Origin: Tetrahymena thermophila SB210
Lineage: Eukaryota; Ciliophora; Oligohymenophorea; Hymenostomatida; Tetrahymenidae
Length of the DNA stretch: 64,000 bases
Assembly (NCBI RefSeq): GCF_000189635.1
Contig: NW_002476202.1
Coordinates: forward strand, 248,001-312,000
Direction of reading: 5' to 3'
Below are positions 1 through 64,000 of the stretch, one piece after another (within the stretch, counting starts at the first letter, position 1; each line of letters starts with the position of its first letter). Below the pieces are notes generated by a model that had not been told where the DNA came from, did not search any database, and was given only the letters and a program-made list of their open reading frames with translations. A program made the translations under genes and the position numbers.

Positions 1-3000
1 TTTAGTTAAATATATACATCTAATTTGTCCTAAAATCAACGAAAAAGCCGATAGGAGTACTTATTAATTGCTGCTCAAATTCATAAATTCCTATTACATT
101 GAACACATACAGCTAGGACCCATAAAGAGTGTAATAGAAATTTCCATATGTGTCTGCAAATATAAATGCACTGTTTGCTGAGTCATAGAATATATTTATA
201 AGAGTACCAATACCTAATTCTGGAAAAGTGCTTACTACACTTCCTGTGGATTACAAGGTATCTAGGCTATAGAATTTTACTTATCCGTATCTTATCTCAT
301 TAGTGATATAAGCTAAAGTATTTATTTCAGAAAAATAATAACCTTTAACCAAAGTGGCTCCTGGCGGTTAAAAGCTAGTAACTAAGATAAGATTTTATCT
401 CGAGAAAATAAATGCTCCTTTTTAATAGTATATATAAAAAAAATAAGAATTACTAAAGGTATATATATATATAAACATTTTTAAAAAATTGTATTTTAAA
501 ATATATAAATTTTATTTAAGTTACCTAGTGATGTGAATGCTATAACATGCTATGTAGTCATAATTATCTATGATATATTTGATTATATAGAACTTATTCT
601 TGAGATATAATTACCATCAAAACTATAGACTTCTATATTATTAGAATAAACTAAAATATTTTAATATCGCTCATCCCCTATCATGCTAAAAGTTTAAAAT
701 GTAGAGATTTATATTATTTAAACTATTTAAAACTATTATTATTTATTATAAATGACTATCTAGTTAGAATTCATCTAACATATAGTAACAATACTTTAGA
801 ATAAGCAAGCTTAAAATTTTTGTTAATTAGGTTGTGATAAAATTTTATACTCAATTAAATCTAAGGTATATTATAGAAGTGCGTTTCCATATACTAAAAT
901 AGTATTTAATTAATAATCATAAGCACAACCATTGATATATGTTAATTAAGAGTTTTAGTTGCTAGTTGATATTTAATAAGCTTTTTAAGTATCTTCGTTT
1001 TTTAAAATAAGCAATTGATTTGAAAAAGCCAAAACTAAATTTGGGGATTAATAAACTATAATTTGTTAAATTTTATTATTAGAAGTTATGTTTTATTGAG
1101 AATTCACAAAGTCTAATCTGTAATAATACTACTAGGTATGTAAATTATAAGTGAAAATATAATAGCTAGAAACATAGTAAATCAATCCAATATTAAAATT
1201 TTATGAAATAGACTGTAAAGAATCACCTTAAACTAAATTAGGCATTTAATATATTTATTAAATATAGCTATTTTTATTTTCTGGAATTACTATTAATGAT
1301 CCCGTTGTTGAACCCATTATATAAACTGTTTTCTATTTATTTGTTACAACATTAGAAATTTTATCATTTGGAGTTGATATTTTCTTTGCTCTCTGTAATG
1401 CTTAAGTTTGTGTATAAAATCTACCTTCTCCAATAGTAGAAGTGGGACTTTATGGTTGGGTACTAATTATTTTAACAAATGGATATTGTTGCTAATAAAC
1501 AGCAACATTTAACATCTGAGATCCTATTATTAAATCGTAATAATGGGTGAACTAAATAGTTGTATTCAGAGTTATGCTAGAAGTATAGTAAGGATAACCT
1601 TAATTGTATAGAGGAGCATACATTAAGACATAATATGTTTTGTCATCGTACTTATATATGTGCATAATTTGATTTCCAATAAATTAATAAGGTTGGTATA
1701 ATATTTTCAAATCTTAATCAAATATAAAAAGTTGGTTTTGTAAATTACTAAACATTAACAAAGAACCTTTTTAAATAAATAAATAATTTTAATATAAATT
1801 TTTGAATAAAAATAAAAATTTACCTGCGCTTGTAGATAAATTGAACAAAAAGCTATAAACTAATGACTTTATGCCTAACTGTACTATTTAAGATATTTTA
1901 AATTATTGAAGATTTGGATCAAAATCTTAGAATATCATATTGTAATTTGAATCCATCAAATATACTCTCATCTATTGTGAAATATATGAATATTTTACTG
2001 TTTAAGTAAAATTCAATTAACTTATTGATTATGATAAATCTGCCCAAACAGATATTTATGAATTGTATAGTAAAAATATATAAGATCCTGAGGCTAGAAT
2101 ATTTGAATAATAATTTGGATTAATAGTAATTATTTAGTTAATGTTACTATTGTATACATTAAATAAAATAATAGATTTAGTTAACAAGCCTACTCCTATC
2201 TAGCTTTAAAGCATTAAAACTTTTAAGCATTACTAATTTGGAAAAATTATTTGGGAATAAAATATAGGGTTTAATGGATCTAACATATTCCATACAATAA
2301 TTTTACCATCCTTGGAGCAGCTTAATACTAAATTAGAGTTTTCATCATAGTTGATACTATTAATTTGATTGGTGCTATAATTTTGTTTTTCAATAAAACT
2401 TGCAGTCACTCCTATAATTTAATCTTTTATTAAGTCTATTATCTAAATATCTTAAGAAACCACACACATAATTATTTTGTTGTTTATCATTAAGTTTTGG
2501 GATAAAAATAGTTGAGATGGATTATTAATATATAATTATTGAGTATTTATTTTATTTATTGTTATGTTCTAATTTAAAGAATCATATTAAAATTAATAGC
2601 TATCTAATTATTAATTGATATTTAGCGCAAATAATTTATATGCGTTATTATTCAGATTTAATTAGATTAAATCAACAGATTAATCAGTAAGGGAATATTA
2701 GAATTCGTTTAGTTTTTAATTAATATCATAGAAATGCATAATCTACGATCCGTTGAATATAGTTGCTAAAAAATAGGAATAAGCATTTTGATCTGTTAGA
2801 TAAATTGGTAGAAGCAATATTTTGAGTGGTTATTAATAACTTTAAAACAAAATTTGGCATGATTAATTTTGTTAAGATAATAATATAAATCCATTTGTTT
2901 GAGTAAATGTGATTGCGAAATATAATTACTACTGGATTTGAATATTAATCATTTACACAAATATGCCATTTATACCTTAACACATATAATTATTAAAAAG

Positions 3001-3840
3001 GGTTCTAATTTGTAATTAATTATCAACTATTTATAAATTAGCCATCTAAATAGTATAGTTACTATTTTACAATAATATATAATTATTTGAAAGAAAAGCA
3101 TAACTTGGGTAGACAAGTTTTGAATTTATATTTTGATAACTAAGACTAGTAAAATAAATTGTGTTATTTAAATTTTGGTAGGAAGAAATAAAAATTTAAT
3201 TTGTTTAATCGTTATCAGTTGTTAATTAATTCATAACTGAAATTAAACCAGATTAAGTATAGAGTCTTCCCAATTCAATTCTAATTAAGAATTTTTGCTA
3301 AGCAGTTTCTTCAATCCACTCAAAAACTTGATTTTAGTCATTAAGAAGATAGATAGTTTAATTCAACCTGAGTATAGTTTAGATTGATGAATTGAATGTT
3401 TGTGATCTTATATAATTACCTGTCTACAACTCAAAATAGCTGAAAAAGTTGTTGTAGATTGCTATGAGATATCCGTTTTGATGTAAAAATACATCTGTTA
3501 TATTTCTACCTTATGATATTTGATTTGGTTGTATGTACTGAATAGGACAAGTATTTGCTAATTAGCAGGATTAATTAGATTGTTAAGGAATTTAGTTATT
3601 TTCGCATAAAGACACACAACTTGATTGATTGTTTTCGTTGCTAATGTATTGATATTATTCACAAGTACTTTTCTCACATTTTGAAGATGAGCTATTATAA
3701 TTATATCCATCAATGCATAAAGTACAAATCTCCTCTTAAATATCTTGATTGCATATAAGGCATCCTTCTTCACACCCAAATATTGTGAAAAAGCTCAAGA
3801 TAAAGCTGAAAAAAATTATTTTTTTGTTAAATAAAAACAT
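1..3840 (-). CDS. Giant surface protein, tandem copy A1 (5' part only; runs off left edge)
   Basis: I see the N-terminal ~1,225 codons of a protein homologous to A2 and A3; the 3' part lies outside the window. It starts with a hydrophobic signal peptide (MFLFNKKIIFFSF...) followed by a Cys-rich head of CxxC spacing (GCEEGCLICNQ) to about residue 95. A long beta-propeller-like region follows, with one clear WD40 blade near residue 500 (SCSKDGKIIVWNM). TAA and TAG must be read as Gln throughout. Two introns fit frame and GT-AG: 1767-1823 and 418-524, at the same codons in all three copies. Cell-surface location and a receptor or adhesin role are inferred from the architecture; no ligand can be named. 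The start is the first ATG ahead of the signal peptide, conserved in all copies. Confidence 0.88.
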
Positions 3841-4572
3841 ATTTATTTAAATTTAAATAATATTTTGATAACTTTTTATTCTAGTATTATTTGCTTTTTT
3901 TCTTTCCTTTTTACTTATTAATAATAATTAATTTAATAATAACTATATTTTATTTCAAGCCAAAAATTTAAGGTAAAAATAAAATAAAACATCTTGATCA
4001 TTGCTGAATGTACTTTTAAATTTATTAAAAGAAATTAACATTTTTTTAATTATTGAAATCACATAACTGAAAGGAAAATTGTTAGATTTCTAAATTTTAT
4101 AGCTGGCTTTATTTATTATATTTTGGTTCTAATTTACTTTCAAGTAAAATAAACTTCCTATTTGTTTTAAGTACTAAAATTTAAACTTACTAAATATTTG
4201 AGTTGGGTTGAGTTAAAAATGCAATCAATTGATTCTAACGTGATTTATATAAATAATGATTATATTTAGTTAAAATAAAACTATTTTAGGACTTAAAATA
4301 GAAAAAGAAATTGAAATCATCATAAAAAGTAATTAATTCTAAATTATAAATTAAGGTTTTTCAGATCATTTCTAAGCATGAAAAGTGAAAAATGACTTTA
4401 AAATATGTTTATCACTTTCTAAATTTATTATAAATTTTACAGCAATGATAAATTCATAGATAATACAAAACTAAATTGACTAATTATTTATTTATTTATT
4501 TATTATTTGTAATTAATTATACATAATAAGAGTTTATCGGATTTAATAGTTTTTCATATAACTTTAATTATT
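3841..4572. other. 5' flank of A1, shared with A2 and A3
   Basis: AT-rich spacer with no open gene. Long stretches align by eye with the flanks upstream of A2 (17342-18230) and A3 (30344-31238), for example the segment around 4080-4140. It is therefore part of the duplicated unit and probably carries the A1 promoter and the receiver-ORF 3' end. No specific regulatory motif is recognisable. Confidence 0.6.
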
Positions 4573-5151
4573 TCAAATTTGATATGATGAAAAAAGCATA
4601 GTGATGAATTCATTTTGTTGGCTTTATATTTTATACTTAATAGGATAATTCAAAATAGATTTTTATAAAAATATTTTTTATTATTTTTCTTCAACAGGTT
4701 TTTATAGGTAAAATTTAATTCTGTATATATAAAGCTTTTCTTCTTCTTTTTAAAAGCCTGAACTCATAATAATTTGAAGTTAGCTAAAAATTTATTTTTT
4801 ATTTGCTTATTTTTCTAAAAATTTTCTTAAATTCAGCTAATAAAATAATCTAATTGACTCATATCCATCTATTTCTGGCATTTATGCGTCTATAAAGAGA
4901 AAATAATAGCATTTTTATATCTTAGCTAACCCTCTAATACACTCTTCTCCTTAATAAATAGTTGTAAAGTAAAGTAATAAATTTTTATTAAACTACTTTA
5001 ATGTAGAGGTAATTATTATTTTCAAAACAAAAGAACTAGATTAATCATCATCTACAATTAAAATATTAATTTCAGTGTCAAAAAATGTAGAATACTATTT
5101 TTACTCGTAGAAATCTTCATTATAATCTCTTAAATTCTTTGAGTGATTCAT
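4573..5151 (-). CDS. Stand-alone response-regulator receiver domain (truncated kinase copy)
   Basis: An uninterrupted 192-aa frame from ATG 5151 to TGA 4573, closely similar to the last ~200 residues of the hybrid histidine kinase at 31239-35521. It keeps the receiver hallmarks: an acidic triplet (ILIVDDDQ), the phospho-acceptor loop (FLFIDAQMPEIDGYES), the Ser/Thr position (IIMSSGF) and the conserved Lys (YLQKPVE). The kinase, membrane and H-box parts are absent upstream; a TGA closes the frame about 40 codons before this ATG. It is either a functional phospho-acceptor protein derived by duplication of the kinase 3' end, or a recent fragment not yet decayed. The sister copy upstream of A2 is clearly broken, so survival here may reflect selection. 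Receiver identity is secure; expression is unknown. Confidence 0.6.
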
Positions 5152-5369
5152 TTTTTGAAAAAAACTATTTGCTGTTTGATTTTTAGAAATAAGTTTATTA
5201 GTTTTATCAACTTTTTTAAACTAAATATGTAGAAATTCTAAGTATTTTATGATATTATGTCATTTAAATTGAAAACACCTGCCTTTTTTATGAGACTATG
5301 ATTGTAAAATAACTTATATTTAACCTATTATTTATTAATTTTGATTTACTTAAATATCTTTTTCAGAGT

Positions 5370-6430
5370 TTATATTTTATAATTAATCATTTGTAATAAA
5401 AATTTTCGTCTTTTTAGAAACTAATAACATCTATACTAAACAATTTACCTGTTTTTCATAGTTGGAATTATTATTTGATTTTATAAATAATTTAATATTT
5501 CCTCGAAGATTCCAGCTTAAAGTAAAAAAGTATTTGAAATTATTGAGATGCTATAAATGATATATTTTTAGCTATAATTAGTAAGAAAGAATAATTAATT
5601 TCTTTATTTAATAAGGCTACTATCACTTAATTTATAAACTTTTAAATTATTTTCTGAGATAGTACTTATTATTAATAATTTTTTAAATGGTATTAGCATC
5701 TAGATTAATTAAGTTTCCAATTATTTTAATCAAAATAATTTATACTTAAGTATACTATTTTATTTGTGATATAATATAATTCAACATTAAATTTAAGCTA
5801 AGATAAACTATTTATAAAGTAAATGAATTCTGATTCTAAACCATGTAAAGAGAGACAAAATCAAAAAATAAAATTCATTTACAGTTTTCATATTAATCTT
5901 AGATATTACTAATGATTTTACAGGTAACTAAATTTATAAAAATGTATATTTATTTATAATATAAAAATCATTAGATAATTATTAACAGCTTTATTTAATA
6001 TGCAAACTTGTTTATTAATTCACAGCTAAAATAAATCATGAATTAAGATTGAGTCTTCCAAATTAAGAAAATTGATAGTTTAATTCATCTTGAGTATATT
6101 TGATATTGATGAATTGAACAAGTGTGATCAAATATAATTTCCTGTCTAAAAATTAAATAGCTAAAAAAATTATAGTAGATTAGAATGAAATATCTATTTA
6201 CATGTAAAAACAAATCAGCTATTTTTATACCTTACAAGATTTGTGTTGATTATATGTACTTAGATGGGCAAATATTAGATTCTTAGTAGGAATTATTAAT
6301 TATTAAGGGAAGAGTTATTTTTATATATACACAAAATTTGATAAATTATCATAATTATTGATGAATTGGTATTGTAGAAAACTTAAATATTCCTATATCA
6401 ACTTATCAGATAACATAAAAGCTACAGGAT
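5370..6430 (-). pseudogene. Decayed fragments of an A-family gene
   Basis: Two kinds of A-gene sequence lie here in the same orientation, without an open frame. About 5370-5960 resembles the propeller part seen at 12660-13090 of A2, and seems to hold two overlapping decayed copies. About 6040-6270 resembles the N-terminal part at 3250-3560 of A1. The intervening A sequence is missing, so this is an internally deleted, heavily diverged former A copy. The homologous spacer before A3 keeps a smaller piece (19050-19330). Confidence 0.65.
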
Positions 6431-6768
6431 TAGATAATTTACTAATTAGTATATATATTTAATTATATCAATAAAATAAAGGGTATATCAGTGTATTAAG
6501 TGAATTGAGATAATGCAGAGTTACTCTTTAAAAATATTTTATTAACATGAAGGCTTATATTAAAAAAGGGTCAATAAGTGCCATAAATATACATAAATTT
6601 AATATTGAAGGAAATTGATGGATATTTCTCAATATTTATTAATTGTGAATTTCTTTTAATTAATAAAATACCCAATTTAATGTCCACTTTATTTATACTT
6701 TAATACCTCTACTTTTGTATTAAATTGATTTAATAAGCACTATAAAGCAGGATTATTTTAATTTTAGT
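6431..6768. other. Spacer with conserved 3' flank of a decayed small gene
   Basis: No gene is seen. The stretch around 6600-6740 aligns with 19650-19800 in the next unit, including a block with several short identical words around 6715-6740. It is duplicated with the decayed reading frame next to it and probably represents that gene's old 3' flank. Confidence 0.4.
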
Positions 6769-7400
6769 TCATTTTTTTAATTCGCTAGGTACAAAAGGTT
6801 TTTTAGATTGCTCTTCCTAATTTTCATTATTATTGAAAAGTTTAGTTCTTAGAGCTTCAATATCTATTTAATAGTTGGAAGATGCTTTTTCAAATGTTTC
6901 TAATTTAATCATAAATTATACTCCAGGTTTTTAGAAAGTAGGATTAGGTAGGTTCATTAGTTTGCTAGATCAAGAAGATATTTTGTACTAATCAGCTTCA
7001 TTCTGTCTTAATTGACTGGGTAAACTAGTGAGGATTTTATAATATAGATGCAGCTAATTGATTTTTTGAAGGGGATACTTTTTCCATATTACATTAAAAT
7101 TAATGGATAAAAAGCTAGTGGTAAGATCATCTAAAGAAATTTCTTATTGGTAATTTTAGCTGCAAAAATCTTAGAGTTATTCATTGATTTAGCATATTTA
7201 AGGAAAATCTGGTATTTAGACTTTTGTGTTTTAGTTTAAATTCTGAGTTTAAAATGGTAAGTGATTGAATTTTTTTGTCTTTCTTAAAGATATTGATAAA
7301 TAATTTACCAAGAATGTATTAAGACAAATGAGTCATACAGGATTTTAATGAGGTAGTAAATTTTTACTGAGTATGTTCAGAAAACTAATTTTTAAGTATA
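6769..7400 (-). pseudogene. Decayed unidentified gene, copy 1
   Basis: The last 62 codons (ATG 6957 to TGA 6769; MNLPNPTFQKPGVQFMIKLE...) are open and look coding: Lys/Glu/Asn-rich, ending SELKK. Upstream in the same frame an in-frame TGA interrupts a further ~100 open codons, and a second frame carries the word LKYAKSMNNSKIF, also present in the sister copy. The copy at 19800-20500 has a one-base deletion relative to this one just before FMIKL. I do not recognise the family. Both copies look like relics of one host gene carried in the duplicated unit; a rapidly evolving spliced gene is a less likely reading. Confidence 0.4.
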
Positions 7401-7479
7401 TTGCTTTTTTAGCATAATTTTTTAATTTATAAGTCATCTTTAAATATTCATATTTTGTAAAATTACAGATACTTTTACT

Positions 7480-8110
7480 TTTATTTAGAAATAATTAGAT
7501 TTAATAGTTTTTCAAACTAGTTTTTAATTATTTCTTATTTGAAATTTAAAAATAATATGAAAATTTTCTGATGATGTCCTTTTGTTTTATTTTATTGTAG
7601 ACCTCAAGAAGTATCAAGAAGGAATTCATCATATTTATTAAATACTATTTATTATTAATTAAATTATAATTATCCTCAACAGCTTTTATATGGATAATTC
7701 TGTTAGTTTTAAGTGTTACTTCCTATTTTAAAACCTGAACACGTGATAATTTGAGTTAACTCAACATTTATTTTATTTTTTTCTATTTTATTAATAATTT
7801 ATTACTTCTTAAATTTAGTTAATCAATTTATCTAATTGACACATATCTCTCTATATTTGGTATTTAAACATATTTAAAGAAATATGAAAAGTATTTTTAT
7901 GTTTTAACTAGCTCTACCAGAAAAAACTTTATTAAAATAAAACTAATTTTTATTGAACTACTTAAATTAATATGAAATTTTTATTTTTATTATTGTAGAA
8001 GTTAATAATAGCTTTTAAAAATTAGAAAAAATTGCTTTGCCATTTTTCTTAAGTGAAAAAATAAGTAGAGTAAAAAGACTGAATTGGAATTACTCAAAAA
8101 AATTTTTTAA
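7480..8110 (-). pseudogene. Older decayed receiver-domain fragment
   Basis: The stretch 7600-7960 aligns, with many differences, to the receiver-coding region at 4690-4930: the same order of words around the phospho-acceptor loop (near 7840) and the KPV region (near 7680). No frame is open. About 8010-8110 resembles part of the 359-nt intron of the intact kinase (near 33280-33380), so a longer kinase segment was once here. This is a second, older receiver duplication than 4573-5151. Confidence 0.55.
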
Positions 8111-8208
8111 TTATTTAAAAAATAAATTTTATTATAAAAAGATACATAATTAATGTTATTTAAGAAATAAATGAATCAAATAAAATAAATGTTTAAATAT
8201 ACATTCAA

Positions 8209-11200
8209 TCACTAAAATAAATTTTTTGAATTACACCTTGTTATACTACTTGAATAAATTATATTAGGTGTATCTTATAAATCTATATTTTTATTTGTAA
8301 AAATATTTTTTCTTAATTTTTTTAAATCATATTTACTATTAGATAAATTTCTAAAGAATTTATTTTATATCTATAAATCCTAATTTTCTTATTTATTTAA
8401 AGATGTTTTTTCATCTACTACATCTTAATCTCTGAAACCTAAAATAAATCTAGAGTTTTTGCTAATAGGTGTTTCTATTTATGGAGATTACTTTGGAGAT
8501 TATTAAGAATAGGTCTAAGTAATCATTTTAAAACTTTATTAAATCTAATCTTAAGTAATTAGTTCTAATTTTTATAAAAATAAATATAAGTTAATTAATA
8601 AATTTTTAAAAATTAAATTTTATTATTTAATTAAAATAATTGTTTTACATTTTTAAGAACTGTAAACTTTTTCTCTCTTCTAAGAAAAATTTTATAAATA
8701 TTCAATTTAATTCACAAATAGCTATTTTCTAATATAACCTAAGTTTATGTAAATCTTTCTCCACAAAAATAATGCCTTAAAATTATTATCTCTATTTTAG
8801 AAAAAATTTTTAAATAACCTATTACCAAGTATACATACCAAGAATTTATTTATGTATTTATTATTAACAGAAACTATTTTCATTTTTAGAATAATTAGAA
8901 GTAAGAAAATAGTTAGTAACATGTGAAAAGCGAATACTGATAACTATATTATAGGATCATTTAATTATAAAGATAATTATTAAAGCAGAAACATTACAAG
9001 AATAGTTATAAAGCAATACTATTCATAAAGGTTATTATATCTATTCAAAAATGGTTGATATTACCTAATGAGGGAGATATATATACTTATCACTACAATA
9101 TTTAGAGTCTACTAAGTATTTTTAATTTAATTCAACAAATTTGTAATTAATACAATACAAATTTTAGTGTAGATTCTTAAGAACTCCCAATAAAAGAATC
9201 TATTTTTATATTCCATATAAAAATATCCATATTTTAAATTTATTGTGCAATAATTTAAATTTTTTGCTATTTTATAATCCCTAAAAAATCTTATAAAAAT
9301 ATAAATAGGAAATAAAGACCAAAAAAGTAATTGAGGTAGTAAGGAATACAACTTAAAATGCTAAAATGATTCATCATTGCAAAGAATTGTTAGGTTTGTT
9401 GTTACATATTATTTATTTCCTATTTATCTACAAGATAGTGAACTAACAATGAATGCTATACTATTAGGCTAAAAGAAAAAGAAAATCATATAGCACAAGA
9501 TATATTTGTAGAACCTATTTATTTTCAACTTTAAGAAATAGTTAACTATAATTAAGAAGAAATAAAGTAAAAAAAAGACAAATAAAGGCAATAAAAGGTA
9601 AACATAAGACCTTATCACTAAATCATTTTGACTATTTATAGAAGATCCAACATACTTGTAAAGACATTATCCATTTAAAACAATACTAGTTACTGGAGAA
9701 CCTGTATATAAAGGAATTATATTTAATGTACTTGGTATCAATTAGTAATTAAGATTTATTAGGACTGCTGATATTTAAAAATAGTTTATTAAAGTTTTTA
9801 TTACAAAATTAGATTAGTCTAAAACACAACTATTAGAAAAAGGCACAGTTTTTAGTAATCTTAAGTATGTAAGTGTACTTGTATAAACATATTATTTGAT
9901 AAAAATAATTGTAGATAAGCTTAAATATACAGCCAAAAGAGATAAAAGTAATATTACAAAGAACAACTATAAAATATCTGAGCTACATTTACTACATCCT
10001 ATTGTAGACATGCTCTAAGAATATGTATTTCCTTTGAATACAACTCCAAAATAGTCACATGTTTCACAAAGTGGTCCTATATGACCTTCAATACATCCAT
10101 TTTATTTGGTAGGATCACAAATACCTGGATTTAATAAATTACATTAAAATATTGCATCCGTTTGATTGTTTTCCCTCCAATATCCTTATTATAAGATTAT
10201 TATATCTGAATAACAGCTTTCAGAACCTTCAGGGCACTTTTTACATATATAATTGCTTATATTTTACTATAATTTATCATAAATAGTAATATTTGTTGCA
10301 TCTATTGGATCTAAAAGAGAGTATGTTTAATTACTACACTATACACAATTTACTATATTTTTTGAGACTTAATAATAATATTCACCTTTTTTGCAATTTC
10401 TAAAATTTGATGTTATATTTAAAGTAATATTTTATGACCAATCATTTACCTTAATTTAAAGAAAAGTAGAAGTTATCTGATACAAAGGGAAACCAGAAAT
10501 TTAGAGATTATTAAATAAAAAGCTATTAGAAATTTGATCATAACTATGTAAATTCGATATACTATCTCCTTTTATTTCTATGATATCATTCGTAGAATTT
10601 GATAATATTTCAATACTATATTTCTATAATTCTTAGATTAAAGTTTAAGGATAAAAATTGTTCATAAATGATTATTTATCAATTATAACACTTTAGTTGT
10701 ACTAATCTTACAGCTATAGAAAGAGTTTAATACTTCCTCCGCTCTATATGTTTTAGAGAATTAGATTATCCTAATCTGTGTTAAATAATTACCCTGTATA
10801 AATCAGAGATTTCTTATTAAAATCATTTCCTTAATAAATTAAATACTAATAAGGATAAGTCCCTATATCATGTCCATAAATTTATCCTAAATTACTATCA
10901 AATTATGCCTAAATTGTTTTAAAACTATATAGGTATCTCTAATACATTTACTAACTATACAAAATTCTCATAGCTCCACCTATTTAGGCTACATTATCTT
11001 TAAATTATGTGTTTTAATCGATTGTAATGTTGCTAGTATCTAATAAATAAAGAGATCCACCACTAGCTTAAGCTACATTTTTAGAAAAATTTGATTGATA
11101 TATTATTAAATTTTAGTTATTTAAAAATTAAAGACATGAACCCTCAATACCAATATTACTATTAAATTAGCTATAATTTATCTCAACTAAATCAGAATTA

Positions 11201-14200
11201 TTAATCATTATATTTCCATAATTATTATTGTAGTTCATGTTATCTATTTAAATATTGGAGCTAGAAATAGACAATAAATTATTTTAGATATCTTTATTAA
11301 ATTATGTTGGAAATTTATTGTAATTAATAGCTGATTATAATATAAATATTTTATCATAAGCAAGAGTCGTGGTTTATAAGTTGGTAATATACTATTTATT
11401 TGATTTAATTAAGCATAAATCATTATTATTGATAGCATTAAAAAATATTATTTAGCTCAAAACTATGCCTTACAAATTTATCAAATAGAATTGATTTGAT
11501 TATTATAATTATCTGTTTGATTTTTATTTTTGTTATTCTTAAATATTTTTGCAGTTTATAATTGTAAAGTTTTATATTTTTAATAAATTTATTTATGCAA
11601 GGTTTAATAATGTGTCTGATAAATAACTATCTTTAATGATGATATTTTAAAAAATAATTTTATCAATATTCTAAAATACCATTAGTTCTTAATTCCCTAC
11701 TTATTATGTTAAATTTGTAATAAATAGATTTTCAATTAGTATGTAGGAGATGTTTTAAAATTAAAATAGTTATTATTATTAACTCTAAACATTACTTTAA
11801 TTTGAAATTAATGAGATCGAACTTATATTCATATTTATAATTTATATTTGTTTAACATTTTAAAATATTAAAGATGTCCCTTAGATTATGTTCTAATCTT
11901 AAATATTGCAATTCTAAAAAATAATACTTTATGATTATTATGAAAATGTATATTAAGCGCTTTAGTTTAAAAATATCATGTTGAAATTATTAATACTAGC
12001 ATTAGATTAAATATTCCTAAATGAATTTTAAGTTAAAAACAATTGATTTTCTTAAACGTTTTAAGGACTTAAGATGAATTGTATATTTTATTTGGAAAGA
12101 AAAGATAAATTATTTATTTTTTTATCTAATAAAACAGAAAAGTAATAATTTGTTGGCTGCGAATTCTAAAAGCTGTAAATATTATTAAATTAAGCCTATG
12201 TCTACTAAGCAGAAGTATATTGCATCTCATATTAGCAAACTTATTAAATATTAGTATTATTTATAGAATTAATTATTGATTATTATAAATAATCTAAACT
12301 AATTGTTTCCTCAAATACACCAGATTAATGTAAAATTAGTATTTGTAATTATGAATTTCTATTTATTTTAAATGAGGCTAGTTTCGGATAAGAAAATTTA
12401 ATTTAATTGATAGAATTTATAAAACCACTTGCTTCATTTAATAAAATAATTTCTAGTTACTAAAGATAGATGATTAATAAGATATCTTCAGTAATAGGAA
12501 TAATATTAGCTATTTGATACTAATTACTTCTTCTGATAAAATTTAAATATTAAAGCTATTAATTATATATATTTAACTAGAATTAGCAATACATAATAAT
12601 AAATTTCTTTGTTTTTACAACTTATTTAAATTAAACGTCTGGAAAAGCTAAATATTTAATCAGACTGTTATCACTTAATTTATAAGCTCCTAGCTTATTT
12701 TCAGAAATAATACTTATAAAGTATCTATCATTTGGTTAATCAACTTCAAAATACTAGATTTGATTAACTTTTAAATCATTTTGAGCATTAATGTTTTGCA
12801 AAATGTCATTATTTATTTATAAATCTTTTTTCTAAAATGTATTTATATCTAGATTAATAAATTTTCCAGTTTTTGTAATCAAAATAATTTATTCCTAAGT
12901 ATATATTTCTATTTTAGAAACAATATCATTTAGCACTATATTTTAGTTAACCATAAATTATTTCTAAAGTAAATCGATTCTGATAACAGATCCTGTACTC
13001 AGAGATAAAAACAAAAAATAAGATCCATTTACTGTTGTTAAATTAAGCTGAGATGTTATTATTGAGTTTGCAGGTAATTAGATTTATTATAAAATTTAAT
13101 TATTTATAAAATCAAAATCAATTAAATAATTATTAATAGTTTAGATCAATATAACATTTTAATCAATAAATAAATATTATCTCAAACTAATATTTATTTA
13201 ATATGCAGGTTATGAAAAGCTTAAATTTTTATAGACTTTTATTTAATCCTTCGTGCTTAAAGTATAGATTGATGTATTATTATATACAAAGTTTCTCATG
13301 TCTATAACATCTTATTATAGTTAAAAGAGAAATTTAACTATTTAATTTTAATACAAAAATATATTATTATTTTAGTCACAATAAATTAGCTGATTGTTAT
13401 TATTTAGCTCATTTAAAACAAAGAAAAAATATTTATTGTTTGATTAAATCATTTTTTTTCCAGTTTTAATTAGTAGGTTATAGTAGGCAATCCAAACTGA
13501 GTTTTAGTTAAATATATACATCTAATTTGTCCTAAAATCAACGAAAAAGTCGATAGGAGCACTTATTAATTGCTGCTCAAATTCATAAATTCCTATTACA
13601 TTGAACACATACAACTAGGACCCATAAAGAGTGTAATAAAAATTACCATATGTGTCTGCAAATATAAATGCACTGTTTGCTGAGTCATAGAATATATTTA
13701 TAAGAGTACCAATACCTAATTCTGGAAAAGTGCTTACCACACTTCCTGTGGATTACAAGGTATCTAGGCTATAGAATTTTACTTATCCGTATCTTATCTC
13801 ATTAGTGATATAAGCTAAAGTATTTATTTCAGAAAAATAATAACCTTTAACTAAAGTCGCACCTGGTGGTTAGAAGCTAGCTACTTATTCAAGATTTTAT
13901 CTAGTGAAAATAAATGCTCCTTTTTTAAAAGTATATATAAAAAAATGAGATTAGCAAGTAGCTAGTATACACAAATCACTTTAATAAAAAATTGTATTTT
14001 AAAATATATATATTTTATTTAAGTTACCTAGTGATGTGAATGCTATAACATGCTATGTAGTCATAATTAGCTATGATATATTTGATTATATAGAACTTAT
14101 TCTTGAGATATAATTACCATCAAAACTATAGACTTCTATATTATTAGAATAAACTAAAATATTTTAATATCTCTCATCCCCTATCATGCTAAAAGTCTAA

Positions 14201-17200
14201 AATGTAGAGATTTATATTATTTAAACTATTTAAAACTATTATTATTTATTATAAATTGCTATCTAGTTAGAATTCATCTAACATACAGTAACAATGCTTT
14301 AGAATAAGCAAGCTTAAAATTTTTGTTGATTAGGTTGTGATAAAATTTTATACTCAATTAAATCTAAGGTATATTATAGAAATGCGTTTCCGTACACTAA
14401 AATAGTATTTGATTAATAATCATAAGCACAACCATTGATATATTTTAATTAAGAGTTTTAGTTGCTAGTTGATATTTAATAAGCTTTTTAAGTATCTTCG
14501 TTTTTTAAAATAAGTAATTGATTTGAAAAAGCCAAAACTAAATTTGGGGATTAATAAACTATAATTTGTTAAATTTTATTATTAGAAGTTATGCTTTATT
14601 GAGAATTAACAAAGTCTAATCTGTAATAATACTACTAAGTATGTAAATTATAAGTGAAAATATAATAGCTAGAAACATAGTAAATCAATCCTATATTAAA
14701 ATTTTACTAAATAGACTGTAAAGAATCACCTTAAACTAAATTAGGCATTTAATATATTTATTAAATATAGCTATTTTTATTTTCTGGACTTACTATTAAT
14801 GATCCAGTTGTTGAGCCTATTATATAAACTGTTTTCTATTTATTTGTTACAATATTAGAAATTTTGTCATTAGGAGTTGATATTTTCTTTGCTCTCTGTA
14901 ATGCTTAAGTTTGTATATAAACTCTACCTTCTCCAATAGTAGATGTAGGACTTTATGGTTAGACATGAACTATTTTAACAAAGGGGTATTATTATTAATA
15001 TTAAGCAACATTTAATAATTAAGATCCTAATATGAAGTCATAATAATGGGTGAACTAAATAGTTGTATTCAGAGTTATGCTAGAAGTATAATAAGGATAA
15101 CCTTAATTGTAAAGAGGAGCATACATTAAGACAAAATATGTTTTGTCATCATATTAATAAATGTATACAATTTGATTTCCAATAAATTAATAAGGTTGAT
15201 ATAATATTTTCAAATCTTAATCAAATATAAAAAGTTGGTTTTGTAAATTACTAAACATTAACAAAGAACCTTTTTAAATAAATAAATAAATAATTTTAAT
15301 ATTAATTTTTGAATAAAAATAAAAATTTACCTGCGCTTGTAGATAAATTGAACAAAAAGCTATAAACTAATGACTTTATACCTAACTGTACTAATTAAGA
15401 TATATTAAATTATTGTACATTTGAGTCAAAATCATAGAATATCACATTGTAATTTGAATCCATCAAATATACTCTCATCTATTGTGAAATATATGAATAT
15501 TTTACTGTTTAAGTAAAATTCAATTAACTTATAGGTTGTTAAAAAACTGTCCAAACAGAAATTTATGAATTATAAATTAAAAATATATAAGATCCTGAGA
15601 CTAGAATATTTGAATAATAATTTTGATTAATATTGATAATTTAATTAATGTTACTATTATATACATTAAATAAAATAATCGATTTAGTTAACAAACCAGC
15701 TCCTACCTAGCTTTAAAGCATTAAAACTTTTAGGCATTGCTAATTTGGAAAAATTATTTGGGAATAAAACATAGGGTTTAATGGATCTAACATATTCCAT
15801 ACAATAATTTTACCATCCTTGGAGCAGCTTAATACTAAATTAGAGTCTTCATCATAGTTGATACTATTAATTTGATTGGTGCTATAATTTTATTTTTCAA
15901 TAAAACTTGCAGTCACTCCTATAATTTAATCATTTATTAAGTCTATTATCTAAATATCTTAAGAAACCACACACATAATTATTTTGTTGCTTATCATTAA
16001 GTTTTGGGCTAAAAATAGTTGAGATGGATTATTAATATATAATTATTGAGTATTTATTTTATTTATTGTTATGTTCTAATTTAAAGAATCATATTAAAAT
16101 TAATAGCTATCTAATTACTAATTGATATTTAGAGCATATAATTTATATGTGTTATTATTATTATTCAAATTTAATTAGACAAAATCAACAGGTTAAGCAG
16201 TGAGGGTATATTAGAATTCATTTAAATTTTAGCTGATATCATAGAAATGCATAATTTAGGATCCTTTGAATATGATTGCTAAAAAATATTAATAAGTATT
16301 TTGATCTGTTTAATAAGTTGATAGGAACTACATTTTTAGTGGTTATTAATAATTTTAAAACAAAGTTTGGCATGATTAACTTTATTAAGATATTAAAATA
16401 AATCCATTTGTTTGAGTAAATGTGATTGCGAAATATAATTCCTACTGGATTTGAATATTAATCATTTATGCAAATAATCCATTTATACCTTGACACATAT
16501 AATTATTAAAAAGGCTTTTAATTTATATTTAATTATCAAATATCTATAAATTAGCCATCTAAATAGAATAATTACTATTTTATAATAATATGTAATTATT
16601 TGAAAGAACAGCATAGTTTGGGTAGGAAAGTTAGAAACTTTAACTTTGTTAATTAAGACTAGTAAAGTAAATTGTGTTATTTAAATTTTGATATGAAGAA
16701 ATATAAATAGAATTATCAGCTGTTAATTAGTTCATAACTGAAATAAAACTAGAATAGGTATTGAGTCTTCCAAATTCAATTCTTACTAAGAATTTTTGCT
16801 AAGCAGTTTCTTCAATCCACTCAAAAACTTGATTTTAGTCATTAAGAAGATAGATAGTTTAATTCAACCTGAGTATAGTTTAAATTGATGAATTGAATGT
16901 TTGTGATCTTATATAATTACCTGTTTAAAATTCAAAGTAGCTGAAGAAATTGTTGTAGATTACTATGAGATATCCGTTTTCATGTAAAAAGACATCTGTT
17001 ATATTTCTACCTTATGAGATTTGATTTGGTTGTATGTACTAAATGGGACAAGTAATTGCTGATTAGCAGGATTAATTAGATTGTTAAGGAATTTAGTTAT
17101 TTTTGCATAAAGACACACAACTTTTTTCATTGTTTTCCTTGTTTATGTATTGATATTACTCACAAGTACTTTTCTCACATTTTGAAGATGAGCTATTATA

Positions 17201-17341
17201 ATTATATCCATCAATGCATAAAGAACAAATTTCCTCTTTAATATCTTGATTACATATAAGGCATCCTTCTTCACACCCAAATATTGTGAAAAAGCTCAAG
17301 ATAAAGCTGAAAAATATTATTTTTTTAATAATTAAAAACAT
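8209..17341 (-). CDS. Giant multi-domain surface/transmembrane protein, tandem copy A2
   Basis: Full-length 2,987-aa protein (exons 17341-15331, 15269-14028, 13919-8209; total divisible by 3). Order: signal peptide 1-21; Cys-rich head ~22-95 with CxxC pairs; beta-propeller region ~100-1,500 with a clear WD40 blade near 500; Asn/Ser-rich beta-helix zone ~1,700-2,100 with Pmp-like repeats (SGGSLYLLD, IGGAMRILY); Cys-rich module ~2,240-2,390 (CKKCPEGSESC, GPLCETCDYFG); then about 7-8 membrane helices from ~2,395 to 2,750 and a ~240-aa charged tail, taken as cytoplasmic. Ciliates have many such beta-helix/Cys-rich/multi-TM proteins, usually annotated only as transmembrane proteins. Surface sensing or adhesion is inferred. 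The stop context matches A3. Confidence 0.9.
13920..14027 (-). other. Intron 2 of A2
   Basis: A 108-nt GT...AG interval, AT-rich, whose removal keeps the frame. Introns sit at the same codon in A1 (418-524) and A3 (26936-27021), but length and sequence inside differ, while the flanking exons are nearly identical. This is the behaviour expected of a spliced intron. Confidence 0.8.
15270..15330 (-). other. Intron 1 of A2
   Basis: A 61-nt GT...AG intron at the codon where A1 (1767-1823) and A3 (28264-28320) have introns of 57 nt. Removing it joins STSA to GSLLMFSNL in all three copies. Confidence 0.8.
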
Positions 17342-18230
17342 ATTTGTTTATAATTATAATGAAAGAATTTTTTGATAACTTTTTATTCTAAAATTATTTT
17401 GCTACTATTTTATTTTCTAAATTTACTATTTATTATTAATTAATTTTCATATATTAAATTTATTTATTTCAAATAATAAAAATTTTAACTAACAATATGA
17501 AAATAGAAAATAATCTAATGGTTATTGTATATTTATTTAAATTTTTAAATGAAATTTAAATTTTCTTATTTATCAAAATCATATAATTGAAAGGAAAATT
17601 TATTGTTTTCTAAATTTGACAACTAGCTTTATTTATTTATTATATTTTGTTTTTAATTTACTTTCAATCACAATCCAAATTTGCTTTTTACTTTTTTTGA
17701 TCAACAATTTTTAAATATGCATATATTTTCAAATAATACATAACATTTAACTACAATAAATAACTTTTAACATAAATATTAGGTTTTCTAAAAGTTTCTA
17801 AAATTATTTGAGGTTGTATTAAGTTAAAAAGTACAATATTAGATTCAATTCATTTTATTAATGATTATATTATATGAAATCAAAATAAAGTAAATTTTCA
17901 AAATAACCATAGCATATGAACATTTTATTTACTCCTTATTTAGAATATAAAGGTAGAAAAAGAAATTGATATTCATCTTTTAATCGCAATTATATTTAAA
18001 TTATAAAATAATGTTTTTAAGATCTTTTCTAAATATGAAAAGTGAAAATGACTTTAAAATTTGTTTGTCACTTTCTAAATTTATTAAAAATTTTACAGCA
18101 ATTATAAACTCATAGATAATACAAGAATAAATGAATTGATTATTTATTTTTTTTATTTACTTATTATTTATAATTAATTATTCATAAAAAGAATTTATCG
18201 GATTTAATAGTTTTTCATATAATTTTATTT
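17342..18230. other. 5' flank of A2
   Basis: AT-rich spacer aligning with the flanks of A1 and A3; no open reading frame of note. Presumed promoter region of A2; no motif is recognisable. Confidence 0.5.
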
Positions 18231-18234
18231 ATTG

Positions 18235-18965
18235 AATTATTTCAAATTTAAATATAATGAAAAAAACATTTTGATGAATTCATTTTATTTAATTTTTATT
18301 TTAAACTTCTTAAGGTAATTCAAAATGTTTTATGGTTTTCTTAAAAATATTTTTTATTATTTTTAAAAACTATTTATTTTCAACAGGTTTTAATAGTTAA
18401 TAATTGATTCTGTATATATTAAGTTTTTCTTCTTCATTTTAAAAGCCTGAACACTTAATAATTCGAAGTTAGCTAAAAAATTATATTTGTTATGTTTCTT
18501 TTTCTAATAATTAGTTAAAAGGTAACCCATTTATCTAATTGTCTCGTATCTATCTATTTCTTACTATTGTGCGTATTATAAGGAAAGGGAAAATTAATAG
18601 TATTTTTATGTCTTATCTAGTCTCTAAAACACTTTTCTCCTCAATAAACAGTAGAAGAACAACGTGATAAATTTTATTAAATTAATTAAATGCTAAGGCA
18701 ATTTTTGTTTTCAATACTAATGAACTAAATTATCATAATTTGTGATTAAAATGTTGATTTCAGTATCAAAAAATGTAAAATACTATTTTTTTCTCATAGA
18801 ACTCTTTTTTATAATACCTTACATTTCTTGAGTGATTTATTTTTGAAAATAAAAATATTTGAAGTTTGATCTTTAGTATTAAGTTTATTAAATTTATCAA
18901 CTCTTTTAAACTAAATATATAGAAATTCTAAGTATTTTATGGTATTTGTGTCATTTAGATTGTTA
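18235..18965 (-). pseudogene. Decayed receiver-domain copy upstream of A2
   Basis: This aligns over its length with 4573-5250 and with the receiver end of the kinase (31239-31860), in the same orientation and position relative to the A gene. The acidic triplet is lost (the equivalent reads ILITNYDN) and the frame is broken by stops and frame shifts soon after. It is the middle unit's relic of the duplicated kinase 3' end. Confidence 0.7.
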
Positions 18966-19049
18966 ACACCTGCTTTTTTCCTGAGAATACGCTAAAAAAA
19001 TATCTATTATTTAATAAATCTATTTCAAAAATATTATATTTGATTTACA

Positions 19050-19330
19050 GAGTTTATATTTTATAAAATATTATTTGTAATAAAATTTTTGGTATTTAGA
19101 AATTATTAATATCTATACTAATCAATTTACCAGTTTTAATTATTATTTAATGTTTATAAATAATTTAATATTCACTTGAAGATTCCAGCTTAAAGAAAAA
19201 CTAGTACATTAAATTATGAGTTGCATAAATTATATATGTTTATCTATAATTCGTAAGAAATAAAAATTAATTTCTTTATTTAATAAGGCTTCTATCAATT
19301 AATTTATAAGCTCCTACATTTTTAAAATTA
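19050..19330 (-). pseudogene. Short A-family relic
   Basis: About 19080-19330 shares its layout with 5390-5640 and resembles the A2 region 12660-12910, without an open frame. It is smaller than the relic in the first spacer, so the two spacers have lost different parts. Confidence 0.5.
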
Positions 19331-19539
19331 AATTTAAATTTAATCAATAATAGTGTTTCCTCTATATAAATTAAGATATGATGGATAAATTGATTTGCTT
19401 AAGGATTAAATTGAAAGAAATTATTTAAAAATATTTAAAATAAATATGATAATTATTGTTTAATTTATGCTTATATGTTATAGAGTTATATAAATATAAA
19501 AGAATAAAATAATGAAAAACGAGGAACAGTTATATCTTA

Positions 19540-20500
19540 ATTACTGATGAATCGGTATTGTAGAAAATTTTAATATTCCTATATATATCATCTAAACAGA
19601 TAACATATAAGCTACATAATTAGATAATTTACTAATTAGTATTAATATATTATTAAAGGAAATTGATGGATATTTCTCAATATTTATTAATTGTGAATTA
19701 CTTTTAATCTATACGATAGACAATTTAAAAACCACATATTATACTCTAATACCTCTACTTTTGTATTAAATTGATTTAACTAGTACTGTGAAGCAGTAAT
19801 AATTTAGTTTTAGTTGATTTTTTTAGTAGGCTTAGGGACAGTAGGTTTTTAGATTGCTTTCCCTAGTTTTCATTATTATTGGAATGTTTAGTCCTTTGAG
19901 CTTCAATATCCATTTCTTAAAACAAAGGTACTTCTTCAATTATTTCTAATTTAATCATAAATTATACCCCAGTTTTTAGAAAGTGGGTTTAGGCAGATTC
20001 AGTACTTAGTAGATCAAAGAGAAATTTTTTACTAATCATTTAGCTTCATTCTGTCTTAATTGACTATGTTAATTAGGGTGAATTTGGTAATATAGCTCTT
20101 CTTATTGGGTAATTTAGTTGTTATTTTATTTTTATTCTACTTATTATTATTAATTAACTTCTGATTTATTAACTTAAATGACAGGTTTCTTCTAGCTCTC
20201 TGTTTTTGCTAGGAGCTTATAGGGTACGTTAATATCAATGGGTAAAAAGCTAATGATAAGATCACCTGATAATACTTCATATTAGTAATTTTAGCTGAAA
20301 AATCTTAGAGTTATTCATTGATTTAGCATATTTAAGGAAAGCTTGGTCATTAATGTTTTAGGTCGACTTTTGAGCTTAGAATGGTAATTAATGGAGTTTT
20401 TTTACCTTTCTTAAAGATATTGATAAGTAATTTGCTAAGAGAGTAGTAAGACAAGTGATTCATAAAGGTTTCAAAGAGGTAGTAAATGTTTACTGAGCAT
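19540..20500 (-). pseudogene. Decayed unidentified gene, copy 2, with flank
   Basis: Homologous to 6330-7400. The part 19800-20060 corresponds to the MNLPNP... codons but has lost a base, so the frame shifts; 20100-20160 is an insertion absent from copy 1. The word LKYAKSMNNSKIF is still legible near 20300. It is further decayed than copy 1. Confidence 0.4.
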
Positions 20501-20529
20501 GTTCAAAAAAATTTTTTTTATGTGTTTTG

Positions 20530-21020
20530 AGAGTAATAGTTTTTCAAACTAATTTTTATTTATTTCTTATTTGAAATTTAAAAACAATATAAAAATCTTT
20601 TTGATGATTTCCTTTTGTTGTATTTTGGATTTAATGAGGAAATAATTATATTTTTCTATTAAAATATTTATTATTATTTATAAAATTTAATTATTTTTAA
20701 AAGGATTTTATAGATAATACTTGATTATGTAAGTTTTAAGTTTTATTTCTTATTTTTAAAAAACCAGAATACATGATAATTTGATTTAGCTCAATATTTA
20801 TATTTCTTTTGTTTATTTTTCTATTAGTTTATTTCTTCTAAAAATAAGTTATTCAATTTATCTAATTGATTCAAATATGGCTATTATTTGCCTTAATACA
20901 TATGTATAAATAAATTAAAAATATTTTTATGTATTAACTAACTCTCACCAGTAAAACTAAATATTAAAAGAATATTAAACTTTTATTAAAGTACTAAAAT
21001 TTATAGGAAATTTCTATTAT
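20530..21020 (-). pseudogene. Older decayed receiver fragment, second unit
   Basis: Aligns with 7480-8000 and, more weakly, with the receiver region 4690-4930. No frame is open. It lies just beyond the 3' end of A3 as its partner lies just beyond A2, so it belongs to the ancestral repeat unit. Confidence 0.5.
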
Positions 21021-21215
21021 TGTAGTAGTTAATTAAAGTGTTTAATAAATTAGAATAAATTACTTTGGCATTTAACTTTTAATTGAAAAAATAAATTAAG
21101 TGAAACTATGGGATGGAACTACAAAAGAATTTTTTTATAATTAAAAAAATCAATTTTATTCTAAAATGAATATTATTTAAGAAATTAATAAAATTAGTAT
21201 TTTAATAACACTTAA

Positions 21216-24200
21216 TCACTAAAATAAATTTTTTGAATTACATCTCGCTATGTTATTTGAATAAATTTTATTTGGTGTATCTAATAAGTCTATATTTTTA
21301 TTTATAAAGATATTTTTTCTTAATGTTTTTTAATCATATTTACTATTTGATAATTTTTAAAAGAATTAATTTTATGTCTATAACTCCTAATTTTCTTTTT
21401 AATTAAGAGAATTTTAAACATCTAATACATCTTAATCTCTTAAACTTAAAATAAATCTAGAATTTCTGTGAATAGGTGTTTCTTCTTATGGTTTTAGCGG
21501 AGGTGATTATGTATAGGTCTATGAAATCATTTTAATTTTTTATTCAATCTAATCTTAAGTAATTAGCTCTAGTTTTTATAAATAAAAATATAAGTAATTT
21601 AATAAAATTTTAAATATTAAATAATATTATTTAATTAGAATAATTGTTTTACATCCTTAAGAACTGTAAAGTTTTTCTCTCTTCTGTGAAAAATGCTATA
21701 AATATTCAATTTAATTCACAAAAATTTATTTTCTAATATAACCTAAGTTTATATAAATCTTTCTCCACAAAAATAATGCTTTAAAACTATTGTCTCTATT
21801 TTTAAAATATTTATTAAATATCCGATTACCAAGTATACATACCAAGAAGCAGTTTAAGTATTTATTATTAGCAGAAACTACTTTCATTTTTAGAATAATT
21901 AGAAGTAAGAAAGTAGTTAATAACATGTGAAAAGCGAATATTGATAACTATATTAGAGGATCATTTAATTATAAAGATAATTATTAAAGCAGATACATTA
22001 TAAGAATAGTTATAAAGCTATATTATTCATAAAAGTTATTATACCTATTCAAAAATGGTTGATATTACCTAATGAGAGATATATATACGCTTATCACTAC
22101 AATGTTTAGAGTTTACTAAGTATTCTTAATTTAATTCAACAAATTTGTAATTAATACTATACAAATTTTAGTGTAGATTCTTAAGAACTCCCAATAAAAG
22201 AATTTATTTTTATATTCCATATAAAAATATCCATATTTTAAATTTATTGTGCAATAATTTAAATTTTTTGCTTTTTTATAATCACTAAAAAATCTAATAA
22301 AAATATAAATAGGAAATAAAGACCAAAAAAGTAATTGAGGAAGTAAGGAATACAACTTAAAATGCTAAAATGAGATATCCTAGCAAAGAAGTGTTAGGTT
22401 TGTTGTTACATATTATTTATTTCCTATTTATCTACAAGATAGTGAACTAACAAAAAATGCTATACTATTAGGCTAAAAGAAAAAGAAAATCATATAGCAC
22501 AAGATATATTTGTAGAACTTATTTAATTTCAACTTAAACAAATAATTAACAGCAAAGAAGAAGAAATAAAGTAAAAAAAAGAAAAATATAGGTAATAAAA
22601 GGTAAAGATAAGACCTTATCACTAAATCATTTTGACTGTTTATAGAAGATCCAATATACTTGTAAAGGCATTATCCATTTAAAGCTACACTAGTTACTGG
22701 TGAACCTGTATAGTAGGTAATTACATTTAATTTACTTGGTATTAATTAGTAATTAAGGCTTATTAGAACAGCTTATATTTAAAAATAGTTTATTAAAGTT
22801 TTTATTACAAAGTTAGATTAGTCTAAAACACAACTATTAGAAAAAGGCACAGTTTTTAGCAATCTTAAGTATGTCAGTGTACTTGTATAAACATATTATT
22901 TGATAAAAATAACTGTTGATAAGCTTAAATATACTGCCAAAAGAGATAGAAGTAATATTACAAATACAAGCTATAGAACATCTGAAGCACATTTACTACA
23001 TCCTATAGTAGATATGCTCTAAGAATATGTATTTTCTTTGAATACAACTCCAAAATAGTCACATGTTTCACAAAGTGGTCCGATATGACCTTCAATACAT
23101 CCATTTTATTTGGTAGGATCACAGATACCTGGATTTATCAAATTACATTAAAATATTGCATCCGTTTGATTGTTTTCCCTCCAATATCCTTACTATAGGA
23201 TTATTATATCTGAATAGCAGCTTACAGAACCTTCAGGGCACTTTTTACATATATAATTGCTTATATTTTACTATAATTTATCATAAAGAGTAATATTTGT
23301 TGCATCTATCGGATCTAAAAGAGAGTATGTTTAATTACTACACTATACACAGTTTACTATATTTTTGGAAACTTAATAATAATATTCACCTATTTTGCAA
23401 TTTCTAAAATTTGATGATATATTTAAAGTAATATTTTATGACCAATCATTTACCTTAATTTAAAGAAAAGTAGAATTTATCTGATACAATGGGAAACCAG
23501 AAATTTAGAGATTATTAAACAAAAAGCTATTTGAAATTTGATCATAACTATGTAAATTCGATATACTATCTCCTTTTATTTCTATGATATCATTCGTAGA
23601 ATTTGATAATATTTCAAAACTATATTTCTATAATTCTTAGATTAAAGTTTAAGGATAAAAGTTGCTCATAAATGATTATTTATTAATTATTACACTTTGA
23701 TTGTACTAATCTTATAACTATAAAAAGAGTTTAATACCTCCTCCGCTCTATATATTTTCAAGAATAAGATTTTCCTATTCCTAATTAAATAATTACCCTT
23801 TATAAATTAGTGATTTCTTATTAAAATCGTTTTCTTAAAAAATTAAATAATAATAAGGATAAGTTCCAATATCATTTCCATAAATTTATCCTAAATTACT
23901 ATCAAATTATGCCTAAATCGTATTAAAACTATATAGGTATATATGATACTTTTGCTAGCTATACAAAATTCTCATAGCTCCACCTATTTAAGCTACATTA
24001 TTTTTAAATTTTGTATTTTGATCAATCGTAATATTGTTAATATCTAATAAATAAAGAGATCCACCACTAGCTTAAGCTACATTTTTAGAAAAATTTGATT
24101 GATATATTATTAAATTTTAGTTATTTATAAGTTAAAGGCATGAACCCTCAATACCAATATTATTATTAAAATAGCTATTATTTATCTCAACTAAATCAGA

Positions 24201-27200
24201 ATTATTAATCATTATATTTCCATAATTATTATTGTAGTTCATGTTATCTATTTAAATATTGGAGCTCGAAATAGATAATAAATTATTTTAGATGTCTTTA
24301 TTAAATTATATTGGGAATTTATTACCAGTAATAGTTGATTATTTTATAAATATTTTATCCAAATCAAGAGTCATTGTATATTAGTTGGTGATGTACTATC
24401 TACTTGATTTAATTAAGCATAAATCATTATTATTATGAGCATTAAAAATTATTATCTAGGTCAAAACTATACCTTACAAATTTATCGAATAGAATTGATT
24501 TGATTATTATAATTATCTGTTTGATTTTTATTTTTGTTAAACTTAAATATTTTTGCAGTTTATGATTGTGAAATTTTATATTTTTAATAAATTTATTTAT
24601 ATAAGGTTTAGTAATGTGTTCGATAAATAACTATCTTTAATTATGATATTTTAAAAAATTATTTTATCAATATTTTGGAATACCATTAGCTCTTAATTCC
24701 CTACTTATTATGTTAAATTTGTAATAAATAGATTTTCAATTAATATGTAGGAGATGTTTTAAAATTAAAATAGTTATTATTATTAACTCAAAACACTACT
24801 TTAATTTGAAATTAAAGTGATTGAACTAATATTCATATTTATCATTTATATTTGCTAAATATTTTAAAAAACTAAAGATGTCCCTTAGATTATGTTCTAA
24901 TCTTAAATATTGCAATTCTAAAAAATAATACTCTATGATTATTATGAAAATGTATATTAAGCGCTTTAGTTTAAAAATATCATATTGAAATTGTAAACAC
25001 TAGCATTCGATTAAATATTCCAAAATGAGTTTTAAGTTAGAAACAATTGATTTTCTTACACATTTTAAGGACTTAAGACGAATTGTATATTTTGTTTGGA
25101 AAGAAAAGATAAATTATTTATTTGTTTATCTACTAAAACAGAAAAGTAATAATTTGTTGGTTGTGAATTCTAAAAGCCGTAAATGTTATTAAATTAAGCC
25201 TATATCTACTAAGCTGAAGTGTATTGCATCTCATATTAGCAAACTTATTAATTACTACTACTTCTATTATTATTATTATTTATAGAATTATTTATTGATT
25301 ATTATAAATAATCTAATGTAATTATTTCCTCAAATACTCCAGATTAATGTAAAATTAGTATTTGCAACTATGAATTACTATTTATATTAAACGACGCGAG
25401 TTTTGGATAAAAAAATTTAATTTAATTGATAGAATTTATAAAACCACTTGTTTCATTTAATAAAATAATTTCTAGCTACTAAAGATAGATAATTAGCAAG
25501 ATATTATCAGTAATTGGAATAATATTAGTTATTTGATATTAATTACTTCTTCTGATAAAATTTAAGTATTATAGCTATTAATTATATATATTTAACTAGA
25601 ATTAGCAAGACAGAATAATAAATTTCTTTGTATTTACAACCTATTTAAATTAAACATCTGGGAAATCTAAATATTTAATCAGGCTATTATCACTTAATTT
25701 ATAAACTCCTAGCTTATTTTCAGAAATAATACTTATAAAATATCTATCATTTAGTTAATCAACTTCAAAATACTATATTTGATTAACTTTTAAATCATTT
25801 TGAGCATTAATATTTTATAAAATGTCATTATTTATTTATAAATCTTTTTTTTAAAAGGTATTAATATCTATATTAATTAAATTTCCAGTTTTTGTAATCA
25901 AAATTATTTATCCTTAAGTGTATTTTGTTATTTTAGAAATAATATCATTCAGCCCTAGACTTTAGTTAATAATAAACTATTTCTAAATTAAATCTATTTT
26001 GATAACAGCTCCTGTACTAAGAGACAAAAACAAAAAATAAGACCCATTAGCTGTTGTCAAATTAAGCTTTGATGTTACTAATGAATTTGCAGGTAATTAG
26101 ATTTATTATAAAATTTAGTTATTTATAAAATCAAAATCAATTAAATTATTATTAATAGTTTAAATCAATATCACATTTTAATCAATAAATAAATATTATC
26201 TCAAACTAATATTTATTTAATATGCAGGTTATGATAAGCTTACATTTTAAAAGACATTTATTTAATCCCTCGTGCTTATAGTATAGATTACTGTATTATT
26301 ATATACGAAGTTTCTCATATCTATGATATCTTATTATTATTAATTTAGAAATTTAATGGTTTGATTTTAATATAAAAATATATTATTATTTTAGTCACAA
26401 TAAATTAGTTGATTATTATTTTGTTCATTTAAGATGGAAAAAAAAAATTTATAGTTTGATTTAATCATTTTTTTTCCAGTTTTAATAAGTAGATTATAGT
26501 AGGCAATCCAAACTGAATTTTAGTTATATATGTACATTTAATTTGTCCTAAAATCAACAAAAAAGTCAATAGGAGCACTTATTAATTGTTGCTCAAATTC
26601 ATAAATTCCTATCACATTGAACACATACAGCTAGGACCCATAAAGAGTGTAATAAAAATTTCCATATGTATCTGCAAATATAAATGCGCTATTTGCTGAA
26701 TCATAGAATATATTTATGACAGTGCCAATACCTAATTCTGGAAAAGTACTTACAACGCTTCCTGTGGATTACAAAGTATCTAAACTATAGAATTTTACTT
26801 ATCCGTATCTTATCTCATTAGTGATATAAGCTAGAGTATTTATTTCAGAAAAGTAATAGCCTTTAACCAAAGTGGCTCCTGGTGGTTAGAAACTTGCAAC
26901 TTAGACAAGATTTTATCTAGTGAAAATAAATGCTCCTTTTTAAATGTAAATATAAAAATAATGAATTATAGCTAGAAGTATACATAAATGAAATTTAATA
27001 AAAAAAATTTATTTTAGTTACCTAGTGATGTGAATGCTATAACATGCTATTCAGTCATTATTATTTATGATATATTTGATTATATAGAACTTATTCTCGA
27101 GATATAATTACCATCAAAACTATAGACTTCTATATTATTAGAATAAACTAAAATATTTTAATATTTCTCATCCCCTATCATGCTAAAAGTCTAAAATGTA

Positions 27201-30200
27201 GTGATTTATATTATTTAAACTATTTAAAACTGTTATTATTTATTGTAAATTACTATCTAGCTAGAAATAATCTTACATAAAATAACAATATCTTAGAAAA
27301 AGCAAGCTTAAAACTCTTAATGATTAGGTTGTGATAAAATTTTATATTAAGTTAAATCTAGCGAATATTATAGAAGTGCATTTCCGTATACTATAATAGT
27401 ATTTAATTAATAATCATAAACACAACCATTGATATATGTTAATTAAGAGTTTTAGTTGCTAGTAGATATTTGATAAGCTTTTTAAGTATCTTCGTTTTTT
27501 AAAATAAGTAATTGATTTGAAAAAGTCAAAACTAAATTTGGTAATTCATAGATTAAAATTTGTTAAATTTTATTATGAGAAGTAATGTTTTATTGAGAAC
27601 TAACGAAATCTAACCTCGAATAAAACTGCTAGGTATGTAAATTATAAGTGAAAATATAATAGCTAGAAACATAATAAATCAATCCTAAATTAAAATTTTA
27701 CAAAACAGATTGCAATGAATCTCCTTAAATTAAATTAGGCATTTAATATATTTATTAAATATAACTATTTTTATTTTCTGGAATTACTATTAATGATCCA
27801 GTTGTAGAGCCTATTACATAAACTGTTTTCTAAGCATTTGTTACACAATTAGAAATTTTGTCATTAGGAGTTGATATTTTCTTTGCTCTCTGTAATGCTT
27901 AAGTTTGTGTATAAACTCTACCTTCTCCAAAAGTAGAAGTGGGACTTTATGGTTAGACATGAACTATTTTAACAAAAGGGTATTATTGCTAATATTATGC
28001 AACAGTCAAGAGTTAAGATCCTAAAATGAAGTCATAATAATGGGTGAACTAAATAGTTGTATTCAGAGTTATGCTAGAAGTATAGTAAGGATAACCTTAA
28101 TTGTATAGAGGAGCATACATTAAGACAAAATATGTTTTGTCATCATACTAATATATGTGTACAATTTGATTTCCAATAAATTAATAAGGTTGGTATAATA
28201 ATTTCAAATCTTAATCAAATATAAAAAGTTGGTTTTGTAAATTATTAAACATTAACAAAGAACCTTTTTAAATAAATAAATAATTTTGATATAAATTTTT
28301 GAATAAAAATAAAAATTTACCTGCGCTTGTAGATAAATTGAACAAAAAGCTATAAACTAATGACTTTATGCCTAACTGTATTATTTAAGATATTTTAAAT
28401 TATTGAAGATTTGGATCAAAATCATAGAATATCATATTGTAATTTGAATCCATCAAATATACTCTCATCTATTGAGAAATATATGAATTTTTTACTGTTT
28501 AAGTAAAATTCAATTAACTTATAGGTTATGATATATCTGCCCAAACAAAAATTTATGAATTGTATATTAAAAATAAATAAGATCCTGAAACTAGAATATT
28601 TGAATAGTAATTTTAATTAATCTCAATTATTTAATTAATACTATTATTGTATACATCAAATAAAATAATAGATTTAGTTAACAAACCAACTCCTACCTAG
28701 CTTTAAAGCATTAAAACATTTAGGCATAACTAATTTGGAAAAATTATTTGGGAATAAAATATAGGGTTTAATGGATCTAACATATTCCATACAATAATTT
28801 TACCATCCTTGGAGCAGCTTAATACTAAATTAGAGTCTTCATCATAGTTGATACTATTAATTTGATTTGTGCTATAATTTTATTTTTCAATAAAACTTGC
28901 AGTCACTCCTATAATTTAATCATTTATTAAGTCTATTATCTAAATATCTTAAGAAACCACACACATAATTATTTTGTTGCTTATCATTAAGTTTTGGGCT
29001 AAAAATAGTTGAGATGGATTATTAATATATAATTATTGAGTATTTATTTTATTTATTGTTATGTTCTAATTTAAAGAATCATATTACAATTGATAACTAT
29101 CTAATTACTAATTGATATTTAGAGCATATAATTTATATGCGTTATTTTTATTATTCAAATTTAATTAGACAACATCGACAGCTTAAGCAGTGAGGGTATA
29201 TTAGAATTCATTTAAATTTTAGCTAATATCATAGAAATGCATAATTTACGATCCGTTGAATATAATTGCTAAAAAATATGAATAAGCATTTTAATCTGTT
29301 AGATAAATTGGTAGAAGCAACATTTTTTGTGGTTATTAATAATTTTAAAACAAAAATTGGCATGATTAATTTTGTTAAGATAATAATATAAATCCGTTAG
29401 TTTGAGTAAATGTGATTGCGAAATATAATTACTGCTGGATTTGAATATTAATCATTTATGCAAATAAACCATTTATACCTTGACACATATAATTATTAAA
29501 AAGGCTTTTAATTTATATTTAATTATCAATTATCTATAAATATGCCATCTAAATAGAATAGTTACTATTTTATAATAATATGTAATTATTTGAAAGAAAT
29601 GCATGGTTTGGGTAGGAAATTTAGAAGCTTTAACTTTATTAATTAAGACCAGTAAAGTAAATTGTGTTATTTAAATTTTGATAGGAAGAAATATAAATAG
29701 AATTTGTTTATTGATTATCAGTTGTTAGTTAATTCATAACTGAAATAAAGCTAGAATAGGTATTGAGTCTTCCAAATTGAATTCTTACTAAGAATTTTTG
29801 CTGAGCAGTTTCTTCAATCCACTCATAAACTTGATTTTAGTCATTAAGAAGATAGATAGTTTAATTCAACCTGAGTATAGTTTAGATTGATGAATTGAAT
29901 GTTTGTGATCTTATATAATTACCTGTTTAAATCTCAAAATAGCTGAAGAAATTGTTGTAGATTGCTATTAGATATCCGTTTTCATGTAAAAATACATCTG
30001 TTATATTTCTACCTTATGATATTTGAGTTGGTTGTATGTACTGAATGGGACAAGTATTTGCTGATTAGCAGGATTAATTAGATTGTTATGGAATTTAGTT
30101 ATTTTTGCATAAAGATACACAATTTGATTGATTGTTTTCGTTGCTAATGTATTGATATTACTCACAAGTACTTTTCTCACATTTTGAAGATGAGATTATA

Positions 30201-30343
30201 TAATTATATCCATCAATGCATAACGAACAAATATCCTCTTTATTATATTGATTGCATATAAGACATCCTTCATCACACCCAAATATTGTAAAAAAGATCA
30301 ATATAAAGCTGAAAAATATTATTTTTATATTAAATAAAAACAT
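21216..30343 (-). CDS. Giant multi-domain surface/transmembrane protein, tandem copy A3
   Basis: Full-length 2,994-aa paralogue of A2 (exons 30343-28321, 28263-27022, 26935-21216; total divisible by 3). Same order of parts: signal peptide (MFLFNIKIIFFSF...), Cys-rich head, propeller with WD40 blade, Pmp-like GGxx repeats, second Cys-rich module and a C-terminal multi-pass domain. It differs from A2 by scattered substitutions plus small in-frame indels, for example around 25240-25280 and 29140. The spots I checked by eye in the head, near 25,400, near 24,400 and at the C-terminus are in frame. It lies 895 bp downstream of the intact histidine kinase. Function is inferred only: a cell-surface receptor or adhesin. 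Confidence 0.9.
26936..27021 (-). other. Intron 2 of A3
   Basis: An 86-nt GT...AG intron at the codon shared with A1 and A2. It is shorter than the 107-108 nt of the other two copies. Confidence 0.75.
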
Positions 30344-31238
30344 ATTTGTTTAAGATTACAGACTTTTTTGATAACTTTTTATTCTAAAATTATTTTGCTA
30401 TTTTATTTTCTAAATTGACTTTTATAATTAATTAATTTTCAATTATTAAATATATTAGGTTTCAAATAATAAAAATATTAACCAACAATAAGATAATACA
30501 AAACAATCTATATTATTTTTAAATATATTAAAAGAAATTACAATTTTCTATTTATAGAAATCATATAATTTTTTTAAATTTTACAAACTAACTTTATTAA
30601 GTTATTATATTTTGGTTTAAATTTATTTTCAAGCAAAATCCAAATTTTCTTTTATTTTTTTGAATGAACAATTTAGATATCATATTTTTATAAAAATACA
30701 GGGTATTTAACTTCAATCAATGAATTTTAACATAGATAATACGTTTTCTATAAGTTTATAAAATTATTTGAGGTTGCGCTAAGCTAAAAAGTACAATATT
30801 AGATTCTTTTTTGATTCATTTTATTAATGATTGATAATATTTAATGTAATTAAAATTAAGTAAATTTTCAAAAACAAAGCAAATACACATTTTATTATTC
30901 ATGATTTTAGAATTTAAAAGTAGAAAAAAAAATTGATACTCGTCCTTAAATAGTAATGAATTTAACATTAAAAATTAAACTTTTAAAAATCTTTTATTTT
31001 TTTTGAAAAATGTCAAATGACTTGAAAATTTGTTTGCTAATTTCTTATTTTTTTAGTAGCATTACAGTAAAGATAAATTCATAGTTAGCATAGATATAAA
31101 TGAAAGCTTGTTTATTTACATATTATTTTTAATTAATTATACTTAAAAAGAATTTATCGGATTTAATAGTTTTTCATACAATTTTATTTATTGAATTATT
31201 AAAAATTTAAATATTAAGAAAAAGACTTTATGATGAAT
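30344..31238. other. Spacer between histidine kinase and A3
   Basis: AT-rich, no gene. Aligns with the flanks upstream of A1 and A2, which shows that the duplicated segment ran from inside the kinase through the A gene. It should hold the kinase 3' UTR and the A3 promoter. Confidence 0.5.
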
Positions 31239-34200
31239 TCATTTTGTTTAATTTTTATTTTAGACTTCTTAAGGTAATTCAAGATGGTTTTCTATAAAAA
31301 TATTTTTTATTATTTCTAAAATTTAATTATCTTCAACAGGTTTTTATAGGTAATATTTAATTCTGTATATATTAAGTTTTGCTTCTTCTTTTTAAAAGCC
31401 TGAACACATAATAATTTGAAGTTAGCTAAAAATTTATTTTTCTTTTGTTTCCTTTTCTAATAATTGGTTATTTCTTAAATTAAGCTAATCAATTTATCTA
31501 ATTGACTCGTATCCATCTATTTCTGGCATTTGAGCATCTATAAAAAGAAATTAATAACATTTTTATGTCTTAACTAGCTCTCTAATACACTCTTCTCCTG
31601 AATAAACAGTAGTAAAACAAAGTGCTAGATTTTTATTAAATTACTTAAATGCAGAGGCAATTTTTATTTTCAGCGCAAAAGAACTAAATTAATCATCATC
31701 TGCAATTAAAATGTTAATTTCAGTGTCAAAAAATGTAGAATACTATTTTTTTCTCATAGAGCTCTTCTTTATAATATCTTACATTCCTTGAGTGATTTAT
31801 TTTTTTGAAAAAAAATATTTATCATTTGACCTTTAGTTGATAATATTTACATCTTATTTATCACTTATCTGTAATTATATTTCTTTTAAAAGTAAGCTAA
31901 CTTTATATTTTTAATTATCTTAAATATACAAATAACTATTTTTATCGCTTTAAATTGGAATTTCTTCATTTTAGGGACACATTTCTGCTATATACTTGAT
32001 ATTGTTCTTAATTTTTTCTTAGTTATCATTAAAGCTTGATGTATAACTTTAAGGGTTATCATCAAATGAATCTGGCTCGCTTTCGATTGCAGTCTAGCTT
32101 CTTTCTTAAATTTACTAATTAATGTTATTGATAGATCCATTTTTATATGATTCTTTTTAAAAGGGATAAAGAAGTTGCTCTTATTATAAATTATCTATTT
32201 AAGAAAAAACTGAAGTTCTTTTATGATTATGGCATGGGCTTTTACTGAATTATGCAACTTCTTATTATTATTTTAATTCAACTTATTGAAAATTATATAC
32301 AAGAAAGTAAAATTCAGTGCCTTTTTATACTTCTTCATTCAAAATTAATCCTTCTTCAATAGAAAAAGAGGATAAATATGAAGGTGCTATTGTTTATTTA
32401 CTATCCCTATTATCTATTTTATTTCCTACAGAGCGATAACTGTAGGAAGATTATTATTATTATTAGGTAGGAGTTATTTAAGAACGTAAATGATATAATG
32501 AACTATTTTTTGGGATAAATATTGCATGTTGGCTCAAATTCTATTAATCAGGCTTTAAATTCTTAGCTATAGTATTACTAATCATTAAACCAAGTCCAAC
32601 TCCTTGAGGGTTATTTTTAGTTTAGGATTCAGTATCATCAAGTTTACCAAATGCTTAAAATAACTTTTATCTAAATTCTTGCTTGATTCCTACACCTTCA
32701 TCTCTAACAGAAATCCTAAAATAGCGATCATCTAGCCTTTCTTGTGTCAAAGTAATGTAAATATTACCACCATACGTGTATTTGATAGAATTACTTATTA
32801 AATTTATAAGTATTTAGCGTATCCTGTATTTATCAGATTAAAAATTGGCTACTTTATTTTAAATAGCTTCTTCTACTTAAAGAATTATCGTGTTTTGTTT
32901 ATTTTTAGCTAGAGGTTGCATCATCTGTTATATTTCTTAGAGTATTTAGCATAAATTAAATTATTCTATTACTAATTTGAATTTTCCTGCTTTTATTTAA
33001 GACATATCAAGTAAATCATTTAATAAGTTAAGCAACAGTTTACTACTTTATAATGCTGATTATGTGCAATCATAAATTTAATTTTAACTATTTTTTGAAA
33101 TCTATATAATAAAATTTTTAATTTAATAAACATTTGGTATTTAGAATTCAACATAATTAATTAATAATAATAGTATAACTTTGAAAAATTATAAATAATA
33201 AAATATAAAAAATAAATAAATAATCGCTGTTTATAAAAAGTGTGATTGAAATATTTTTGAATATTTAATTAATTAGAAAATATTGCTATAATGTTTTTCC
33301 TAGCTAAAAAAATAACCTCAGTAAAAGTATAAAATTTGAATTACTCAAGAAATTTTTTTAACTGACTCAAAAATAATTTTAATTTATTAAAAAATATTTG
33401 TTTTTTTGAAAATAGTAAAATTTAAAGTTAATAAAAGTTGATAAATTGATTAAATAATACCGATTGTATTTCTTCGAGCATCGCTATAATACAACTGATT
33501 GGGTTTCTAATTTCATGAGATACTTGTGATAGCATTAATGATTTATTCTTATTTAGTGATTCTAATACCTTTATTTAGTTAAAATGGGTTACATCTTCTA
33601 TTATAAATAGAATCTACCATATTTTTTTAACTAATATAGGAGCCATAGTAATTTATATTATTTTTTCTTTTTATTATGGTTGATTTAGACTAAAGGATGA
33701 ACTTTTTAGATATAGATTTTAACTATTTTTACAAATAGATATATTTTTCGGAGCTGCTAAAAATTTTATTTTAAGAAATTTTAAATCTTATTCGTTGTAG
33801 ATCTTATTTTTGATAATTTGAATAATTTCATCAATTTAAGATTTTAAAAGGTATTAATTAGAATAAAAAGACTACTTAAGTTAAGATTCACCTTTTATAT
33901 ATAAAAATAATAATTTTTTATACTTTAAATCATATTAAAAAATAATATCCTTACTTTAGTTTTAAGGTTATAAATTTTTTATAGTACTTGAGTTTTAATC
34001 CAAAAATTCACCATGCTCATTATTTAAAATTGATGCTAAATTTTACATATTTTGTATTGAAGCATTAAATTTAATACTTTAAAATTGTTAATCAGTATTT
34101 GATTTAGGGCGTTAGGAAATACAAGCTAAATCCTAAAATAGCTCATTTGGTACTAAATCAAGATTTCTAGTTGTTTAAAATTTTTTAGCAAACTCTTTTT

Positions 34201-35521
34201 GGTTAGGTTTCATGTAGTTTCTAAAAGTTTTCATAATATTAAGTATTTCTGAGCTGTCTTTCTCATTAAAAATGTCTTAAATTTACTTGTTAACATAAGT
34301 AACATTTTTGCTATTAAACTAATTAAAATATAAATTAAAAAAATAAAAATCATCTATTAAATTTACATCATAGCACAAGACTCCTAAATTTATGCTTTCT
34401 AATATCATTTATAAAGGAAATTCCTTTTTTACTTATAAAAAGCTATTTTTCTTAATTTCTTAAAAACCAACAGTCTTTAGCTTGGCTATCTTTTTCTAAA
34501 TAGAAAACTTGGATTTATTTAAGCTTTTCGTTATCTTATTAGGTTTTTAAAAGTGTTAGCCAAGATTTATATTGTTACCAAAAAATTAAAATTAATTATA
34601 AGATGTCATAGAATTTTTATTGCTTTCCAAATTATTTTAGCTTCCTTTTCTTGTAATAAGTTTTGAAAATTTTTCATCAGTATTTTAATGAGCAAGCTCT
34701 ATGATATTTGAATTTTCAAAACTTTAAGATTTTATATTTATCTGACAATCAAACGCATATTTATCTGGTTTATTTAACAAATTCTGATTCTAAAGCAATT
34801 AGCCATTTTCAAGTTCTAATTTAACTATAGGAGAACTACTTTAATTTTAAAATTCTAGCTATTACTAATGATTGATTATATTTAATTGATCATGTTTATT
34901 ATAGGACTTACTAGCATTATTTTAAGCAATAAAACTCATATTTATTAGGTTATTTATACAGATCTTATTATTGATATAGTATTTAAACGTGTACACAGAA
35001 ATAGCCAATCCAAAGTATAGAGTTGCAAAAATATCATTTAAAGTACTTTTCAAATCTATATTTAAAAGGCATAAATAAAATAAAAAGATATAAAAAATTG
35101 TTTTTAACATTTTTTTTTGCAATCTATTCAATATATTAGCGCATAGTAAACACTCTAATAATGCGATCATTTTTAAGATTTCATACTATTAGTAATCTTG
35201 ATATAAAGAATCGCTAGCTGTAACATAAAAAATATTTAAAAATATACACGAAAGTAGCAAGTTAATAAAATAGATAGCAAAAATCAATATCCTTTAAGCT
35301 TTTTAAGCTTTATGCTTTAATATTATTAACCCTAGTAGAATTATTAAAAAAAAGCAAATGATTATGTCTGAAATCCTAAAATAAATAGATTATTCCTTAA
35401 TTTTTTCATCTTTTATGTTTAAATCTTGATGAACTAAATAAGATAATTGTTTTATTATTTGAAACACTAAGTAAGATATTGTTGGAATCCATTTTTTTTG
35501 TTTTTAGCTAAATTATTCCAT
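31239..35521 (-). CDS. Hybrid sensor histidine kinase with C-terminal receiver
   Basis: A 1,307-aa membrane histidine kinase (exons 35521-33461 and 33101-31239). The N-terminus has about 4-5 hydrophobic segments between residues 50 and 180. The H-box (SHEIRNPISCIIAMLEE) lies near residue 665, the dimerisation helix ends LLNLLNDLLDMSQIKAGK, and the HATPase has N-box (LINLISNSIKY ~787), G1 (VRDEGVGI) and G2 (GVGLGLMIS ~852). A Ser/Asn-rich linker leads to a receiver ~1,147-1,265 with acidic triplet, FIDAQMPEIDG and QKPVE. It should autophosphorylate on His and pass phosphate to its own Asp; the signal sensed is unknown. No clear PAS domain is seen. The ATG was chosen because it opens the frame leading into the membrane segments. 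Such hybrid kinases are known in ciliates. Confidence 0.92.
33102..33460 (-). other. 359-nt intron inside the histidine kinase
   Basis: GT...AG interval, phase 0, between EEIQS (after the H-box) and ISKNSQNQIYDCTQSAL. Removal restores the DHp/HATPase frame exactly. It is several times longer than the other introns in the window. Reading through it stays free of TGA but ends in the wrong frame. Part of it (near 33280-33380) resembles the relic at 8010-8110. Confidence 0.75.
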
Positions 35522-36729
35522 CTAATAAATTTATAATTTTTAATTTACAAACAAATATTATAAAGAATAAAGCTTTTTCTTTTTTACTATCTAAGTACAA
35601 ATAAATATTTAATTTTTATACTGAAATGAATTTTTAAGACTGATTTTTATATGAATAATTTTATAAGTTAAAAATTTAATTATAAAGTTAGTGATATTGT
35701 TTTAAATTTGTAAATTATTTTAAATTTTAAAGTAGAATTAAATCAAAAAATTTTATTGAAAATTTAAATATGAAGAAAAATAAAGTTTATTTCATTTAAT
35801 TTAAGTTATTTTCTAAATTTAGAAAAAATAATTTAGATTTAATCAATAAATAGATATTTTGGGTAGATAAGACACATTAAAAGCATATCAGTTTTAGATA
35901 ATTAAGCAATATGTAATGATTATTAATTGAAATGATATTTTATTTTTTAGTTGCAAGACTATTTATAAAATAGCCTTTTCATCATACATAGCCATTTATT
36001 TAATTTTATCAAGAATATATTCATAAATATATATTTTTTCATTTAAGATCAGGAAATACTTTTTAAAATTTAAAACAAAAACTTTTATGTCAAAAAAATT
36101 TATCTTAATTAAAAATTGCTTTTATAAGTATAAAAATTAATATTTTTTTGAATAATAATGTTTGTTTTTTTATATCTATTTAATAATTAAAAAATTATTT
36201 TTTTTTTTTAAATTTTAAACTAAGTTATTTGATATTAAAGTGACTGAATTTGTAAAATATTTATTAATTTATTTTATGTAATAATCTGAGCGTATACTTC
36301 ATAATATAATTTATAACTATAGTTATTATTATATTGCTCATAAATAATAATTAAATTAGTTATTTATAAGTTTGCTTTTAATGGTTATATTTTATTTATA
36401 AAAGTAAGTGATTATTTGATTAAAAAATTATTTATAAATTAAGAGTGAAAAAAACTGAATATCTAATGAAATTTAAATCCCTTTGTCTAAATGATTGAGA
36501 ATAACTTCTGATTAATATATATATAGTGTGTCGATAATTAAGAATTTCAATTCTTATAGATTATAAATTTTAATAAAAAATTTTTAAAAATAAATTCCCA
36601 CCTAAAACCTAGATGCTTTGAGAGGTAAAACTACTTTAATAAATAATTGCTTTCATTTATAATTTTTAACTCAATAAAATTAATTTGATTCAGAAAATTA
36701 GAAGGCACGACTGACTACTTACTTTCATT
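35522..36729. other. Divergent intergenic region, kinase/cyclin
   Basis: About 1.2 kb between two divergently transcribed genes, very AT-rich with poly-A/T runs. I see no ORF, RNA gene or repeat. It presumably holds both promoters. Confidence 0.5.
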
Positions 36730-38549
36730 ATGGTAAAATAATTTATAAGAAGTAGAATGATTTCATTTTTATTTATTTTAATATTGCATAGTGGGAGAGT
36801 AAAATTGAACATAATAGGAGGAGCTAACATTTCCTATCTTAAAATAATTTCCAAGACAAAAAAGAAAACATTTAGTAGCCCCCTTTCAAAAACTATGTTT
36901 TAGGAGAAAAAACATAAAAAGTACAGTAAATTAATTAATTGGAAACACAAGAATTCCAACAAAGAGGAACCAACAAACATAGAGTATTTGGAAGGGTCAT
37001 AAATGAAAATGGAGTAAATAGCAATAACTATTTTCATAGTTAGCCTTTACAAAAGCAATTTAAGGTTTTTAATCCGTTTGCTTAAGACTTCAACTTACTT
37101 CAAGACGATCAAAATAAAGTAAATAAAATTTACTTCTAAGAAGCACTTTTTAAATATTTAAAAAATATAGGAAAATGTATTAACATTTTAGCACAATTTT
37201 CAGAGTGAAGTTCATAAAAATCAATAAACGAAGAATATTAATCAAGAAATTAATAAAGAATTAGCTTAATCTGAAAAAAGCTTTTAGATGATTGATGAGA
37301 GTGAAAAAATTAACTCCTCATCAGAAAGTTAATTGATATAAAATATTTTAAATCTTGACCTTTTAAACACTTCTCAAAGTATGATTGAGTAAAATCAAAA
37401 CTAATTAATTAATTTTTGCTAAGAAAATGACAAATTGAAAGAATTTCACATTATCAACGAAACAAATTATAACACACTCAAAAGTACTTAAATAGAAAAA
37501 ATTAATTTTTTTGATCGATAATTCATTTCGAATCCAATTTATGTAGCTGAATATGCATAAGAAATATTCGAATATTTGTAAGCTCATCAAGTAAACAAAC
37601 AAATAAACTTACTTAAAATAGCTTAAAATTTTTAATTGTTTTATTTATTACATAAAAGGAGAGATATTTATGTAAAGATAACGTAGACCTAAAAGACATG
37701 CATACTTAGATAAATGAAACTATGAGATGTATTCTTATTGACTGGCTTACTGAAGTTTCCATAAAATACGAATTGAAAGAAGAAACCATCTTCATGTGTA
37801 TATACATGCTAGATATCTATTGCAGACTATGCTATCAGGATGGAATACAAATATTAAGAGACCACTATTAAAAGATTGGTGTTTCTTGCTTGTATATTTC
37901 AAGCAAACTAGAAGAAATTTATCCTCCTGGAGTAAAAGAATTTGTTAAAATTTGTGATGGAGCTTACAAACTAAAAGATATTATAAGCACAGAAACAGAT
38001 ATATGCCTAAAATTATAATTTAACTTCTCCTTTCCTACGCCATTTACATTTTTTGTAAGATATTCTAAAATTCTAGGTCACAGTAATCTGCAATATTATC
38101 AAGTTAATTATTTCATTTAGAATAAATTTTTCAACTTATTACTTACTAAAAAACTAATAAAAACTATTTTAATCTTTTTAAAATAGGGATTATTTATCTT
38201 GTATCTTTGTTTTATGCACTCTGAACTCAGTCCAATGTACGTTAAATCCTCAATAATTGCTTCTTGTAGTTGCTTTTTAGTTGAAAGCGTTGCTGAAAAT
38301 ATTTGGGACGAAAAAATTAAATCTCTTTCCTCAATCGTCTACCTTCACCCTACTTCTGATTTTTAATTCTTAATGCCAAGCATCCATAAACTAATTTAAC
38401 TTTATTCGAATCCTTAGTTTCCTTTTGAGGCAATTAGAAAAAAGTTTTCATCTGATTCATTTTGTAAAGTTTCTACCACTTTTACCTAAAACATTTCTGA
38501 TAGCTAAAAAAATTCCTAATAATAATCTTAACAACTAACCAATATTTGA
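36730..38549 (+). CDS. A/B-type cyclin
   Basis: A 511-aa protein assembled from exons 36730-36732, 36792-37118, 37192-37590, 37659-38102 and 38187-38549, all in phase. The cyclin box begins near residue 264 with the diagnostic MRCILIDWLTEV, followed by KYELKEETIFMCIYMLD, SCLYISSKLEEIYPP and the second fold (FNFSFPTPFTFFVRYSKIL). The N-terminal ~240 residues are Gln/Asn-rich and without a canonical destruction box that I can identify. It would activate a cyclin-dependent kinase; mitotic-type by similarity. The first exon is the ATG alone; that start is inferred because the next exon's frame has no ATG. The 84-nt last intron is a multiple of three without TGA, so retention would add 28 residues. 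Confidence 0.88.
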
Positions 38550-38720
38550 ATTTGCTAAAAATATTTTTTTTTACTAAGACCTTAATTTATCTATAATCTC
38601 ATTATTTCTATATTAAGCACTACTTAATTTACTTTTTCTCTTTAAATATCTTAAGAGTTTCCTCAACTGAAATAAAGATGAAATAGAGCCATAAAACTAT
38701 ACTTATTGTTGATTATATTG

Positions 38721-38758
<38 letters not shown>

Positions 38759-39026
38759 ATTATTTTAAGTATTAGTAAAGTATTTAAAAGGAGTCTGATA
38801 AATATGGATTTATATAACATATATTAATAATTATCTGATCAATCTTTTCTATATATGTTTAATAAGAAGTGAGTGAGTTTATAAGAATGAATAACATATA
38901 TACATATATCTTTAAAATAAATAATAATTAAATTAATTGCAAATTACTTTAGTACATTTATAATTAATTGTTTGTCTTCTTTAATAATAGTAGGTAAAAA
39001 AAATTAGTAGTTCATAAAAATAAATT
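38550..39026. other. Intergenic with TA microsatellite
   Basis: No gene. Contains a TA dinucleotide run of about 25 nt near 38730-38755. The rest is plain AT-rich spacer before the NBR1-like gene. Confidence 0.7.
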
Positions 39027-40529
39027 ATGAGCCAAAAACAAGTTGTAATTTAGTTTAAATATAAAAATAATACCTATGAGATCTATGAGCACCCCATAGA
39101 TTTGACTAGAATAAAAGAACTAATTAAAAAAATGATAAAATATAATGGAGATATTTAATTAAGTTGGATGAGAGTTCCAAATTCAGATTACATTAATATT
39201 ATAGATGATATAAACTTATAAAGATGTTTTGAAAAGCAAATTAGTAGTTAACAATAGTAAAACCCATTAGAATATATAATTAATCTAAAAGTTAGTGAAG
39301 ATTATTCATCTAGCTCAGATTAATTCAACATCAAACCTTCTGAAAAAGATTTATCTAAGAGCACACAGTTATAATATCCTATTGGATAGAAATTTATAGT
39401 AAATATATTTGCTTTATTTTTTAAATTTAAAATTATTTCTTAAAATTAGAACTCCTCACAAGACGCTTAATTTTAAAATATTTAAATTGCGCCTCCTCAA
39501 ACTGAATATGATAGATCAAAATATACTGATTACACTTGCTATAATTGCGGTGGCGATAATTCCCAAGTTCAAGGTGATTAAAAGTGTTAAATCTGTCAAG
39601 GTGTAGGAAAATTACTTAAAACAAAAGAAATTGAAACCATAGAATACTTAATTGAAAAAAAGCTTTGTTAGCTATATCCGGAATTAAAATAAATTTATAA
39701 AAGATTTTAGCAAAATGGAAATAATGCAGAGGATATCGCTCCTTCCTCTTTAGGAAAAACTGAATAAATCTAACAGTAATAAGCTCAGATTTAACAATAA
39801 TAGTAGTAGTAGCAGCAATAACAACAATAACAATAATAAGTAGTTTAGATTTAACAAGATAGTGAAGGTTAGCAATAAGAAAATAAACTAAATGATTAAA
39901 AATAATCAGCTGCACCTGAATAGTAGATTGTATTAGAATAGGGATAATAATAGCAATCATAAGATTCTAAAAAAGGTAACCCTAAAAAGAAGAAGAAAGC
40001 TATTTTATTTGAAGAGTTATTCTCAAATCCACCTAATGAGCAAGCCTTGACAAACAATTTTGGATTAACTCCGAGTGGAGAAGATTAGTAAACTTAAGTT
40101 ATTAATAAATTGCAGCCAGATTTATTAAAGCAAGACAATATTCCTGCAATTAATTTGTTAAAGGGTTCTGATGAGCTATTTTCTTTTGATGTTTTTAAAC
40201 ATCCTTATGATAAAAATGAAATAGTTTTTAAGCAAAATGAAAAGTAGGTTCTTAACTTTGAGATTAGAAGAAAATCAAAACAGTGGCCTATTTCTAAAAT
40301 GTTTATTGAAGAAGTACCAGAAAAATACTTTGATAACTTAAGCGAAAAGAAAGAGTTTGATTTTTCTGCTAATGAAGAAATTTAAACAATTTAACTTATA
40401 TTAAAACCTCTCCCTACAATTTAAGGTACAATTATATCCAAGTGGAAATTATATTACATAGATAGCAATAATGAGAGGAGATCCATAAGTGGTGTTATAC
40501 CATTAAAGGCTATTATTTAAAATAGCTGA
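39027..40529 (+). CDS. NBR1-like protein: PB1 domain, zinc-binding motif, FW domain
   Basis: A 483-aa protein (intron 39399-39449 removed). Residues ~4-75 fit a PB1 domain, with a basic first strand (VVIQFKYKNNTYEI) and an acidic OPCA-like loop (SDYINIIDDINLQRCFE). Cys154, 157, 170 and 173 form two CxxC knuckles, the second reading CQICQGVGKL, closer to a DnaJ-type CxxCxGxG repeat than to a ZZ finger. A Gln tract built from CAA, TAA and TAG follows (~220-260). The C-terminal ~120 residues end in a pattern like the NBR1 four-tryptophan (FW) domain (ISKWKLYYIDSNNERRS). NBR1/p62-type proteins oligomerise through PB1 and act in selective autophagy; that role here is inferred. No UBA is seen. The 51-nt intron is in frame, so its removal is likely but not proven. 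Confidence 0.72.
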
Positions 40530-41229
40530 TAATATTGTCTTAATTAACTAACTTAAATATTACAATAAAATATACTCAATCAATAGCTCTAAAAATTAAA
40601 ATAAAAAGTAATGGTGTTTGCTTGTATTTATTTATATTATTGCTTAAAACCATTTTAATTTATTTGCAAGATTTAATATTTTTCTTTTAAAAATATACCA
40701 AATAAATATATTCCCATCCATCATTTTGATTTAACAACTTTATCTTAAGATATTTTCATATTTTTTTAAAAATCTAATATTCTTTTAAAAGGTTTTATCT
40801 ATTAATTCTTTTTATAATTAAATAAGATTTTGAAAATTAATTTTAATTTTTTTAAAGTCATCTAATTAATTTTTTTATGGATTGAAGTAAAATATCTTAG
40901 TTTATTTTTAAAATAATTTATTTATTGCCATATTTCTAATTAATTTATCTAAAAGCAGTGAATTAATAAATTATTAAACATATTTTAAATTCCATTTAAA
41001 AACTTATTAATATTTAATTTATTTAGAATACCCTATGATCAGGAAATAAATTATTAAAAAAATATTATTATATTTTTATGAAAAAGCAAATATTACATCA
41101 GATACATCAATTTCTAAAAAATATCTTACCTTGTCTAATCAAATTTAATTAATATTTATTCATTTGAAATATAATTTTTGTATAACAAAATTAAAAGATA
41201 TTTAAGATTCAACATTAGAGTGATTTAAA
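40530..41229. other. Intergenic, NBR1-like to ECHDC3-like
   Basis: AT-rich; nothing recognisable apart from homopolymer runs. Confidence 0.5.
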
Positions 41230-42154
41230 ATGCTAAATAAGTCATCAAGCTTGATTAAAAAATGTTTTGGAGTTGTTAATAAGAATGACAACTTCAAATA
41301 TGAAGTTTTAAACGATAAGAAAATAGGTATCTTAACATTATGCAATCCCAAGAAAAGAAATTCTTTGAGTATTTAAATGGTTAAAGATTTGTCTGAATAA
41401 TTTAAGGATATAGCTGCTTAAGACTATGCTAGTCAAAATTATGCAAAAGTTATCATTTTAAAGTCAGAAGGAACTGTATTTAGTGCAGGTCATGATTTAA
41501 AAGAAATCAAAGAATTATAAGATAAAAATGCACACGAAGAATAAAAATAGTTATTTTAGAGATGTGCTAATATGATGGCATATATCTAATAAAGTTTGCC
41601 TTAAATTACAATCGCTTAAGTACACAATTTCGCAACAGCAGCCGGGTGTTAGCTAGCATGTTCTTGTGATTTAATTGTAGCCTCAAAAAGTGCTTCATTT
41701 AGTTGCCCAGGAGTTAAAATTGGGCTCTTCTGTTCTACGCCAGGAGTTGCTCTAATAAGATCAATGGCTAATTAAAAAAAAGCTTTTGAAATGCTTGTTA
41801 CAGGTATATTTTAAAGCATGTAAGAATAATATTAAAATTTATTTTTTTTAAATTTTCAAAGGTGATCCTATAAGTGCACAAGAAGCTTATCAACATGGTA
41901 TGATTAATTAATATGTTGAAAATAATGAGGACTTAGAAAAGGAAACTTTTAAGCTTGCAGAAAAAATAGCTTCTCATAGTGGAGAAACATTAGGATTTGG
42001 AAAGCAAGCTTTCTACAAATAAAAAAACATGAATGATTTAGGATAGGTTTATGATTTTGCAAGTTCTGTTATGGCCTAAAATTTAAGAATCGAAGATTGT
42101 GTTGAAGGAATAAAAGCCTTCACTGAAAAACGTCATGCCCATTTCAAAAAATGA
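41230..42154 (+). CDS. ECHDC3: Enoyl-CoA hydratase domain-containing protein 3-like (crotonase family)
   Basis: A 288-aa crotonase-fold protein from two exons (41230-41803, 41862-42154). It follows animal ECHDC3 closely: FSAGHDLKEI, a long insert with AAGCQLACSCDLIVAS forming the oxyanion-hole strand, PGVKIGLFCSTPGVAL, the junction TGDPISAQEAYQHGMI, and GKQAFYKQ. Length matches the family. ECHDC3 is usually mitochondrial; the first ~30 residues here (MLNKSSSLIKKCFGVVNKN) are basic and could be a targeting peptide. It lacks the standard catalytic Glu pair, as far as I can judge, because the loop carries CSTPG, so actual hydratase activity is uncertain. The intron acceptor AG/GT fits phase 1. 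Confidence 0.9.
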
Positions 42155-42333
42155 ATCTAAAAATAAAATAAAATATTTAATAATTAATAATAATAAATGT
42201 CTTATTTTATGTGAATATATTTTTAAAAAAAATTGAATTTAGTAATTTCGATATATTGAAAGTCTTATTTTTTTGGTATCTTTTCAATTCTTTAAAGAAT
42301 AAATTTTTTAAAAATTAAAGAAGTAAAAAGTTT

Positions 42334-42405
42334 TAGCAGAGAGAGGTTTCGATCCTCCGACCTTTGAGTTATGAGCCCAACGCGATTCCACTTCGCCACC
42401 CTGCT
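42334..42405 (-). tRNA. Initiator tRNA-Met (CAT)
   Basis: A complete 72-nt cloverleaf with CAT anticodon. It has eukaryotic initiator hallmarks: an A1:U72 acceptor pair, and a T-loop reading AUCGAAA with A54 and A60 in place of the TΨC motif. D-stem GCGA/TCGC is perfect. The anticodon stem is TTGGG/CTCAA, so the middle of the three usual G:C pairs is a G·U wobble. A T-run just downstream can serve as Pol III terminator. No intron. Confidence 0.93.
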
Positions 42406-43123
42406 AAGGACAAAATATAGATAAAAAAATAAGAAGATTTTCTTTTTTTGACAATGTTTTATTACAGTACGCTGATCTTATATTTTAATATTTTTGAAAA
42501 ATACAGTAAAATTTAGTTATTATAAAAGAAATTAATAAGATTAAAAAATAATATAATGACTAATCTTAAGCATAAAATATTAATTATTATGTCTTTTAAG
42601 CTAATTTATTTTGACAAATGTAAATAAAATATTGAAAATTAACTTCAAAATAAATTTGTTATTTTTGGAATAAAATTTTAGAAATTCAAAAAAATATTTC
42701 ATAATTTTAGATACTGTTTTGTCTTAAAAAACTATTTATCATATTAAAAATTTTGTAAAAGAAACATAAATTTAAGGAGTTTCTTATAATAGTTTAAAAA
42801 AACTTTACAATAAACTAGATAAAGTCGACAAAGAATTGAAATTATGAAAAATTGTTGATAAAATAGATAATTTAAATTTATTTGTTTTGAATTTTTTGAA
42901 ATTTTTATATTATAGAAAATAAAATAATAGAATTGTTTGCAATTGTATTAGTGGATAATTTTTTTTATTGACATCAAAGATTAACACATTTAATATATAC
43001 AAAAACGAAATAGATTTGAAAAGAGATTAAGAACTAAAGATTATTTTTTTAAATTTTAATAAGTTAATAGATAAAGTTAAAAATATTTGCTTAGTTAAAG
43101 AAGTAAATGATAGTGAATAGCCC
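42406..43123. other. Intergenic, tRNA to CDC14
   Basis: AT-rich spacer; nothing recognised. It contains the upstream side of the tRNA gene and the 3' side of the CDC14 gene. Confidence 0.45.
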
Positions 43124-44846
43124 TCAATTGTCATCTAGTTAATCAAGTAAATCTAAATCTGAGGTGTGTTTATCAATTTCTCCCATTGAATGAAATGGAT
43201 TATATTTAACTTGAAGCTTTTATGTTTCTTTGGGAAGAAATTCTTTTTCTTTAGACTTAATAAAAAAGGTATGAGACAATTAATTAATTAACATTTTTGA
43301 GAGGATATTTTAATTTAAATAACAAAAAATTTAATCTTTCTTTAAAAATTTATATTTTATAGTAAAGCTTACAATAATAAAATGGTGTTATGGGCCATGA
43401 ATACTACCAGGTCTAACCATCTTTATGTATGCTATTAATGACCTTGCTGGAAAATAGTATTATTTCATACAGTAAAGAGCTATCATAGTACCAGTTCTAC
43501 CGAGCCCTGCTTGGCAATGCACAGCCACATTACCTTCTGTTCTATCAACTTCTTGAATAAATTTTTCTACTTGCTCCTATAATCATATTCAATTTTTAAA
43601 ACTAAGTAAAAAATTATTATATTACATTCGTTGGTATGCCACCATCTGGAAAAATTATTTTAACATGCTATATTCCTGCTTATGTAAACTTAGATTCATC
43701 ATATTTTTCTTAATTAAGCTGAATAACTTTTTGAATGTTAATTTATTTAAAAATGCCTACAAAATCTTCTGGTTTTGCTACGTTTATCTAATTTTAAATG
43801 TAATGTTTGTTGTTTAAATTAAGATTTTTATAAAATTAAAATTTTTACCCCATTTTCTCTCACATTTCTTGGTCCTCTGAAAGCATATATTTTATTTGGT
43901 ACAACTTCTGAAATATCACCATTTTATATACTTGCAAGGTGATCATATTTAATATGATTGAATTATTAAGTATCGATCCATTTTAAACGACGTGCCTCTT
44001 CAATACCCTTAAGACAGTCTAAAACCTAAAAATAAATTTTTTAAATTTAGGTTCGAGCTATAGAAAAAATAATAATTTGTTTTAAAAGCTGTTAAAATTG
44101 AAGAGTTAATGAACAAATAATTAAATTACATAGCAATCATACGTTGAGTAAATAACATTAATGCAATCACGAAATGGAATTATGGGTTCTTTTAATTAAG
44201 AACTTACTTTTTTCCAAGCTTTTTTAGGACTATAATCTAAATAAAGTACCTTTTTATTAATTAAATATTTATTTAAGATTATTTTTTTGCAAAGTTACAC
44301 TTGAATATTTTAGATAATAAAATGGATCTTAATTAATCTGATTAATATTTACCATATAAGCGCATATAAGAACAGCTGAGTTAGCTTTTTTATCAAAATC
44401 CTATCCACATTGAATGATTATCTAAGTGCTTTTGTATGAAGGATTTTTCAATAAATAATACATCTCTTAGGAAAAGTTCATTATTTGGGAAATATCTAAA
44501 GGACCAAAATCAAAATTAAATCCGATGTATTCGTAAATCTATATTAAATATTTGATTAGTAAAGATTATTAGATTTATCATTAAATATATATAAGTATAG
44601 TTAAATATATAATATATTATTTTTTAGTTTACCTCATCTACCCTCATCACAAACATATTTTTACTTTTTCTCAACAATTTATCAGAGCATATCCAATACA
44701 GGCGATCTTTATTTCAAATAAAAGAAGCTACTTAATCAGTAACAGTTATAAAAGAAATTTTGTTCAAAAGAAATCTAAATTTTACCTTGAATGATTTCAA
44801 CAGATTCTTCTACTTATTTAGTCACATAAAATATATTATTGTCCAT
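43124..44846 (-). CDS. CDC14: CDC14-type dual-specificity protein phosphatase
   Basis: A 371-aa protein from eight exons (44846-44786, 44706-44633, 44538-44353, 44249-44130, 44025-43850/49, 43787-43626, 43576-43373, 43255-43124), every junction in frame. The N-terminal CDC14 fold is clear ([38 protein letters not shown]). The catalytic half has [12 protein letters not shown] and the active site [12 protein letters not shown] with nucleophile Cys281, then [13 protein letters not shown], the CDC14 signature. CDC14 reverses CDK phosphorylation at mitotic exit or in cytokinesis and ciliary processes. The protein is short: the tail after the catalytic domain is only ~45 residues, without the long C-terminal extension seen in many orthologues. 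Introns are 48-124 nt. Confidence 0.92.
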
Positions 44847-46021
44847 CCAATAATTTCAAGATGTTAAACAAATGTCCTTGTTTTAATTTAATGATTGAAG
44901 ATTTAGAAAAAGCTTTTGTTTAACTTTGGAGTTTAAAGATGCAGCTAGAAACTTTTTTATTCTATTATGATTTGTTTTTTGCGCTTCTTTTGTTATTTGT
45001 TTGTTTAGCAATTATTAATTAATAAATTTATTATCAAAATGAATTTTCCTTATTTTTGCCTAATTACTAACTATTTTACTTTTTTTCTAACTAAATTAAC
45101 ATTTTAGATATTATCTTTAATGATTGATTTTTAGATTTTCATCATTCTCATTACATTCTTAAAAAATTCTTTATATTTTAAAACAGGAAATTTATTAAAC
45201 TTTACTCTAAAAATAGTAAATTCCTTAAGTAATATCCGCTTTATGCATTTTTTAAGCAAGTTTTTTCAATAAAGCAATCTTAAAAAAGTAGTTGAATTCT
45301 TAAAGGAACAATTTCAAAATTAGTTGTAAAAATATACTTATTTAGAAATTTTAAAAAATAATAAACTCCAATTTAATCTATGAGAAATCTCAACATTTTT
45401 CTTCTTATTTTAAGTGTTTTAAAAATTTAATATTAAATATATTTAAAAAGCAAACTATATAGATAAAATTGTTATTAAGTAATACAAAACATTTTTTAAA
45501 AAACTAAGTAAATTTGCAAAATAATAATCCTCCCTCAATAAATTTTATCAAATGAAATAATCCTTACACAAAATATTATGTATGACAACTTAATTAAAAT
45601 ACATTTGAGTATTAAAAAATTAATTTGTGATTATCATAACTGAAAGCATTTAATTAATTTAGTCAAATTTATATTTTATTGTAAATGCAATATTTAGTTA
45701 ATTAATTTTAAAATCATCTATTCTATATAAACAACGAATGGTAATTCATTGATTAAATATTTATATTTAATTATTTGTATTTATAATAATGTAAGCAAAA
45801 ATAAATCATTTTCAAATGTCTTTTTATTTTTTTCATTTCTTTAATATGTTTTACTTATTATTTTTTATTAAATACAACTTATGAGCAAATATTTATTTGA
45901 ATTTATCAAAAAGAAAATAGTCATTTTGTATTTTTATTTATTGTTAAAAAACTAATTTTATTAAATCAATTTATTGTAATCGCTTGCTTGTGATTAAGAT
46001 TATTTGAATACTTTCTAACAA
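44847..46021. other. Divergent intergenic region, CDC14/membrane protein
   Basis: AT-rich; no gene recognised. The A+T-rich blocks hold short unconvincing open frames only. Presumably contains both promoters. Confidence 0.5.
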
Positions 46022-48897
46022 ATGATTAAATAGATAAAACTGCAGTTGAAGTTAGGATTATATGGATTGGTATTTGCTATATCATCAATAGTAATAGCAA
46101 GTCTGTTTTAAAATGGTTTCGATTGTAATAAAGGGCTTGTTAAAGGTTACATCAAAAATAATTTTGATAACTAGCATGATCCTATTATAAAAAAAAATTA
46201 CATAATTTTTATTGAATCTCTACCTCTAGAATGGCTCTTTTAGAATATAAGGCTGCTCTACAAGAGCTAACATCAATTTCACTATGATCTTTTAAAAAAA
46301 GTAGGATTTGAAGAAAGTTTTTTGTTAAACTCGACTCTTTAAAAAGATTAAAAAGATTAAAATATAAACAAGACTTCTAATTTTTTTGTGTAGGAATTAA
46401 AACCTTCTAATTCAATTTCAAATCAAGACTTAGTTATCGAATTTTTGCTTGGTGTTTCAATGTAAAATTTAGTAAGCTCAAATTACAATGATGTTTAATT
46501 TTTTTAAAATTTTGATTCTTTACTAAATCAAATTCAAAGCAGTAATAAAACCTGCCAATATGAAGATATTTCTTTTTCAAGCATACAATTAAGTGAGTAA
46601 AGATATAAAATAACAGAAATGTTCTAAAATTTCTGTTCATATGACGATCTTTTAAGCTAAGAAGAGAGTATTTTAGATTAAAACATTGAATTTTGTAATT
46701 ATTTATATAAAAAATCATTCATTAAAACTAATAATTTATTAATTATAAAATTTAGATTACTCTGGATCTAGCATTAGTTAATAAGCTGACATAACTTCTG
46801 ATTAATTTAAAGATGAAATAAATTATCTCATTTAATAAATACAGAAAATAAAAAATAAAGTTTAAAAAGATGAGCTTTTAACCATAATAAGTCTTTATCA
46901 AAGAAATTCCTATTCGAAAAATCTATGTGTTGAATCTAAAAGTTGTGTTGGTTTTAGTTTACAGTATTCTCCTTCTTTTGAGCTTCGTAATATTGAATTT
47001 AGTATAAAAGAAAAGGTTAAAATACCAGATATTTCAGCAACAATATCACTAATTTCAGGAATCATGATTCCTCTTTTATCATAAGGAAGATATTTAAATA
47101 CTTTTTTAAACAGTTATATAAAATTAAGCAATAAAAAAATACTTGAATTAAATGCAAATTATCAAAAAATAAATCTTTAACAGCTCAGCTAGTACTATGA
47201 AAAAGTTTAGTAGAATTCATATATTTTCAATGATTATACAACTTTGTATGAAAAAATATAAACTGCAATGAGAATTGAAGATTAAAAATATTTTATTTAA
47301 GAATCTTAAAATCTCATAGACTAACTTGTTAATGAAGAATTCAAGAAAATAAATCCATTTTAAACTCAACTCCTTAGTGTTTCGACTATGATTATGATTA
47401 TTTTAGTTATATTCATATGGAGTTGCTTGATTTATTTTAATTCTAAATTATAGCAAATTAATATTAAAAATTATGGAGTAGCTAATTTGATAAATTAAAC
47501 AGATTTAGTATTAGATAAAGATGATAGAGTTAGAGTTTAAATACTTGTTAATACATTTTTATAGGCGCTATATTTTTTAGGTTATTTTATTTAATAAATA
47601 TCATTTTTGAATTCATAAAAATGCATATTTTTAAATCCAAATTCACGTAAAAATAATTTTAAATTAAACTTTTTATTCATAAAATATATTTTTAAAAGAA
47701 AGATATCTTTATCAGGAAACAATTAGAGATTAATTCTTACTATTTATATGCTTCCTTTCTATTATTTCTCTCCAAGCTTCATTCTTTACTTATGTCTAAT
47801 AAATTTAAGAAGCTAAGCGATATTTATATTTAACATTGTATTTAGCTATTATTAGTGCTCTATTTTTTGTAAGCGTTGATGAAAAAATATAAGAGATAAT
47901 CCAAATTAATTCTATAGTTACTCTTCTTGAATAAAATGTATTTTATTGCGGAATTTAGCTTTACAAATATTACTTTGTGTATAAAATTGGTATTGCTTAT
48001 GCTTAAAATTCATCAAGAACTAAGAAATTAATAAAAATCATCTGCTTTATTCTATAGGATCTACTTTTTTTCGTCCCTCAGATAATTGAAATGCTATTTA
48101 AAATATCTATTTAAATAAATACCCCTATTTCATTTATAATAAACATAATTATCTTTACAGTTATTTTCTATCTAATAGAGAAGTCTAATTTTTAAAGCAC
48201 ATTAATAATTTTATGCTTTAATTGCATAAATTTTATTTGTCAAACCTAGTTTATTTAAGATAGTTCCTAAAAATTAGAATATTTATTTTGCTATACAACA
48301 TTTATGATAATATTCCTTTTGATAATAAACCAGCTGAATATACTATCAAGTATTAGTGCACTAATCGGAGTATATATGATTAAAAATATTTTCTTTTGCT
48401 AGATATTTAGATGCAGCTATGTTAACTAGTATATCCTTAGTTTTAATAGCAGTAGTTTATAATAAATATGCTTTTTATTAACTGAAATAACTATAATAGC
48501 AATACTCTCAATGATGGCTTAACTTAGAGATGAAGTTAAATAAAAGTATGGAATAATCTTCTTTTTAAAATCCTAAATTTTAGAACTCAGATTTATATAT
48601 GATATTTTAAAATACATAATATTCTATTTCATCCATTTAGTCATTCTTTAAATTAATATTTTAACCTAAATCGATAGAAACGAACATATGTCAAAAAATA
48701 TTTATCCTAAAATAAGCACATATGAAAAATTATCATTCAGTTACCAAATAATAGTAATTGCATCAATTTTACTAATTTTAATATAAATCTACTCTAGAAA
48801 AAAATATTTCATGTATAGAGCAACTAAGAGTGAAATAATGAAAACAGACGAAGAAAGGATTGAAACTAACCAATAAATCACCCTTCAAGATATATGA
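46022..48897 (+). CDS. 920-aa multi-pass membrane protein, family unknown
   Basis: Open over three exons (46022-46694, 46756-47793, 47846-48897), total divisible by 3. A single N-terminal hydrophobic segment at ~11-32 is followed by ~330 polar residues containing several Cys. A second segment (ISLISGIMIPLL) and a coiled stretch follow. A third segment (MIMIILVIFIWSCLIYF) precedes an array of about eight more hydrophobic segments to ~860, ending in a short charged tail. The layout suggests a sensor-like luminal or extracellular loop followed by a channel- or receptor-like membrane domain, but I recognise no family signature. The second intron (donor GTCTAA) is weak; it is placed because the downstream frame requires it. 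Confidence 0.75.
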
Positions 48898-49576
48898 GAG
48901 AATTGCTATTGTTTATTAAATTTATATTTCTTAGTTCAAAATTTATCAAATACTTAAAATTAAATATATTTATGGCTCAATAAAATAAATTGACCATACA
49001 GTTAAAATATTAAATTTTATTCCATCAATTTATTAACAAATTAATATAATTCTTTTGATATGTGATAATATATTTATATAAGTAGATTTAAATTAGAAAT
49101 TAAAAAATAATAATAAATTTTAACATTATTTTTATAATCTAGATTTTGTAAATCTTTAATAAAAGTTTTTAAATTTTCATTAAGTATTTTTTAAAATTAA
49201 TTAAGCTTCACTTTTAATATTTAATTTTAAAAACTGAGGCATTTATACCAAAAATTTTCAATTATAAATTTAATTATTTTAAAATATTATTTTTATGTGG
49301 AAAAAATAATTAATAATGATAAACATATTAGTTATTAATTTTCTCATGATTTTAATTAATTAATGTGCTTTAAATCGATTGGAAATGAGAATGTTAACAA
49401 AATTTATATAGATGTAAGTTTTTTAGTAACAAAAGTATTTATTTATTTATTAATTATTTTATATTTATTCAGATATACCATCAATTTTTACTTTTAACGA
49501 ATTTTTTATTGTTAATTATCAACTAATTTTAGTTGAAAGATAATTTAGATAAAAAATTAAATTAATATTAGCATAG
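48898..49576. other. Intergenic
   Basis: AT-rich spacer between two plus-strand genes; no gene, RNA or repeat recognised. Confidence 0.5.
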
Positions 49577-51532
49577 ATGAATATAAATACAAATAGCTTA
49601 CCTCTTGGACATGCAAGCCAAAAGACATCAGATAGCTTTGTGATTGAGGAATTTTTTAAAGGACATAAAGATATATTTAACTCAAAGAACAATTACAATT
49701 TAGCCATAGATAGCAGTAGTTAGATACAAAAGAATCTTATTAATGGAAGTACAAATAATTTAGAAGGAAGTACAAAAGAAGAAGATCCTCAATAAATTTA
49801 AGAAACAATTAATTAGCAAACAGATAATCAAAATAGCTAACATGATGAAGAATGTTTGAACTAAATTGACTGTGAAAATAGTTTAAATTAGAATGAATTT
49901 TACAAGAAACAAGAGGCTTTACAAAAAGAAGAAAGAAATCATGGAAGTTATTTAAATGACTTAAAGCACTACTAAGAAAAAGATAAAGATGAAGAAAATA
50001 AAAGAGCGCTCTAAACTTTTAAGTTTTTGTTACAAAAAAGCAACAATAATATTGATGAGTCAGGATTAAAAGATGAAATAGTTCCATTTTAATAGGATAT
50101 TAGCCAAATCGATCCAAAATATGAACAGAATCACACATATAATTTAGAAAATGAAAACACAGAATATATATTAAGAAATGCTGAAAAATATTTAGATTCA
50201 CCTGATTATGATTAAGAGGATTAATAAAATGATAAAAAGCATTAGTATCTTCCTGAGGATTACACAGGGAATATTCCTGAAAGCTTCGAGGAAAAATAAA
50301 AAGATTCTTTGTTTTTATCTTAAATCAAATCTCAAAAATAATAAATACAAGATCTTTAAATGCAAGAGAGGGAAGAAAATGAAATTTCATTTCATTAAGA
50401 TCAAAATCAATTTACCAATTAAATTAATGAGAATTAAACTTAGATCAATGCTGAAAGTAAATTACAGCAAGACACTTCACCTCTTCATAAAAGTGACTCT
50501 CAGATAACTTTTGAAAGGTGTTAGAATATTGAAAAGATTATTGAAGAATATGAGAGAAGCATACAGAACTTAAGTTCAGTCGAAGAACAGCCTGCCGTTT
50601 TAAAGAGTAGATCTGATTTAAAATTATAATCAAGATCAAATTCTAAGCAATAAGACCAAATGCTTGAAAAGTAATCAAGCTAATCTTCAATAAATTAAGC
50701 TTAAAAAGCACCTTCTTCAATACTTACACCAAGTAAATAAAATTCAAATACTAGCATAGCAAGCAAGCCTCCTAAAGATTAATCTAAAAGAGAGTCAAAT
50801 TTAAAACTAAATAATTAAGAATCTTAAGAAAAAACAGAAAAAGACATAAAATATTAATTCTAAATATAGCTTCTTGAATCTGAGAATCAAGACCTAAAAT
50901 AGCAAATTCATTAAGTTTAGCTTGAAAAAGAAGCTCTTCAATTAAAAATAGACAGACTTGAATCCAAAAATGAATCGTTAACAAAAAATATGAGTTAATT
51001 TAAAGAAAAGTTATCCTTAATTGCAAGTATTGATTCTGAAATATCATCCAATTTAGAAATATTATCAGTAGAAAACCAAGAATTATCATCTCAAAATGAA
51101 TAGTTTTAATAATAAATAAATGCTTTGACAAATTAAAGCAATGCTCTATAATTCGAAAATAAGAATTTACTAGAATCAATTAAAAATATGAAGACCTAAA
51201 TCCAATATTTTTAGGAAAAATTAGATGAAAAGTTTGATATTTTAAACAGTGAGCACACAAATAAAAATAAAAAGTTCCAAGAAGATGTTATAATAAAATT
51301 TTAAAATGTAAAAGAATCAATAAGTAACTATATTCATTAAAATTCTGATTTGAATTAGATTTCCAAGGAAGTTTTAAAGGCTTATGCTCCATAAAAGTTA
51401 TAAACTAAAATAGATATTAAAATTAAATAAATAGAAAAAAATTCATAATCATATTATAGTCAAATAGATTAGTCATTAGATAATTTATTATCTCTAATTA
51501 ATGATTTTACTTCAAATATAGATGAAGTGTGA
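49577..51532 (+). CDS. Coiled-coil protein, 651 aa
   Basis: A single uninterrupted exon from ATG 49577 to TGA 51532 under the TAA/TAG=Gln code. The first ~420 residues are low-complexity Asn/Gln/Glu/Ser-rich. From about residue 425 to 610 there are long heptad-like stretches (LLESENQDLKQQI, LQLKIDRLESKNESL, LEILSVENQELSSQ), so the C-terminal third is probably a parallel coiled coil. No catalytic motif, membrane segment or known domain. A structural or cytoskeletal role is the default reading but is not shown by the sequence. Several overlapping open frames on both strands here are shadows of this gene. Confidence 0.85.
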
Positions 51533-52589
51533 TTAATTTATTAAATATATTATTTATGTTTAAAAAATTTAAAGATTTATTAATTTTCAATTCAAATTGA
51601 GAAAATTTACAAAATTGAATTTTACATATTATTATATTATTGAAATAGTTAAAATTTAAATTTCATGTAAAATTTTTGAATAAATTTACAAATTGCTTTA
51701 AATTTTAAAGGTAATTTTTTTCTCAAAGATAATTTTAAATGAAAATTTTGCTTAATAAATATCTAAAAAACTAAAAAAAATATAATTATTAATTTAAAGC
51801 TAATTGATAAGATAATAGTGATTCTGTAAATAAATTATTATATAAAAAAAATTTAAAAATTTTAAAATATAAAATCTGCTCTGTTCAATATACATTAAAA
51901 AAAACATCTTAAATTTTAGATTAATTTTAGTTTATATTTAGATTTTTTATAATTTTAACAAAAAATAATACAGATGATGTTTATAAATTTCAATTTTTTT
52001 TTATTTCTATTATAAAAATATTAAGAGAAAAAAAGAAAAAAATTAAATATTTTATAAAAATACAAATTAAAAAAGTATATATTTGTATTAAATTTAATCA
52101 TAAAAGGTTTATAAAAACTATGACATATAAATTTCATAAAATTTTATCTTTAAAAATGTTAGAAAATTTAACTTTTTTTATTTAAAACTTTTATTTATTT
52201 CTGACAAAAAGCTTTTAGAATAAATTTAGAATTTTACTTTTATCTAGAAATAATAAAAGAAGATTGAAAAGAAATAATATGATAATACAAATTTAAAAAA
52301 GTCTATTTTGTGAATTTTATATTTAAAAGATTTAAATTTTATTATTAAAATCGTTTAAAAAGATACTAAGTTAACATTTTTAATAGCAAATAAGATTTTT
52401 GTATTATAAAACTATTTATTTATTTTTCTTGTACCTAAAAATTATGATCAAATAAATAAATTTATTTTTTTTTAAATGTGTTTTTTAATTATATTTATAG
52501 ACTATTTCTAATTTCAAAATCTTATTTGTGTATTGATAAATTATTCTTTAATAAAAATAGTAAATAAGTTAGTTAAGCGATAATTGTAA
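51533..52589. other. Intergenic
   Basis: About 1 kb of very AT-rich DNA without an identifiable feature. Confidence 0.5.
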
Positions 52590-53459
52590 ATGTAAAGCAG
52601 TACCCCTTTTTTACTTTCTGAATAAGAGACTCAATAGTTTTTAAATCTTCTTTAATTAGAAAAATTGAAAGAAGGTGAGTGTAAGTTAAAGTATTTGGAA
52701 GCATTGGTATAAAAAACTTAAGAAGTTATTCCATTTTAGAATCTATTTTTACTTCAACATAAATTTGAATAAAGAAATTAGCTGAGCTTCTAGGAAATAA
52801 AGAAATTAGTCTTAACTGGTACAGGTGGATATTGTTTAGTTATAAGTCCTGTATTTTGTGGCTTATTACAAAGTTTAGGATATTAAGCTTCCTTAATTTG
52901 TGGCTCATGTAGAGGAATTCCTAAAAACCACGCTGCAATATTAGTAAATAATTTGTTAGAAAATGAAGACAAATACTTAGTCGAAGTTTCAATTGGGTTC
53001 AAAAATAAACCTTTAAAAATTGATTTTGATAAGAAAAGCGAATTATATAATTACTCTTTTGGATAATTTTATTTTGAGTGGTAAAATGATTAGAAACAAA
53101 TTTTAAATAGAATAGATGAAAAAAATTAATTTTTTTGTTAATATTCACTTAACATCACATTCAAAGATTATGAGGATTTATTGTTTAATGAAGGGAACGT
53201 TTATACAGATGTAAATAAATCTCCTTTTCACAAATTTTTAAGGATAATAAGATTTCCATCTTCTGGTGCAGTTTGTATAAGAGATAATTAGCTATTAATA
53301 GAAAATCTTTCCACAAATAAACTAGAAATTAAAGACACAATAAATAGTATAGATCAATTTAATAGGCATATTTAAGAATTATTTCCTTAAATAGATAAAT
53401 AAATGTCTACTTTAGCTTACAAAAATTTTTAGCTATCATAAAATTTAGTTTAAAATTGA
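52590..53459 (+). CDS. Arylamine N-acetyltransferase-like protein
   Basis: A single-exon 289-aa protein of NAT length. The N-terminus has the family's LEAL...IPFQNLFLLQ pattern. The nucleophile motif reads TGTGGYCLVISPVFCGLLQ with Cys82, against the usual RGGYC; His114 lies in NHAAILV, and the acidic member of the triad would be Glu132 in YLVEVSIGF, where most NATs have Asp. The C-terminal half keeps SPFHKFLRIIRFPSSGA, matching the NAT barrel. NATs move acetyl or other acyl groups from CoA to arylamines or hydrazines. The changed Arg and Asp suggest a divergent substrate or acyl-donor preference, or reduced activity. The start is the only ATG in frame ahead of the conserved N-terminus. Confidence 0.82.
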
Positions 53460-54429
53460 ATATATGATACATAAATTATTTATTTATAATAAAGATATTC
53501 ATAATTTAAACGAATAAAATAATTTTTAAATTTAATACAAACGTTTTATTTAAATACTATTTAAGTATTTCATTCATTTATTTTTACTTCATATTTTTAT
53601 CACTTAAAATATTTTGTAAATAAACAAACTAGAATCAATGTTTAAAATATTATTTTAATTATTGAAGCATATAAAATTATAAATTAAATTTTAAAATTAT
53701 TTTAGATTATCTTCTTTATTTAAACATAAACACTCAGTTAAATTTTAAAAAAAATCAATCCTATTTTATTAAATTGGAATTTTAAACAACTAATCAAGTA
53801 TTTGGTAATCATTAATAGTTTTTAAAGCTATTATAATTACATAAATAAAATTATAAAACAAAATTATTTTAAAAAAATATATTTTTAAAAATTTTATTTA
53901 AACCTTAAATAAGTAAATTTATTTAGATCATTTAGCATATGAGATTAATTAATTAATTTTTATCCAAATATTTTTTATTCTATAAAATAAGTAAGCATTT
54001 TTCATTTTATAATATTTTATCGTTTTTATATTATAATATTTCTTGATAAATTAATCAAATTCTTTATTTCATATAATATTAAATTAATCTTGTTTTAAAA
54101 AATCATTTTATTATTTAATTAATAATTCATTTTTTGATAAAAAATTTGTATTAGATATGCAAAAAAGTTAATTAAAATATATATATATTTCCAATATGAG
54201 TATAACTGCTTAAGAAATAAAGGCAAATTTAAGATATTTCATACTTTTAATTAATTAATATTAGTATTTCAAAAAAGAAAGAAAAAAATTTTGAAATTTG
54301 AAAATATTTAATTATTTTTAAAACAAGGAAACAAACAAACAAAAATTTATAATTAATTTTTCAATATTTAAATAATTAAAAAATAAATACCTAAATAAGA
54401 AAAATAAAGAAATAAATGAGGTGATTAGC
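53460..54429. other. Intergenic
   Basis: Very AT-rich, no gene recognised. Many AT-only blocks with short A/T runs. Confidence 0.5.
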
Positions 54430-54621
54430 ATGTATGGAGACATAGTAGTACCTTTTCAAAAAAATGTGCTCCAAAATAAATTTTCATCTCAGGAACCTAT
54501 ACCCGAAGTTTTTTAAGTAAAGAAAAAGTACTGCTCATGTAGACATGCAATGCTAAAAAATCACTTAGAAGAATCAAAAAGTTAAGACAAGTAAAGATTT
54601 TTTTTTTAAAAAACACGCTGA
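54430..54621 (+). CDS. Short ORF or first exon, 63 aa, unknown
   Basis: Open from ATG to TGA with less biased composition than its surroundings (MYGDIVVPFQKNV..., KKKYCSCRHAMLKNHLEE). The CSCRH word could bind a metal but matches no family I know. A donor-like GTAAAG follows the sequence for SQD near 54590, so it may be exon 1 of a spliced gene, but I find no convincing next exon. Low confidence. Confidence 0.35.
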
Positions 54622-54719
54622 GATTATATTTAAAAACATTTTTTTTTATGGGACTAAATCATTTTCAAAAATACTTCAAAAAAATTATAAAATTGTTAAG
54701 CATTTTAAATAAACTAACT

Positions 54720-54803
54720 CATACTTTCAAAAAAACTTATTGACACTTATTAAAAATAACCAATACACATACTTTCAAAAAAACTAATTGACACTTATTA
54801 AAA
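54720..54803. repeat. Two-copy direct repeat, 48-bp period
   Basis: A ~35-bp segment starting at 54720 recurs at 54768 with one base change (words TACTTTCAAAAAAAC and TTGACACTTATTAAAA). Short variants of the TACTTCAAAAA word also occur at 54672 and near 54808. It borders the 3' end of the small minus-strand gene. Confidence 0.7.
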
Positions 54804-54810
54804 GACAACT

Positions 54811-55072
54811 TCAAAAATATTTATGTTTGTAAAAACCAATAATCAATCTTATATTAATTGCTAGCTCATTGCTTTAGTGCTTTCTTGGAAATGTTTCTTG
54901 TGTCTAAGTCTTTGTTTACCTGCTTAAGAGCTCTAGCTAATTGGCCTAAAAAAAAAGAAGATCTTCATGATCGATCAAAAAAATCCACTCAATTTACAAA
55001 AGACTGAGATTAGTCTACAACAAATTGCAGCAATAAAATGAATATAATGACTAAGATTAGTCTTACGCGCAT
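54811..55072 (-). CDS. Small secreted-protein candidate, 69 aa
   Basis: Two exons (55072-54998, 54945-54811) joined by a 52-nt GT...AG intron in phase 0, ending at TGA. The first 20 residues (MRVRLILVIIFILLL...) form a strong signal peptide with a likely cut after QSQSF or nearby. The mature part is ~45 residues, basic and without Cys. An alternative frame through exon 2 (GQLARALKQVNKDLDTRNIS...) also ends at a TGA and looks protein-like, so which frame is used is not settled. No family recognised. Confidence 0.4.
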
Positions 55073-56402
55073 CTATAAATATTTAACCAAATAATCAAAC
55101 AAATAGCTCAACTAAACGAAATAAAAAATGCTATGATTAGAAATTCAAACAAAAGTAAAATAAGATACTTAAAATAATAGATTAAACTAATATATGATAA
55201 AAGATAAATGATTAAGTTCTCTTCAAATAGATAATTATGCTTTGCTACGGTAAATTTGTAAAACCCCCTCTGCTGCTTTAAAAGTTTTAATTTTAGAAAT
55301 AGACGTGAGAAGAATTCACGAGTGTAGTATGGAACTACTTCATGAAAAGAAATTTAAACAAGTTTTTTAATCCCGTCAGCTGCGATAAACTAGCTCGAAT
55401 CCTCAAATTTTTAAATACACACTTTCAATTCATGAAAAAAAACCTACTACACTTTGAAAAAGTTAATCCTTTTCTGCTCGAAACTAAGATGCTTTAACTT
55501 AAATTTTTACTTAAAATACTATATTAATCATATTTTTTAAATTTCATTTTTAACTACAATTTTTTCAGCATATCTAAGAGAAAAAGATTCATTCAAATAA
55601 AAAAAAGCTTAAAAATAAAAAAGAAAATCAATAAAAAATAAATTAAGAAAGAAAGAAATAAAACAAATATAAAATAAAAATTATTAATAAATTATTAAAA
55701 TAAGAAAAACATTAAAAAAAATTAAAAAATAAGAAAAAAATTGAATAAAAATAAATAAATTAAAATAAAATAAAACAAAAAGAAAAAGAAAAAAATTAAT
55801 TAATGAAATAAGAAAAAGAAAAAAATAAGAAATAAAGAAATAAAGAATGAAAGAAAGGAAAAATAAAATAAATAAATTAAATAAACAAAAAATTAAAATA
55901 AAAAAATTAAATTTAATTTTATTTAAGCTAGATGAATGCTACATTTTATACAAATTTCTTTATGAAGCTTTAGATTCTAAGAAGCAAGAAATTTATAATA
56001 TTTTTAGTTTTTGATTTACATTGGATATAAAATATTTAAATTGTTTACTGATGTAGCTTAATTATCTATGAAAATCCAAAAGAAGGACTGCATGTATACA
56101 ATTATAAACTTTCTTTTTATTTAATAAATAATTAATTTTTTTAAAAAAATAAATGAGAATATCAATACAAAATTAAGTACATATTTTATGAAAATTAATT
56201 AATTTTAATTATTAATAAAAATTCTTTTGTTCAAATTAATTTTTTTTAATGTGTTTTTTTGTTTGTTTTGCTACTATTTAAAACACTTTAAGAAAATTTA
56301 ATGTAAATAAATCTAGAAATAAAAAAATTATTAAGGAATAGTTAATAAAATAGAAATAGAATACTTAATAAAAATCACATAAAATTTAAAGCTTTAATTA
56401 AA
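55073..56402. other. Intergenic; less AT-rich patch then A-rich low complexity
   Basis: 55220-55480 has clearly more G and C than other spacers and several short inverted pairs (CGTGA...TCACG near 55304, GTAGT...ACTAC near 55325), but no long frame with a start. 55600-55920 is almost pure A with scattered G and T (AAAT, GAAA words), low complexity. Between 55920 and 56402 nothing is recognised. Confidence 0.5.
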
Positions 56403-58824
56403 TCATATCTTCCAGCGCTATTTAGTTACAATTTATTCAGGCTCTTCTATTACTTGAATAGGTATATCCTCTCCTTCTTTTTATGCAGAGAATTCAATTT
56501 CTTCTACATAAATACCTTTTCCTTCTTCATCCTTCCATAAACCTTCGTAAATTCTTGTTTCTTTTACTTTGTCTTTATTTTAATCTTTGTCTTAGAATAT
56601 ACTTGATTTTTATGAACCCTTATACTCTCCTAGTTCTTAGTCTCTATCTTCGAATATTGGTAATATTAGAGTTCCTTTCCCATATATTTTATCTTTTAGA
56701 AAATTTCCTTTAAACTTTGCTAAAGATTTTTACCAATAAAAAGTTCCTTTTCCATGGTTTTTTCCTCTATGCCACTCACCAAAATAAATATCTCCCTCTT
56801 AATAAAACCTAACTCCTAATCCTTTAATTTCTCCATAACTAAATTCACCATAATGCTTAACGCCAGTAGGCCAGTAATAAATACCTAAAATTTGTATAAA
56901 TTAATTAATTATTTTTTTTGATTTACAATCTATCATAAATTAATTAACCTATTCCATGATACTTCCCGTTTAAAAATTCTCCTTCATAAATTTCTCCATT
57001 TGCCCACCAAAAAATCCCCCATCCATGAGGAACCCCTTACAATTTTTCACCTTAATATCTATGACCGTTTGGTAAATAATCAACTGTATAATCTCTTTCG
57101 ATATTTTTAAGATTTTCATTGACTTTTGAATCTATTTCATCTTAATATTCTTATGGTAATGTTTCATATATTTTTTTTTCTCTAAGCAAATCGTCATTGT
57201 CTTCTTCCTCTTCTTCATTCCTAACTGAGTCTTTTAATTTTATGACTGCCTTAGCAACTCTTCCGAATGTTTAAAAATTCTTGGTATCTCCTTAAATTGA
57301 CTTAAAAATTAAAAATCTTAAGATTTCAATTAAACAAACTAAAACCATTTTTTTCAAGATTAAATTCTGAAATAATTCGATTATTTACTGAATTAGATTG
57401 TTGTCTACTTAAACTACTTTTGACATATATTTGTGTCCCTTGTCTACTCCTTTAGCTTCTATTAGTAACCGGAGTTTTATCTGAACTTTGATGAGTTTAA
57501 AGAACATTATTTTTACCAATAACTGTGCTTGTGTTTAAAATATCTTGCTAAGAATCTTGTGATTCTACATTAGAAGGTGCTTTAATGTTTATTTTAATTG
57601 CTGGTAACTAAATATTTTAAGAGCTCTAAGGCTGTAGTTAAAAGAATGTAGATTTTTTATTTCCATCTTCCCTCTTAAATTTTTCTTCATGAGATTAGGG
57701 GTGCAAACCATTTTAATTCGCATGAATAGTTGTAGCAGCATTGCTATCTTCTTCACTTTCACTTTAAAAGCTATGTTGCTATTTTTAAGAATAAAATTTA
57801 ATAAATTAAAACAAACGGCAAATTATTTAAATACTAGTTTAATATAAGGGTTATTAATTTCCTTTTCCATTTCATGTAATTCCTAAGATTGGAGAAGCTC
57901 TATAATGTCATTAGCAGTAGGCCTAAGTTATGCATCTAAATTGAGCATCTTCTTTACAACCGCTGTTAAATGATAACCATAAAGCATAGAAAAATTCTAT
58001 AAAGCATTTTAAATCACATCTTCATTCATTTAAAACTTTCCATATGCATTATATAAGTCATCACTGAAAGTACCTAGTTCTAACATTATCATACCAAATG
58101 TATAAATTTCTCCCTTAATGCTGTTATTAAAAATATATTTCTTTATTAAAAATTGTTTATTCTCTTAAAATTATCTTTACGGATTATTTTATTATTTCTC
58201 ATATGCTGCTCTAAAATTTTTGCTAAGGTGATATTCGGGTGAGTGGTAATATTTTTCAGTAGCCTTCCTATTTTTGATTTTAGGAGGCATCAATTTATAT
58301 TAGCCTTATTCATTTTTAAATATTTTAGATGATCTCAAATCTCCATGAACTATCTGCTTTGTATGAAAGTGATTCAATGCAATAGCAACAGATTCAAATA
58401 TTTTTCTAAGTGTAGATTTTTTAAGTTGCTTATTCCTCTTTTTTAAATGCTATATTTCTGTTTCCACTGAACTTTCGCAATATTCAAATATTAAAAAGTA
58501 TCTGCAATAAGGATCTCCAAGCGATTCTTCTACAAATACCCTTGAATAAAACTTCATTTGCAAGATTTCCTTTTAATTTATCTCGAATAAACTCTCACAG
58601 TAATTTTCATATTTATCTATTGTATCTACTCCTCTCAAATCCATCTCAATGTAATCAAACATTTTATTTGTGCTCTTCTATTGAATTTGACGAGCTCTTT
58701 CAAGACCTTTCAATCCAGAAAGATGGACGAATTCAAATTCTTCAATAAACTAATTATACTCAATAATATGCTTCTTTTTCTTCTTTTTATCTAGTTTATC
58801 AGTTTCATCAATTTTATCCATCAT
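56403..58824 (-). CDS. Degenerate protein kinase fused to C-terminal MORN repeats
   Basis: A ~728-aa protein from five exons; introns at about 58121-58180, 57779-57834, 57291-57345 and 56885-56949. Residues ~50-340 keep a kinase-like fold: FEYCESSVE hinge, LNHFHTKQIVHGDLRSSKIF as catalytic loop, YYHSPEYHL in place of APE, then IYTFGMIMLELG. The loop is HGD instead of HRD, the usual Asn is Lys, no DFG is visible and no clear VAIK lysine, so catalysis is doubtful. After a Ser/Gln-rich linker come about five MORN repeats (GVPHGWGIFWWANGEIYEGE, YFGEWHRGKNHGKGTFYW). MORN proteins bind membrane lipids or build cortical structures in ciliates. A pseudokinase scaffold at the cortex is inferred. Confidence 0.82.
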
Positions 58825-59661
58825 TATTATTGTTCACTTTACTAATTGAAACTTAAAAAAACTATTAAATGCTATATATAATTCTTAAATTAACTAATTA
58901 TGCAGTATATGTATGTAGAGTTTAATAATCATTATTTTATTAAATTTTAATGTTCAGTCAAATATTTGTTGTTTCATACTTTAATAAATCTTACTAGCCT
59001 TAATTTATAAAAAATATCAAATCACTTTTAAATTAAATTAAATCTAAAATTTAAATGTTTTATAAAAAACTTTAATAATATTTCAATAACAATCATTTCT
59101 TAAAATAATTTCTTAATTATTAATAAAATATTAATGATTCCCTAACAAAATGTATTACTTAAATTACATGTTTAAAAATAAAAAATATTAATTTGATTCA
59201 ATTAAAGCTGATCTAATAAAGAAAAAACTATTCGTTAACTAAAATTAAAAACATAATATTTATTTAATAAAGTAATTTTTTTGAGTTTCTCGTATGAATA
59301 ATTAATAATTCAAATTCATATTAATAATTTATAATTCATTTTATATAAATAATTAATATTTCAATTTATGAAATTTTTAAAAAGAGCTAAATAATTTAAT
59401 CAAAACAAAAAATATTTTTAAAAATTAAATAAAAATTAAATTTTGATAATCAAGTTGTGTGAAAATTAAAAACAAATATCTTAAATAAAATATCCAAATT
59501 GAAAATTTTGTTTTATTTAAATTTAGCTAGCTAAATGATGCAATTTTTGAAAATATTTAATTAGAAACAAAGTTTATTATTTAAAATAAATTGATATATA
59601 AAGTAGCATGTTATTTATTTATTAGATTTAAAAATAATAAGAATTTAAATTTTAACTTTAA
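58825..59661. other. Intergenic between two minus-strand genes
   Basis: AT-rich; no gene recognised. Should contain the 3' side of the kinase-MORN promoter region and the end of the UBX gene. Confidence 0.5.
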
Positions 59662-61713
59662 TCAGAGCTCTTTAACTATAATAATTTCCTAAACAGAGTC
59701 TGGAAATACTTCATTTATAGATTTATTAATATGTTCTAAAAGAGATAAAGCGGGGAATGTTTAAACTAAGTCAAATTTTCTTTCTTCACTTTCAAATTCT
59801 AGATCATCTTTACAATCAATGAAGTCGAAAAGATACTTTTTAGTTAAAATATTTAGTTAATATTCTCAAATTTTTATATATATTTTTTATTACTTAAATT
59901 TTTTAGTTTTTAAGGAATCTTCTCATCACACGACTTCCATCAGGAATTCTGAAGGCAATAGTGAAGGCATCAGGATGAGATTTAGCAGGTTCTTCAGGTA
60001 AATTGGCTCTCTTTATTTCTATTTATTACTTTCTTTCTTCTTCAGCTTATTTCTTTCTCTGCTCTTCTGCCTTTTTCCTCTATTCCTCTTCTTACTTTTG
60101 TCTGAGTTATAATTCAGCTTGTCTTTCTGCTTCTTTGAAAGCCTCTTCTTATGCTTATCTTAGCCTTTTTTTATTAAAACAAAAAATTTCATTTTCTTTT
60201 CCCTTTAAATAATTTAATTAATCTTAAATAAAATTCAAAAATCTACATTCTATCCTCTTCAATTTAAGCTCTCTAGGCTGCTAATTAGTCTGGTGTTAAT
60301 TGTGGTGGAGGAGGTGGAATGCCAAATATGTGCTCATTAATGAAGTTTTCTCTTTGTTGTCTTCTTTATTCTTAACGATTTTTCAAAGCATTTTTTACTT
60401 TGTCATCCTCACTCAAAAGCATATAGAAATTTTGTTTTGCAGTCTTAATTTATTCTAAATAATAATCGGTACTACTATTTTCTGTTGTTATAACCTGATA
60501 AAAATTTATTATATAAAATCTAATTTTAGTAATAATCTAAATGATTTTTTACAATTAAATTTAATAGCTCTGTTTTATCAAACAAAGTTTTCTTAAAGCA
60601 TGCAAAGCAAGGGTAGCTTGAAGACTAAACATATTATAAAAGTGACTTAGCTTGATCAGATCTCCCATTTAATCCCAAAATATGAAAGCTTTTATTCTTT
60701 TATCAAAATTAATATGTTTAAAACCCACATTAATTCTATTAAATTTATCAATTAAAAATTTATTTTATTTTATTTTACCACGTATGTTTTTATTTATTAG
60801 TTTGACAAAATTTATTTTATCAATTATGAGCTTGCATTGTTTCCTTCAATATGGAAATACACAAGTAAAGGAAGCTAAGATTCATCTGCCTTTTACATAT
60901 TCTATTTAACATAATTAGAAAATTTATCACAAAATATATCATATCATTATTATTTTGTTACTTCCTCAAATGTCCCATTTTAGAAGTTGTATGTTTCTAA
61001 ATCTGGAAATTATTTTCTAAGGCTTAATCTAAATTCTTCACCGCCTGGAGTTTCACCTCTAATCATGATTGGCACTAATTAAATTTACAAAATGCTTTTT
61101 TATTTTTTGAATCTTTTATAATTTAAATTTTACTAACACTATTCCATATATTTCTAGCACCATTCATTGTTGCTCTGAATGTTTTTTTTAACATACCAGT
61201 TATGCCACTATCTTCCTACTAACCTTTGCGATCAAGGTGCCTTTTATATTCCTTAACAATCTATTCTAAAGGATCTTGAATCTAGTTATTTGCGTTGTTA
61301 TTGTTACTTCTAGCTTTATATATTTAATAGAATTCATTTAAAACAAGTGCAAAATGATAAATACTATCCTTCGATTTTATTAAAATCTAAAAATTTAATG
61401 ACAAATTTACGCAATTAATTTCCAATTGGGCCTTATCTGGTTGAAGAACCAAAGTTGAAATCACCACCTCTTTCTTGATTTTGGAAATACAAATTAACAG
61501 CGTTCTTTTTGTTAAAAAGAAATAATTATTATTGAGTCACTACAATCACTATTTTTGTTTAAATTAAGAAAGAAAAATTCTTACACCAACATCATAATTG
61601 CTCATTTCCATGTAATGAATAGCATTATTAATGTCTTCTGTTCCTGTAATTTATAAGAAGTTCATGACTTCATTTTTTTAATTTTCGTTTAAAGTATCGA
61701 ATCTGTCTTCCAT
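59662..61713 (-). CDS. UBA-UAS-UBX protein, FAF2/UBXN7-like p97 adaptor
   Basis: A multi-exon gene with at least seven introns. Exon 1 (61713-61585) and the next exon give an N-terminal UBA-like domain (FLQITGTEDINNAIHYMEMS...VGNAVNLYFQ). The middle holds a thioredoxin-like UAS domain (ESQLPLLVYFHIEG, LQYVQSSSYPCFACFK) and a Pro run (GIPPPPPQLT). A long Glu/Lys/Gln helix follows (EEAFKEAERQAELQLRQKQE), then the UBX domain (DAFTIAFRIPDGSRVMRRFL...FDLVQTFPALSLLEH...IIIVKEL). The order and charged helix match FAF2/UBXD8. These proteins bring ubiquitinated clients to p97/Cdc48, for instance in ERAD. I see no hydrophobic hairpin like that anchoring FAF2, so membrane attachment is doubtful. One junction near 61370-61403 is uncertain because the intron would be unusually short. 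Confidence 0.85.
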
Positions 61714-63462
61714 TTATTAAATTTCTCTAAAATTGCTACTAACTAACTAAGTTTTATATTATTTATTTGCTTTTTCCTTGTGTGCCAAAAATTTAAATGT
61801 AATTTTTAGTTAACATTCTTTTATTATCAAATTTAGCGAACATTAAATTCTAATTTATAGTTTAATTTAAAATAGAAAAAATCAGAATTTGTATTGTATG
61901 ATTTTCTTTCTGCTCTTGCTATTTCTTTACATAAAACCAGTACCAATAATATTTTTATTCTATGTAAAAAATATAAAAAATAAAGTTAAAATTAATTATT
62001 AACAAATATTTTTTAAATCAAAAATAAAAACATTTTGTAACTAGCTTTGTTAATTAATATTTTTACAATTTTTTTAAAAAGTTTTATAATTGATATCTCA
62101 TTTTAATATACAAAAAATTTTCATTTACTGTTAAATATCAACTAGAAACCACTTCTTAAATTGGTTTGAAATGTGCTTCGTTATATTCTTTTCAAAGAAA
62201 ATAGTTTTAGAGTGACTACTAAAATAAAGATTTCTAAAGTTTAAAATAAAATAACACTCTTTATTTACATTTTAAATCATCAATTAATTTTTTTATAAGA
62301 TAATATTTTTTTAGTTTATTTTAATACTTATTTTTTTAGCTAATTAATATATTTGTTAGACTTAATTCTATTTTTCATACAATTTTTAATAAATAGCATT
62401 TTAACAAATTAGAATATTAGAATAGTATTTTTAATATTCTTAATTTAGATTATTTATACAAAAAATTGTTAAAATGTAATAAAAAAAAATATTTAGAAAA
62501 TGCTTATAAATTGTTTACTTTCAATCCTCATTAATTAAGGTATACCTCATACCAGATTTTATGTTTGGTATAGGGTCTTAAAAATAAACTTTTTTAAGCT
62601 ATTTTTAAATATTTGGTAAAGTTAGTATGATAGCAGCTTTTAGTTTATATAAAACTTGTTAATTTAGAAATAACTTAATTAATTGATCTTATCCATAGAC
62701 CTTAAAGTAAAATAACATAAGATACACAATTTATTTTAATAAAGGTAACAATCAGTTTTCTCTAAAAATAAATAAACAAAAATGACTATATTTAATCACA
62801 TTTTATATGATAATTAAAGTATTTTAATTTAAATTTTATTGATTTAAGTGTTATTTTGTATAATATATTATTAAAATACTGTAAAATAAAACAGGGCTCC
62901 CTTATAAATTGAGAATTCATTAAAAATAGAAAAAAGATTGTTTTTATATAAAACATAATTTTTCATTCATAATAAAATCTATCAACTTGACACCTGTGTA
63001 TTTTAGGTAAAATTTTTGATTTCAAAGCAGGTGTTTAGACAATTTTCAATGTATCTATAATCTGCAATCAATTTAATATAAAAATTAAAATAATTAGGAG
63101 ATAAATAAATTAATAGTTTATCTATTTATAATATGATGAATAGTCAAATAAGATTAAATAAATTAATTGTATTATGTATTTAAATTAAGAAAATATATTT
63201 AATATTAATTGATATTTCAGCCAAATTAGTGAATAATACAAATTTTGTTTAAAAAAATGATTAATAGCAATATAAAAAACAGAAATCTAATAAATTAATA
63301 CTAAAAAATAATCAATAATTAAATTCTCTAACTTATTTAATCAAAATTTAATAATAGAATATATTATTAAGTTTAGATAAAAAGAATTATCAAATTAATA
63401 GTTAATTTATTTATCTACTTATTACTTATCTTACTTAGCCAGCCAATGATTTTCGATTTCTG
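61714..63462. other. Long intergenic stretch
   Basis: About 1.75 kb without a convincing gene. 62540-62580 carries an inverted pair (ATACCA...TGGTAT), and 62985-63031 carries ACACCTG...CAGGTGT around a ~28-nt loop. Both could fold, but neither matches an RNA family I know. The rest is plain AT-rich DNA. Confidence 0.5.
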
Positions 63463-63699
63463 TCATTAACTTTTTGAGGGGATTTGATGTTTTTCATATT
63501 TATAAATTTTTTTTTCTTTTTCATTATCTTGTGGTAGTACATTCCATTCTTATTCTTGATGCTGGTTTTACTCAGAAGCAACTAAATTTATAGGTTCATG
63601 GAATCTTTAATAATTGTCTATATCATTACCAGAGTCTAAGATTAGTATTGATTTAGTCTTCAAGTTACCAGATGTGCCGTCACTGCCTTGTTGCTCCAT
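63463..63699 (-). CDS. Small Gln/Glu-rich ORF, 78 aa
   Basis: Open from ATG 63699 (MEQQGSDGTSGNLK...) to TGA 63463, hydrophilic, no domain or signal peptide. An in-frame TGA lies directly before the ATG. Codon and base composition at its 5' end are less AT-rich than the surroundings. It may be a real short protein or the last exon of a gene whose start lies upstream in the GC-rich island or beyond the right edge. Confidence 0.35.
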
Positions 63700-63775
63700 T
63701 CAGTTTTGGGGAGGTGGATGGTGCATATACGTTTTTTATATGCGCAGGTAGCGGATGAGCCATCACCATTAAACC
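63640..63775. other. GC-rich island with hairpin
   Basis: A ~130-bp patch far richer in G+C than any spacer around it. It contains a perfect 7-bp hairpin, GCATATA...TATATGC, around 63723-63743. On the minus strand all three frames are open across part of it; one gives a 29-aa ORF (63769-63680, MVMAHPLPAHIKNVYAPSTS...). Two imperfect copies of a GATGnGCCnTCAC-like word lie at 63671 and 63754. It could be an exon, a structured RNA or a transferred fragment. Confidence 0.45.
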
Positions 63776-64000
63776 AATAAAAAATTCACTTTATTTTCAT
63801 TTTCATTTTTATTTTAATCAAATAATTTTAAATTAAAATAAAAATAAATAAATTATATTTTTTACTCAATATCACCCAATGATTTGAAGAAAAAGATTAA
63901 AAGAAATAACTATTTTTCTTTAATAATAATTTAAATAAAGAGTAATCAATCTATCAAATTTATGGGGAATATTTCTTTAGTATTTCAATTTTTAAATGGG
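63776..64000. other. Right-edge spacer
   Basis: AT-rich, nothing recognised. Confidence 0.4.

Follow-up and report, generated by a model that had tools for sequence, protein, structure and literature searches.

How does a tandem array of a giant gene come to carry, between its copies, broken ends of an unrelated neighbour gene? The question is raised by the window analysed here, a stretch of 64,000 nt that forms the end of a 314,250-bp Tetrahymena thermophila-like macronuclear chromosome (code 6), whose contig bears telomere repeats at both ends. A bacterial reading was rejected, as there was no table-11 open reading frame of at least 120 aa and the TonB-plug family was absent, so table 6 was used. 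The window holds three copies (A1, A2 and A3) of a gene for a protein of ~3,000 aa, all on one strand and with three exons each in the gene models, and a histidine kinase gene:

1..3840, minus strand: 5' part of A1, start codon at 3,840 (gene model, two conserved introns, tblastn)
8209..17341, minus strand: A2, intact, 3 exons, 2,987 aa (gene model, no internal TGA)
21216..30343, minus strand: A3, intact, 3 exons, 2,994 aa (gene model)
31239..35521, minus strand: one whole kinase (translations, Pfam, tblastn, TM scan)

The remainder of A1 continues past the left edge as far as position 242,893 of the contig, and a frameshift near its C-terminus gives it a shorter, altered tail. The A starts at 3,840, 17,341 and 30,343 are spaced by 13,501 and 13,002 bp, and repeat families 1–9 (20 listed among 32 found) have offsets of 13.50–13.51 kb and 12.99–13.02 kb at 88–98% identity. 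The three tandem copies at about 13.5 and 13.0 kb that an earlier note had described are thus real. They are adjacent and co-oriented and their homology extends through the spacers, as in a tandem segmental duplication. Elsewhere, at E ≤ 1e-10, 8 other contigs hold at least 16 more A-family matches. The idea that a functional link between A and a histidine kinase caused the pattern was rejected, since none of these lies near a listed kinase match (E ≤ 1e-5, within 47 kb); the A-family and kinase match lists are lower bounds, for which 64 of 100 and 20 of 740 candidates, respectively, were scored.

The A proteins have a signal-like hydrophobic N-terminus, Cys-rich stretches and 3–5 TM-like segments per copy near aa 2,400–2,770, features from which a surface receptor is a plausible prediction. 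A Pfam search of P0001, P0002 and P0005 gave no family at cut-off (the best was WD40, 24.6 against 27), and a PDB search with a 2,410-aa part of A gave no relative at E ≤ 0.1. Single-sequence AlphaFold models of the N-terminal and C-terminal parts of A2 were poor (pLDDT 34 and 38).

The whole kinase combines a membrane-spanning N-terminus with a putative HisKA region and with HATPase and receiver domains (translations, Pfam, TM scan) and has one intron at about 33,147–33,421. HATPase_c (65.7 against 26.4 bits) and Response_reg (38.2 against 30.2 bits) score above their curated Pfam cut-offs; the HisKA region, which the intron splits, scores 22.5 and 15.4 bits in its two exon pieces, below the cut-off of 26.9. 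As had been claimed before, a kinase receiver end lies upstream of each of A1–A3 and the kinase is whole only at the right-most copy: tblastn matched 5,181–4,681 upstream of A1 (E 9e-58), 18,875–18,283 in two frames upstream of A2 (E 1e-28 and 7e-21), and the whole kinase at 35,521–31,242 upstream of A3. On the 314,250-bp chromosome, all 8 kinase HSPs at E ≤ 1e-4 lie within contig 242–284 kb, and therefore the matches are not background similarity.

The gaps A1–A2 (gap 1) and A2–A3 (gap 2) each hold two kinase relics and a gutted A gene. The second relic and the gutted gene had been missed before.

4379..5186, minus strand: R1, relic of the kinase tail in gap 1 (receiver end and kinase 3' flank), ending at junction J1; 81% DNA identity to the kinase 3' end, E 0.0 (junction alignment)
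5188..5456, minus strand: A0-derived piece, linked at J1 to the kinase tail, gap 1; 84% to A0 against 65–68% to A1–A3
5550..6373, minus strand: gutted A of the A1–A3 lineage, gap 1, 5' end and middle pieces (identity, blastn)
7475..7987, minus strand: R2, the more diverged second kinase relic in gap 1 (from the C-terminal end); 73% DNA identity to the kinase, E 1e-77
8020..8144, minus strand: kinase-intron piece beside the A2 3' flank (junction J2), gap 1; matches the kinase intron region at 75%, E 3e-17
18036..18877, minus strand: R1', kinase-tail relic of gap 2, frameshifted; 82% DNA identity to the kinase 3' end, E 0.0 (tblastn needs two frames)
18877..19172, minus strand: A0-derived piece of gap 2, at the other copy of J1; 88% to A0 against 67–70% to A1–A3 over 18,878–19,140 (blastn)
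19225..19316, minus strand: gutted A remnant of gap 2, more deleted; blastn identities to A2 of 81% over 57 bp and 88% over 40 bp, by themselves at noise level, and aligned in register with gap 1
20534..20946, minus strand: R2', second kinase relic of gap 2; 76% DNA identity to the kinase, E 3e-80
21041..21195, minus strand: decayed kinase-intron piece at J2, gap 2; 67% to the kinase intron (E 0.001, weak by itself), aligning in register with both other gaps

A0 in this list is a fourth A gene beyond the left window edge, 11.3 kb from A1, which lay outside the reach of the earlier note; the array is therefore larger and older than described there. That note had proposed to look leftwards for more units, each with a kinase tail. 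One more A gene lies there, with a kinase scrap between it and A1, but the scrap comes from the linker after the ATPase domain and the kinase intron and not from the receiver tail, so the A0 unit does not simply repeat the pattern once more. The A0–A1 gap also holds a further A scrap of 120 bp.

Blastn gives much AT-rich noise here, as gauged with 60 dinucleotide shuffles (best E 3e-10) and on the same chromosome outside 226–286 kb (9e-11). The main features rest on blastn E-values from 3e-17 to 0. At low threshold, gap searches gave 498 matches in the 60 shuffles and 599 elsewhere on the chromosome; matches above about E 1e-9 are mostly AT-rich noise and were used only in register with a stronger match. 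Two short pieces of the gutted A of gap 1 (9e-11 and 2e-12), the gutted A of gap 2 (4e-9 and 5e-8) and the kinase-intron piece of gap 2 (0.001) are by themselves at or near noise and are used because of their register with stronger matches.

Two junctions recur between the copies. J1 runs from kinase tail through the 0.3-kb A0-derived piece to gutted A and is common to both internal gaps of the young unit, with identical positions in the kinase (contig 279,836–279,837) and in A0 (235,851–235,852). J2 joins the kinase intron to the A 3' flank in all three gaps (A0–A1, A1–A2 and, weakly, A2–A3). The two kinase breakpoints are about 1.6 kb apart. As each junction is common to several gaps, a single origin followed by copying is the simplest account of it. 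The unit alignment keeps units 1 and 2 at 0.75–0.83 in the ten 500-column windows outward from the A start (204–472 aligned columns each), and unit 3 drops to 0.52–0.68 beyond the kinase breakpoint; unit 1 against unit 3 is already at 0.68 in one window before it. The duplicated segment does, as proposed earlier, end in the kinase and run through A, but there are at least two kinase breakpoints and two rounds of different age. The younger segment also does not simply run through A: at its far end, via the A0-derived piece, it stops midway along another A gene.

Divergence separates the two rounds. A1–A3 differ pairwise by 6.7–8.3% over the coding sequence (3–13% in 150-codon windows before codon 2,850), with dS of 0.17–0.23 and omega of 0.23–0.26; they are of similar recent age and under purifying selection. 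A0, the left-most and deepest-branching copy, has a dS of about 1.5 and an omega of 0.19. The kinase relics show neutral-looking decay: divergence at codon positions 1, 2 and 3 is 0.126, 0.110 and 0.143 for R1 and 0.149, 0.138 and 0.149 for R1', against 0.06–0.07, 0.04–0.05 and 0.10–0.13 for pairs of A genes, and a third-position excess is absent in all four kinase tails. In the tree, the two R1 tails form a group that excludes the intact kinase (UFBoot 77), and the two R2 tails form another group (100); support for (A1,A2) is moderate at 85, as it is for (R1,R1') at 77. The R2 pair is more diverged (74.7% identity) than the R1 pair (81.5%), which one simultaneous duplication of the unit does not predict.

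The A copies are mosaics, as gene conversion or unequal exchange would leave them. Among sites where two of A1–A3 agree against the third, 434 adjacent pairs share a pattern against a shuffle mean of 313, a value reached in 0 of 2000 shuffles; for shared-derived sites alone the count is 130 against 104 (3 of 2000). The longest identical run of polymorphic sites is clearest for A1–A2 (3 of 2000 shuffles), with A2–A3 at 31 and A1–A3, not clearly unusual, at 107 of 2000. Uneven constraint along the A gene could add to the clustering of sites.

In the history that we infer, in its order of events, its germline (micronuclear) site and its recombination mechanism alike, the array was probably built in the germline by two tandem duplications with right ends inside the kinase gene, followed by unequal homologous exchange. 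The ancestral pair would have been gene A with a hybrid histidine kinase upstream. The older duplication would have joined the kinase intron to the A 3' flank (J2) and, with later copying, given A0 and the ancestor of A1–A3. The younger would have joined the linker before the kinase receiver, via the A0-derived piece, to a point midway along another A gene (J1), and its product would be a unit of ~13 kb composed of gutted A, the old kinase relic, A and the kinase tail. Between such long units, unequal homologous exchange may then have gained or lost whole units and homogenised patches. The A copies would have stayed usable because each unit carried a ~0.9-kb spacer upstream of A; the kinase ends have no start, no ATPase domain and presumably no promoter, and therefore would rot. 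A simpler history in two steps, in which all of the gutted A would stem from A0, was rejected, since nothing but the 0.3-kb piece resembles A0: at the place where that model predicts an A0-derived copy, the gutted A of gap 1 is 78–80% (middle) and 74–75% (5' end) identical to A1–A3 and 63–66% to A0. At least one further event is therefore needed (loss, exchange or template switch). The 120-bp A scrap and the weak mid-A remnant and J2 of gap 2 were also counted against this two-duplication history.

Within this history, it is possible, though we hold it tentatively, that J1 was made by MMBIR-like replication template switching, with the A0 piece as a templated insertion. The insert comes from a gene now about 44 kb from the kinase breakpoint, and the kinase/A0 join has little or no visible homology and is followed by about 90 bp of unassigned sequence. 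However, decay hides the exact join, an A0/A hybrid made by ordinary exchange and then deleted could look identical, and homologous exchange is the best account of how whole units were copied later. More doubtful still is that the kinase gene would be a recurrent germline break site, used by two independent tandem duplications of the A locus, with the templated A0 insert sealing the younger one; if true, array growth would start by replication template switching and continue by unequal exchange.

It is highly improbable that a single segment, from the kinase tail through A, was duplicated repeatedly leftwards. Such an event would account for the receiver tail upstream of all of A1–A3 and for the right-most intact kinase, but not for two kinase breakpoints, for two relics of different divergence and a gutted A in each gap, or for the dS of A0 against that within A1–A3. 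The leftward direction of growth, which the earlier note took as fixed, is not supported either: any tandem duplication with its right end in the kinase leaves the intact kinase right-most, and its position fits either copy being new. That note's model thus holds as two nested rounds, without its direction. It is very unlikely that the kinase tails were kept as small separate receiver proteins or as regulatory parts paired with each A copy. The tail of gap 1 does have an open frame of 192 codons upstream of A1, but the four tails lack a third-position excess, that of gap 2 has TGA stops besides its frameshift, and the at least 16 A-family matches on 8 other contigs have no kinase within 47 kb among the matches listed. 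An assembly artefact is hardly credible, for although the sequence comes from one assembly, the 6.7–8.3% differences mean that A1–A3 are not one sequence assembled three times, the spacers differ by about 20%, the gaps bear unit-specific deletions and both contig ends carry telomere repeats.

The preferred history, two duplications followed by exchange, gives the dragged-along kinase ends a use as dated tags: they tell old junctions from young, separate the non-homologous birth of the array from its homologous growth, and provide a neutral clock beside selected copies within the same units. The locus is thereby a tidy test case for the formation of ciliate gene arrays, by events of a well-known kind. 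Open-access literature searches, which were not aimed at the locus by name, returned no title about the array, and we make no claim that it is unpublished.

Compared with known systems, the right-most gene resembles hybrid histidine kinases (HisKA-HATPase_c-Response_reg) in its HATPase_c and receiver domains above Pfam cut-offs and its intron-split HisKA region, whereas the gap relics are not kinases, since none has a start or an ATPase domain and their coding sequence has decayed. Tandem duplications whose junctions contain short templated insertions are a known kind; J1 is like them in holding a short piece from elsewhere in the locus, but its decay hides any microhomology and the order of switches. 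In Tetrahymena macronuclear genomes, according to Xiong et al. (2019, PMC6564038), tandem duplication is frequent and unequal crossing over has been invoked for LRR genes. The present array shares with those tandem clusters the genus and the tandem copies; it differs from them in that its copies encode a giant membrane protein and each carries a breakpoint-recording piece of an unrelated neighbour gene.

Copies of a giant membrane-protein gene, A, lie in an array with a hybrid histidine kinase as its right-most gene, identified by Pfam domains and tblastn. Three exons make up gene A, and its two introns sit at conserved places. The starts of A0 and A1 are 11,264 bp apart, and the repeated units described in the earlier note are confirmed at spacings of 13,501 bp (A1-A2) and 13,002 bp (A2-A3).

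Features of the array (window coordinates; negative positions lie left of the window)
-7,424 to -16,138 (contig 240,576-231,862), minus strand: A0, 2,852 aa to the first TGA
start 3,840, stop -5,107 (contig 242,893), minus strand: A1, 2,927 aa to the first TGA
4,379-5,186: R1, receiver-end kinase tail, gap 1 (the A1-A2 interval)
5,188-5,456: A0-derived piece, gap 1
5,550-6,373: gutted A gene in pieces, then spacer, gap 1
7,475-7,987: R2, second kinase relic, gap 1
8,020-8,144: kinase-intron piece, gap 1; the A2 3' end is next
start 17,341, stop 8,209, minus strand: A2, intact, 2,987 aa
start 30,343, stop 21,216, minus strand: A3, intact, 2,994 aa
35,521-31,239, minus strand: whole histidine kinase

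The A1 stop follows a frameshift near the C-terminus that swaps out the end of the C-terminal tail, and A0 likewise stops early; both could reflect decay or sequencing error. The N-terminal part of the kinase has four TM-like segments in a simple hydropathy scan. Its HATPase_c and receiver domains score above the Pfam cut-off, and the HisKA region is split by an intron into pieces that each fall below it. Over the whole chromosome, all 8 tblastn HSPs of the kinase lie within the array, as do 16 of the 22 obtained with A; the other 6 mark distant relatives between contig 17 and 58 kb. Three such relatives of the A C-terminal part (C297: 17,300-19,600, 41,450-43,760 and 55,930-58,240) show 26-35% identity and occur in both orientations.

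Two junctions recur between the copies. At J1, the match to the intact kinase ends at contig 279,836-279,837 in both gap 1 and gap 2 (the A2-A3 interval), and the match to A0 starts immediately, at 235,851-235,852. At J2, each of the three gaps has the kinase intron (to ~281,396) abutting the 3' flank of A; the kinase part in gap 2 is weak alone (67%, E 0.001) and is in register with the other two. Since these base positions are common to the gaps, each junction would most simply have a single origin. Units 1 and 2 align at 0.75-0.83 across ten alignment windows from the A start outward (204-472 aligned columns each), whereas unit 3, which enters the intact kinase, drops to 0.52-0.68 beyond J1; for units 1 and 3, one alignment window ahead of J1 is already at 0.68.

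Identity of the A0-derived piece to A0 is 84% in gap 1 and 88% in gap 2, against 65-70% to A1-A3, while the gutted A gene of gap 1 has the opposite affinity (74-80% to A1-A3, 63-66% to A0). In gap 1, ~90 bp between these two elements carry no assignment. Gap 2 keeps the element order of gap 1 with more extensive deletions. The A0-A1 gap holds a piece of the kinase ATPase-receiver linker (contig 242,158-242,523, matching kinase 280,101-280,480), which by coordinates falls beyond the ATPase domain, a kinase-intron piece as in gap 1 adjoining A1, and a 120-bp A scrap.

The most economical account involves two tandem duplications followed by unequal exchange of units. An old non-homologous duplication with its right end within the kinase would have created J2, a young one, also ending within the kinase, would have created J1, and the 13-kb units would then have been exchanged by unequal homologous exchange. 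The earlier note was right that the segment ran from inside the kinase through A, but its number of rounds gives way to two, and the young segment does not have its far end where the note's model would place it. Nor does leftward growth follow, because the kinase is intact at the right whichever copy is new; the deepest-branching copy is the left-most. Macronuclei are not passed on through sex, so the duplications must have occurred in the germline nucleus. In unit 3, a 0.9-kb spacer separates the kinase stop from the A start, and every unit brings along the spacer upstream of A, which may be why the A copies survive and the kinase ends do not. Two observations fit the two-step model poorly: most of the gutted A resembles A1-A3 where A0-like sequence is predicted, and R2 and its gap 2 counterpart R2' (74.7% identical) are more distant than R1 and R1' (81.5%). 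Therefore, the model requires at least one additional loss or exchange.

Within the first 2,880 codons of the alignment, pairwise dS among A1-A3 is 0.17-0.23 with omega 0.23-0.26, and A0 differs from each by a dS of ~1.5 with omega 0.19; purifying selection therefore seems to act on most of the length of all four copies. Divergence among A1-A3 at codon positions 1/2/3 is 0.06-0.07/0.04-0.05/0.10-0.13. Against the kinase it is 0.126/0.110/0.143 for R1, 0.149/0.138/0.149 for R1', 0.205/0.276/0.276 for R2 and 0.237/0.224/0.243 for R2'; none of these tails shows a third-position excess, as would be expected in the absence of selection. In trees, R1 and R1' cluster to the exclusion of the kinase (UFBoot 77), R2 groups with R2' (100) and A1 pairs with A2 (85). 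Among 912 two-against-one sites in A1-A3, 434 neighbouring pairs share the same pattern against a shuffle mean of 313 (0 of 2000 shuffles as high), and patch exchange among these copies is therefore probable, although uneven constraint may contribute to the signal. In the length of their longest identical run, A1-A2 (3/2000 shuffles) and A2-A3 (31/2000) are unusual, and A1-A3 is less so (107/2000).

The genome searched comprises 445 contigs (101.0 Mb), and the window is bases 248,001-312,000 of C297, a contig of 314,250 bp bounded by CCCCAA repeats on the left and GGGGTT repeats on the right. Tetrahymena macronuclear chromosomes end in such repeats. A 1.8-kb stretch elsewhere in this genome codes for telomerase: its two principal alignment blocks, about 240 residues as counted by eye, show no difference from the Tetrahymena thermophila reverse transcriptase of PDB 6d6v, and a 21-residue insertion and uneven alignment ends are read as intron and flanking sequence. 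The genome is accordingly taken as that of T. thermophila or a very close strain. No ORF of at least 120 aa is found in the window under the bacterial code; long minus-strand frames are seen there with ciliate table 6. The window also contains a tRNA-Met gene (42,333-42,406, minus strand) and one frame with a protein kinase domain and MORN repeat by Pfam (56,848-58,833, minus strand). Outside it, C297:153,000-190,600 holds a separate tandem array with offsets of 6.4 and 7.2 kb, whose frames, recognised by eye, resemble ABCA-type transporters, and a direct repeat with a period of ~0.29 kb lies within a 1,532-codon Cys-rich frame (C297:66,840-69,826).

Xiong et al. (2019; PMC6564038) describe tandem duplication as frequent in Tetrahymena and, in the case of LRR genes, appeal to unequal crossing over. 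The type of event is thus already known, and the A/kinase array is a well-recorded further example.
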